This document shows, in pieces, positions 1 through 64,000 of a stretch of 64,000 nucleotides of DNA. The translations under genes and the position numbers were made by a program. Numbering within the stretch: the stretch's first letter is position 1; each line of letters begins with the position of its first letter. The notes below the pieces were generated by a model. That model worked only from the letters and a program-made list of their open reading frames with translations, made no database searches and was not told the origin of the DNA. Source of the DNA: Desmodesmus armatus. Taxonomy: Eukaryota > Chlorophyta > Chlorophyceae > Sphaeropleales > Scenedesmaceae. The DNA lies in the NCBI GenBank assembly GCA_007449985.2, contig VIIQ02000134.1:62001-126000 (forward strand), read 5' to 3'.

Positions 1-235
1 GCGATATGCATGTCAGCTACTGTCAGTAGCGCTGGCTGGCCAAAAAAATTGGGTCGCTTTTGAAGACAGCAATCCCTATTCACTGATGTGGGGCTGCAGC
101 CAATACCACAAAAGCCACACTGCCACAGAGTCAGCACTGCTTTTCAGCACAAGGCTGTTCACTGTATTTGTCCACACATGCTGTTCTACACAACAACCCC
201 CGGCACGTCCGCTGCCCCCCCCCCACCCTGCTCAC

Positions 236-2799
236 CGGCTGCTGCTGCCAGGTTGGTCCAAGCTTTGCAGTTGCTCTCCAGGAAGGGCAGCAGCTGCACA
301 CTGCCAGCCTGCTCAGGTCCAGCCCACTGCAGCACAGCACGCTTCATGCACAGCAGACCTGCAGCACACACACACACACACGCATGTCACATCTCTATAT
401 GTTCAAGCATTGGCTGGATGCCCTCCCTGTGTCTATACACACAGCTTTACATGTACTAGGGAGGGTAGTGGCCCCTCCAGCAGTCTCGGTCTCAATTCAC
501 AGAGTCATACAGTCAATACAGCAGCAGCATTGTAGACCACTGCAGCAATCGGTGGTCCCCTGGACCGGGGGGAAAGACAGGAGGTGCACCGACATCAGAC
601 AAGTATCAGGTGAAACGTTTTCCATTACAATATAGCTGTTTACTTCTATGTGCGTGCCGTAACGCACTTTATAAGCCTGACGTCATGGTTTAACCATCCT
701 TGTGGGACTATGGGTGATATGCTTCATAGAACTGCTTGCATGTGACTGATATGTTGCCTACATGCTAGCTATACTTGTATCCTCTCAACACATATACACA
801 CAGGGGGCGACAGGCACTGAGCAACACACAGCAGTATGCACGTTTGTATCGACCCCCCCCCCCCTGAACACACACACTCTGCACCCCCCCCCTGTTGTCT
901 CACCCAGCTCCAGTTCTGGTTCACAGAGTGCGAAGAGGTCCTCCGCCACCACCACCTGTGTGAGGTCACCCCGCAGGTCACTGGCACCAGGCAGCGCCAG
1001 CTGCTCAGCAACACGACGCAGCACACCAAACTCAGCAGCAGCAAGCCCAGCACACTCCAGCCCTGCAACGCTCGCCCGACGGCTCCTGAAGCTGCTGCCC
1101 CCACTGCTGGCCCTGTCACTCACACTGCGCTGCTGCGATGACACACCACCCTCACCCTTCCCGTCCTGCTGGTGAGGATGCTGCTGCTGCTGCGCTGCTG
1201 TGCCGTGATCTGCTGCGCGCGCTGGGGTGTAGGTACCCGGCGTGCAGACCAGTGCGTTGACACCCTGGCACGCTGCAGGGATCCGTACAGACCCCAGCCA
1301 GTCTGTGCCGACAGCTAGCTGCGCCTCGCGCTGTGCTACAGCAGCTACCGCACCAGTACCACCGCCGCCAGCAGCGCGGAAGGGTGCCGTTGGGTTGCGT
1401 AAATTGGCCCCTGCTGTGGGATAGTTGAGGGCCTGGCTGCTGCCCTGGCCCACAATGCTGGCGCCCTTGCTGAGCAGCTTCTGCACGAGGCTGCAGTTTG
1501 AGGCAGCTGTGGGCTGCTGCAGCCACAGTGTGGGGATGCCGCAGCCCGTGGTGGCGCCCTGCACAGCAGCATGACGGAACACACCTGCGTGGATGCAATA
1601 GCTACCCAGCCAACGCCTCACACCACAAGGGCACCGCCCTCCTGCCCCGATGAACACATCAGCCCTGCCCCCATATGTTTGGGGCCACAAGATGCGTAGG
1701 TGGTTAGGGATTAGAAGCCTGTATCAATAGGGGTGGGGGAGCAAGCCACAGTTTATTGAGGAATTGCTTGCTTTAGCCTCCCTGGAAAGGGGCCCCCGGC
1801 CCCACCCCCTCAGCTAGGGATTAACAAGCTGGGGGCAGCGTTGTGCACCCTTCACAAAGCAAACGTATGTGAGTGCAGCAATTCAGCGTATCTAATGATG
1901 CAACCATGCGCAGTTTGACCCAGGAGGTGCAGCATGCCCTCATTGAAGCGGCTGACAAGCCAGCCAGCAATCACAGCATGTGTGGTGTGCACACACAGTG
2001 CCAGTCGCATGCTGACCTGCACACTGACAGGTGTGTCCTGCAGCTGTCTGTGCACCCACCTGTATGGGTATGGGAACACAGTATGTGTCGGCATAGAGGA
2101 TACATGGGTAGCATACAGTGTACATGCGACCACATGCGAGTTGTGTGGGGGTATGGATATGTGTAAAGGTAATGGTAACGGTATGGGTTTGGATGTGTGA
2201 GCACCCACCTGTATGGGTATGTGCTCAGCCACCACACAGGAGAGCCCCTGCAGGGATGCAGGGCCTGTCACTGGGAGAGGGTCCTGGGCGAGCAAGCTGA
2301 AGGCAGACGCATACATGCTGCGGCTGAACTCAGGCTCCACGGGTGGCGGCGGTTGTGCCACCGCCTGCTGCTTGCCCTGCTGCAGTCTGCGCTGCTTGGG
2401 TGATGTCTCGCTGATGGCTGTGCTGCTGTCATCGTTGCGTACTCGACGCACCAGCCAGGTGACAAAGGCCACCGCCGCAACAGCAGGGACCAGATATCTG
2501 GCATGTACATGTCGATCCGAAACCACACTTGCTGCCTTTGCTGCTTGCCCCATACCACTGTTAGACTTGCTGCTGCTGCTTGAGTGATGAGCATGGGTAG
2601 GACTGCTGCCTGCACCGGTTGAGTTCTGCTCCGCTGAGCTGTCTGCTGGTAAATCCTCGCATGTACTCGCATCGGATGCATGCTGATGCTGACCGCTGAC
2701 ATCGGCATGCTGCTGTTCTACTCCTGGACTGTGCTGTTGCTGCTGGTGATGGTGCTGCTGCTGCCGCTGTGGGGCGGTGTATCCACCGACTGAATTCAT
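236..2799 (-). CDS. TOC64: Toc64-like (OEP64) amidase-fold import receptor, C-terminus beyond the window
   Basis: Toc64 proteins sit in the chloroplast outer envelope and receive Hsp90-bound preproteins; they combine an N-terminal membrane anchor, a catalytically dead amidase domain and C-terminal TPRs. Three exons are supported: 2209-2799, 1558-904 and 358-236, with phases 0 and 1 matching. The start ATG has a GCCACC context. The protein opens with a Gln/Ser-rich stretch of about 100 residues, then a membrane segment (YLVPAVAAVAFVTWLV) followed by RRVRN. The amidase part begins at SLQGLSCVVAEH. Exon 2 carries KGASIVGQG, RNPTAPFRAAGGGGTG, GTDWLGSVRIPAACQGV and VVVAEDLFAL, all in family order. 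The catalytic Lys position is Gln and the cis-Ser is lost, while the nucleophile Ser (GSVR) remains. A Gln/Ser-rich insert splits the domain. TPRs are not seen and would lie outside the window. A fatty-acid-amide-hydrolase-like amidase is the alternative, but the lost residues and the anchor favour Toc64. Confidence 0.78.
423..442 (+). repeat. Copy of dispersed CTGTGTCTACAC repeat
   Basis: CTCCCTGTGTCTATACACAC, preceded by GCATTGGCTGGATGC and by ATGTCACATC further up, shares this arrangement with 23102-23161. The copy lies in an intron of the Toc64 gene. Confidence 0.85.
2052..2072 (-). repeat. Echo of the Toc64 exon 1 donor junction
   Basis: These 21 bases are identical to 2201-2221, which spans the last codons of Toc64 exon 1 and its GTGGGT splice donor. 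The copy lies inside intron 1, 149 bp further along the transcript. It creates a second potential donor in the same local context. Confidence 0.7.
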
Positions 2800-4131
2800 G
2801 GTGGCTACAAGCACCCCTGCACAACCCACTCCAGTGATCCTTGGCTTATTGATCGTCGGATATCCCCAAAACGATCCACAATCCACCGGCGATCCAACAC
2901 AACCGAATTAGGCACAGGCTCCCTCAGCTACCAAAGAGAACGGAACATGCATTGGCGCGTCCAGTCTTGTCTGTCTCAAGTGTTGAATCCTGAAGGTCAC
3001 AGCTTGATTCAACTATGTAGCATAGTGCACATGTACAGCTACACACGGCATGCTAAGCTCTAGCCTATTGGGGCATGGGGCCACGAATGATGAGTACACT
3101 ATGCTTCACCTCACATCCAGTTGTCATACCACCATGTTATCACAGAGTCCTTGCAGAATATAGCCTCCCTTACCTATTCCCCAACCCCCCAAATACAGCA
3201 ATACAGTGACGGTGTGCTAACCAGGCCATCCCCAACACTCTGTCATTGGCCACTGAAGGACGCTTGAATACACCAGCCCACCGAACTCCTTCGTAGCAAG
3301 CGGTTTGTTCCAGAATACACCATATATGTCAGCCTGTCAAGGCGCAGCATACCGAAGTGATAAGACAAGGCCGAGCGCTGCAGTTCCCTCAGCACGGCAG
3401 TTCTCTCATTCGGCAGGATAGAGCAAGATGGGTGCACAACAGGCAAACAGCAGCCCTGCTGAAACCCTCCGGTTGCCCACCGCCCTGATCAGAGACTTTA
3501 ATGCAGGGATGTTGATCAAAGGGGCTTCTCTGCAGCGATTACAAGTGGTGGTGTCTGCCTACAACGTCCATGGCAATCCAGCATCATGGTGAAGCATACA
3601 ACCCAACACAAGCTCAACCTGCACAGATACATGTGGCAATTGCACGGAAGGAGTGGCACCCCCACATCTTTGACGGCCCGCGTGTGTGGCGCATCTGCAG
3701 GCAACAGCACACGGCAGACTGTGGGGGATTTGCCCAGCACAAGCGCACCACCATGGTGACACCTTCAACGTTGCTATCAGGACACCACATGCATGATTAC
3801 TACTGCCCCCGCCATACAATGCACCTTGCCTGGGACTGGGTGAAACGACTTGAATAGAAATCAGGTCCTGCACGGTGGCTGACTTGACCTGCGTCTGTCA
3901 GGGCCAAACACCCAACCCCAAGCCGTTCAGGCCTACCAATGCTGCTTAGCCGAACAGAATGCATACCCCCTCACAGGTATGCAGCCAGAGGCAAGCTTGT
4001 GGAAGTCTGCAACAGCAAAAGCTTGCTACACACAAGAAAACATCATGCGGGGTCCATTCCCTGGCAACAGACACTCCTGCTGCACAGCTGCACTGCCTTG
4101 GCTGTTGAGTTATGTGCCGCCGTCACAAAAG
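2800..4131. other. Gap between Toc64 start and RBM39 end
   Basis: This stretch holds the Toc64 promoter/5' leader and the 3' flank of RBM39. No open frame here shows recognisable protein similarity or consistent splice structure. A TTACA (reverse of TGTAA) at 3539-3543 could be the RBM39 poly(A) signal, about 590 nt after the stop, but that is weak. Confidence 0.5.
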
Positions 4132-7100
4132 CTACTGCAGGCCGAAAAACTGGTTGTAGATCTGCACGAACTGGAACTCTGCCTCAATCTTGTGGCCGTT
4201 GTAGAAACGGCCATGCAGGACCTGCTTGGCTGCCTGGGCTGCTGCCGGGCTCACAAACTTGAGGTACACAAAGCCCTGGACAGGTGCAGGCAAGCAGTAA
4301 ACAAGACGTAGAGCAGACCACGTCTGGTCAGTGGAGATAGAGGGAATATGAGGTCAAGGCCGACAGATACAACGCCACATGCACGCTGCTTCCTGTTCTG
4401 TTCCCGCTACCCACCCACTGTGGCACACTCAACATGAGGACAACCCCGGACAACAGTGTTGCTGGTGCAGAGCTTGCAAACCTGGCGGTCAAAACGACAG
4501 CGTGTCTGTCTGATAGCATGACAAGGCTGGCAGAGGTTTCCCCTGCTGCAGCCGTCCACACGTCTGCCCTAGCATGTACCCTCAAATAATCTCGGCAGAT
4601 GCATGACGGCCAGTAACATTAGGGCCAAGAAAGTGAACAGGTACAGGTAAGCCACGCGGCCCCCGCGCCCCGTGCAGCCCCCGCACCTGGCTGTTCTTGT
4701 CCACATGCAGGTGCAGCACGTCGCCAAACTTGCTGCACTCCTCCCGCACATCCTCCGCCACCTCCTTCTCCCACTCAGCCTCGCTCTGCGTGGACGCATC
4801 AAACATGTTCTTCAGCAGCAGGCATTGCGTGGGGATGGGGCTGGCAACACCCAGCAGCCCCTGCTGCAGGCTGAGGTCACCACCACCCCCTGGAACGAGA
4901 CCAGCACCCAGCCCAGCCACAGCAGCAACACCGGGGACCATGCCAGCCAGCACACCACCAGGCCCCAGCAAGCCGCCCGGTAGGATGCCGGCTGTGAGGC
5001 CGATGCCAGGGGCTGCAAAGGGCGCAGCAGCAGCAGGGGCAGCTGCAGGCTGCATGATCCCTGCGCTGCTGGCCAGCCGGTTCATCAGGTCAGCACGCCT
5101 CTGCAGCATCAGCAGCAGCACACGCGGGCAGTGCACAAGCCATCCCATCACCGCCACATTCTTTGAACCAGTCAACAAGAACATGCATGTCTGTCAACAA
5201 GTCAACGCACAAACCACCACCACCGCAAGTGGTGATCTGCGACCCATTTGAAACGGGCATGCCCATGTCACCCATCCACCCTAGCAGGCACTCGTCGGTC
5301 GTGCTTGTGCGCAGGCCTGGCTGCTGTCCCTGCGCCCTGCAGCTGCTAAGCAAGCTGTGGTGTGCCCCTTTATAAAAGGGAGTCAGACCCAACCTCCTGC
5401 GAGTGGAGCGAACCGGCTGCCCAGCCCAGCTAAATATGTGAGAAGCAGCAAAAGTATGTGAAAAGCAGCACTGCAGGGTGTTCAGACACGTAGGATGCAA
5501 CCAGCTGCTACAGCAGCATGGCAACGTGTGTCCCACCTGCGCATTGATCTTGAGCCCCCCCTCCTCATCATCCAGCTCCCCAACCAGCGCTGCAACACTG
5601 CCACCATTGTCAGCCGGGGTGTCCATGGCCGTCGCTGTAACGTTGAGCACGTGGTCCAACAGCGACTGCCCGTGCCAGTGTGTCATCGCGTTGCGCCCGT
5701 CCACAGCGTTCCTGAACACCACATATGCCAGGCTGAGCGCCTGCCCGGACGCGTCACGCACCACACTGATGCTGTCGATGGACCCAAACGGCTCAAAGAT
5801 CTGTCGGATCTCATTCTCACCCAGGCCCTGCTTGAACCCCGACACCTGCAGGCGTAGCGGACCTGCAGGAACTGCTGCTGCTGCTGTGGGCATAGGCAGA
5901 CCAAGGTCACCTAGGCCGAGTACTGCTAGGTCTGCATCAACTGGTGCTGCCTGCTTTGCTGCTTGCGCTGCCTCCCATGCAAGGTTCTTCTCCGCTTCTG
6001 CGGGTTTCACCATGACGGGCTGGTTGAGCAGCAGCTGTGGATGCGCAGCGCGTGCACGGACAGGCAGAGGCACAAAAGGGGCACCAAACAGGGTGAGTTG
6101 CATCGTATTTCTACAGCTATGGGAGCAGGGGCAGTGCTGACTTGTGGTTGGGTGAGAGGGTACCGTTCCTGTCCTGACAGACGCTTGTACCACAAGTAAC
6201 AACAACAGGGCTGCCGGTGCATGGCTTGAAGCGCTGCTGTGCTCATGTAAGACACTAAGCTTGAAGACAGGCAAGTGTGGTTTGAGGGGATTCAGGTCAA
6301 ATGCAATTCAAGGTCAAGGTAGTAGGCAAACACCTTGAAGCCAAGCACACATCCAGTGCCATCAAAAACACGCCGTCCACCAAGTTGCCGCTCTATGCAA
6401 TCAAACAGCCTGTTGCAACAGCATGAGCCATGCTCACCTGGCCTGTAAGAGTCAGTGCTGCAAATACCTCCTCCTGCTTGCTGAACTCCACATAAGCCAG
6501 GCCCTTGCTCCGCTTGGTGTGGCGATCAGTGATCAAGCGGATGTCAGTCACCTGCAGCAAGGGCCAGCAGCAGAACACACAACGCACGTGCAGGCGCAGT
6601 TCACAGCAGAGCAGCACCTGTCAGAAAATGCTGGGTGGACCAAGGTCGTGTTGGTATGCTGCATATGTTTGACATCAGAGAGGTCATTCAAGGAGCCCCA
6701 CACACGCATGTAGCATGCAGGAAGTTGCTTACAAAAGCAACAAAGCCAAACTGGCTCTAAGACAATGCTGCCTGTGTGGTAAGGGCATACGGTAGCTGCA
6801 CCCTTGGTGCTGCACACATCTCGCACCACAAGCCCAACACCTGCACCCAGCCCAGTGATCCCGACTCTGCGTTCAACTAGCAGCTACTGCCAACGCCATG
6901 ACCAGCCTGTCAGGGGACAGTAATACTCAGTCACACGCCACCATGCGAGCTTGTGAACATCATGCTGCAACCATCGCATTTGTGCCCTTGGCTACCTGGG
7001 CACGCCTAGCCAGCACACACATGTCCGCTCAACAGGCCACCGTGCTGCAAGACCATGCAAAAGACCCTTGAGAAAAGCCCCGGGTGCTTGGACATGGCTG

Positions 7101-8587
7101 CTGACAAAGCAGCAAAGACAAGCAGCCTGGAGGTTGACGAGTCAGCAACTGCGTGCGCAGGTTCTATATTTGATGGCTGCCACTTCAAGGTACACAGCTG
7201 CACACAATGCTCGTCCACCTCCCAGGCCGACCCACCTCTCAGTGCAAGCACAGCACACATCTGGCTTGCCTACGCCCATGCGCGATCAACGCAGCCTGTC
7301 ATGGGTATAGTCAGGTCAAGGCCACACTCAGACGAAAGCATGGGAGGGGGTTGTGCAACCTTCAATACTGCTCTGCTATGTTCGACAGCCTCATTGCAAC
7401 CAGGCTGCACCAGCATCATGCCAGTGCAGAGGACACCTAGCAATTACACGGCTGGCATCATTCCACACCAAGTGAACAGGGCAACTGCACAGGGTACTGC
7501 GCGGACAAAAGGAGACCCGTGATCCCATCATCGCACGGCCGGCAGGCCTTACCTGCCCTGCCTTGCTGAAGAAGCCGAAAATGTCGCGCTCGTCTGCCTT
7601 GATATTTATGTTGAACGCAAACACTGTCCGGGTGGCGCGCTCCAACTCGGCCAGCTCCCGCTCCCGGTCACGCTGCATGCGAACTTCTGGAGGGGTGGGC
7701 GAGCGCCTGGGGGAAGGAAGCAGAGGGGCCGGGGGCAGGAGTGGGCACAATGTCCACCACAGACACTGCCTCTCTCCATCCTGGCTCAACAGACGTGCAG
7801 CATCAGCTGGATCCGCTGCTGCAGCTTGCATGCTGCCAGCAACCCCAAGTCCACCACGCAAGACGCGGTAGCAGTTACAAGGAGCGCCGGAGGTGACAGG
7901 GGCGAGCAACAATACGCCAGCAGTCACCCTTACTAGCATTCAGCATACATTATGGTGATAGGGGGGCATCTTTGCCTTCAAACACCTATTGCGCGCACAC
8001 CATGACCCAGTGACCCACCTGCGGGGTACTGCCCTGTCCCGGAAGCTGTCCCTGCCCCTGTCGCCCCGCCCCCTGTCTCTATCCCGGTACTTGTCACGGT
8101 CGCCTCTGCTTCTGTCCTCAGGACGGTTCCTGCGCTCAAGCTCTTCCCTGCAGTTCCACACCCAAGCCAGATGCAGGACAGGGCACAGGACATAGGACAC
8201 ACAGCATTGTACGCTGATCCACACCCACACGGCAAGTGTTCAATGGTTCACTCTGCTGAACGTGCTTGAAACACATCCGACACCTGCCCAGCTGGCACTG
8301 CAGTGCCAAGCAGCGTAGGTGCAGTTTGCCCACCTGTGCCGCCGGTCCCTGCTTCTGCTCCTGCGCCGGTCTGTTCTGAAGTCATTGTCCCGGTCCCTAT
8401 CTCGCCTGCGCTCCCTGCTGCGGCTGCGGTCTCTGTGCTCTCGCCTGCTGTCACTGCCACGCCTACTGCTGCTGCGTTCCTTCTCTCTTCTTTCTGCTGG
8501 TGGATCTACTGTTGCTGCATCGCCGTCCGCTGCTGCCTCAGCCTTGCCCTCTAGTAGCTTCTCATATTCGTCAAACTCGTCTGCCAT
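4132..8587 (-). CDS. RBM39: RBM39/CAPER (HCC1-type) splicing factor
   Basis: RBM39 is a U2AF65-related nuclear RNA-binding factor acting in 3' splice-site recognition. Seven exons join in phase: 8587-8334, 8147-8019, 7706-7553, 6551-6438, 6034-5537, 5100-4687 and 4275-4132. They give 568 residues. The start MADEFDEYEKLLEG is typical of the family. Residues about 30-130 are an Arg/Ser/Asp-rich RS region. RRM1 spans about 154-232 (RTVFAFNINI; KRSKGLAYVEF). The linker motif QPVMVKPAEAEKN precedes RRM2, about 276-352 (RLQVSGFK; LSLAYVVF). A Pro/Gly/Ala-rich linker leads to the C-terminal UHM, about 474-568 (PTQCLLLKNMFD, HLHVDKNSQ, GFVYLKF, LHGRFYNG). Domain order and spacing match animal and plant RBM39. 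All junctions are GT-AG. Intron 3, between exons 3 and 4, is about 1 kb without coding signal. Confidence 0.95.
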
Positions 8588-9040
8588 AACAATCAGCAGG
8601 ACGTAAACACTCTGGACACAGCCGGTTCCCCCAACTTGGGCTCTAGCAGGATAGAGAGCACACCATCTGCTAGAGGGCGACCACACACAATCATCCGCAC
8701 TGCTATGCCAGCAATGCCATGCAAGACAGCAATGCTAAAACTCACTAGACCCTTGAGGTCAAACAAACATTAATGAAAGGCTTACCTGCACGTCCAGCGC
8801 CATCTGCACGACATGTAAGCGTGTTACTGGTGCTGCACAAGTGCTGCCCTGTGAACTTTTGGTGCCGCTTGTGGATTTTGGCGCCACGATCAGTGCCAGA
8901 TTGATTGCTGCACGCTTGATATGGCTTCCACCATCGTTGCCAAGATCCTTACCAACTGTTACGTGGCTTCAGTAATGCTTCTGCCTGCAGGCAAGCGCAG
9001 CACTGTGTTCAGCACTTGGAATGTGCTGTTGACAGGCACA

Positions 9041-9064
9041 TGACAGGCACATATGTGCCTGTCA
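9041..9064. repeat. 24-bp perfect palindrome in a GACAGGCA-rich cluster
   Basis: The 12-base arm TGACAGGCACAT is followed directly by its reverse complement. Further copies of GACAGGCA and ACAGGCAT occur on both sides (about 9030-9095), so the whole 65 bp can fold into alternative hairpins. Confidence 0.85.
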
Positions 9065-12000
9065 TGCATGACAGGCATGAGAGGCACATGACAGCGCCCT
9101 TTGGGTAGGGATTTTTTGAAACTGCCACAGGCACTTCTTTCACCAGACTCTCTGAATGCCCCCACCCCTGGGGCATTGCTGGGAGGGCTCAAACTGAGGA
9201 ATGCCCTATGCCCCCCCCCCCCTCCCGAGGCCCAAACTGCCCTGTTTTAAAGGCAATTTGCAGGCTTTGCGGCAGGTCGCCTGCAAGGCCCAATGCCGTC
9301 ACCCCTGATGCATGGTCCTGAGCCAGGATGGCCGGAGCCCTCTCCCCCCCCCCCCCCCCGCTCAAAGAACTCCATGTGGTTGCCAATACAACATACCCTT
9401 TGTGCACAAAACAACAACAGAAAAGGCAGTGCACTTGGAATCAGCAACACATATTATCTGCTATACCTGACAGCAATATGCAGGCTTGCAGCAAGCCATC
9501 CATGCTGCCGAAGCAGCAAATGACCAGCAGATGGAAAGCAGCAGCCTGCCTGGTGACCCCAACACGTCCTTGACAGATGCACTGGCTTGAGTTGATCGAT
9601 ACGGCGGCCAGGTAGGTTACTACGTCCATGCTTGAACTGCTGGTCTCACTGTATTGGTCGACAACAAAACGGTGTCAACTGGAGCAGGATCCTGCTCCGG
9701 AGCAGGTTGTGGAGCAGGAGCAGGTTGTGGTACGACCACATAAGGGACTGTTCCATCAGTAGTGCCAGTCCCCCCCCCCCCAACAGCAGCGACACAGAGA
9801 TACCAACAGTGGTTGTGCCCTTCAACTGAGCAGCTGAAGCATGGGAACAGCCTGAGCGATGCCCTGCCAGGCCCACCTACCCCCTAATCAGGCTTATAAG
9901 CCTGTGGTGTCCAGGCTGGACACTGCAGTTTGCCTCAATGTACAGATGGACAGCAAGCATGATCAGCGCCCCTGTTCGGCAGTGACCCTGCATGCCCTTG
10001 AAGCACGCCCCCAGTCAATCGGGCACCATGTTGAGTAACCAACCCTCCACTGTGCAGGTGAATGTTGCAGTGAGGCATCTGCAAGGAAAAGGCAGGGCCG
10101 CTATTGCACCTCGGGAAATGCACCCAGGTGAGCCTATCCGTACCGCTTATGCAGGCATGTGACTCAGTCTCACCAATGTAATCGTCTAGACTATGTGGTA
10201 GCTTGCAGGATAAAGCCAACGGCTCCGAGCCGTGGCGGCACTGAGCCAGCAGCTGTGGGGGTACACACGTGCCAATCATACGTGGACAGTGTTGGAGGCA
10301 GTCAGGTGTGCCTGCTGTGTGCTGCTGGCAGGGGATGTGTTGGCCAGCATCCCAGTGCAGCTTGCCTATGAAGCCAACTACACATTGGGCCCACATCATG
10401 AGGTGTGTTGAAAAGCAATGGCTTGAGAAGCAGCTGCATAGTGCATGGGTCTACAACTGCTTTCTCGACCAACCGTCGTAGCGCCCCTACTGCGGCACAT
10501 GCTGCGCAGCCATGGTGCATGGTGGTTATACAGCCACTTTGAAAAGTACCAGCAACCCAGGCAGGCGTGATGTAAAAGGCGTGTGGAGTGAACGAACTTA
10601 CGGTACTTTGCAGCTGGTACTTTGCAGCTGGTCGCAGGAGGACACGAGGGGGTGGGGGTCACCCCTCGGGGGTGATCAGCCGTGACTGCTGCATCTTGGC
10701 TGCGGCTGCCAGCCCTGACACGTACCACTGTGCAAGTAAAGCATGCAGTTGTCTACCAGGCTGCAGGACCCCAACTTGTGCTGGACATGGCTGACCCAAA
10801 CAGCTTCTGGCAGCCATTCTTCAGGTGACGCCAACTGTTCCCTGCCAAGATGATGCAGAGCTAAGCAAGCTTTGTCCTATCATGCTGGGCATCACTATCC
10901 TGAACAAAGCTTTCGCAGCTCTCCGGTTTTGCTGAAAGGTCTTGTTGACTAGCCAGTCCCTCAAGGCAAAACAATTGCCATTGGCCGCCACAGTTACATA
11001 CACTCAACATGTGTGGTATGTGCAGCAGCTGTAAAAATAATGAAATTTTGATTTTGTCCAATTTTTGTGAAAATGAAGTTTCTGTGGTGTCTGGGTGATC
11101 AATGTATTGTTACATAATGAAGCCACGCCCCAGAAAAGCCAACATGGTGTTGCTGCTTAGGGTGCAAAACCTGCCAAAACAAGTGAAAAGTGACTTGCTG
11201 TTTTTCCCACGAAAATCAATTTTGTGATGTATGCCAGTGCCCCACAGCATTGACCTTGTACACACCATGCCAGGTCCAATCCCCACAGGGATCATAATGT
11301 ACATGCTTGCACCCCAGAAGGATTGCGCACTAGGCCAGTCAAGACAAGTTATATCCAGCCAAATGCGGAGACAACACTACCAGCACTAGGCACGCAACAC
11401 AGCCAAGCAGAACAGATTCACTACTACAGTCAGCCACTGGCTGACTGCGGCAGAACAGATGCAGTACACTAGTCCAAAATACATGTGCCGACTGTCACAA
11501 GCCGCATGCAGCCCCCCCCCCCCAGCCTGGGGGTGCTGAGCACGGCAGCTGTCAAAACCTCCCTCCTTTGTCTGCTTTTTTTCAGGGTGCCTGTCAGTGC
11601 CATGTTGGCCTTGTACGGTGGGTTCATCTGGGGCTTCCTTCTCGGGGATGTCGTGCAGCACTCAGCGCCCTCTTAGCGACCACTTGTAGCAACCTGATGT
11701 CACCCTGCAGCAGCACACATAGTTGCCACACCATCATGTGAGGGTGCAAGGTATTACATACAGCATATCGACCATACAAAAGCCACTAATGATACACTGC
11801 ACCTGCAGGCCAGCTGCTGTGGAGAGCATGTAGTCTGTTACAAGCTGCATAGCGCCTGACATACTTCTTCGCCAAGTTGAATGCTTCAGGCTCATGTACA
11901 TAGCGCCCATGCTTTCACTGCCAACATGCATTATGCCCATGACCTTGGAGCTTTGACCCATCCCTGCCATCCACATAGCTTCACCCCTGTTTTGACTGCA

Positions 12001-14079
12001 CTGCACCGCTGCTGTTGCATGGGTGCAACCATTCTTCACTACATCCTGACACTGCCTCACCTTGAGGGAGTTCTTCTGTGGCTTTCATCACCCACACATA
12101 ACGGTGCCAACATCATGGCCCAAGTGTTGCATGACCTGCAGCAACAACAGCAGCAACAAGCAATGTTGTGCGAACGCATGCCATGCAGTAGCACTGCTGC
12201 ACAGCCGTCATGTTCGCTGGTTGGCTGCAGCACCCCTGTTGATGACTGTTTGGACCGTCCTAGGCAAAATCCCTATCTAGAGCCTGCCACTGAACTGCTG
12301 CTAATTGGATACTGCGCTGCAACTGCATCAGATAAGGTGTCAGGCAGTCCCAAGAATGGCACCACCCTGTACTCGCCAACAGACACTAGCATGTCGCTCT
12401 CACCTTTCGACAGCCCTGCCACTATGCGCAATCAGCCCGGCAACCAGTAACAGCAGCCTTGCCCTTGCCCTTCACCATTCCTGAGGCAGCATGGCAGCAG
12501 CACCATGATGTACAGTCAAGTACTATGAGGGCTGCCCTGGCAGCATTATTGGGTAGCTTACATGCAGCTGTACGGTCATCACAAACATGCTGAACCACAT
12601 GCATTTGGCCTGCTATTTGGCCGAAGGGTTGTTTTGCTCAGTGGTGGCATGCATACTGGCCGCAAGCAACCAAACATGGACACGAGCGGAGCATGATTAT
12701 AAGCTGGGAAATGCTGCATTGCACTGCTTGACATGATAGCTGCTTGGGCCAGGGTGCCCTTTGCCAAACAGTATGACCACCCTTTCCAGGAGTCCTCCCC
12801 CATACAAACACATTGTGCCACTCACCTGCTGCTTTGAGCTATCCATCGCTCATCAGGCTCTGACCGCTTGCAGGACCCTGCCACTGCATTCAAGTGGAGG
12901 CATGCCTGCTCTGGTGCTTCGAGCTGCTTGGGCGAAGAGGTGTTCAGCCTGCTCATGACGATGTTGATGAAGCTGCAGAGCAGCTCGTGCTGCTGCTGCT
13001 GCTGACTCCTGCCCTAGTGTCACGTGCTGACACACATCTCCGCATGGAACCTTCCACAGTGCATGCCTGCAGTGTCAGCTACACCTCAGCATACTGCCCC
13101 AGCAGTACTCAGCAGTAGCACTCTGACATCTCAGCCGCGTGTGCCTTACCACGTGACCAACGAAGTATATCTTCATCGAACTGAAACCGTCTATGTTTAG
13201 CGAAGCTGGTCTCCTGACAGCTGCACCGGGAAAAAGCACTGTCATCGAATCGTTTTGGCGGGCACAGCGCAGACGGCCAGATACGGACTGTTGCCTTGGA
13301 CAGACGTGTTCTTTTGTTGTTTGGTGTGAGGAAAGGGCGCCCAGCACCGAGTTCGGGAGACAGGGTAGCATGTCAATCGGCTTACCGCCTATACCATCCG
13401 CCTGACCCCCACCACGCCTCAAACGGCCTGTCTAGCCACGCAGCATCAATACTTGTTTTGTTATAAGTACATCCCTGCGTCCGACAGGCCCCAAAGCTGA
13501 CTCCACAACACGGGCATCTGCACCAGTTGTGCCCCTTTGCAGCAAGTTTGCTCCCACTTTCACTATGGCACCCCCCCTGCCTGAGGGCAGACTTGCACGA
13601 ATTAGGGAACGTAGATTAGATCAGTGCAGCAACCTCAAACCTGGCCAAAATTGCCATTTCTTTTTAGTAAGACGCGTGGTGTGGAATGTGTACATCAGTT
13701 TATGGCGGTGCTGTGCCTGAACTTGATGCTTTGGTCGCTGTTGTAGCTGCGCAGTTGAAGACCACCGCGATTAAACTGTGCTGCCTCAATGTCCCATGAG
13801 CATTGTGTGCACTCATGATGGCATTCACTACAATTGATGATTTGATGTTCATGTCAGTACTGCAAGTGAGCTGGCCATGCATGGATTGCACCTGCAGTCA
13901 GCTGCCACTGGCAGTGGGCTTGCAAGCTTGAACAGTCAGTGCGACCTTTCAACACAGCAACGCTAACCCAAGCCCAGTGACATTTCCACGCTGAAAGCTG
14001 CACCGGGCCCCCTGCATATCGCCGCAAATCAGCTGCGCATCGCCACAGCGCACGCGCTGCGCCTCTTCTCGCCAAGCCT

Positions 14080-14167
14080 CTCACGTTACATTGCTCTGTG
14101 ATAAGCCCATCACGCCAAACCCTTCACGCTGCATTGCTCTGTGTTAACCCCTTCACGCCAACCCCTT
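14080..14167. repeat. Degenerate tandem repeat, unit about 43 bp
   Basis: Two adjacent units share TCACG..ACATTGCTCTGTG-TAA-CCC-TCACGCCAA..CCC with few differences. Shorter fragments of the unit (CCCCTTCACG, TTCACGCGTGCATT) continue to about 14240. Confidence 0.7.
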
Positions 14168-14647
14168 CACTTGGCAAGCGCCAAGCCCCTTCACGGCGGG
14201 CTCACTAAGGCCCCCCCCCCTTCACGCGTGCATTCGCTAAGCCCCCCTCTCCCCGCACTTCACACCGCCACCACCTTCGCGCGCCGAGTGTGAAGGGGCT
14301 TCTTGTGACGGCAGTAACTGAAGGACTGAAGGGGTTTGCCCGCCTAGTGCACACACATGCCCTGTCCCCACGTGGTGCTAGGTGTTCACCATGCGTGTTC
14401 ACCTACTGCTGTGAGGGAAAGGGGCAACCAAAATGTGAGATTACGCCAAAAGCACACCAGCATGTAAAGTGGACACAGACTGCATCTCCACACTGGCCTG
14501 CTCAACAGCCGGGGCATCCCCGCTGTTGACACGGGGCATGGTCACGAAAGCACGCAGCCAGCTTACAGGCAATTTCACAGATGCGAATCTTGTTCACCCT
14601 GTTGCTTTTGGTTCTTTTGGGTCCAATTTTGTTTGGATTCGGTTGGG

Positions 14648-14671
14648 TTCCCAAAAAAGTTTTTTTGGGAA
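14648..14671. repeat. A/T-rich hairpin
   Basis: The arm TTCCCAAAAAA pairs with TTTTTTTGGGAA across essentially no loop. In minus-strand sense it resembles a factor-independent terminator hairpin, but nothing here is transcribed by recognisable genes. Confidence 0.7.
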
Positions 14672-15697
14672 GTGTCCCGTGACGGGGGCGCACCCCCCAC
14701 AAGCTGGCCAAGCACAACTCAGTCCGGTTCCCTGGGCTTGGAAGTGTTGACCACACTGCTGTGACCAGGCTGTTGGCCAGTTATGCGCAACAGCTCATGC
14801 CTCACCTACATGTCATCAGCGTACGCACATCCATGTTCAATGGCTGCTGTTTCTTTTGGGCAAAGGCTACTATAGAGCAAGAGTGGCCCCGGGCATCTCA
14901 CTGAGTTGACTATATCTGAAGCACCCTGTTGGTGTCATGGGCAAGGAGTGTATCAGGGTGTATGCGCTGTCGTACAACATTGGCGCCATGACAGATAGAC
15001 GCTGACTCCACATCAACGGAATCGGTCCTGACAGTGCAGTTGGGTTTGAGGTACAGCTAGCCACCAGCTGCCGGGCTGGCAACACACAGAGTTCGCAGAC
15101 CTGGCTTGTCTAGCAGATGGACCCAATCGGTACACACCAGAAGCGCTCCGTCACAGTGAAGACCTTTCTGCAGCCCTACACGGAGTGTGGGGAACTGCTG
15201 TCACGTGACGGCTGCTCTGCAGCATCGTCTGCAAGACGACAGTGCATGTTTCAGGTGGCTTCTGCCTATATGGTAATTCTCCTTGCGCCTTTTGTGCTTT
15301 GTCTGTTGGGTTGCCTTGTCTGCTTGTAAACATGTAACATGGTTGAAAACATCAGGGTTTGGGGTAGTTACTGTCACCGACAAACATAATGATGTGATCA
15401 GGCTCCAAACCTGAATGCCTGCACAGTTGACTACTTGCTGCTGTGAAAGGCAAAAAGATTACAGTTTGCATACACCAAAACACCAAGGGAAGGTTGAGTG
15501 TAAAGATCCCCTTCGACAACCACAACAACACCCTCTATAATGGGGGGAGCGAAAACCCGAAAGTGTGGCAGCGACACAACTCCATAGCACAGCTTTCCAC
15601 ACACTCCTGCACCAAAAAGGGCTGCGGCACACGTCCTATGACGCGTGCTGTGCAGCATGGGACATGCACCTGCCAGCACAGCACAGCACACAATACA

Positions 15698-15702
15698 TTA
15701 CA
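15698..15702 (-). terminator. TGTAA poly(A) signal of SF3B4
   Basis: TGTAA is the usual poly(A) motif in volvocine green algae. This one lies 110 nt after the SF3B4 stop codon on the same strand, at a typical 3'UTR distance. Confidence 0.55.
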
Positions 15703-15811
15703 TCACCACATACGCAACAGCCTTACGCAACCCGACGAAAACAAACCCAGTGTGTCTGGTGTGGCCATGAGAGCCCGGTTTGTGCGCTGCAAACACGGAC
15801 GAACAGATCCA

Positions 15812-18800
15812 CTACTGGTGTGGGGGTGGCACAGCTCCGTAGGGGGGTGGTGCACGCATCCACGGTGGCGGCACACCATGCGGCATTGCACCAGGAGGCG
15901 GTCCATAGGGGTTGGGCATAGCTGGTGGGAAGCCGGGAGCACCATAGGGCCCTGCGACACCACACAGGTAGCAGCAGGGCACAGCCATCTGTTATCTTAC
16001 CAGCAGCAGGACCCTCACAGTCTGGCGCATGAAGGCAACACGCATACACATGGTCTTCGCCTTCATGCTGTACATCTAGCCCTATGCTAACACACAAGCG
16101 CACGCACGCACACACGCACGGACAGCAGCACGCTGTGGTACCATCCCGTTATGACAGCTGTGACGAGGTTACTCCACGCACTGCAGTCTGTTTGGTTGTC
16201 ATGCACGCCACCGAAAACCACGACACACTGCAGCTTGCTATCGCGTCAGCCTAACGAGCGCCGGTCAGTCTGGTTATTTGACCACCCTGCTGCATGATAT
16301 CATGATGAACGACTACCATGCGTCATGGCTGCAGGTGGAAGCCCTGGCTGCAAGTGTAACATGCATAGATATGTAAGAGCAAGCTCTGTCCGTTTGGCGC
16401 TGTGTTCACGCCCCCCCCCCCCCTCCCCTGGCCCGCAGTTCACTCACCAGGGGGAGGCATCGCCCAGGGTGGGGGTGGGGGCATCCCTTGCGGCACCTGG
16501 CAGCACAGCAGCAGCACAGCAGCAGCAGCAGCAGCGGTCAATTGAGAGGAGGGGGGGGTGCACCATTTATGCTGCAGGGGCAGCTGCTTACGGCGCCATT
16601 CAGCCTCGCTGCATATTTGGGGTTTCTGCTGCTGTGGGGATGCGAAGGCATCGTCCTGCTTGACGTAGAAAGATGTAAGAGGTTTCCATGTGCAGCGATG
16701 GACGTGAGTGAGCCCCCACATGCACATGTACGGACCCTCAGCATCACTCACCGGGGGAGGGTAGTAGCCATGGGGGGCAGCAGGCGGCTGCATGTGCCAC
16801 GGCGGGGGCACTGCTGCTGCCATGGGCGGCGGCGGCATCTGCGGCATCTGCGGCACTGCTGCTGCTGCTGCTGCCGGTGCTGCTGGCGGTGCTGCTGCAG
16901 GCTGCTGCTGCATGCCAAAGTTCTGCTGCGACTCTGGGATGTGCTGGGGCTGCTGCTGCGGCCCTGTGGCGAAGAGCGTGTGGGGCCGGCTTTGCGCTGC
17001 TTGGTTTGCACGACGCTGGGCTGCCAGCAGCCTTTCGGCCGGCGTTCCATGGCGCTCACCTGCAGGATACAATCGGCAGGTCCCCAAGGATGACACACTC
17101 GGTCAGCATGGTACAGGCACATAGATGCACCCACACGGTGCACACTTCACTTCACCTGTGCTGAGCATGATGAAGGCGCATCGCACAACTTGCGGAAACT
17201 GGAAGGCATGCACAATCCTCGGCACCCAAGCACTCACGGCGTTGATAGACAGCACGGCCTAGCAGCCGGCATCCTGTCTACATAAAAGGAGCTGTCCGCA
17301 CATGCTGCGACACAATATAGAGGCTTGTGTCTGTTTTCTGGTGGTGTTGTGATGAAGAGGGACATCTGAGTCGCACAGGCAGCACTGCAAGATACAGACT
17401 GTACAGTCAGTATAGCCACTTGGGCCTGGTTGACCTGGCTGCCTGCCCGCCTTACCCTTTGTGTCCTTCTTGTAGGCGTATGACACTGTGATCTGCCTGT
17501 TGCAGAGGTACTGCCCACCCATGCCCTCGATAGCAGCATCGCTGGCCTCAAAGCAGTCAAAGCTCACAAAGCCAAAGCCCTTGCTGTTGCCTGCAGCAGC
17601 ACAACAGCAGCACACACACACAAGGATGGCACACCAGTCAGCGGTGTAAGACTGTCCTCGATAGCAGCAGTGCTGGCCTCGAAACAGTCAAAGCTGAACA
17701 AGCCATTAGCCCTTGCTGTTGCCTGCAGCAAACACAAACAGCAGCACACACGAGGATCCCACATTAGTTGTCACACCCAACAGTTTCTCTCAAGGGTGCA
17801 AGTAGGACACCTAGAAACAAAGGCACCTGACGCCACCTTGTCAGCTTCTGTCTTGGCGGGGTGATGAAGGTGCACAACATTTGGCTATGCGAGCCAGGGG
17901 TTGAAGGGGGCCGTGCTGTGGCTCAAGCTATGCCACAGCTCCAACTGTTGGTGGTATGTACCCGCACCTGTGTCTGGGTCCCTCATGATTTTAGGTGTGT
18001 TGATGATGACACCAAAGGCACTGAAGGTGTCGTGCAGCATCTGCAGGGGCACACACGACAACACAGTCAGCACAGTCAGCCAGCCAGCTGGCCAGCCAGT
18101 TGGCACAGCCAGCACAGTCAGCCTAGACAGCTGCAGGCACATTGGCTGATGAGATGGCAAGTGGGCCCCACACCTCCCACCTCCCATCCGATCACAACTC
18201 ACAAGTTCACAACAGCAGCGACAGCCAGTCAGCACAACCGGCTGCAGGCACACTGGCTGCTCAAGCCGGCTGAGCTGTCAATTGCCCCCACATCTTCCCC
18301 TGCCATCCTATCACACCTCCCGTCTGATCACACCTGACAAGCTTGACAAACAGCAGGCACAGGAGCCAGCAGGAAGGGAAGATCCCAGACCGTCTTTATA
18401 CGGATCCCAGACCGTCTTTATACGGAAGTCTTGTGTGGGTACATCCTGCCCCCCCCCCCCCCGGGGCCCCCCTTGTCTGCCTCACCTTCTCGTCTACGTC
18501 TGGGTCAAGGTTCCCTATGAACAGGTTTGCGCCCACGTCGCTGCTGTTGGTCTTGTCCTGGCTGGCCTTGTTGATGCGGATGGCCTTGCCGTACAGCTTG
18601 ACCATGTTGAGCACCTTGATGGACTTGGGGGGGGGGGGGGGCACGGGAGGGGGGGGGGGGAGGGGGGCACTGGGGTGGTGCGGAGAGGGGTGGGTGGGTG
18701 GGAGAGGGGGGAAAACTGCGAGAAGGGGGGGGGGTAGAAACCTTCGATGTACCCCCCCCCCCCCCCCCCCGCTTACACCCCAAACAAAGCGCTGACGCCG

Positions 18801-19205
18801 GGGGCTACCGCTTGCATACTGGGGCCTTTGCCAACACATCGTGAGCTGCTCACGCTACTCGGCACATGAATAGTTGCAAAAACTGCACCTGAATGGGTTT
18901 CTGTAACAATGTCGGCCGTCTTGCCAAGCAGCATACTTGTTGGTGGAGGCTGCACACCCTAGTGACAGGCGCGCACTCCACGCCCTGGCTACCCGTAAGC
19001 TGCTTCTCTTTGCACACTGTGGCCAGCAAAGGCCGTGTGCCCTGTATGCTGTGAATGCTGTGTGCCGCTGGCTGCGCTGTGCTGTGCTGTGCTCTGGTGC
19101 CTGTCGCCACTTACGTAATCGGCATCTTCTTCTGCCCTGAACTCCACAAAGCCATAACCCTGGTGGTTGTTGGTGACCCTGTCCTTGGGCAGGTACACGT
19201 TCACT

Positions 19206-19237
<32 letters not shown>

Positions 19238-20055
19238 CTTGATCAGCAATACTACTTGCCGAATGCGTGCATGGCTTTCAATAGTGCCTTAGCTCCTCCC
19301 CCCCCCCCCCCCCACACACACACACTGCACACCAGAATAACCTGTTGGCATGTGCTTCTGCTGCTGTTGTATGACCGTGGTTGCTTGGTCATGTCCTGCA
19401 GCTAATCAGCAGGCTTGCACACTGAGCCCCCCCCCCCCCCCACCCTCGTCCAAACATTCAACTACACTGATTGCAGCGAACATCAGTGACCCACTGTCGA
19501 CTGAATATGTATCCAGCCAGCCTGTGCACAGCCCAACCAGGCTGTGCAGCCATGCATACAGAGCTGTAATGATGGCCAAGCACCCTACCTGCCTGAAGAA
19601 TAATCATGTTGTTAAAACCGAGTCGCAAGCAGTCCTAGTTTACCTACCTACTGGGCCCGCCTGGATAAAAAGCTCCCACACAAGCTCCTCTGTCACCTGC
19701 ATCACATCAGTGGCGGTGCGAGGAGAAGTCACTTGCTGAGTGCTTCTGTAGGATGAAGCTAGTGCTCAGTGAAACGCTGGTGACCAGCATGCAAGAGATA
19801 CTGGACTGCTGCACGCCAACAGCAGCAGCAGCAACAGTACCAGCTGCTTGTGCATGCAAAGCTTCTGCCTACTTCCAGCTAAGATGTCTCAACAGGCTGC
19901 ACGTGACATCGAACAAGCTTGATGGCCCCCACCTGCGGGTCTAGATTGCCCACATACACCGTGGCCTCCTGATTTCGATCATGAGCATGCTGCCCTATAA
20001 GGTTGGCGCCCACGCCAGCTGTGATGCGTCCACCAGCTACTGCACCCAGAGACAT
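15812..20055 (-). CDS. SF3B4: SF3B4 (SAP49), U2 snRNP SF3b subunit
   Basis: SF3B4 tethers U2 snRNP to pre-mRNA upstream of the branch site. Nine exons join in phase: 20055-19933, 19696-19648, 19203-19115, 18623-18486, 18040-17968, 17590-17456, 17059-16752, 16496-16448 and 15951-15812. They give 367 residues. RRM1 spans about 30-105 ([41 protein letters not shown]). RRM2 spans about 118-195 ([60 protein letters not shown]). The family motif [15 protein letters not shown] follows, then a Gln- and Pro/Met-rich tail ending [11 protein letters not shown]. Every block matches human SAP49 in order. The acceptor of exon 4 is embedded in a tract of almost pure C. Intron 5 holds a broken copy of exon 6. 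Confidence 0.96.
17650..17755 (-). pseudogene. Broken duplicate of the start of SF3B4 exon 6
   Basis: About 100 bp in intron 5 repeat 17520-17625: the acceptor flank, the CTGCAG acceptor and the first 60 or so nt of exon 6. The copy has small indels that put a TAA directly after the AACAGCAAGGGC stretch, so its inclusion would truncate the protein in RRM2. It still has an acceptor-like CTGCAG. Confidence 0.85.
18627..18773. repeat. G/C homopolymer block at an SF3B4 acceptor
   Basis: This 147-bp block consists mostly of G runs of 8-13 with a 19-base C run near its end. It directly abuts the exon 4 acceptor, so on the transcript it is a nearly pure C polypyrimidine tract interrupted by G runs. 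It could form a G-quadruplex on the plus strand. Confidence 0.7.
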
Positions 20056-22253
20056 TCTGCTGAAGGCTTGCCAACGCTGCTAACTGCACATGCTAGACAC
20101 CAGGCTCCTGTACAGATCTGCTGACTTTGAAAGTGTTTTGCCGGCCCTCCAGTTTTTTTGGGAGATTATACAACACGCAGTCCCCTATGAGTATTGATAA
20201 CAACAACTTATCGTAGCAACGTGCAGGCTTTATCACGATGCCAGGGGTTGAGCAGCATGCCATGCTTGCACTGTGCTTGGGCAGGGTTCTAATAGAAGTA
20301 ACACAGGAGGTTATACCAGGCCCCCACCCCTGGAGACGCCTAGAATGCTCTGTTTGGATGGGTTTTCTCACTCGAGAGGCTGTGAGGCACCCCAAGCCCC
20401 CCCCCCTCCTGGTGCTAAAACACTGCATGTGTCCCATTTACGAAGTCCTTGCTCCTTCAAGCAGGAGTCAATGCACTGTACAGGTAAGTTTGAAGGCCCG
20501 AAGCGACACAAGTTCCCAGCCCAAACCCATTTGTTACACTCCATCCTTCCCTCTCATGCTGTGCCAAAACCAGCATGCCTGGCAAATCACCCTCATCTTC
20601 CTCAACCTCACTCTCCCCTCCCCCACCCCCCAGCCCCGCCCGGCAGCAGCAAGGTCAAGTATCCACCTGAGGACACACGGCTACTGCTGCCCCACCTCTC
20701 ACTAGTCGCCCCAGTGCATACCACGTTTCTCAGCACACATGCACCTTTGCAGCTACAAGGGCAGCTGGCAACACATGCTGCCATGCGCATGCAACACACA
20801 CCACTTGCAGGTGCTATGAGGATATAGAACAACATACAGAGCGCGCAAGCCGATGTGGCTTGTGCACGATTCAGCTGCGTCAGCATCGTGCTTGTGGGTC
20901 AAGGGTACAAATTGTGCATCATGCACGCACACCCGGTAAAAACCCACCACGCCATGCCCTCCACCGCCCACCCGCCCCAAATCCATCCACCCGAGCACTC
21001 AATACGTTGCACAGCCACTCTCAAAGCACGCTCAACAGCCACCGACTGTGCTTTCTTGACATCCAGCGCCTGACAAAGTGGCACCAGCCTTACCCCTCCA
21101 CGCACCAGATAGCTGGACCACCCGAGTGGCTCTCGCATCCAGCATAAAACTTGCTGCCCAGCTGGGCTGTAGCCCAGCCTGCTTTCACCCGAGCTCTGCC
21201 ACCTGCACTCTCGCCACTGAGTGATATACACGAATGGACACCAGCTGCAGCACAGACGACATCACGTCGCTGCTCATCACACCCGACACACAGCAATGTG
21301 CCTGCGCATTCTGCAAAAATTTCCCCCCAGACAGGCCCCAGACAACATAACCCGACGAGGTGTGACTCATGTGACGCAACCAACCATCGCACCCTCCATT
21401 TGAGCCATGCTGTGCTCTGCTGTGCTGGCAGCTGCACGACACAGCACAGCGCAGCTCACCTTTGGTTTGCTGCCACTTGCACGCGACGTCCTTGCATCCA
21501 TCCTCCACACACACTTTGCAGTGTTGTTATCAAACACAATGCTGCTCCGCCTCCGGGGCCTTCCACATACACATACGTACATCACACGTCGCCCCCACGC
21601 CGCATGGTACATTATGCGGCTTACTGTTACCACCAGCAGCAGAAGCAAGGAGCAGTACACCCCTGCACCCACATAGCCCCTTGTAATGGGCCACTTTGCA
21701 CGGCGGATGCATCAATTGTGCCTCACCACAACGCCTGACACAACATCAAGGCGTGCATCCGCACAGTATGACTCCTTCATTCCAGCAGAACGCAGTGCCG
21801 AACAATGCAACACACCCTGAGCAAGGCCTTCCAAACTGCACAATTTGCCATGGCCTGCTGCAGATGCCGGGACCCAAGCCCTGACAAGGGTAGCAGCACC
21901 CAACAGCACGATTTTGCCCTGTCACACTTGCAGCTCCAACTGCCTTCACAGGCACAACCCGCTGCAGGATTCCCCAAACACACCCCACCACACCACAAAC
22001 ACACCCTTCCTGCACTGCCACCCATGCACCCAGCACAGCAGCAGGGTAGCCAAAGCCACCCGCCTGTCATGGTAACCGGACTGCACTGATCTTGACCTCC
22101 AAGGGGCCACACGTGTTGCTCATGATCACACAAGCGGTGCCTTGGGGTGGTGTCCGTGTCAGCATAGGGAACACCGTGTAGGACGCATGCCGATGCTAAC
22201 TAGCGTGCGAGTGTGTTTGTGTGTCCTGGGTGTTCCTACAGGCGTGCAGCGAG
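20056..22253. other. Gap between SF3B4 start and malic enzyme end
   Basis: The stretch contains the SF3B4 promoter/5' leader and the 3' flank of the malic enzyme gene, both on the minus strand. Open frames up to 195 codons on the plus strand are His/Thr/Pro-rich and show no domain or splice continuity. I see no gene. Confidence 0.5.
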
Positions 22254-25200
22254 TCAGAGCTGGTCTGCCGTCCACATGTTTGCTGCCACATACTCCTCCC
22301 AGTTGGTGCAGCCAGGGGGTGTGCTGCCCAGTCCCACATCCACCATGTGCTGACCCACATGGGCAGACAGGATCTTGCTGATGGCACGAATGTTCTGGAA
22401 GGCGGGGAACAGCCTGCAGCACAGCACACAGCACGCGCAACACACAGGGCGGGTTTGAGGGAGGGGGGAGGGGGTGCTTACTAAGGGTGTGGGCAGGACA
22501 GGGGGTTGGGGATGGAGGTGATGTGGCATCATGCAGGCAGTTCAATTCCCAGGAGTGTCCTGAAGGATCTTTTGGCATATGCACAACCATGACAGGGTGG
22601 AGTTGGCAAGTACCTCATATCTCTTGACCAGTCCCATAGCACTGTTACCACTGTTACTTTGTGCATCTTTCCTCAAACAAATGAGGTGGAATGAAAGCAA
22701 GCACGGCTCCCCACTGACCTGCCAACCAGCAGCTCATCCATGTCGGTCATCTTGGACAGCTCCTCAGCAGCAAGCACAAACACCTGACAGGACGACCAAC
22801 AGGGGGGGGGGGGAGATGCAGCAGGAACACAGGCAGCACCAGCATCAGCGTCCGAGCACGGACAACAAGCAACATGATCGCTGAAAAGGTGGAAGCTGAT
22901 TGCGGCTGCACAAACAAGCCCTTGCAGCAGCAGCTGCTCGTCGCCTCTTCTATCAACACCTCACCCCACCCCACAGCTCTCGAAAACCACCAGCCTACAC
23001 CTCTTCCTCACTCTACCGTCCCAACCTTTCAAGCTCCACCCCAGAACCCCTGCAGCCCCCCTCCCCCCTTCCACCCCATCCCCCACACTCCAACACACGG
23101 AATGTCACATCCTTGGATGGTTAATGCATTGGCTGGATGCACTCCCTGTGTCTACACACACACATACATCCTGACTGTCCTGCTGTCATGCTGAGTTGTT
23201 TGCACCCCGTGTGTCAACACACACCTCGTCTGTGATCTCCTTTGCCTGTGCCAGCACTGCTGCATAGCCGACAGCTGGGAAGATGTAGGCGTTGTTGGCT
23301 TGTGCAGGGTAGTGGGTCACACCCGCAGCATCCACGATGGGGTCAAAGGGAGAGCCACTGGCAAACAGCACCTTGCCCTCCGTCCAGCTGCACACAACAC
23401 AACCAGTCAAGATGATACACACACAGAGTAAAGACGGCCCGGGCGGGGTGGGGGGGGGGGGGCGGTTGAGGGGTGAGGGGGGGGGCAAAGCGTCGCTGAG
23501 ACCAATGGGATGGTGATGATGAGAAAGCAGGTTTGGCATATGTGCCTGCACAGTGAGGATGAGTGATGTTGATAATAGCAGGGTACAAAGTTCACAGCCC
23601 GGTGAGGGGTTGTGGCTCTGCTACCGCCGGGCCATGGCCCTGCTGCGGCATGTGACCTATTTGACCTAAAATTACTATGCGTGAGTCACCTAATGATACA
23701 TTGCTAGTCCATAATGACTCATAGACAATGCAACCATCATATAACCCAACTGATTACAAGTACTATAAGCAATTACACTTTTTACAGAAGCTTGTTCAAT
23801 GCAGGGGCCCCACTTGCGGGAAAACCTGGCAGCTTCAGACGCAGCCGTGCAAAAGCTAGCCAGCCCCCCCCCCCCCCCCACACACACACAAGCCAAGGTC
23901 TTAACTACCACACATGCGACACCCCTTGGTGTGCCCCCACCTGAACGCCTCCTGGAAGCTGCACTCGCTCTTGCTGGTTGGGTTGCTGAGTGGGAAGATG
24001 ATGGGCGGTTGTTGAGGTCACACATTGCCTGAACCACATCCCTGTTGAAGGCCTTGGCTATGGTTGACACCCCCACCAGAGCAGTGGGCTTCAGGGTCTT
24101 GATGGCGGTCAGCAGGTCGGGGCAGAACTCAACATCGTGCGCAAACGGCTCCTTGTGGTGCTGAAGGTTGGTGCGGCTCTGGCACACAAGACCCTGAAAG
24201 AAGGGCAGCGCACACAGCATAGCATGGCACAGCACGATGAGGCCTTTTACATTGAGCACTGTCTGAGACCTTGTTGTTGTGAAGCATGTGCAACAGAGAT
24301 GGAGACAGTCATGCCCATGCTTCTCCTGTATATGCTGCTGCTGCTGCTATGTTGACACATGACGTGCAACCAGCCTTGGCATTTCAGCAGGATGGTGGGA
24401 TGTATGAATTGTATGAGAATGCTTATGTTGACTCATGAGACTCATTTCTTGACAGGTACATGTGAGTGTGTTGTGCACTGCACATCCATCTACCCACCCC
24501 CGGCTCCCTGGCGTTACTCCCCACCTTGCTATCCATGAAAGGCCAACTTGCTGTCAGTGAAACCTGCCTTGCTATCATCAAAACGCATTTGCTATCATGT
24601 CACCACACCTTGCTATCATAAATGTTCCCTTGCTATCTATGCAAACCCACCTTGCTGTCCATGAAGAAGCAGTGCTGCCTGCCTTCCTCAACCGTCACAC
24701 CATGCCGCCTGCACAGCACACAGCACAACCCATCAGCACTCACGAGGTGGGGGCCGGCAGCACACCTGGGGTTGTGACCATGTAGTGTTTGAATGTGTGA
24801 TGTCATATCTCATACACACATCAATTGCAACCAGCATGTACATGTCAGCATGGCAGTCAAGCTTGAGTTGTAAAAGTGCGTTCTGGCACAGTGTGTGTGT
24901 TGTAACCCCCCCTCCACCCCCCTCCACCCCGCCCATCCACCCGTGTGTCAACACAAACAGGGATGGAGAGACACAGAAAGACAGAGAGATGACGCCGATT
25001 ACCAAAACCGTGTGTGACCCTTGAATGGTTGCCCCCCCTCTCCCCTTGGGCACCCCCCCCTTCAACCCCCCTTCACCCCCCCCCCCACCTGTGCAGGTAT
25101 TGTGCGATGAGCTCCCCAATGCCTGTGCCTGCCTCTCCTGCTCCCAGGAACAGCACCCTGTGCTCACTGAACGGCTTGCCGGTGGCACGAGCAGCGGACA

Positions 25201-26811
25201 GCAGACCAGCAAGCGTGATGCACGCGGTACCCTGGGGGGGGGGGGGGGAACAGCATAGGGGGCAAGGGGGAAAACGGCTTGAGCGGTGGAAGATGACACT
25301 AGAACTTACAAGGGAAATGCATGCGATCCACACAGCAGCACATCCCTACATAAGGATTCTTGCCTGCCGTGGCAAGCGGTGAAGTATCTACCATACCATC
25401 TGCAACCACACATCGCTGCCATGCAACCCCATCTCCATGTGTTCAGGCTCTAAACCTCTTGACTCTGACGCCCCTCTTCCTCTTCCCGTTGGCTCGACTC
25501 TCCCTCACACTGTCTGCCATCAGCACACAAACACACCCCGCCCCCACCCCCTTCCCTACCCCACACACACACGTACGTCACAGTTTGACTTTTCTGGTAG
25601 GACCGTGTACGCGTGGTAAAACTGCTTGCATGCGAAGCGCATGTATTCCATGCATGTAACACACATCTCCCCCCCCCCCACACACACACCAAGTACTCCC
25701 TCTGTCGACACACACACACACACCGACGCACTGCTCAGTACTGAGGGATTACGTCACTGTTGCTTGCCAGTCTTAGTGAGCTTGCATGTATCCGAGTACT
25801 CCATCTGTCGACACTCGCCCCCCCCCCCTGTGCTTACCTGAATGTCGTCGTTGAATGCGCACATCTTGTGCCTGTACTCGTCCAGCAGCCTGAATGCGTT
25901 GTTGTTGCCAAAGTCCTCAAACTGCACCAGCAGGTGGGGCTGCCACGCCTTGAGGGCCTCCATCACCTCACGCATGAAACCATCAAACTCAGCGCCTGCA
26001 ATGTGCGGAGGGGGGGGGGCAGGGGAGAGAGGGGGGGGGGAAAGGGGGAAAATCATCACACACACAAAGCTGTCAAACTCAGCCCCTGCACATGCGCGTA
26101 GGAATGAAAGGCACACTAGTCAAGAGCGCACTTTGGTAACAAGACACTTTAGTCAGAAGGCACATCAGTCACAAGGCACACAGGTAATCACATCATGCAC
26201 GAAGCTGTCAAACTCTGCACCTGTGACCCGGGGGGGGGGGTATCTACAGGGGGGGAAGGGGAGGGGGCCCCGGGCCGGGGCAATAGGGGGGTAGCAGACA
26301 CACCGAAGCTGTCAAACTTAGCACCTGCACATACACACTTGGTTGGGAGCACACCAGGCACAGGGCACCAGTCACATGACACATTACTAATGTGACATCA
26401 GTCAGAAGGCACATCAGTCAAAGGCACACAGCCAAACTACTTTACCGCATGAAGCTGTCAATCTGACAGCATGGGATGCATGACGCCCTTAGTACTGTGA
26501 CCCCAATCAAGTTCATGTGTTCAACACACCCCGATCAAGTCCAAGTGTTGAATACACAGCACAAACAGCACACAAACACCCCCCCCCTTCAAACACCCCA
26601 TCCAAGTGTCTTACTCCCCATCCCCCAACACTCACCTGATATGCGTGGTGCCTTGATTCCCTTGTAGTTGTCGTCCTCCAGGTATGTTGGGTTGTTGGTG
26701 CCAATGTCCACGCAGATGGGCAGGCACTGCATGGGGTTCACACCCGCAGCAGCAGTGTACAGAGTGATCTTGCCCTCACTGATGCCCATGCCGTTGCAAC
26801 CAAGGTCGCCT

Positions 26812-26849
<38 letters not shown>

Positions 26850-29779
26850 TGGCATCGCTTTCCAGGGGGTCGGGATTTGGGGGGGGGGGGGGGAGATGCT
26901 GCGAGTAGGCACAGTCGCCACACATCTGCCTACCGCAATAGAGCCAGTTCACCAGTCGGTGGGAGTGCCCCCCCCCCCTCTTTTGCCAACCCCCTGTGGG
27001 TGTGGCCAGCTGATGGGAGTCAAGCCCCCCCCTCCTCCCCCGGGGTCCTGCTAGTAAGTACCCCACAAAGCAAACCCAGCCCGCTCCATCAGCGCGCTGC
27101 TCACCCAGTCCCAGGATGCGCTCCCCGTCTGTGATGACCACCACCTTGATGTCCTGCGCAGGCCAGTCTGCCAGTCTTGCCGCCACGCGCCCCTTGTCGT
27201 GCAGTGTGAGGTACATGCCACGCGTCTTCAGGGGCAGCTTGTGGTAGTGCTCACACGCCTCACCAACAGTGGGCTGCAGGAAGTGGGAGGGGGGGGGGTG
27301 GTTGGAAGGCAAGAAGTAAAGGGGGCGGGCCACAGGCAGTGAGGGGGCAACGGGCAGGCAGAGATAGGGGGGTAGGTGGGTGTGTTTTTCAGAGGGGGGG
27401 GGGGTAAAACAGGAAGACGGGGCACAGGCAGCTGAGGGGAGCCAGAACAGGGGGCAGGCAGAAGGGGGGGGGGGGGGTAAACACTAAGCAGAGGGGGGCC
27501 AGGCGCGGCAGACAGGAAGGAGAACAAGTGCCACCAGTACTGCCGCTTCTACTGAAGTAAAAGCAATTGTGCTTGTCAGGGCTGGGTGCTTGCTCATCAC
27601 AAGTGTGGCTGACATGCGGCATATGCAACCCTGGCTGTCTCACCGTGTATATGAATGGCAGTATCTCCTCTGTGTGTTTGAGCAGCAGGTCGTAGTAGAC
27701 CTTGGGGGCCAGGCGCAGCAGGTCACGCAGGGTGAGGTACTTGTCAATGGGGCGCTCAATGGCACGGAACTTGTCAAGGATCAACTCATAGCTGATGTTG
27801 CTGGTGCCTGCGCGGAAGGGAGAGGGGCCCGGGGGGGGGGGGGGGGGAGGTCAGGAGTTGGGGCATGGGGGAAAGGGGGGTGAGGAGTCAAGGCAGAGGG
27901 GGCGGGATGAGGAGTTGGGGCGGCTGGTGCTTTTGAAGAGGATGTTATGGTGCACTTGGGAAGGGAAAGAGAGAGTGGGGGGGGGGGGGGCGAAACAGGA
28001 GAAACAGATAGCCGCAACTTTGTGCACATGTCGGGACGGCATGGGGTGGATACTCCTGCAGCCAGCAGCACGGGTTTCACAGCACCTGGTGATGTTTCCT
28101 TGTGTCGCAATTTGCTGCCAAGCTCTTACTGTGACATCATGGTGATCAACACACAGCAGCCTACCAGCCGGCCAGGTTCCCTTTGTGCCGCTGAAGTGAG
28201 GGTAGGTGCTGCTGAAGTACAACGCTGAGGTCAGTGCGTTAACAAGTTGATTCTGTTGTGTGCTGCGACTGTGCAGCGACTGTGGCTGCGAGGCCCCTGC
28301 AAGTAAGTGGGCCTTCCCCCCAGTCCCCCCCTCTATTCCCTTTTCTGTCGCACCAGCATCAACTCTTCAGGCTGTACCTCAGCCTCAAGGTGACGCTGGT
28401 ACAGCACCTGAATAAGGTGACCGAGTGACTGCTAGAGCTGGTGTCGTCCTGCCACTTAGCACACTGTAGCCATGTGGTGGTGTGACTATGCCTGCAGACG
28501 CTGGGGAGTGCGAGCCTTTTGAGCAGGCCTGTCACATGTCTGTTGTCGAGTGTTGCAGCAGCCTGCATGCTGCCCAAATGTTTGCACAAGCATGACCTGC
28601 TCAAGCATGCACTACGCGTTCACGGCACCAAGGGGAGCCAACCAGCTGCATGCTGCACCCGGCTTGAGCAAGGACTCCTGATTCAGCACATAAGTTGCTA
28701 TGCTTTTATTTCCACACTGTGGAAAGGTGTCACCCAGCACAACAGCAGCCCCCCCCCCCCCGCCAGCTCTTTAAAACAGTCTGCGAGCTGGCCCTGTTGG
28801 TGGTGATCTGCCCCCCCCCCACCGCCCAGCGACCGTATCCCTGCGCCCTCGGCAAACATCCACAATCTACGCCCATGCAACACATATGGCGCTATGTGGG
28901 TGTCCCCTGCCTGCATGCACGGGGCTGGGATGTGTGATGCATCGGTTGCGTGGCGGCGCAGCTGCAGGAAACATGCTCCAACAAACAACAAAGTTATGAA
29001 TCCTTTGAATTCTTGTCAGCACAGCCTACATGTCAGGGCACAGACCCCCCTGAAGCATGCGGTGCTGGTCCTGCCACTTGCACGAGCAAATGCACTTTCC
29101 TTGGGTTTATCACAACGACCCTGGGTTTATCCACAAACCTTGAACACAGTAACCCAGAATGCTGTTTGGGTGTGGGTTGATGTCATGTCAACACCCCCCC
29201 CCCCCCCTGCTTGCCATGCTATCAACTTGACATCCTGGTCCGACCCATCATTTCCCACGTCCGGGCCATAAACGGCAGTATAGTGTGCCCCTATCTGCCT
29301 GGGGCTTACTCATCTTGCTCATCAAACTTTGTACATAACTTGTCGTTTCAGGATGCTGTCCTACTGGATGCTGCACCAGCCCGCGCACAACAGGCCAGCA
29401 CAGCACTACTGTGGCACAACCTCATCTCACCTTGATACACTGGATTAGCCAGCGCCAAATCTAAACTGCTCCTTTGCTGAATTGTCTGTGCTGTTGCCAT
29501 CTTTGGTGGTCCCTGGGAGCTGAAAGAGCGCTGCTGGTGCCTGCTGCTGGTGAGAGCCAAGGGCCAGACAGAGAGGAGCTGCTTTGGCGGGGGGTGTCCT
29601 GATGCTGGTGTCGCTGCAAGAGCGTCAGTCTCCTTGCTGGCAAAGTACACAAACGCGTTCTCGCTTGCCCAGAGAGGAAGCGACGAAGCAGAAGCCCCGC
29701 CAAGAAAACGTGTGTGGAACCTTGCTTCAACGCCAAAAGTGCCTTTCTTTGAAAGCGCAGTAAGCAGCAACCTCAGCAT
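22254..29779 (-). CDS. Malic enzyme (NAD(P)-dependent), mitochondrial-type presequence
   Basis: Malic enzyme decarboxylates malate to pyruvate with NAD(P)+ reduction. Eleven exons join in phase: 29779-29431, 27807-27644, 27273-27105, 26809-26636, 25995-25838, 25231-25089, 24708-24651, 24193-23941, 23387-23225, 22783-22719 and 22413-22254. They give 618 residues if one base missing near 24004 is allowed for. The N-terminus [13 protein letters not shown] with RSFSSQ further on looks like a mitochondrial presequence. Catalytic blocks are in order: [68 protein letters not shown] (nucleotide binding, about residue 368) and FASGSPF with [10 protein letters not shown]. The GAGEAGTG loop resembles plant NADP enzymes, so cofactor choice is open. 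The C-terminus ends WTADQL. Introns 4 and 7 contain arrays of exon-edge copies. Intron 1 is 1.6 kb without coding signal. Confidence 0.93.
23102..23161 (+). repeat. Best copy of the dispersed CTGTGTCTACAC repeat
   Basis: The element runs from ATGTCACATC through GCATTGGCTGGATGC to CTCCCTGTGTCTACACACAC, the same order as near 388-442. It lies in intron 9 of the malic enzyme gene, antisense to it. Confidence 0.85.
24516..24650 (-). repeat. Array of decayed copies of malic enzyme exon 7 end
   Basis: At least six short units resemble CCTTGCTGTCCATGAA, the last codons of exon 7 plus its donor, whose true copy is 24645-24665. The clearest unit (24519-24538) keeps the donor context CCCACCTTGCT-TCCATGAA. 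The others (about 24544-24640) are degraded. All lie at the start of intron 7. Confidence 0.75.
26060..26475 (-). repeat. Four decayed copies of malic enzyme exon 5 start
   Basis: Units at about 26066-26090, 26197-26223, 26303-26329 and 26447-26470 repeat the acceptor and the first codons of exon 5 (reading GAEFDSF-like in place of GAEFDGF). The true boundary is 25971-26000. Between units a second motif, GTCAGAAGGCACATCAGTCA, recurs, so the repeated block is larger than the exon edge alone. Confidence 0.8.
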
Positions 29780-30588
29780 AGGCTCGTTTGTGATAAGATA
29801 AGGAACCACGCCCAAACGGTTGTGTTGGTGAGGTTGCGGGCAAGCAGGAAGTGACACACCCACGGGCACGGCAAAACCTCCGCGCGAACAATTACAATTC
29901 CTCAAGTATTAATGTTAGCGCGGCTAATGCAACCACTGATTGGCCCTGAACAGCTACGTCAGCTTCCAAGGTGGTGAACACAAAAAGAAGCTTCCGATGC
30001 GGCCTCTTGGTGTCGCTAGGGCCACTCGACAGGTCATATGTTCACTTCGTCATGCTCTGTGCGTTTAATGTGTTTTGGGCTCACACAGAAGCACTCCACG
30101 CTGCTGATCTGGTGACTTGCCCACGTTGGCTGTGCCACATACCTCCCCGAGAGCATGTAGTGGTGAAAGGAAGTGATGCATGCACCCCTTCTGGGACCCC
30201 GAATGCCCCTACCCTTGGTGGCAATGCCCCAGGGCCTATGCCATGCAGATGCACCCCCCCCCCCCTTGCTATGCTTTGTTTTGAAAGGTTCTTACCCTCC
30301 ATCACCTCTGAGAATGCGCAGAGCACCCCGGGTAGGGCATGTTGCAGGAACTGTCCCCCCCCCCCCCAAGTTGGAAGACGTCTGTCACTGCAAGTAAACC
30401 TTGCCCGGAGCTACGTACTTGGTGGTAGTGACAAATGCAGGCTCTTGCCAATAGAACCACACTGTTATAACCGAGAAGATCTGGTCAGAATATCAGTACA
30501 TGAACCCCTCCAAACACTCCATGTCTCTCTCTGCTGCTGCTGCGGCCGGTAAACAAATCGTTCAACTTGCTACTACTGCTGCTGCTGC
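29780..30588. other. Gap between malic enzyme start and Cpn60-beta end
   Basis: These 0.8 kb must hold the malic enzyme promoter and the Cpn60-beta 3'UTR. The reading frame of malic enzyme exon 1 stays open upstream to about 29905 but contains no earlier ATG. No TGTAA signal for Cpn60-beta was found. A plus-strand frame (29971-30552) has no recognisable domain. Confidence 0.45.
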
Positions 30589-31590
30589 TCAGTAGCCGTA
30601 GTCATCTGCGCCTCCTGCTGCTGCAGCTGCTGGGTTCCTCTCAGGGATTTCCGTGACCACCACATCAGCCAGCAGGAAGGTCTTGGCAACACTGCAGGCG
30701 TTCTCCAGCGCACAGCGAATCACCTTGCTGCACACACACAGATATTAAAAACAGCAGCAGAGCACGACAGGCCACAACGACAAAGAGGGAAGATGGTGTC
30801 AAGGGGGTGCAAGAGTGTACTCGGATTACATGAAGAGATGGATTTGGTGTTGTGGAGTATGCAAGGAGGAGGCGGGCTCAGTAGGGACAAGAACAGCTGT
30901 CAGATGGCAGGATGAGGACGGGTGTGGGAGGGTGGGTAGTGATCAGCACCCAGCCCAGACATCCCCACAGCCACAAGAGGGTGCAGGCTCAACCTCTCAA
31001 TGTTGCAGCAAGCTGACACCACCGCCCCCTGTTGGTCCTTCCCTCACGACCAACACAGCAACGTTGCTCCTGCAGCAGCCACTGAAAACACTTTCATGAA
31101 TAGATAAATGATGTCAAATATTATGTATATTGATATGATCATTGATATAATGATATACTTATAATAAAATACTCATAATAAAATATTATATCATTATGAC
31201 CATTGAAACACCTTGAATGCAGCACACGGCCACTCACGTTGGGTCGATGATGCCTGTCTGCATGAGGTCCTCGAACCTGTCCACTGCTGCGTTGTAGCCA
31301 TAGTTGGGGTCTTGGCTGTCAATCACCCGCTGCATCACCACACTGCCGTTGGTGCCCGCATTCTCAGCAATCAGCTTCAGGGGGTAGGTCAGCGCCTTCT
31401 TCACAATCTCAGCACCAACCTGCGCACAGGCAGCAGGAACACATACACCACGCACACGTTAAACACCTGCAGCGCTCTTAGCAATCAGCTTCAGGGGATG
31501 GGTAGGTAGGGGGTAGGCGCCTTCTTGTCAATCAGCGCCTTCTTCACAATCTCGCCACCAACATCTGCGCAGTGCAGCGTGACCAGTCAT

Positions 31591-31646
<56 letters not shown>

Positions 31647-34600
31647 TCATCAATCCATCAATCCATCCATCCATTTTGGACGTTTGTTGTGGAGGCTATC
31701 AGAACGCCTAAGCTACACCCACAATCCTGTAGGATTCAGCCTGATCAACCTAGCCCTTGCATGACACACATATATCCCCCCTGTCCACCCTCACCTTCTG
31801 CTCCTCGTTGCTGAGTGTCTCCTTGACTGCGTCCACCTTGGCCGCCAGCTTGAGCAGCGTGCAGCCTCCACCAATGACAATGCCCTCCTCCACTGCTGCC
31901 TTGGTGGCGTTGAGTGCATCCTCAACACGCAGCTTCTTCTCCTTCAACTCAGTCTCGGTCTGGGCACCAACCTGCGCACACAAAGTGCCATCGCTTGTAA
32001 GTGTCTTTGTGCGACTATCCTTGGTGAGCAGCCTGTACACAGCTAGTGTGAGCACACACCCACTCCCCCTTCCCCCCACCCTACACATCCACACCCACCC
32101 AACCCTGTATGAGACCCCCCCCCCCTGAGTCAGCCACGCTATTCCTCTCCCCCCCCCCCCCACACACACACTACTTGCTTGCATGTGACTTCCATGTTCA
32201 TAGAATGCTAGCTACTCAAGTAATCCCTGTGCTAACACACTCAAATCCCCACCCCACCCACCCTGTGCCCTCAGCCCCCCCCCCCCCCGGGCTGAGTCAC
32301 GCACACCACCCACCCACCTGGATGATGGCCACTCCCCCGCTGAGTCGTGCAATGCGCTCGTTGAGCTTCTCCTTCTCATACTCCTGCTCCGTGTCAGCAA
32401 CAAGGTTGCGGATTTGCTTCACACGGGTGTCAACATCCTCCTGGGTGCGCCCATCACCCACGATGGTGCAGTACTCCTTGCCCACCAACACCTTGGCAGC
32501 CAGGCCCAGCACACTCTCATCAGCCTTGTCCAGGGTGATGCCCAGCTCATCCTTCACAAGCTGGCCACCGGTCAGGATGGAAATGTCCTCAAGGTACGAC
32601 GTCTTGCGCTCACCTGGGGGGGAGGGAGGGGGGGGGGGGCAGAGGGGGCATACGTATGTCAGCACAGGAGCTGCAAGGACAAGCCAGAGGGTGATAGTGA
32701 TATACATGCCACAAACAACTGGGTGGGGGGCTCAAGTGTGTCAGCACTGCAGTTCCCAGGACAAGCCAGAGGGTAATGACATATATATGCCACAATCTTG
32801 TCATGAGCTAGGCCTCACCCTGGACAAGAAGTCGGCCAATGGGAGGTGGGGGGGGGGGGGGGGGCTTGAAACCTGGGGCCTTGACCGCCACTACCTGGAG
32901 TGTGCCGTGCAGCTTCCCTTGCGTGTCCCCCCCCTCCTCCCCCCCCCCTCCCTCCCTCACACCACCTCACCAAATCCTGGTGCCTTGACCGCCACTACCT
33001 GGAGTGTGCCGTGCAGCTTCCCTTACGTGTCCCCCCCCTCCTCCCCCCCCCCTCCCTCCCTCACACCACCTCACCAAATCCTGGTGCCTTGACCGCCACT
33101 ACCTGGAGTGTGCCGTGCAGCTTCCCTTACGTGTCCCCCCCCCTCCCCCCCCCCCTCCCTCCCTCACACCACCTCACCAAATCCTGGTGCCTTGACCGCC
33201 ACTACCTGGAGTGTGCCGTGCAGCTTCCCTTACGTGTCCCCCCCCTCCTCCCCCCCCCCCCCTCCCTCCCTCCCACCACCTCACCAAATCCTGGTGCCTT
33301 GACCGCCACCACCTTGAGTGTGCCGCGCAGCTTGTTGACCACCAGTGTTGCCAGTGCCTCTGCTCAACATCCTCAGCCATGATCAGCAGGGGGTAGTTGC
33401 CGCGGATGGCAGCCTCAAGCAGACCAATCACGTCACGGGCGGTGCTGATCTTCTTGTCAACAAGCAGGATCCTGCGGGGGGGGGGCAGGTGGGGGAGAGA
33501 GGGGGGGAGGGGAGTGGCAGGAACATGTGAGAGAGGGACCGGGAAGGGGGGGGAGATGACAGCATAAGGTTCAATAGGCCAATTGGGTCCTGGGTAGTGC
33601 TGATCTTCTTGTCAACAAGCAAGATCCTGAGGGGGGGGGCACGTGAGAGAAGAGAGGGGGGGGGGTACAGCATCAGCCGATCACGTCACGCGCAGTGCTG
33701 ACCTTCTTGTCAACAAGCAAGATTCTGAGGAGGGGAGGGGACAGGACGAAGGGGGGAGGGGGGGGGGGTTACAGCACAAGGTATACATAAGCAAACCACG
33801 TCGGGGGCAGTGCTGATCCTCTTGTCGACAAGCAGGATCCTGCGGGGCAGGTGGGGGCGGAGGGGGCGGGGGAGTGACCCGGGTAAGGTTCATAAAGGCC
33901 GATCTCGCCACGGTCACGGACGGTGCTGATTTTCTTGTCAACAAGCAGAACTCTGAGGGGGCCGGGGCAAGGGGGGAGCGGGGGAGAGGGGAGGGGGGGC
34001 ACAAGTCGATTCACACGGCCAATCACGTCAAGGACAGAAGAGCGCCAATAATTGAAAGGCTTACTGCACCCTGCCCCTCCCTGCGTTTTCGCCCCCTCCT
34101 TGTGTGTGTGTGTGGGGGGGGGGGGGGCGAAGGACCTACCTGCCGTTCTCATCCTCACAGACCTTGCCATTCGAACCTGTTGGCAAGTCCCCTGCATCTC
34201 GCCCCCCCCCCCTCCCATTGTCCTCTCCATTCTCCCCCATATTTCCCCTCCCAGCTTCTCCACCCCCCTCCCCCCCCTCCCCTCCCCCTTACCCCCCCCC
34301 CCCCCCCCCCGCGCAATGTGACACCCACCTGCAGTTCTCATACTCGCAGACCATGCGCTCAGGGTCTGTGACAAAGTATGGGCTGTAGTAGCCGCGGTCA
34401 AACTGCATGCCCTCCACAAAGATCAGGTTGTCCTCAGCAGTCTTTGACTCCTCCATGGTCACGACACCCTGGCGACCAACCTTGGCCATGGCGTCAGCAA
34501 TCAGCTGGCCAATCTCACTGTTGCCACCTGCATGGAGACAAGCAGCATGGTCGGTGAGCAACAACAACGAAGAGCGGGATCATCTCAGGCCCCCCGATGG

Positions 34601-36624
34601 TAAGGCTGTTGCAGCACCCTTGGATTGTACATGTGGCCAGCCAGTGGGCCCCCCCCCCCACACCACCACCACTGGCACGCCTTAGGCCACACATGTACTA
34701 TGGTTGACCATTACTCAACCCTCCCCACCCCCTCCCCCACGTGCTGAGATAATTGGCCCCCACGTACTGAGATGTTTGGGAGCTAAGACAAGCACGTGCA
34801 AGACCCCCCCCCCCCAGGATGTGTACATGGTTGCACCTCAAGTGTCAAACACACCTGCTGATACTGCTGCCACGTTGGCCAGGTCCTTGTCATCAGCCAC
34901 CTCTGTTGACAGCTTGGCCAGCTCCTTCACCAGGGCAGCAACAGTCTTGTCCATGCCGCGAGTCAGCTGCACAGGGTTGGTGCCTGGGGACAGCAGCAGC
35001 AGCAGCAGCAGCAGCGAGGCCAACCCGCGTCAGCAGCACATCAGGGATAATGTTGTTGAAGTATGTACCACCTCTTTGTACTGCCACGGCAATGCTACTG
35101 CAGCTTTCTCCCTAGCATTCGGGCCTGGTGTTGGGCCCAGGTTGAGGACCCACAGGACCTTCAGCTGAACCAACCGATCACCCTTGCCCAGCAGAGTGCA
35201 GTCACTCCTCCCAAGACGCCAGCCAGGATGTATCCCGTCCCTTGTTTCCTGGGTGCCGTGGTGAACCTGCAGCTGCTGGGTCGCCCCTCACTGTGCAGGG
35301 CACTGCCCCCTGCACTCCGTTGCTGACTTGCTGATCCAGCGCCCTCATGCCGCCTTTCACACTTTTTGATGTGCCTGCAAACTTACCCTCAGCCACTCCC
35401 ACAAGCATGCTCATTGCTGCACCCCACAGCAGGCTGCGTCCAACAAGCATGCTCACATACTGACGCACAAGTAAGCATCCTCTCTATGTGCGCGCAAACG
35501 CAGTGTCAAGACAAGTCGGCTTCCCAGCCCCCCTGTCCCTCCCTCCCTCCCTGCCTGCCTCCCTCCCTCCCTCCCTCCCTCCCTCCCTGCCTGCCTGCCT
35601 CCCCTCACCTGCTGCCACAATCTTGAGTCCCTCTGCAATGAATGCTGCGCTGAGGATGGTTGCGGTGGTTGTTCCGTCTCCTGCTGTGTCGTTGGTGCGT
35701 GCTGCTGCCTGGCGCACCAGCTTGGCTCCAATGTTCTCAACAGGGTCCTCCAGCTCAACCTCACGGGCAATGGTCACACCGTCGTTCACGATCTTGGGGC
35801 TGCCGTACTTTGATTCAAGCACAACGTTGCGGCCCTGCACACGCCGGCAACAACCGGGACAGGAGGGTTTGGGGAGGAAATGAGAAAGGGAAAGCAAGGG
35901 AGTGTGTGTTGCTGGAAGGTCTGTAGTAGAGTGCGACCACAACGCTGTTGTGTTGAAACTGGGGTATGCTGAGAGTGGGGTCCAGCAAGTGGTGCATACC
36001 ATGAGGCTCGAACACACACTGCATGCTTGTGATGTGGCTATGCAACTGCTGCAGACGGCTGTTGCTTGCAGAAGGGCCCGCTCCCGGTGCTGGCTGCTCA
36101 CAAACAAAGCCCAACTCTCATAGTCAACCAAAGATCACTGCTGACGGGCAGGGTGGTGCTCCTGCATGTGTGTTTTGCGCACCTTGGGACCCAGAGTCAC
36201 ACCCACAACTGTGGCCAGCTTGTCTGCACCAGCCTGCATTTTCTTCAGGGCCTCCATGTTCTTGTTGAAGTGCAGGTCCTTTGCGGCATGCACCACATGG
36301 TGACGCCTGTGAACCGGCAGGATTGGGGCGTCAGCCTTCCGAAGTTTCGATGCTACTGCTGCTGCATGAAATCCCATGAACAGACGTTCCCAAGCAATTC
36401 GCTGAGCGCAGACCAACTGACCTGGACTTTGCAGCGACACGAGCAGGACCGAATGCCTTGCCCTGCAGGGACCTGCGCACACGACGGAATGGTCAGCTGA
36501 TTCGCTGCTGCCACTGCTGCTGGCCAGTTGCCACAGCGCGTCGAGCATACTGGGCGTCTGTAAGGGTAAATACATAAGATTCTACAATCATACTGTATTC
36601 ACACCTCATCTGTGCGGAGTGCAT
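30589..36624 (-). CDS. CPN60B: Chloroplast chaperonin Cpn60 beta subunit
   Basis: Cpn60-beta forms the GroEL-type double ring in the stroma with Cpn60-alpha and folds imported proteins including Rubisco large subunit. Eleven exons join in phase: 36624-36605, 36472-36422, 36306-36183, 35834-35609, 34983-34855, 34527-34329, 33471-33285, 32613-32318, 31971-31795, 31419-31238 and 30727-30589. They give 576 residues if one base missing at about 33360 is allowed for. Exon 1 is only 20 nt; the transit peptide begins [19 protein letters not shown]. The mature part starts near [10 protein letters not shown]. Signatures: [38 protein letters not shown] (nucleotide site, about 117-122), [63 protein letters not shown]. 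The tail ends GADDYGY, as in plastid beta subunits, without a GGM repeat. Confidence 0.95.
31100..31210. other. AT-rich island in Cpn60-beta intron 10
   Basis: About 110 bp are nearly all A/T with repeated ATAATGATAT and AATAAAAT motifs that can pair with each other. The surrounding introns are G/C-rich, so the base composition is foreign to the locus. No coding content. Confidence 0.8.
31476..31556 (-). repeat. Decayed copy of Cpn60-beta exon 10 start
   Basis: This segment in intron 9 repeats the first about 60 nt of exon 10 with its acceptor (true copy 31361-31424). It has an internal duplication of the CGCCTTCTT block and several indels. Confidence 0.75.
31592..31645. repeat. (CA)n microsatellite
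   Basis: About 27 uninterrupted CA units lie in intron 9 of Cpn60-beta, followed by a short ATCC repeat. Confidence 0.97.
32878..33295 (-). repeat. 104-bp tandem array copying the Cpn60-beta exon 7 end and donor
   Basis: Four units starting about 32878, 32982, 33086 and 33189 precede the true exon edge (about 33296) with spacings of 104, 104, 103 and 107 bp. Each unit carries a copy of the last 40 or so coding nt (reading the VAVKAPGF region), a full GGATTTG|GTGAGG-type donor and a C-rich tail. The four intronic units are nearly identical to each other and diverge more from the true exon. Confidence 0.93.
33590..33960 (-). repeat. Four copies of Cpn60-beta exon 7 start in intron 6
   Basis: Units at about 33593-33630, 33693-33730, 33808-33845 and 33922-33958 repeat the acceptor and first codons of exon 7 (reading [10 protein letters not shown]). 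The true copy is 33436-33478. Each is followed by a G-rich tract, as at the true acceptor. The units still read LLVDKKIS in one frame. Confidence 0.9.
34136..34172 (-). repeat. Decayed copy of Cpn60-beta exon 6 end
   Basis: This segment resembles 34321-34362, the end of exon 6 with donor (CACCTGCAGTTCTCATACTC versus TACCTGCCGTTCTCATCCTC). It retains a donor-like GTAGGT on the minus strand. Confidence 0.7.
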
Positions 36625-36973
36625 TGCGCCCAGGAAGTGGCTTGGACTTTGGAAACAAGCTGAGGAAGACAAGCTGCGAACGCGCAGCTGCTGAGTACAA
36701 TGCAGCACGGAAATAAAGGTGGTCGCATTGCTCTTGCCGGGTCTTCATGCTGCAGAAGGTTCGAGACACTTACGAGGTTTCGAGGTTTTAGTAGAGCCAG
36801 AGGTTGTCACGAAGAAGCACTTCTCATCAACAATCAGTCTAGTGTTACTTCTTTTGCTAAAGACTGGTGTGGTATTCGAGAACAGCAGCTGTCCCAAACA
36901 GTTGTGAAGTGTTCCCTGATCAACAGGCTTTCTGCACACACACTCACCTTCTTGCACTCCCCCCCCCCCCAAT
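36625..36973. promoter_or_regulatory. Shared divergent promoter, Cpn60-beta / UIM-EF gene
   Basis: Only 349 bp separate the two divergent start codons, so both promoters and 5' leaders must lie here. No TATA-like box stands out near either start. A C run (36959-36970) sits immediately before the plus-strand ATG. Confidence 0.6.
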
Positions 36974-39443
36974 ATGGCTGAGGACAAGCAAGCAGATCAG
37001 CACACCACACTGCTTGACAGCCTTGAGCAAGAGCGTTTGAAGTGTATACGCCGCAACCAGGCAATGCTGGAGCAATGCCAGGCAGGTGCTGCTTGACCAT
37101 AAAATTTGACACGCCTGCAGTACGAAAGCCATGTGTTGAGGGTGACACTCTGTAGCTACGTTCACAGCTCCTGGCTGTCAGTGTGGTTCGTATGGCAGTG
37201 TGCTGTGGTGATGGTGTGCCGTAATAATTCTCCTTGTTCACACTTGTCCCTTTCAATTCAGGTGCCACAAGCAGCCCAGCAGCTGGCTCGTGACATGGCC
37301 CGACAGGAAGAGGCCCAGCAGGCAGCAAGGCAGGCCGCAAGGCAAGCACTGCTGCAAGCGGCTGGGGCAGCCCTTAGCCGCAGGTCCAGCAGACCAGCGG
37401 CCAGGGCGGCAACAAAGAAACTTGCAGCTGCTGCTGCCACGTCATCAGGTACGACAGCTTTCAAACATTCGCGGAGGGCAAGGCAAGGGAGGGAGCTTCA
37501 GAATGTTCCAACCAGCCACGTCTCCACATTTCCAAGGCACCGCGGCTGGGCAAGTGGAATCGGTCAAACTTCCTTACATGCTGCTTACATGGTCTTATCT
37601 CCACAACCAGCCGTACTTTCCACAAAAAGCATCACGGCTGGGCAAGTGGTCTTGGTCACACAGTCTTTACAGGGTCTTGTTTTCTTGCTTGTGCTGACCC
37701 TGATGTCAGGGGGCAGCGAAGACCCTTCCTGCAGCAGCAGCGCCGGGGAGCACGATGGCAACAGCAGTGAGTCGGGCGGGGTTCAGCACGCAGGGCGCCC
37801 TGCCAAGAGGCAACGTGTGCAGCATGCGGCAGGGGGTACCCCCTCCGGCGCAGTGCAGGCAGAATGCTGCCGCACTCGCGACCCCCGCGGCAGGCGGTCT
37901 GCTGCCGCAGCTGAGGAGCAGCAGCAGCAGCAGGACGAGGAGGAGGAATATGAGCCCTCAGATGGGGAACTGCAACTGCTGCAGCACGAGCATGATTCTG
38001 GCAGTGTATCAATCAGCGAGGAGCAAGGGGGGGAGGAGGAGGGGGAGGAGGAACAGGAAGAAGGCTGTGGGTTGCCCTCAGGTGAGGAGGGAGGGCAGCA
38101 GGGCCCTGCTGTTGCTGCAAGGGGCGGCGGCAGAGGCAGGCACAGAGGCAGGGGCCAGGGCGCGGCCCGTAAACAGCGCAGCCGGCGCGCGGGCACCGCC
38201 ACATGTGCCGGCAGCAAAGGGCCTGCGGCTGCAGCGCGTGGCAGCAGTGCTGCAGCGGAAGCAGTGGCAGCAGTGGCAGCAGCGACAGCAGCAGAAGCGG
38301 TGGCGGCCGCGGCAGCAGCGGCAGGCCTGGGGTCTTTCAGGGATGATACTGGGGGTGAAGACTGGGAGCTGCAGCTAGCATTGCAGATGTCCCTGCAGGA
38401 GTCCCTCCCACAGCCACCAGCAGGGGCAGCAACAGCAGCACCAGGGATAGCTGGGTGTGGAGACAATGGTGCAGACGGCTCCGGGACGGCAGCTGCTGTG
38501 TGCGGAGCTGCTGCTGCTGCTGCTGGGTCGGCTCCTGCTATAAAGGGGAGAAAGAGGGCTGGTGCCTTGCCGCGCCACAGCACATCTAGGCCCCCGGCCA
38601 GAAGCAGCAAAGCCCAGGAGCAACAGCAAAAGCAGGTAGACAGTGACATGCAGCAAGGGCCTGCTGCCAGCGATACAGACACGAGGGCAGCCAATGGCTG
38701 CCCAGGACATGATGATGCTCACAACGTGCCTGCTGCTCTCAAAGCAGCAGCCAAGGCCGGCAGCAGCGGCAGGAGGGTTGGAAGCGGCAGGGGTAGGGGC
38801 AGGGCTGCTGCGATGCAGCAACCACGGCCTTGGGCAAGCCGGGAGAACCTTTGGGATCTTTTCCAGGTGGGGTTCAGCTCAGGGACGGGGTCTGCACAAG
38901 CCTGGCTCAAGGGATGTGTGGTGGGAGAGCGTGCTTGCTGTCTCTAATTCTTGAAGTAAGGGACGACCTTGGTTAAGAAGGGTGTTGTGTGGGCCCACCA
39001 GCTTGGGGTCAATGTATATGGGTGTGCATTATGGGTGTAGACACAGGGTGTGCAGTGTTGACCCTTGTTTCTTGTGTGCCCAGCCAATGCTCCCGTCAGT
39101 CTGTCGTACCTCAATAGCACCACCACAATCATGACAAGCTGCCTTCCTACCCAGCCAGCTCACCGCATGCCTGTTTGTTTGCCTGCTGCTGGTGCATGTG
39201 GCGGGGTCCTGTGCTGCGCAGGTGTTCCAGCCCAACGCCGCTGGCCAAGTCAGCAAGCACCAGGTGCAGCAGCAGCAGAAGGAGGCGGGTCTGGTAGCTG
39301 ATGTGGATCGGTGCGACAGCATGATGCAGCTTGCCAAGCAGCTGGCTGCAGAGGCAGCAGGGCTGCCTGGCTGTGATGGCGGGCCTAGGGGTGCACTGCT
39401 TTTGGAGTTTGAGGAATTTGTGGCACTGGCGCAGCAGTTGTAG
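36974..39443 (+). CDS. Protein with ubiquitin-interacting motif and degenerate EF-hand-like C-terminus
   Basis: Four exons give 557 residues: 36974-37081, 37262-37448, 37710-38866 and 39222-39443. The N-terminus (LEQERLKCIRRNQAMLEQ) resembles the short ERL..I.RN..ML motif found at the start of several plant nuclear proteins. Low-complexity Ala/Gln, acidic (DEEEEYEPSDGE) and Arg/Gly-rich nuclear-type segments follow. Around residues 315-330, EDWELQLALQMSLQES fits the UIM consensus (acidic, hydrophobic, Ala, Ser). The last exon continues NLWDLFQ-VFQPNAAGQVSK and ends LEFEEFVALAQQL, shaped like an EF-hand pair but lacking the calcium-binding acidic residues. Exon 1 either uses a GC donor (CAG|GCAGGT, in phase with exon 2 at 37262) or a GT donor at 37085 joined to 37275. 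I do not recognise a named family; a ubiquitin-binding nuclear role is inference. Confidence 0.7.
39033..39050 (-). repeat. Copy of dispersed CTGTGTCTACAC repeat
   Basis: The reverse complement reads CACCCTGTGTCTACACCC and matches the core of the copies at 423-442 and 23142-23161. It lies in intron 3 of the UIM-EF gene. Confidence 0.6.
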
Positions 39444-40293
39444 GGTTTAGTGGGCACAATCGGCTGCCGATCGGGAAGTTGTGATGGCTTTTGAGGGGCT
39501 TTGACATTGTATGTAGGCATGTGAGAGATTGACATGCAGTGACACCATGCTGAGGGCATACTCGCAAACATGTCTCAGCCCACCTTGCCACATACACCAT
39601 GGAAGAAGGTGCACCTGCCAAATACAGCCCCGTACACCAGCCTGGCAGGGTAGGTGTCTACTCAGTAGCCTAGTACCCTAGTAGGGTAATTGTGGCATGA
39701 TGCACAAAGTTCTGCCTGCATGTGGACGCCATGTTATGGACCCCATCCTGCCACTGGGTCATTTGTGTTACCTGATCGGCGTGTCCTGCAGCTTTTCAGC
39801 ACCAGCAAATGTTGCTGCCTGTCCCCCTGCACTAGTACTGTACACACTCCATACCTGGCCCACCCTGCGCACGTTCAGCTCAGGGGTAGTAAGCCTTACC
39901 TGTCCCTGGTGCAGCTGGACAGAAACTGTCCACTGCACTTCAACCGCACACTCAAAATGGTTGGAGGAAATTGGTGTGACTGGCTGACTGTATATTTGGA
40001 GCGGGGGTTTTGCGCCAATGTCACAGTACTGGTGCGGTGCACGTGAGCTGTGGCAAAGGGTACCCTTAACAAGTCAAGTTTGAGTTCAGCGTCTCTTGAT
40101 TCACGCCCTCACGGGCAGGTTGCAGCGAGTACGTCAGACAGCTGCAGTCCACCCGAAGCACACCTGAAAAGCATTGGGTGAACAAGCGGATAACTTACAA
40201 ACGCTGAGATGCCTGGCTGACGGTCGAGGGCCCGCATCAGCAGCGATCACAGCTTTGCTCTTTTGTTTGCTTGCTTTCAGCGCACATAGCCTG
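39444..40293. other. Gap between UIM-EF gene and MYB
   Basis: This stretch must hold the UIM-EF 3'UTR and the MYB promoter. The frame before the MYB ATG is open back to an AG acceptor-like site at 40280, so an additional 5' exon cannot be excluded. No other gene is seen. Confidence 0.45.
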
Positions 40294-43269
40294 ATGAGCA
40301 GCTCAGGGCAGCGTAGACGCAGGCACCCTGTTGCTAAAGTGAAGGGAGGATGGACGCAGGAGGAAGATGACGCGCTCAGAAAGTGAGCGAAACTCCCAAG
40401 GCATGATGGCCTGCCAAACAGCTATGCACGGCCGTTCCAGCTGTGCATTTGGCTCTCAGCATACCCATCAATCATCTATTCATCATATGTTGCATGCCCC
40501 TGCCGTATCAGAGCTCCAGAGATAGCCATTTCTCTTGGTTGGTCCAATGCTGTACACATGCATCACGGGCTATCCCTGCTTCTCCTTCATAGCAAGGTGC
40601 GACATGCAACATGTTCTTCTGTGATGCTTTTGAACAGGCTGGTGAAGGAATATGGAGAGGGGCAGTGGGCCGTGATTTCACAGCAGCTGAACAAGGCCTT
40701 TGGCAAGAGCGACGACCAAGGGCGCATTGGCAAGCAGTGCCGGGAGGTCAGTAGCTGGTCACAACCTGAGCTGGCTGTTGCTTGCTTCCATCTTGTTTCC
40801 TGCCTGGCTGCTTGGCCGCTAGGATTACACAGCTGAACAGCACAACTTGCATGTGTGTGTGTTTGGGGGGGGGGTCTCTGTATGCATGCTGCATTGGCGC
40901 CTATGTGTGCGCTGACCCTTGGGAGCATGTACACACTGGCGCATGGCTGGGTACTGTGAATTGAACGTTGTCCTGCCATTGACTGGGTTGAGGGCTGTGC
41001 TGACATGCGAGGCATGCAAGCATTTCTCCTAGGCGCACAATGTGTGCTGAAAAGTGGTGTGCATGATATGACGTCTGGCTGCCTCCCTTAACAGATGACG
41101 GAACAACCCTCCAAGCAGCTCAGATTAGGGCAATGCACGCGCCGGTGTGCTGGGCGTGCGCGGTGTGCATAGTGTATTGCCATCTGCTGTCTCCTGCCGG
41201 GTGGTGGTTGTTACTGTCACTTTGATCACCCTCGCCCCCCCTCCTACACACACACTGATCAGCCTTGCCTTGCACACTGGACATGTTCACCAAGCCACGT
41301 GTTGGCATGCACACGTGCCCCTTGCTGCTTGTGGCCCTGGTCTCAACGCTAAGACCTGGTCTCAATGCCAAGACCTGGTCTCATTGCTGTGCCCTGGTCT
41401 CATCGCTGTGCCCTGGTCTCAACGCTGTGCCCTGGTCTCAACGCTGTGCCCTGGTCTCAACGATGTGCCCGTCTCCTGCTGTGCAGCGCTGGAACCACCA
41501 CCTGCACCCCGACATTCGCAAGGATGCTTGGACGGAGGGTGAGGAGCAGCAGCTGGTTGCGGCACATAGGCAGCTGGGCAACAAGTGGTCGGACATCGCA
41601 CGCAGGCTGCCAGGTAGGGGCTGCAGTGGGGCTGCTGCTGGTGTATCAGGCCATGTACAGCAGCATCAGCAGCCAGCACAGGGCTGCTTGCAAGGTGTTT
41701 TTGGCTTGCGGGGCGCAGAGATGCGGTGAAGATTCCCCAGTGGATAAGGCAGGGGGGGGGGGGGGGAGAGGGGAGGCGGGGGGCATGTGTGGGCCTGGCC
41801 TTGACTTCAAAATGGTCGCCTACAGAGGCTTGTGCCTGGGGGGGGGGGTCTGTATGCAAGGACACATGTTCTGCTGCACTGTTTGTCCACGTGGGGCCTC
41901 AGCGGCGGGGATAGTAGCGTGGAGATGGTTGTTAATGTACAGCTACAGCAATTTGTAATATCTCAACAACAATCCATCCACGCCACCAACCCTGGCCGCG
42001 GCGGCCGCACATGGAATGAATGTGTGGCATCATGTGCAAAGTTTCGGGGGCGCGTGTGCCGTGTTGAGGGCTTTGTTCCTCGAGGGAGGCTTGTGGGGGG
42101 TTGGGTGTGGCCTGGGGCCCTAGAGGCGTCAATTGCGTGGCGTGTTGTTGCTGGCCTGTATTGAGACCTGGTGGCTCGTGGGTGTGAACGGCTTTTGGAA
42201 GCACAATGCCAGCTGTGGCGCAGTGCAGTCTGCACAAAGTGTATAGTATCCTTCTTGCAGTCAGTTAGGTGTATTGAGCACTTTTTGCAACGGCTGGCCC
42301 TCACATGCACCTTACTTTGTTGGGGAGGGGTAACAAGGGGGGAGGGGACTCTCACCCGCTGCCCACACACACAACATTCAGGCGAACCCGGCATCTACGG
42401 CCGTGCTGTTGTTGTGGCCAATGCGACTGGCTGTGCACAGCCCTGTACCTGGACAGGCCTCGCACTCAGTTTGGCGGCTGCCTCTCCTGTGCTGACTGCA
42501 TGTAGCCCACATCTGGGAGTTGGCTTGGTGTAAGTCTTTTTGCTGCTGAAAGCCAGTGGAGTTTTCAACAGCAGTTGGACTTACACACAGCCAAACCCCA
42601 GGCAGAGGCTACATGCAGTCAGCACACAAGAGGCAGCCGCCATGCGCATGCCCACAGGCCAACTTGAATATGTGGCCACCGGTGGTCGCTGTGAGCACGT
42701 GCACTGATGAGTAGGGGGAGCCAATGGTGCGGTACCCCCAGGGCGTGAGCGCCTATGCGTCACCTGTCCTGCTTACATAACACGTCGACTGCCCAGCAGT
42801 ACACGTCTGTAAAATCTGTGAACTCAACACAGGCAGGTAGCTTGTTGCAGGTACAGGGGGGCAACTCCAACCCCAACCCATCCCACCCCCCGCGTTCCGG
42901 TGTGTTGGTGTGTTTTTGGCACAGAGGTTAGATGTGTAGCTAGTAGTGAACATGAAAGGCACATGCATGTGTTCATGTATGCGTGCCTCTGCTGCCATCT
43001 GCCAGGGCAGGGGTCCACCACCACACGAGGTGGGGTGCTTGGCCAATAGAGCCTTTTGACTGGTCAAAACAGTTCACTTTGCAACAGCACATAGCCCAGA
43101 GCTTGGGGTGATGTCGGTGATGGGCCACAGCAGAACGTTAAAGCCTTTGATGGTCAAAACTTTTCATGTTTGCAACTGCTGCACTGTCGCAAAAGTGAGC
43201 TGTCATCAGGCAAAAGGCTTTCAAAGTTGTGCTGTGGCCCATTCTCCCACCACCACCACCACCACCACC

Positions 43270-43305
<36 letters not shown>

Positions 43306-46300
43306 CCGCCCACCCCCCCCCCCCACTACCACCACCACAACACCACCACCACCACCGCCCCCCCCCCCAACCATCCCACCTTGTGCTGTGCAGGTCGCAC
43401 CGAGAATGCTGTGAAGAACCACTGGAATGCCACGCTGCGCCGCAAGGATACCCCCACAGCCGCAGGTGCCCCCCAGGCCCTCAAGGCATACATGATGGAG
43501 TTGGGCCTCATAGGCAGCGGCACCGGCAAAGCAGCAGCAACACGTGCGCCCAAGCGCAAACGCAGCAGCAGGGACCTCACGCAGGGCCTGGACACTGCTG
43601 CCGACCCTACGTGGGAGCCAGGTACCGAGGGGCTACTGCTGCAGGCAACGCCAGGGGTGCCGCCGCCGGCAGCGGCAGCTGGCGCAGAGGTGCAGGTGTC
43701 GTCAGCAGGCGTGACTGCACGCAGTGCCTTGACCCTGCCTGGCTACCCGGCGGTTAGCGGCGAGCAGGGTGGTGGCAGCGGCAGCGACGGGCCTGGGCCA
43801 GCAGAAGGGACAGCTGTGCCGGGCCTGGCAGCAGTGATGCGCTCACCCGCTGCTGTGACAGTGGAGCGAGGCAGCAGTGCGGCGTGGCAGCAGCAGCAGG
43901 AGTTGCTCGTTCCTGACGAGCCCCTTGGATTTGGCGGGCTGTTGAACCCGTGGGTCGGCAGCCACGACAGCAGCAGCAGCGGCCTCCTCCTGCCTGATAG
44001 GTTCTACAGCTGCCCTGACTTCTGCAAGCTGTCTACACAGCTGCAGCAGGCAGGTGCTGGCACTGGCACAGGGGCAGCACTGGTGGGCAACATACAGCGG
44101 GGGCGATGCAGCAGCCTGGCAGGGGCGGTGACGGCAGCGCCCTGCAGCCCCCTTGCTGCTGCTGCTGGAGGTCAGTACGCCATGCTGACGCCAGCTGCTG
44201 CTTCTGCGGCGAGGGCTCACGGAGTGACTGCTGACAAGGTGCTGAGAAGCAGCAGCGGTGAAGAGACGGGTGTGCTGACCGGGCCCACAACAGAAGCAGC
44301 GGCCATGCAGGCAGGGACAGTGCGCGCACAGATCCAGCAGCAGCATCAGCCAGCCCTGATGTGGCTGGATGGGTGTGAGGGAGATGGGGCTGCCTTTGCT
44401 CCCAAGGCATTGTCTGCCAGCTTCCCAGGGGGTACGCATGGCCTCACCTTGGCCGGAGCTGCGATGAGGGGTTATGGAGGCGGTTGGGGAGCTGCAGGTA
44501 TGAGTCAGAACACCTCCATGCCAGCACTGCAACAGGGCGGGCAGCAGTGGTGCGGTGAGAGGGTCCTGCAGGCGCAGGCGGAGTCCAGCGCGGCGGTGTC
44601 GCATGCTGTGGCATCAGCATCTGGTGCTGCTGCTGCTGCGGCAGTGGATCAGGCGCTGGATGGCTGCTGCTTCAGCGATGTGCTGGACAGGCAGGCGTCT
44701 GTGGACCTGCAGGAGACGGTGGCCTTTGCTGCCATGGGCGAGGTCAACTCGTGGGCGGTAAGCAGCAGTGGGAGTGGGCTGGGAAGCTGTGCTACTTCAA
44801 GTTGTATGGTGATTGCAATGGTGCAAGGCAGCCATGATGGAGCGTGTGTGCGTAGGAAGGCCGTGCTGAGCTGTCAGATGCAACACCAGTGGCCACATAC
44901 ATCTGCTGCAAACCATGCAGGCATACCTTGTGATTTCGGCCCATTTGCTTGGCCACCCTAGCTACCTTGCGCACATCATCCAAGGGTGTGGATCCTTTTT
45001 GTTGCAGTGCCCCGCAACCAGGCCATTTGCATGTACATGTGCTATCAGCACACTTGGTGACACACCAGCTGCTGTCAACAGCACAAGCACATTTGCTGAC
45101 ACTCCAGCTGCTGACACACCAGCTCCTCTGGAAAGCACAAGTCACCCCTGGTCCTGAGTGCTGTCATGTGGCACATGGTCAAGTGTCCCTGACGTAATCT
45201 CATCTGATTTTGTCTGTTGTGGTGTACGTGTGCTTTTCCTGCAGTCTATGGACAGCCTCGACCTGATCAAGCAGCTGCCGACAGTCGACCTCGGGGGACA
45301 TGAGGACAGCGTTCCGCTGGGGGCGGGCATGCCAGCAACAGCACCTCCAACTACAGCTACAACAGTGGGTGCTTCCATTACAGTCGGAACCCCGTCCGGC
45401 CCCACGCAGTCTGGCAGCACGGAGTGTGCTGATGCGATCAGGGGGCTCACTGTGGCAGCAACCAACGCCGTCCATTCTGCAGGGCTACCGCCTGCTGCTG
45501 CAAGCACACCTGCTGCTGCGGCGAGGGCTGCAGCAGCTGGGGTATCACTTGGTGCCGATGCTGCAGCGCACAGCTCATATGGTGGGTATAATTCCCTTGC
45601 ACTGGGCCAGTGTGGCAGCAGCAGTGAGCTAACGCAGCTAGGGGCCCTGCAGGTGCAGCAGCAGCAGTGGCACTGCCAGTCGAGCCCCGAGCTCACTCGC
45701 TTCGGCATGCAGGGCGCGACCTGCTGGGCCAGCAGCTCCTCCCTAGTGGGAGCAGCACTGCAGCAGCAGCCCCTGTCACAGCCCGGTAGCGCCACCGCTG
45801 CTGCAGCAGCAGCCATGGCAGCAGCGCACCTGGGTGCCGCAGGTTGCGGCAGCAGTGGCCATTTGAGTCCGGGACTGGGCCCTTGCTTGGACATGGATAT
45901 GCCTGCAGCTACTGCAAGTGGGCAAGCAGGCACTGCGCCTGGCTGCAGCTACCCCACCAACACGCGCGGGGCACACTCGCCGGGGACGCCCAATGGGCCA
46001 CTGTGGTCGGTTGGCAGTGGCGTCGCTGCTGCCATGGCGACGGCGGCGCAGCAGCAGCAGCAGCAGCACATGCTGCTGCTGGCAGGTGATGCAGCTGACC
46101 ACAGCCAGATGCTGGCTACCATGTGCCAGCCGCGTGATATGGTGGTTGTCACAGGCAGCGCTGTGCCCTCTAGCGATCAGATGCTTGCGCTGCTGGGTGC
46201 GCCCCTGCCCGGTGACTTCGGGCCAACCTCTAGCAGCTGCGCGCACCGGTACACGGAGGTTGCGCTGTACACGGAGAAGGGGCCGTACAGCGTGTCAGCG

Positions 46301-46684
46301 CACCTGCTGGCGCAGCAGCTGCAGCAGAGGGGCCTACCCAGCAGGCTGGCCGCAGCACTCCCCGCGTCTGCTGGCATGGCGGGCTGCAGTAGTGTTCGTG
46401 GCAGTTGCATGTCATCGCATGAACCAGAGGCTGCGGTGTCCAGTGATCTGGAGACCCTACTGCTGCACTGCATGGGGGTGGTGCGGCGCAGTGGGGACAT
46501 TGGGCGCATGGTGGTGGTGCTCAGGCTGGGTGGGGTCCCTGAGGGTGTGGGTGCCTGCAATGTCAGCACCGGCAGTGAGGCTGGGTTCGTGATTGCAGCG
46601 TCTGCGGGCGGGAAGCCATTGGCAGAGCAGGCAGTGCTCTGGGTGCTGCAGCAGCTGGAGACTGTACTGCAGGTGCAGCAGTGA
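40294..46684 (+). CDS. Large R2R3-type MYB transcription factor
   Basis: This is a plant-type DNA-binding regulator. Five exons join in phase and give 1042 residues: 40294-40382, 40638-40746, 41487-41613, 43394-44757 and 45245-46684. Residues about 16-122 form two MYB repeats. R2 is KGGWTQEEDDALRKLVKEYG..QWAVIS, ending GRIGKQCRERWNHHLHPD. R3 is DAWTEGEEQQLVAAHRQLG, NKWSDIARRLPGRTENAVKN, HWNATLRRK. The spaced Trp residues are all present. R2 holds an extra loop (NKAFGKSDDQ) before GRIGKQ. RTENAVKNHWNATLRRK resembles the land-plant MYB98/115/118 type. A basic run RRRRHP precedes the domain. The remaining 900 residues are Ala/Gly/Gln/Ser-rich with poly-Gln and poly-Ala and no other domain. The target genes are unknown. 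Intron 3 contains a long foldback. Confidence 0.93.
41333..41475 (+). repeat. Array of 18-20-nt units next to the MYB exon 3 acceptor
   Basis: About seven units of the form CCTGGTCTCAACGCTGTG run directly into the acceptor region (GTCTCCTGCTGTGCAG). They extend the polypyrimidine-like region at the end of intron 2 and are related in sequence to it. Confidence 0.85.
42472..42642. repeat. Long foldback (inverted repeat) in MYB intron 3
   Basis: Two arms of about 80 nt (42472-42550 and 42562-42642) are reverse complements with scattered mismatches. They share TGGCGGCTGCCTCT, GTGCTGACTGCATGTAGCC, TTGGCT-GTGTAAGTC and TGCTG-TGAAA. The apical loop is about 11 nt. The element could be a MITE-like insertion or a hairpin RNA precursor; no flanking target-site duplication was established. 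Confidence 0.85.
43250..43303 (+). repeat. (CAC)n(CAA)n trinucleotide repeat
   Basis: Nine CAC units run into about fourteen CAA units, with further CAC/CCA repeats to 43370. They form the end of MYB intron 3 just before the exon 4 acceptor. Confidence 0.95.
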
Positions 46685-46800
46685 GGCTGACAGCCGCTGC
46701 CAGGGCCCGATGCCTCATGAGGGACACAGGGGAGCTGGGCATGTGCTATGACGTGCTGCTGTCTGTAGGGGCTTGGTATGGAGGTGCCTAAAGCTTTTTA

Positions 46801-47035
46801 GTGCTGCAGCAGCTGGGGACGATGCAGCAGTGAGGCTAGTATTTCATCGCCATTATACCTGACCTGGGAGACTGGGCACGTCAAGTGGGCCCTAGGGGCA
46901 TCCCCATGAGCTCGTGGGCTGGCTAGTGCCGAGGTTGGGAGTGGGTGCATGTACTGTACTGTAAGGGTCCGATGCCATGTGAGAGGCAGACAGGGGAGCT
47001 GGGTATGTGCCCTGGCGTGCTGTCGTCTCTATGGG
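46801..47035 (+). repeat. Echo of the MYB stop-codon region in its 3'UTR
   Basis: 46801-46837 repeats 46643-46687, including the GTGCTGCAGCAGCTGG codons and the GCAGCAGTGAGGCT stop context. 46955-47035 repeats 46699-46770 (GGGGAGCTGGG-ATGTGC and CGTGCTG). The block of about 160 bp containing the end of the coding sequence has been duplicated downstream. Confidence 0.8.
46960..46964 (+). terminator. TGTAA poly(A) signal candidate of MYB
   Basis: The motif lies 276 nt after the MYB stop codon and is the first TGTAA I found on this strand. The preceding CTGTACTGTACTG stretch is repetitive. Confidence 0.4.
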
Positions 47036-50000
47036 TCTTGTTGGTTATTGATTTACTCACACTATCTCTGTGATTCAGTGCAGCTGGCAGAGGGGTTGCT
47101 TGTGGTGCACTGGGCGGCGTGATTTGGCAGTGTGACAGGACTGCCAGCAGCAGCCTTGTTTTGTTGGGCATGCGTGCTGCAGGCTGCAGCTGCCCACCGT
47201 TGTCATGCCCTAGGAGTACCACAGGAGGCTGTGCAACTTGTCACACTGGTGTGACAGATGCTATTAGTTGGTTGTTTGTTGCGTGGCGCCTTGCCTGATG
47301 TGTGATTAGTCCGCAGACACGGTGTGTGTGCTGGTGTTGGTGTCCGTACAAAATGCTGGCCAGTGTAAGTGAAGGAGTGACGTAGTGCAGGAAGGGTTGC
47401 TGTGGGCAAGCTGGTGTTCATGGCATGATGGGCCTCCCTGCTTGTGGTGCGCTGTGTGTTGCACATGTGAGGTATGTAGGAGACGTGTATGCGATTCTTG
47501 TGTGTGGGTTTGTGAGTTTTGCTGACTTTCCAGCTTTGTGGTTCCAGTGGTGCCATGCGTATCATATCATACTGCATCATGGGCATATGCCAGCCAGGTC
47601 AGGCCAGTGCAGTCCTGCAGCAGAGCACACCAGGGGCAGCCTATCCTGCCCCTGCATGCCTGCTATCCAAGGGACAACACACGTGGCTCCTGTACATTTA
47701 AACATACCTTGATTGCATAGGGGGCAGACTTTGCTTGTATCTGGTTGCACATATGTGGCTTGTACACTATTCATGCGTCAGCGCAGGGCAGGTGTGATTT
47801 ATGGGTGCAGACAGTGCTGGTGGTGTTGTGTGCATGGGGGGGGGGTGCGTGGGCTGGGGTTGGGGTGGTGGGGCCAGCAGAGCTGCATGCAAGTGCTGGT
47901 TGGCAGGGCTCGTGTCTTTGTTGCGGGGTGAGAGGGCAAACACAGAAGGAGTGGCACGCCGGCAGGCAAGTGTGGGGCTGGCAGGTGCTGCTAGAGTGCC
48001 AGCAGGAATGTGAGGTAGTTGGGTGAAGGTGATTGGAGGGGATTTTATCTGTCTTTAGGAACGAGTCATGGGTGTGGGGTTCAGGAGTTTCGAGAGTCGT
48101 GTTGAGTTGGCGGGTGAGTGATAGGTCAGCGCATCGTTGGCTCCTTCTTGGCAGGGGTTGGATTAATCGTACAACCGCGTGTGTGAGGTCGTGCATGCAT
48201 TGTGTGCGCGTGTTATTTGTGCGATATCTGTCTGAGCATACTTGTGCTCGCTCTCTTCCTGCCTGACCCATCTCTGACAGCCAAGTAGTTGCATGCTTGA
48301 GCTGGTGCATCTGCCTGGCAAGTCTCCTCTCTTCTGTGCACCCACCCTTGTCAACCAGTGCAGGGAGCACCCATTGCCCGCCTGCACAGCTCCAGACCTG
48401 GTGCTGCCTGTGCTCCTGTCCAGCACTGCGACGGGAAGACGGTTGTGGGAGCAGCACAGGTCACTTGTATGTGTGTGGGGTTCATATAGGCGGCCAATCA
48501 ATCTGCTGTTGCACCTGCTGCTGTCGCATGGTGCTAGCCGCTGACTAGGGCGGCAGCAGGTGCAGCAGCAGCTGTTCGCGTCATTGCACACTTGAAGCAG
48601 CCAGCTGCTGTGCATTGTAGTCTGGGCTGCCAGGCTGGCAATTTGTGGGGCTGTGACAAGCAGCTACAAGGCATTTGTAAGGTCGTTGATAGTATTGATT
48701 GTGAGGTTGTTAATATATTGTGTGACTGTGCGGTTGCTGTTGTGTGACTGTACGGCTGCTGCACCAGGGGTGGTGGGGGGTCTGCTGCCACCAGCAGGGC
48801 CTGCACCATCCGTCGCTGGGCCTCCCAGAAGTCGGTCACCCCCACGTTTCTTCTCGCTGCTGTGTGAGAGGCCTTCGCCTCCAACCTCACCCTGAGAAGC
48901 AGCCGTCTGCTTTTGTTCCATACATGCTGCATGGTGCTGCATGCTGCTGCTGGCGCTTGCCTGCCTTGTCGACACACGTGCTGAGCCAGGTTGATGGTAT
49001 AGCAGCGTGTGGGTTGCAGCAATGCTTGCTGGCCTTTCCTGCTGTGGCTTGGGCCCTTCGCCCAGTACGGGGTGTCAGTGTGCAACACTGGAGTTGACGG
49101 CGTTTCAGCATGCATTTCTGAATGTGCACTGCAATCCCTTTTGGAGGGTAATGCCGGCGCCCTGTTCACTGCAGTCGCTCTTTCTGCGTGTGCTGCCTTT
49201 GTGTGCCTCCACTCCCACTTCATCGTCTGTATCCCTGCACCTGTGGAGGCATTTTAGGGTGGTACTGGTCGGCAGCTTTGGTCGTGTTACGGGCAGCATG
49301 AAGCTGGTCGACAGCTGTGGGTTGAGTGCTGTCAAACGGCCGTTGGCAACCCGTCACTGTGCCCATGGATGGCAACTCACTCTTGTGCAGCCTAGTGGGT
49401 GTTGCCAGTGCAGGGCTCTGAGGGCGGCTGTCGAAGGCCGTATGTCTCAGCTTCATTTGCCATCGCCACTGCAGAGAGTGTCTGGATGTCACCGAAGTGG
49501 TTTTGGAAGCCACAGCAGGAGCCAGTCATCATCAGCCAGGAGGCTGTAGCTCTGTCTTCAACGGCTGTAGCTCTGTCATCGCGGCTGTAGCGGCTGCATC
49601 ACAGGATTATGCCCGTTTGGGCTGTAAAAGTATGTGTGTGGTGCATGTTTGCATCATCTACACTGATCCTGGACGCCCTTTGAGCACAGCGTCGTGGTGC
49701 AAAGCAGCTAGGTTTAGCACACTATGGGGTTGTGTGTGGAAGAGTATGGGTGTTGCAAAGTTGTTGCAGTACAGCAGGGTTGGCACAGTAGTGGTGAGGT
49801 GCGTACCAGAGATGCATGGACGCTTCTATTCCGTTGCGCGTGGTATGGTTTTGGAATGTTGGAAACCTGCTGCCCTTGCTTGGCGCCAGCCACGCTACTG
49901 AACAGAGCCAGAATCAAACCTTTTGAATGTTATTTGGTGCACTGAGTGTCCACATGCTGTCTCTGAGGGTTGAGCATCCGAGGAGGTTTGGGCAAGTACG

Positions 50001-51706
50001 TGGCTGTGTACTTGCTGCTTTACTCATCATGATTTTCATGGGTTAGTGATGCTGGGGGAGTTGAGGGTACCTGGGTTCCTGCCTAGCTTGCTCTGGAACG
50101 CTGGTGCATTTGGAGGGGGTGCGTTGTCCAGCCAGTCGCGCCGCCTGCAGCATACTCTACTGTGTTCACTCATTACCGGCTGTGAAAGTGGACCTTCCCT
50201 CCGGTGGCAGGTGGTGTTTGATACCGGCCGAGGTCTCCGATGATGCAGATCTTGCCTTTTGGGGATACTGGTCCCCAAATGTCAGAGGCGTATGCCTAGG
50301 CACGCATGCTCCAGACCTGTAAGCCACAGGCATCACAGCCCCAGGGCGTTCGTACCATGCAGGGCTCACAGCTGACGTCAGAGAAGAAGCCGTGGGAAGC
50401 AGAAGTCAAAGCTGGTGTGCATTCATCAGTTGCCGTGTCCTGCTAACCGACTGCGCGAGTTGGTTGGTGTGTGTAGCAGCTGTGTGGGCCCACACAGCAC
50501 ACGTGAGCTGCAGTACCGATGCTCCAGTTGCTGCGTGGATTTACGACTTTGCTCTGGTTCTTGTTGCTGTTAGGGAAGTTGTCATGAGGTCAGTGATTCG
50601 CTACTGCTTGTGGAGCTGGCTTCCTGTGTCCCGGCGCGGTCAGCAAACACGCTTCTTGCTGTGCGATGCTGGTGGTAGGGTGGCTGCATGGCAGTCAGGG
50701 TGCCTCCGCTCGTGTTGGTGGGGGTGTGTCAATGTCTTGCCCTGTGAAGTGGCGGCAGTGCCCCCTACCGTGTTGCTCATGCTTTCCATGTGTTGACGTC
50801 TGAGTTGCAGCTAGCAATCTCAATTCAGCATGATATTCATGATGTTTCATCACAATGTAGGATGGCACATGTGTGTTGTTGTGGTGCACACAGTGCCTCT
50901 CGCTACCGCCGCTGCTGCCGATCCGGCACAGTTCATTCGGTGCATTGCTGTGCCGTGCCGTGCAAGGCTTTGAGCTGTGCTGCTGCAGGCAAGGCTGCCA
51001 GCTGTTGCTTGCTTGTGAGACCCCTGGTCTTCCGCCACTGCCTGTTTGGCTGGGTGTCTGTCTTCGGTGGGCGGGTAGTACAGAAGGACTTTGGTATCGA
51101 TCCATTCTTGCAGGCCTGGGCAGTCAAGGCAGGTACACTCCTGATCTTGACTGCTGCGGTGGCAGGGCAAACTGTTCATGGGCTGGCAGCAGCCGCCTTG
51201 ATCTGGAGGTGCTGCCAGGTCGTGCCAGGACCAGTGGGGTGCTGCCACCACCTACTGCAGGTGAAGGATGTTGTACTAGGCTTACAGTACTGCTTAGCTA
51301 GCAGTTGGGGGGGCTTGATGTGCAGCGTGCTGGCTCAGGTGCCACAGAGACGATGCAGACGCTGTTGGGCGAGGCCTGGTACTTGGTGGGCAATACTGTT
51401 TGGGCCCCAGTCCCCTGCGAGCAATGCAAGCAGCTGTGAATGACTGGAGGGGCTTTGACTTGACTGAGATTGATGAAGAGCTCTGCTGTGTAAAGCACTC
51501 GGACTAGTTGTGTGTGGTGTGGGCTGCACAGCAAACAGATGTTGTTGTGTTCAGCGTGGGTGGGTGTGAATGTGTCTTCTTGCCAGCAAGTTGTGCGGAT
51601 GCCTTGTGAATGTTGAGGCTGCAAAGCTGCCTGCATGTCAACCTTGATGCAGCAGTATGCATCCCGGCATGTATGTGGCTGTCCTGTTGCCAGGGCCATC
51701 AGACCA

Positions 51707-51723
51707 TGTGTAGACACAGGGAG
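51707..51723 (-). repeat. Copy of dispersed CTGTGTCTACAC repeat
   Basis: Reverse complement reads CTCCCTGTGTCTACACA, identical to the core at 23142-23158. Confidence 0.7.
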
Positions 51724-52754
51724 TGTGCTGAGGCACTCCCTCATGTACCAGCCACTTGATGCACTCTATCTGTGTGTGTGTGGGGGGGGGGGGTGCATGC
51801 ACTCTCACACGTATGTTAAGAAACTATGCAACGCAGTTTGAATGGTTGTGCAAGTTGACAACGATGGTGTGCTTCGCTGACATGGTGTGCATCTGGATTC
51901 AAACACCTGCCCTGGGAATGGTCAACGTCATGCACGTCTTGCAGTCATTGCAAACTGTTGTTGTGGCTGCTGTCTGCCCTGCTCTGCTTTCGTCATGCTT
52001 GTGAGGGTAGTCTGTGCGGCAGCAGGGTGTGCTGGGGTTGGGTTCAGGTAACCCCTTGCTGAGGGTTCAGGTTGCGGGGAACCTGTTGCTGCTACCCTGC
52101 TGGGAAAGAGCTGCTGTCATGTGCATGCAAGGTGTCTGAGCCTCAGGCAAAATATGTGTATGTGTGGTGGATACATGCCCACGATTGCTGACTGAGGTTG
52201 GGGCAACACACAATGCATCGCCATGTGGTTGTGAGTTGTGAGTTGTGCGTTGCTGGTACATTGAGCCGCTTGATGAAGTTGACACATTGTTTAATTGTGT
52301 AACATGTCGCTGTCTTCAATGTGCTGCCTGGACCTGCCACCCTGCGACACTGCAAGGAATGATCTCTCGATGCATGTCTCTCTACTGCCAGGTAGCAATT
52401 CTCTACTGCCAGGTAGCAATCAACTCACTGTCATCGGATGCTCAACACTGACGCCAGGAAGTCACACACTCAAAAACCAGAAACCGCACGGCAAAACACT
52501 TAGTCGCCCCACCAACACTCGCAACACAATCAACTGTCTCTCCTGCAGCCAAAGGAATGCAAGAACCGTGACGGCTCTCAACAAGCACTGCCTTCACCAC
52601 GTCACATTGTCATACCACACCGCAGCATGCACCCAGGCATGTAGTCATGGCTGTCCTGTTCCTAGGGCAGCAGGGGCAGCAAACCTGTAATGACTGCAGA
52701 GCCCCAAACAGGCTTGCCAGGCTGTCGCCATCACTCCAGGTGATGAGGGCCCGT

Positions 52755-55700
52755 TCACTTGAGTGAGTTGTAGAACAGGATGAGCACTGTTCCCACCACC
52801 AGCAGCACTGGGATGACGCTGATGCCGTAGAGTGTGCCGTAGCCCACCCAGTCTGGCAGCATGTCTGTCAGGCCCTGGGCTCGTCACCCTTGCGCGCCTC
52901 CTTGCCCATGATGTACGGACGAACGATGCCCGTGGCTGGGGCGGGGGCACAGGGAGGGAGGGAGGGAGGCAGAGAGGGGGGAAGTTGAGGATACTGGATA
53001 CAGGTCCATATGTATAAAAGAAACAATGCCCATGGCTGAGGTGTGCGTGCGTGTGTGTGTAGACACAGAGAGGTGTGAGGGGGGGGGGACAGGGAGGGAG
53101 GGCGGGTTTGTGAGGGAGGGTGTGTGAGGGATGGAGATGCGGGTGTTGACGTTATTGTATACAGGCCCATGATGAAGCGACGCGCGATGCCCGTGGCTTG
53201 GACGCAGGGGGGTGCACAGGGAGGGTGTTTGAAGATTGAAGAGGCACAGGGAGGGGGTGTGAAGGATGGCGAGGGTGAGGTTACAACAGTGCGTACAGGC
53301 CGGTGATGAAGGGATCAAGTCCCACCTTCAAGTCACTTGCCCACCGATCAAAGAACTCAACTACCAGGACCCCACTCAGTGAATTTTGCCACCACTTACC
53401 GTCATCAACAATTGCTGCTGGCTGCTCTCCTCTACTGCTCGAAGCGCTTGATGCGCTTGCCGCGCTTGATGCGCTTGATGCACTTGACGCGCTTGCACCG
53501 CTCACTAACCCACCGCGCAAAGCACTCAGCTACCGCGACCCCATACTGCGAGTTGCACCACTCACCATCATCAACAATTGCTGCTGGCTGCTCTCCTTTA
53601 CTGCTCGAAGTGGTGGATGCGCTTGATGCAGCTGACGCAGCTGACGCGATTGCACCGCTGCGGAGAGCATCTCCTGCTGCTGCTGCTGTCTCATCGTCAA
53701 GGAACGGCCACGACTGCACAGCACAAGCACAGCACACACACAAGAGAGATCGAACAGAACTATCACGTCCAACACGCAGCCAGGAACAGACAAACTGAGC
53801 ACATGCTATAGCTCAGAGTACCTCCACCAACACACCCACCCACTCCACCTCGGCGCACCCACCCACACAAATCCAGCACCCCCCCCCCCCCCGCCACCCA
53901 GTACCATACATAACCTGTGTGTTCCCCGATGCCCCCCCCCCCTGTGTGTAAACTGGAAGGATACAATTAGCATTCCAGAGGCTGTTGGGCACGAAAACTT
54001 GGAATTAGGTTACATATAAGGTCCTTATGACCACCGCAAGGCCTTTTTGCAAAACCCCAAGCTTGGACTTTAGGGTAGCACTAGGGGTGTGACCTGGCAG
54101 TGCAGGGTGACAAATGTCCACAGGGAGCCATACAGGGTGTCTTGGAAAGCAATAACAAAACTTCCAACTGTCATCGATTGTCTTGAGTGCTTTTCTTGGT
54201 TTTCGAAGCTCCTTTGGAGTGGCAACAGCACGTGATCCTACTGATCAACTGGCTCTAGCCATCATAGGCTCCTGAGGACCTTTTACGACACGCCCGCGCT
54301 ACAGTGTGATGACATGCATATCAGCATGCTACTTATTCATCGCGATGGCAGACTGTATTCCGAAACTTGCTGCAGCAGTGATGGGTGCAGCAGATCGGTG
54401 GGAGACGATTGGGAATACGGAATCGGACGGGACAGCAACGAAAGCCTTCTTCGTTCACACTTGATTGTTTTTGTCTTTGACATCATGGCCTAGTTGTGCT
54501 CTGATCATCCTCCACAGGGCCCCTCTTGCTGCACCCCCGTGGTGTACCAGGCCCTACAGTAGACCAGACAGGGGTGACATTAGCCCCAGATGGTCCGGGC
54601 CACCCCAAAGAATGTGTAGGTCTTGGAAAAGACCCCTAAATCTGCCAGCAGACACCTGTGCTGCTCAGTCCAGCTACCCCAATCAATTGTATCCTTCCCC
54701 CTAAACCAAAGTCACAATCTTGAAGTGTCTTACACGTCTGCAATCGTATTGACACACTCCCGGCAGCCCCCCCTCGCCCTGTCCCCCCCCCCCCCCCGCG
54801 TGATGAGCCACTCTGCTGCATGTCCTTCAGCAGAACTTGATAAATTTGCATGACCCTTGCACTTGCTTTGTCCAGGTACAATACCTGTCTGGGGTGCTGT
54901 GAAGGGGCTGACTTGACCCCACACTGTCTGTACCCCCCCCCCCCACCCCACCCCCGGGTGTGTGTTGTGCGCCCCCCCCCCCCCCACACACACACAAGTT
55001 GATAGGAGGTGCCCAGTCAACAGATAAGAACTCACGTGCAACTTTTCCTGTATGTTGAAGTCTACCATTATGTGCGTGCCGGAACGCACTTTGCGAGATT
55101 ACCCTGTCATCATGACATCGAGAGCATGTACTTCCTTGAAGCATGTGTTCAACACACACTGTTCATGACCCCCCCCCCCCCTCCATGGCATGTTGACACA
55201 TGAGTGGCATGTGTGTCCCCCCCCCCCCCCCCCCCCCCCTCGCCCCCGCCCCCCCCCCCCCCCCGGGGCCCCACCTGCATGTCCTCCAGCAGGCGATTCT
55301 GCCGCCCCCCCCCCCTCCCGTCCCGTGCATGTTGTGCCCCCCCCCCCCCCCGCCTTCACACCCACACACCCCTACCCACATGTGACTGGCACCTATTCTT
55401 CATGTTCTCCCCACCTGCATGTCCTCCAGCAGGCACTTGAGTGCCAGCCTGTCCCTAGGCACACGCCCCTCAGCAACCTCCAACAGCGCAGCAGCCATCT
55501 CATCACGTGACACACCACGCTCATCCTGCAGCACACCACAGCACGGCACAGCACCACGTGGCACAACATGTTGACGCGCTTCTGAGGGTGTGCAATTGCA
55601 AGAAGGGATAGCCCTGTCAAAACACAGCACTTCGCTCTCAAGGGGGTCTTGGCATGGATACACACAGACTTCATACAGTGTGCTGCCATGGAAGTCGGAA

Positions 55701-58418
55701 TCACTCATCTTCCACAAGTTTGCACCGTACACCCACAACCCTACTGTTGTGGGTTGGTTTGGTATCTGCTGATCAGCTTGTGTGGGGCGGTCTTTGAGCT
55801 TTGAGCTGTTCCCCCTATGTCCTGTGCATGTTGTGATGCAGCCATATCCGGCCCAGGCTCTGGGAAGCTGCAAAACTTTCCCAGATTTGTCTGGTGGTGC
55901 TGTTTTAGCACCTGGGTGATTTTGTTGCAGAGTTGCTTTTGCACAATGAACCTGCTGGCGAAATGTAACTTGATGATGATGATTCTCTTAGATAGAGTAG
56001 GGGAAAAGGAAGGGGGGAATAGGTTGAGGTAAGTTGAGGCAAGTTGAGGTTGCGACTGGAAGTTCGGTTGGGGCCGGGGCGGAAAAAGTGGTGGGTCGGT
56101 ACAAAGTTGTAACTTGGCAGGGTGGGGCCGGGGCGACGGGGTTCAGGCTCCGTGAGGTGCCGGCGAGGAAAGGCATCACGTGCTATTTGGCACACCTCCA
56201 CCAATTTGGCACACCAACTTGGCACACCTCAGCCAATTGTTGCTAGATCGTCACCATTGCCTATTCCACACTTATGACAGCTTTTACCCAATGCAGGCCA
56301 ACATGCACATAATCCAATTTGTATTGCACCGCTGGGTTACATGGCAGCACCACCACTACTGCTGCCATCCCCAGGCTCTTTCCAGCCAGCCACCGCCTGC
56401 TTTACAGCTCCCCACATTGCTGCGGTCTGCTGCTGCGCAACAGGATCCGTACTGCTGTAATCCAGACAGTCCAGGTTCCAGAAACCAATGCCAGCAAGCC
56501 CATTGTCACTTGCTACTTTATACTTGGCAGCCAGGCTGTCAGGGTTGTCAAACCACACCTGCAGTACTAAGAAGGGGTGGTGTGGGGGAACGTGGGATTG
56601 CAAGTTATCTGAGGGCCACCTCAGGGCCATGAGCGCCTGATGGTGATGCTTGCTATAAGTGGCAGGCTGGACTTGCCCCAGGGGCGTCCTTGCGCAAGTG
56701 ATCAGCAACATGAAGCACATCCTAGGAGCGCCTCCAGGAAGGGGATAGGGAGGGGGGAAAGGGGAGGAGGAGGGGGAGGGGACGGAGATAGAGGGGGTGA
56801 GGAGAGGACAATGCAGGGCACACAAGCCCCAAGCCAACAACCCTAGACACCTCATATGTCTTCACATCCATCCTCCCCCACAGACTCCTGGTAGTGCATG
56901 TGCACCACGCAGAGATGTGAAATAGCCAACAGCACCGCCAAACGGTGCCCAGGCTCACCTCGATGCCTAGCTGCCGCTGCTCGCGTGTGCGTGGGTCCTC
57001 AATGGATACAATCAGCCGCGCCTCGTTGACACTCATGTCCCGCTTGGCCTTGAGGGTGCGCAGGATGCGCACCACCTCACGACAGTACGCCTTGGCCGTC
57101 TGGCGCAGGGAAGGCCGGGGGGGGGGGGGGACAGGGGGTGGGGAGGGTGTCGTAGGGGGCGCAGGGAGGGATGACAATGCGGAATTCACACGGTGACAGG
57201 AAATGTGGAGGTGACGGATTGCAGATGGCACAGGTTGGACAATTGGATGTGCAGGGATCTGGCTTGCATGTATGAATTCATGAATTACACATGAATATAC
57301 ACATGAAATACAACCATCAAGTGCATGTCATTATGTATGTATATTATGCCTGGTGCCTGCCTAGGTGCTGTGAGGCAATAGGTGTGGTCACCAATGCGGC
57401 ATTACACAACACAACTGCAGGTGGCTTGACGCGTCCATCATGATAGTAGCAGACGAAGCAACAGCCTGCTGACAATCACGCCTGTACCACACCCTTCTCC
57501 CTTCAGTGATGGGCTTCTCATACTATGCTATGTTCATTCCCTTCCGGAGACAATGCCCTACCCCCACTAGCACTGCCCCCCAATGCCTAGCCCCCCCCCC
57601 TTCCCCACCCCCTCTGCAGGCAATGCCCTACCCCCACTGGAACTGTCCTAGCCCCTGCCCCCCCCCCCCCCCCCCGCGCGCGCGCGCGCCACCCCTTCCC
57701 CTTGGACCCAGACACCGTACCTCCTCATCAACTTCGTCAGCACCGATAACTTCTGCTGGGTTCTTGGTGCGTGCAAAAGCAGCTGTAGGTGGTGCCAGCA
57801 GTACAGACACAGCCAGCAGGCAGGAGGGCAGGAGATGTGCGTTCTTGCGAGTGTGCTGTGGGTGGGTGGTGTGGGTGGGTGCTGGGGGGTGGGCAGGCCA
57901 TATTGCAAGCAAATGTGCCACCCATGTAGCAGCTGCAGCAAGATCACGAGCCTAGAACCAGTACTGCAAGCAACTCATTGTGAGTATGATCCTCCTTCAA
58001 GGAGCAAAGCAGTGCTGGAACGCCTGTAGCTTCATGGCGGCGTCAACTGCTGTTCATTTGTGTGGGGCTGTCAAAACATGAAGGCATGCGATTGTAATCT
58101 TGCTGAAACTGTGTTCACCTCCGCTCTCCAGCTCTGCTTGGCGCTTCATAAATGCTTCAACTGCATCATCAAGGTCCTTGACAGAAGGACCAGTATCAAT
58201 GCTACTCTCCTCTACTGCACGCCTGCAGACCATGAGAGGCATCCAATTGGGCCTCAGCAATTCTAATGTGGTCATGGAGGGGTGTTGTCCCACCAGACTG
58301 CTGCTTTCACGCACCTGATGCTGCAGGGTGCCCGCTGCCTGAGGATGGGGCTGAGCAGTACTGGACGTGATCGTGTCCCTACGGCAGATCTTAATCCCGT
58401 CGTGTTTTGAGGCAACAT
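52755..58418 (-). CDS. Plastid-targeted single-pass membrane protein, unrecognised
   Basis: Seven exons join in phase: 58418-58315, 58222-58119, 57782-57721, 57099-56959, 55525-55415, 53713-53566 and 52935-52755. They give 283 residues if one base missing near 52874 is restored; as written, a TGA stops the frame at 52868. The N-terminus MLPQNTTGLRSAVGTRSRPV continues to RQRAPCSIR and looks like a transit peptide. The middle is soluble and charged (VREVVRILRTLKAK-like helix, NEARLIVSIEDPRTREQRQL, SRDEMAAALLEVAEGRVPRD). A Ser/Ala linker follows. The C-terminus has DMLPDWVGYGTLYG and a hydrophobic helix (ISVIPVLLVVGTVLILF) ending YNSLK. One thylakoid or envelope helix with the body in the stroma is inferred. 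I do not recognise the family. Introns 5 and 6 contain exon-edge copies, and intron 4 contains an orphan GH18 exon. Confidence 0.75.
53020..53215 (-). repeat. Decayed copies of exon 7 start of the plastid gene
   Basis: About 53022-53045 and 53160-53210 resemble the acceptor edge of exon 7 at 52910-52940 (GATGCCCGTGGCT core; CCCATGATG-A-GACG). A fainter copy lies near 53285-53300. All are in intron 6, upstream of the true acceptor. Confidence 0.65.
53349..53444 (-). repeat. Copy of exon 6 end and donor of the plastid gene
   Basis: This 96-bp block repeats 53518-53611, covering the codons for GEQPAAIVDDG, the donor and about 45 bp of intron. The copy keeps an equally good donor (GACG|GTAAGT versus GATG|GTGAGT). 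The exonic part is more conserved than the intronic part. Confidence 0.88.
55070..55094. repeat. Dispersed ATGTGCGTGCCG-AACGCACTTT element
   Basis: The core ATGTGCGTGCCGGAACGCAC is shared, with one change, with 650-672 at the other end of the window. GTGCGT and ACGCAC form a short inverted pair in it. Flanks also show weak similarity (TCTACCATT / TTACTTCT upstream, GTCATCATGAC / GACGTCATGG downstream). Confidence 0.65.
55217..55264. repeat. Longest C-tract of the window
   Basis: 48 bases, all C except one T and two G near the middle, sit in intron 5 of the plastid gene. Tracts of 10-20 C or G recur throughout the introns of this window. Confidence 0.95.
55270..55300 (-). repeat. Copy of exon 5 end and donor of the plastid gene
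   Basis: CCACCTGCATGTCCTCCAGC followed by AGGCGATTC repeats 55411-55440 (codons LLEDMQ plus donor). It lies 139 bp downstream in intron 5, next to the long C-tract. Confidence 0.85.
56337..56558 (-). pseudogene. Orphan last exon of a GH18 di-N-acetylchitobiase-like gene
   Basis: A 74-codon open block preceded by an acceptor (TAGTACTGCAG) and ended by TAA reads VWFDNPDSLAAKYKVA, GLAGIGFWNLDCLDYSS, QQQTAAMWGAVKQAV. It strongly resembles the C-terminal part of lysosomal di-N-acetylchitobiase (W..P.S...K...GLRGIGMWN..CLDYS). No other chitobiase exon is visible nearby. It sits inside intron 4 of the unrecognised plastid gene on the same strand, and both junctions are phase 0, so splicing exon 4 to it would give an alternative C-terminus. 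It may be a transposed fragment or an alternative last exon. Confidence 0.75.
57676..57689. repeat. Alternating CG run
   Basis: About seven CG units follow a C-tract in intron 3 of the plastid gene, a sequence prone to Z-DNA. Confidence 0.9.
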
Positions 58419-58920
58419 GTTAAGCAATATGCAGGGGTAAAGAGATGCTGCACGCTGTTGTAGAGCGAATGGACGATGTTGGTGACTGCAGCGGTCCACG
58501 ATTTGACGTGTGTGTGCAACGCCCCGAAAATGACTGCAAGGCACTCCGGTGACTGAACGCGACCAACAGCAGACACACACGGCCTGCAAAAGGAACTGTG
58601 ATGTGACAAGTTGATCACACAACTTCAACCGTTTCGAAGCACACAGACCAGCACATGTACCAGGCCCACTTACAGGCACCAAAACCGTCTAACATACTTG
58701 AAGCTCAGCTGTGGCCAACACAACCTCTTCAACACTGTTGCAAGTTGACAGCAGACAGCACAGCCTGTGGAAGCAGCCTGATGTGCAGCCAGCAAGTGAT
58801 CGCTGTCTCACGACTCTGTTTGTCGTTTGGGCTGTGACACCTAGCTCTCAGCAGCAGTGGAAGGCAGCAGTGGGGACAGACGCACCCTGAGACAGGTTTC
58901 TGGGAAGACTAGTTGGTGTT
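58419..58920. promoter_or_regulatory. Shared divergent promoter, plastid gene / GOSR1
   Basis: 502 bp separate the divergent start codons of the plastid gene and GOSR1. The minus-strand frame stays open upstream to about 58682 but has no earlier ATG. No clear TATA box was seen for either gene. Confidence 0.55.
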
Positions 58921-61039
58921 ATGGCCAACAGGTCCCCCCTAAAGCACAGGGCATGGGAGGACCTCAGGAAAGCGGTAGGCACCCCCATGGACCGTACGCA
59001 CAGGCTGCTCTAGTGCACTTCCGGTTGCACCACCAGCCAATCATATCTGCCACCTGTGCAGGCCCGCAAGCTAGAAGGGGAGCTTGATGTCAAGCTGGCA
59101 TCATATGCAAAGCTGTGCTCGGGCTTTGATGCCAACCCAGGACCTGCTACTGAGCAGGTGCGATGAGCACAACAGCTTGTAGACCACCTGGCATAACCTC
59201 TTCACCATCTACTGGCTGCATCTGCATGTACCTCTACAACATTTCTTTAGGCCTCATGCAAGATTTCTCGGTGGACTTGCTCACCGGTCTCAATCAGGCA
59301 AACATACCTGGTGTTCGTTGCACTGCACTTCATGTTCTTGTGGTGTGGTGCTTTGCTGCAGCTTGCCAAGACCAAGGCGTCAGACATTGAGTCCCTCCTG
59401 CAGCAGCTGTCTGACATCAACCATGACATGAGCGGGGTGATTGCAGGGGCAGGCGACGCGCGCAGCCACACACTAGCACGGCACAGAGATATTCTCACAG
59501 ACCTCACACAAGTGGGTGCTGGGCTGTACGGGGCACAGCTGCTGGCTGGTGGGTGGGCAGCACGGTGGGCAGAGGGAGTGAAGAACAGCGCAGTGCAGTG
59601 TAGTGACAGGCTCTTGGCAGGCAGGCAGCAGTGATGGGCTTCTGACAGGCAGGCGACTTGGAGTGGGAGCAGCTGGCAGTGCCCTACACCCTCATGGTTC
59701 GCTCCAGACCCTGGCTACATGTGCGTGAGTTCGACCGGGTCGAGCAGTGCCCGCCTCGCTGTTGTGTGCGTGCTGTTACTGCGTGCCACAGGAGTTCAGG
59801 CGGTTGGACTCCCAGCTTGGTGCAGCGCGGGACCGGGCTGAATTGCTCGCAGGTGGCGCAGACACTCTACCGCTGCTGAGCGTGCAGGTCCAGTCGGGCA
59901 CGGGTGCGCTGCTGCGCGAGCGTGCGACACTGAACACATCCACCAACTATGTGAGTGCCGAATACATCTTTGTTAGCATGCGGGGTGGAGATCTGGGCGG
60001 GCCTGAACCTGCTCCCTTGTCAGGTTAGTTTGCAGCCGTTTGGTTGGATTGCTCTCCACAAACCAAGTTTGGATGGTGATTCATTGCCTGGATGCAATTC
60101 CTGTGTCTACACAAGCTGGACTGCAGTCTGCCCTTGCTATGGCTGGGCACTGTGCCCAGGCTTTGCCTCTAATTGCTTGGCACCACGTTCCAAATTTTTT
60201 TCTACTGGTCATGTTGCAGACTGGTTGGCAGTCGGACCAGCACAACACTGGTTGATAAAGGGTTTGCTGTGTGCGCAAAGCATGCTGAGGAGCTGAGGCG
60301 TACACTTGCCCCGTTGATGATAGTGTTGGGTCGGCAGCGCATGCCGTCATGGGTCACTGTGTGAAGTCTGTGCGGGCATGAAGTGTGTGCTGGAAGAAGC
60401 TTCCCTGATTTGTTCAGCCCCGCCGGTGTCCTCCTGCTCGTGTGCCTTGTGCTGGCCCTGCATGCTGGTGCAGGTGGATGACATGCTTGCGCAGGCGCAG
60501 TCGGTCTCACGCAGCCTCCTGGAGCAGCGGCGCATCTTCAGCAACGTGCAGGACAAGCTGGCCACTGTGGGGGAGCGCTTCCCCGTAATCAACGGGCTGC
60601 TTAACGCCGTCCGGCGGAAAAAGTCAAAGGTGCGGGAGTGAAATGTGTGGGGACGCTCATCGCACCCTGGGCAGTCGACAGCAGCGGCTTTCATGGCAGG
60701 CTGGCAGGGCACAGCAGCATGAGGTGTGGGCGTGTAAGCAGACGGGCGTCAAAGAGGGCATCTGCGCTAGCGAGCTGTGGTGGCAACCTGCCGAGGAAGT
60801 ACCTCTTGAGTGATGGTTGCTGGTGTGAGAAGCCGTGCTTGTGCTGGAGGCAGTGGGGCAGTGTGCAGTAGCGACAGCGCCCATGCAGTACAACATGTGC
60901 ATGTTACAGAGGGGTGGGCTAGAGTTCAAAAGTGTCTGCTTATCTGCTGCTGCCGCCTCTGCAGGATACGTTGGTGCTGTCTGGAGTCATTGCCTCCTGT
61001 ATCGTATTCACACTTATTTACATCCTATCGAAGTGGTGA
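58921..61039 (+). CDS. GOSR1: Golgi Qb-SNARE GOSR1/GOS12 (GS28)
   Basis: GOSR1 acts in ER-Golgi and intra-Golgi vesicle fusion. Six exons, all phase 0, give 229 residues: 58921-58974, 59062-59157, 59362-59511, 59792-59950, 60474-60629 and 60965-61039. The N-terminal helices include WEDLRKAARKLEGELDVKLA and YAKLCSG. The LAKTKASDIESLLQQLSDIN helix follows. The SNARE motif spans about 138-195 (LLRERATLNTSTNYVDDMLA, SLLEQRRIFSNVQDKLATVG, ERFPVINGLLNAVRRKKSK), with the expected Gln in the LEQRRIF region. One C-terminal membrane anchor (LVLSGVIASCIVFTLIYIL, ending SKW) completes a tail-anchored topology. Length is slightly below the usual 235-250. Intron 4 carries a copy of the dispersed repeat. 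Confidence 0.96.
60096..60115 (+). repeat. Copy of dispersed CTGTGTCTACAC repeat
   Basis: ATTCCTGTGTCTACACAAGC, preceded by ATTGCCTGGATGCA, matches the two best copies near 423 and 23142. Confidence 0.75.
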
Positions 61040-62643
61040 ACCAGGCAGCAGCAGGTGCAGCAGTTCCTGGGCTTTCATTCCCAGCCATCTGGTGACAGGG
61101 ACAGTTGGAAGAAGGTTGAGACTGCTACTCACAGGGCAGCAGCAGGTGTGGTTTTTCCATGCAGTGCACGCTCGCCTTTGCGCCCGGTTGTCCTGCGTCA
61201 GTCTAGCAAGCATCCGCGATGACTTCTGAAAATCAGAGTTGATTTGCAATGGTCGTGCAACAGCTTGACTTACCGGTCAGCACAGCAGGCGTTTGGCACC
61301 CTGGCAGGCATGTGTGCAGCAGTTGTGTTGTTGCCGTGTGTCAGCCGGGGGGGGGGGGGTGATGTGGCAGGTACTGGCCAGTCTCAGCGTTTCAGTCGGG
61401 CCAGCTTGCACATGCAGCAGACCAAGTTGAGAGAGCACCATCAGGCTTGTGTCAGCCTGGCAGGCTGCTTGCAGACGGTCAAAGGCTGCACTTGCGGGGT
61501 AGTCAGTAGCCCCGCCCCTGCATGCATGCAGCAGCAGGCGCACTGGGCTGAGGGCGTGCTGCACTGAGCCGAGAGCATGCTGAACTGGCCCGAGTGCATG
61601 CTTGCTGCCAGTGCAGTACATGCAAGGGTGTGCAGATGGCACATGCTGGCTGCTGTTCCACTGGTAGTGTGAATATCGATGTGTGGGTTCCACTCCCACG
61701 CTTTTTGGTCCGGGCACTGGGCACCTCCTGGTATAGGGGTGTTGGGCGATCTCATTGGTGTGAGGCTTTGCCTCGGGCCCCCGGCAGTTGGGTTCGCCTG
61801 TTGCTGTGTGTGTGGCCAGCCGGTGGGATTACGCTCCTGGTAAACCCCAAAAAAATATCGATATACTTAGCTGGGTAAGGCCACGGTGGGCAGCATGGCT
61901 TATTGCAGGATGCACTTGGCCCACGGTTTGGCCGGGGTGTGATGTGGGTGCATCTGCAGTGACTGGCCATATGCATCTGCAGCCCATGGCTGCATGCAAG
62001 GCAACTAGCGTGACGTGGGTTATCCTTGGAAGCTGTTCGGGCTGCCTTTGCAGTTGTTGCTCTGCATGGTGCATCGGACCTCTGATGCTATCGAATATAC
62101 AACCTTCGACAAGGTCCGCATGAGCGCAACAGCTGTACAACAGCTGTACGGCACTCGACACTGCAGGTGGGGTGATGCCACCGTCATAAAACTCCACCCT
62201 GCTCGTCCAGCGCCCCTTCAGGCCCCTCATGCGTGTTTTGCCGACATTTGGTGAGTTGGCATCATTTCAGAACGCGCCCAGGGACGCACATGTTGACTGA
62301 CGACAGATCACAACCTTGGACAGACCAATGGTACGGCCTCAGATGCCGCATGTTCACAACAACACGTAAGCGTACCAACGGCGCATCTGAGGAATCAAAT
62401 CGCCAAGCCTGGTTGATGCAGGGGGGAGGTTTTGTTGAGTCAGATCGTCGTGTGCGTGCAACTGCGTTCAGAACTGGCAGGGGCGAGAGTATACAACTTG
62501 GAGATACATCCGAATTGCCTCTAGTCTTATTGGACCATCAGTGCATCAGTCCATCCCAAATCCATTTTCGAGAGCTGAGCTGTGCACGAACCTGCACCAG
62601 CAACCTTCGGCATGTGAGCATGTGATGATACCTTGCTCGTGCA
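61040..62643. other. Gap between GOSR1 and the DEP-domain gene
   Basis: The stretch holds the GOSR1 3'UTR and the DEP gene promoter. No TGTAA was found within 300 nt of the GOSR1 stop. A short array around 61545-61600 repeats CTGA-CCGAG-GCATGCT. A plus frame at 62233-62625 (130 codons) has no recognisable domain and stops before the DEP ATG. Confidence 0.45.
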
Positions 62644-63735
62644 ATGCTGTCAGCTGCCAACGTGGTCGCTGCGATGCAGCAAGCAGAAGCTGGGCCCTCG
62701 TCAGCAGCTGAGAGAGTCTCTAATGGCAGCACACAGCAGCAAGCGCAGCATGTGCAGGATGAGCTCCGCTCGGCTGCTCTCAGGATGAGGCTTGAACTGC
62801 CTCTGAAGGAAAGGTGTGTCCTGGTTGAGCAGCAAGGCTCTGGCCACCTTGCAGTCCAGCTGTGGCATGTACCAACTACTTAATCGGCAACAATGTTCAC
62901 TGTGTCTGCAGGACGATACACTTGCAAACGTTCAAATTTACCTTCACAGGGCAGCAGGCAGTGGATTTTTTGCAGCAGCAGGGCATGGCTGGCAATCAGG
63001 ATGTTGCAGTGGACTTATGCCAGCGCATGCTGTCCCGGGGGCTGTTCAAGAGCATCTACCACAGGGAGGTGTTCCTGCCCGACGGGGAGGTGTACCGCTT
63101 CTCAAGCTCCTTCCCAGACAGCAGCAAGCAGAAGGGCAGGTGGGCCACCAGCACATGCTGAACATTACGACATCAGCATCTCAGCCTGGCAATTCATACA
63201 TCAGCAGTGGGACCTGTCTCATGCAGAAGCTGTCAACGCGACTGCAACGCTTCCAAGTGTCCGAGCTTCCTTCGCCTTGGATAAGGGTACGGGCAAACTT
63301 TGAAAGAGTGCATGCTGCGTATGCCCTCCCTGCTGCAGGATCCCGGGCAGCATCACCTCCACAGGGCTGTACAAGGAGATTGCCAAGATCGGCAAGACAG
63401 CTGCCCAGCCATTCAAAAACATCCAGTTGTCGCTGAACGACACATTCACCAGCCTCGGCAGCCTTTCCATGCCGGCAGCAACAAAGCCGGGCCAGCTGGT
63501 CAGCAGCCTAGGTGGCAGCAGGCCTCGCAGCAGCGGCAGTGGCGCAGGCAGGGTGCTGTCCCGCCGCTCTCAGACACAGAAGCTGCACCACATGTACTCT
63601 GACAGCGTGCATGGCTTGTCGGAGAGTGCCAGCAGCTTGGCAGCGCTGGTGAACAGCATGGACGCGCTGCAGGGCAGCATCAAGGAGAGCACCAGCCTGC
63701 TGAGGCTGGACCTGCAGCAGCACACGGCACTGCTG
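62644..63735 (+). CDS. DEP-domain protein, C-terminal part beyond the window
   Basis: Three exons join in phase: 62644-62813, 62912-63139 and 63339-63735; the last ends at a GTGGGT donor, so the gene continues past the right edge. After a Gln/Ser/Ala-rich start, residues about 52-130 form a DEP-like domain: RTIHLQTFKFTFTGQQAVDF, LQQQGMAGNQDVAVDLCQRM, LSRGLFKSIYHREVFLPDGE, VYRFSS. DEP domains bind membranes or G-protein partners. Next come a Ser/Gly-rich part (LGSLSMPAATKPGQ, SRPRSSGSGAG) and a likely coiled coil (LSESASSLAALVNSMDALQG, KESTSLLRLDL). I do not recognise the full-length family. The ATG was chosen because the frame gives a continuous Met start close to the domain; an upstream exon is possible. 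Confidence 0.78.
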
Positions 63736-64000
63736 GTGGGTGGTACTTTGACAAGCTCGGTACCATTTGTTTATTGTTTGGTTGGTGGTTGATTTGAGGG
63801 AAAGTTGGCGGCAGCAGTGGGAGAGCAGCTCAACTGCAGCAGCCATATTTCTGTGCCGCCGCTCACATAATGCGCATCGTGCACCACAGCGAGGTGTGTC
63901 CGGAAAGCACCCAGCCACGCCGTATGCATACGGCATGGGCGCACGCCGCTGCGCCACAACCAAGCATATTGATGACAAGACGGCTCAGTGGTTGTGTGCT

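What the first reader, a model, noticed from the sequence alone, without database searches (positions are those of the whole stretch)
2052..55300. Exon-edge echoes: introns repeatedly contain decayed tandem copies of their own splice junctions
In at least five genes, intron sequence next to an exon contains 1-6 imperfect copies of that exon's edge including the splice site. I counted about a dozen junctions: Cpn60-beta exon 6 end, exon 7 start, exon 7 end and exon 10 start; malic enzyme exon 5 start and exon 7 end; the plastid gene exon 5 end, exon 6 end and exon 7 start; SF3B4 exon 6 start; Toc64 exon 1 end; and the MYB stop region. Copies lie on the intron side, in direct orientation, and the exonic part is often better conserved than the intronic part. 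Ordinary microsatellite growth does not explain why units are anchored on exon boundaries. Possible causes are a repair or replication process primed at splice sites, reverse-transcript templating, or selection for splice-site decoys. I know of no described system that fits.
Basis: partly seen in the sequence, partly recalled or inferred. Interest (0 to 1): 0.82.

Follow-up and report, generated by a model that had tools for sequence, protein, structure and literature searches.

The report
Tandem duplications spanning algal splice junctions
In this green alga, short stretches of genes have been copied side by side, and where a copied stretch spanned the edge of an exon a decaying copy of that edge is left in the intron; the copies are real, but ordinary local duplication followed by selection explains them about as well as any special splice-site process.

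Summary
In detail: each of the 12 named edges (MYB's is a stop region, not a junction) has a neighbouring copy that 0 of 100 shuffles reach. The organism is probably a Scenedesmaceae alga.

Anchoring on splice sites is mostly not needed. Echoes are remnants of local tandem duplications whose unit crossed a junction: the intron part was copied too in 17 of 29 tested echoes and in 5 of 9 rechecked failures; copies are direct and local. In short introns (median 302 nt) units of about 190 nt must often cross a junction. Simulated unanchored duplication gives junction:intron-only ratios of 0.87-1.32; outside one gene 9-10: 11-12 are seen.

Against: a cullin gene has echoes at 11 of 24 junctions (11: 1-3); junctions beat circularly shifted positions 22 to 9.4 (0 of 100), and without cullin 11 to 6.0 (12 of 300); echoes look slightly more conserved than neutral decay predicts; three have no homologous spacer.

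Known kind, modest interest; the cullin hotspot is the part worth following.

The parts
2201..2221 (-). Edge of the first exon (donor side) of an amidase/Toc64-like gene
2052..2072 (-). Echo of that donor edge, 149 nt into the intron
   Evidence: 21 of 21 identical, 0 of 100 shuffles
17545..17596 (-). SF3B4-like exon start (acceptor edge)
   Evidence: exon 17456-17590; RRM protein
17653..17728 (-). Echo of that acceptor edge; the gene finder called it an exon (17635-17722)
24520..24665 (-). ~21-nt minisatellite (about 7 copies) running into malic enzyme exon 7 end (donor at 24650/24651)
25960..26000 (-). Malic enzyme exon 5 start (acceptor edge)
   Evidence: exon 25838-25995; PF00390/PF03949
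26052..26329 (-). Three echoes of the malic exon 5 acceptor edge (26052-26090, 26187-26223, 26305-26329)
31389..31429 (-). Cpn60-beta exon 10 start (acceptor edge)
   Evidence: exon 31238-31419
31532..31572 (-). Echo of Cpn60 exon 10 start
   Evidence: score 29, 0 of 100 shuffles; spacer without detectable homology
33285..33330 (-). Cpn60-beta exon 7 end (donor at 33284/33285 by reading; the gene finder missed it because the frame is broken)
   Evidence: sequence; homologues
32869..33278 (-). Four tandem ~104-nt copies of the exon 7 donor edge plus intron start
33425..33476 (-). Cpn60-beta exon 7 start (acceptor edge)
   Evidence: acceptor at 33471
33580..33955 (-). Four decayed ~100-120-nt copies of the exon 7 acceptor edge (33580-33629, 33680-33727, 33794-33844, 33913-33955)
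34323..34356 (-). Cpn60-beta exon 6 end (donor edge)
   Evidence: exon 34329-34527
34134..34167 (-). Echo of Cpn60 exon 6 donor edge
   Evidence: score 24, 0 of 100 shuffles; spacer homology, 1 of 200 shuffles
52905..52943 (-).
   Evidence: not verified as a junction
53022..53204 (-). Two copies of that edge (53022-53041, 53166-53204)
53390..53659 (-). Pair of ~104-nt copies (53390-53493 and 53556-53659) near exon 6 of the same gene; gene finder has one exon 53432-53713 over most of both
   Evidence: score 62
55412..55434 (-). Exon 5 end of the same gene (donor edge, exon 55415-55525)
55272..55294 (-). Echo of that donor edge
   Evidence: 23 of 23 identical
46801..46837 (+). Copy of the MYB stop-codon region (46643-46688) downstream of the stop: same kind of copy, no splice junction
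46983..47035 (+). Long-period copy of 46719-46771, downstream of the MYB stop, no junction involved
   Evidence: d 264, score 33

Best explanation
The echoes are remnants of local tandem duplications whose unit (mostly about 100-280 nt) happened to span an exon-intron junction. Shown: copies are direct and local, and usually both the exon part and the intron part of the unit are homologous. Inferred: after such a duplication the cell keeps using the exon-proximal splice site (5'-most donor, 3'-most acceptor), because any other choice lengthens the protein and is selected against; the extra copy becomes intron and decays. Duplications inside exons are mostly purged; those inside introns are kept. 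Because one copy of the exonic part stays under purifying selection, exon and echo drift apart more slowly than the two intron parts, so old events survive as 'exon-edge echoes'. Some genes, above all a cullin gene, are duplication hotspots for an unknown reason. Which DNA process makes the duplications (slippage, unequal exchange, break repair) is not determined here.
For: Intron parts of the units align in 17 of 29 tested echoes at z>=4 (15 of 25 pairs), and 5 of 9 rechecked failures show homology by local alignment (0-2 of 200 shuffles; for malic 25995 another copy was used than). Direct 172 vs inverted 3 pairs and no inverted junction echo (the direct count includes every pair within an array and overlapping copies, the inverted count neither, so the ratio is only indicative). 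Three of three queried units match only their own gene in the genome (lower-bound search). Geometry: uniform placement predicts junction:intron-only 0.92 for 150-nt and 1.36 for 200-nt units, observed median period 187; simulation with exon purging and decay gives 0.87-1.32 in six settings of 500 events; observed outside the cullin gene 9-10 junctions: 11-12 introns. Short-period units (12-79 nt) are nearly all intron-only: 36 of 317 introns, 1 of 634 junctions. Divergence by codon position 5.7, 4.2, 14.3% (30 echoes) and 18.3% in aligned intron parts (17 echoes) is near what one constrained and one decaying copy give; the redundant set of 47 pairs has 58, 57, 106 mismatches. Five relatives' Cpn60 proteins viewed and four of five cullins viewed have no doubled stretch; the closest (98% and 93%) sit on contigs of at most 2,120 and 3,163 nt, so probably cDNA. 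Long-period copies also occur downstream of the MYB stop.
Against: Junctions carry long-period echoes more often than circularly shifted positions of the same genes: 22 of 634 against 9.4 +- 3.0, 0 of 100 shifts; without the cullin gene 11 against 6.0 +- 2.3, 12 of 300. The cullin gene alone has 11 of 24 junctions echoed and only 1-3 introns with an intron-only pair, which the simulation does not reproduce. Codon positions 1-2 differ about a third, not half, as often as position 3, and 1 of 435 echo codons is a stop, so weak constraint or conversion is not excluded (mutation bias at GC-rich third positions could do it too; not tested). Three echoes (cullin 3648 and 7886/-355, Cpn60 31419) have spacers without detectable homology and a fourth (cullin 8065) is weak, 8 of 200, although their exon parts are 86-97% identical; plain tandem duplication does not predict that unless introns turn over quickly by indels.
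Confidence: 0.78

Rival explanations
1. A junction-directed process (RNA-templated repair, reverse transcription or breaks at splice sites) copies exon edges into the neighbouring intron, so echoes are anchored on splice sites.
For: Excess over circular shifts (weaker without cullin); the cullin gene with 11 of 24 junctions; many cullin pairs match over 21-116 nt of exon but at most 16 nt of intron when ungapped, e.g. 116 + 10 at 3648; three spacers without homology; exon-edge repeat coverage 4.3% against 2.1% at +15..+30 in the intron.
Against: Intron parts were duplicated too in most tested cases; confidence intervals of the coverage figures overlap, and coverage deep in introns is higher, 10.4% at 150-300 nt, though that counts echo copies as well; outside cullin the junction:intron-only ratio matches unanchored simulation; echoes carry intron sequence, so spliced mRNA is not the template.
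Confidence: 0.08
2. Echoes are kept by selection, as splice-site decoys or as alternative exons.
For: 27 of 30 echo splice dinucleotides intact, 1 stop in 435 codons, 65 of 110 mismatches at third positions; four synonymous-only differences in the 116-nt cullin echo.
Against: 27 of 30 intact sites is about what 5% neutral divergence gives (own estimate); non-synonymous differences are common (41 of 92 changed codons); part of the set entered as gene-finder exons, which favours stop-free copies (13 exons removed); relatives' Cpn60 proteins and four of five cullins viewed lack extra residues.
Confidence: 0.08
3. Assembly artefact: interleaved haplotypes or mis-assembled repeats create the copies.
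For: The Cpn60 exon 7 reading frame is one base short against relatives (sequence, proteins), so the assembly has an error or the gene is damaged; no read data were available.
Against: No N in the 304 kb counted; period and copy number differ from unit to unit; a public Tetradesmus obliquus cullin model holds a doubled DKSASDDHERS...GM stretch of the same kind, presumably from another assembly.
Confidence: 0.05

Closest known systems
Internal tandem repeats at exon-intron boundaries (De Grassi and Ciccarelli 2009, PMC2812944; section list and passages seen)
   Same: Tandem repeats that overlap exon-intron boundaries, partly spliced out
   Different: Human segmental-duplication paralogues, minisatellite expansion with transcript evidence; here mostly longer units in an alga, no transcript evidence from the species itself
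Tandem duplication across an intron-exon boundary, potato RdRp (Ma, Lan and Niu 2016, PMC4974935; abstract and introduction read)
   Same: Duplicated segment crosses one intron-exon boundary and carries splicing signals with it
   Different: There a new intron arose; here the old intron seems simply to have grown, and many junctions are affected
Internal gene duplication and intron creation (Gao and Lynch 2009; Rogers 1989; known here only through the introduction of PMC4974935)
   Same: Local gene-internal duplication involving splice sites
   Different: Gain in intron number was not tested here
Introners (Gozashti et al. 2022, PMC9860276; abstract and opening paragraphs seen)
   Same: Repeated sequence associated with introns
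   Different: Introners are transposon-like and create introns across a genome; these units are local, decayed and include exon sequence

Membership tests
Tandem duplication spanning an exon-intron boundary | Copies in direct orientation, close together | tested here: met
   172 direct, 3 inverted pairs in 317 introns with flanks (counts not fully like for like)
Tandem duplication spanning an exon-intron boundary | Unit contains both exon and adjoining intron sequence | tested here: met
   17 of 29 echoes at z>=4, 5 of 9 rechecked failures by local alignment; three show none, one is weak, three at z 2.6-3.6 were not rechecked
Tandem duplication spanning an exon-intron boundary | Frequency as expected from unit length, intron length and purging of exonic copies | tested here: inconclusive
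   fits outside the cullin gene, not in it; exceeds circular shifts
Tandem duplication spanning an exon-intron boundary | Exon-proximal splice site used, extra copy spliced out | not testable with these tools
   no RNA-seq; relatives' Cpn60 and most cullin proteins viewed lack echo residues
Introners | Near-identical copies dispersed through the genome | tested here: not met
   3 of 3 queried units match only their own gene (search gives lower bounds; the other units were not queried)
Splice-site decoys under selection / alternative exons | Echo conserved beyond neutral decay | tested here: inconclusive
   codon positions 26/453, 19/456, 65/454; sites intact 27 of 30

The most novel reading that the evidence does not exclude
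In some genes of this alga (a cullin gene with echoes at 11 of 24 junctions, Cpn60-beta) a local copying process, perhaps coupled to transcription or gene conversion, repeatedly duplicates or refreshes exon edges with their splice sites, so that many junctions of the gene carry a partly constrained echo that serves as raw material or decoy for splicing.
Probability: 0.1. Interest if true: 0.7.

Novelty: new member of a known kind. Interest (0 to 1): 0.33.

Why it matters
Junction-spanning duplications supply ready-made spare splice sites and exon pieces, so a genome that tolerates many of them is a natural laboratory for how splice sites are chosen among near-identical neighbours and how introns lengthen or new exons arise. 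They also mislead gene prediction: 13 predicted exons here were repeats of a neighbouring exon, and a Tetradesmus obliquus cullin model seems to contain such a copy.

Tried and rejected
The first junction-spanning test was even with intron interior at 8-nt overlap (4.0 against 4.2%) but higher at 4-nt overlap (7.1 against 4.5%); gene-finder echoes-as-exons distorted it, so 13 such exons were taken out by rule. The 'gapped' columns are mostly trivial self-alignments and were not used. A first gene-finder training run drifted into tiny exons and was replaced. A whole-genome Pfam PF00118 search did not resolve echoes; one overlap in a CCT-like gene on C571 turned out not to be an echo (12 predicted exons, one 14-nt tandem pair at score >=16, no echo). 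Papers: seven answered searches, of which only 29 (no paper) and 63 had algal terms, listed no report of such echoes in green algae; most subscription papers are not in that library. Corrected on re-check: the junction:intron-only counts outside cullin are 9-10: 11-12; two introns counted as intron-only (window 25996-26635, 32614-33369) also hold junction echoes, which would make it about 11-12: 11-12.
Full report
What was checked. The window is nuclear DNA of a green alga (G000, 115.8 Mb, 831 contigs). The best named relatives of its Cpn60-beta are Scenedesmus sp. NREL 46B-D3 (94%), Tetradesmus obliquus (93%) and Scenedesmus sp. PABB004 (92%), so it is most likely a member of the Scenedesmaceae (inference).

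The observation. Local direct repeats are far above chance (75 pairs at score >=18 against 1, 1 and 0 in three shuffles). Cpn60 exon 7 is the most striking: four ~104-nt copies of its donor edge (32869-33278) and four decayed copies of its acceptor edge (33580-33955). The MYB case is at the stop codon, not at a junction; the malic exon-7 case is a ~21-nt minisatellite; two of the three 'plastid' gene junctions are not supported by my gene models.

Gene models. I had no annotation, so I trained a simple HMM gene finder on the window plus fetched stretches; it learned donor CAG|GTGAGT and acceptor TGCAG|G and gives 303 well-supported introns in 344 kb, median 302 nt. Pfam supports malic enzyme, RRM (SF3B4-like), MYB and amidase and Cpn60. 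It called some echoes exons, most clearly in a cullin gene on contig C12, where three doubled stretches align to the same residues of Cullin-4A and where four of five relatives viewed have one copy. A rule removed 13 such exons, leaving 317 introns in 31 genes.

How frequent. At score >=14, 21 of 606 junctions (3.5%) carry an echo; pseudo-junctions inside introns 141 of 5,874 (2.4%); exon interiors copied into the intron 42 of 5,992 (0.7%). At score >=20 the figures are 1.8, 1.5 and 0.35%. With echo-exons removed, long-period pairs (80-400 nt) mark 20-21 of 634 junctions, and 12-15 of 317 introns have an intron-only pair, against 0.3-0.7 and 0.3-1.3 in shuffled introns; short-period pairs (12-79) mark 1 of 634 junctions and 36 of 317 introns. 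A circular-shift test within genes gives 22 observed against 9.4 +- 3.0, reached by 0 of 100 shifts. The cullin gene holds 11 of these on its 24 junctions; without it the test gives 11 against 6.0 +- 2.3, reached by 12 of 300.

Why junctions. A unit of 150-200 nt fits poorly into a ~300-nt intron, so uniform placement alone predicts junction:intron-only ratios of 0.92-1.36. A simulation on the 195 introns without repeats, with exon-changing duplications purged and six settings of unit length, age and indel rate (500 events each), gives 0.87-1.32. Observed: 20-21: 12-15 overall, 9-10: 11-12 outside the cullin gene, 11: 1-3 in it. So outside one gene the share of junctions needs no anchoring; the shift test exceeds its null partly because shifted positions fall in exons, where duplications are purged (inference). 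The cullin gene is not explained by a uniform process.

What the unit is. If exon edge and adjoining intron were duplicated together, the sequence after the exon must resemble the sequence after the echo. It does in 17 of 29 tested echoes (z>=4) and in 5 of the 9 failures that I rechecked by local alignment (0-2 of 200 shuffles); three others at z 2.6-3.6 were not rechecked. Cullin 3648, cullin 7886/-355 and Cpn60 31419 show none, cullin 8065 is weak (8 of 200). Copies are direct (172 against 3 inverted, not fully like for like) and local: 3 of 3 units searched in the whole genome match only their own gene.

Decay. In 30 distinct echoes the exon part differs at 5.7, 4.2 and 14.3% of codon positions 1, 2, 3; in the 17 with alignable introns the intron part differs at 18.3% (339 of 1,849) beside 6.0, 3.6 and 13.8%. 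One constrained and one freely decaying copy predicts positions 1-2 at about half the rate of position 3; they are at about a third. That, and 1 stop in 435 codons, leaves room for weak constraint, gene conversion or mutation bias. 27 of 30 echo splice dinucleotides are intact, near the neutral expectation at this divergence (own estimate).

Related sequence. One T. obliquus cullin model (P0129, 794 aa) does contain a doubled DKSASDDHERS...GM stretch, which suggests the same process in another species. A CCT-like gene on C571 with 12 predicted exons has no echo, so echoes are not universal.

Known kind. Tandem repeats at exon-intron boundaries and duplications across such boundaries are described in human and potato genes (PMC2812944, passages seen; PMC4974935, abstract and introduction read). 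Introners (PMC9860276, abstract and opening seen) do not fit, because the units queried are not dispersed. I file the echoes as many small members of that known kind; the clustering in single genes is the part worth following.

Noticed in passing
window 33285-33471: Cpn60-beta exon 7 is one base short against relatives' proteins, breaking the frame: assembly error or damaged gene.
   Followed up: partly
L012 (C12:20001-30000), 310-10469 (runs into L013): Cullin gene with echoes at 11 of 24 junctions, by far the densest in the sample.
   Followed up: partly
protein P0129 (Tetradesmus obliquus, 794 aa): Cullin model with a doubled DKSASDDHERS...GM stretch, probably an echo annotated as exon.
   Followed up: partly
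window 46719-46771 and 46983-47035: Long-period duplication downstream of the MYB stop codon, away from any junction.
   Followed up: no
window 41334-41470: 19-nt minisatellite, about 7 copies, ending just before the predicted acceptor of a MYB exon (41487).
   Followed up: no
L014 (C20:20001-30000) 4606-5157; L024 (C1:220001-230000) 5946-6900: A 55-nt minisatellite of about 10 copies, and a near-identical ~465-nt duplication 486 nt apart, both in predicted introns.
   Followed up: no
window-wide: Many C or G runs of 9-20 nt, apparently often in introns near acceptors (seen by eye, not counted).
   Followed up: no
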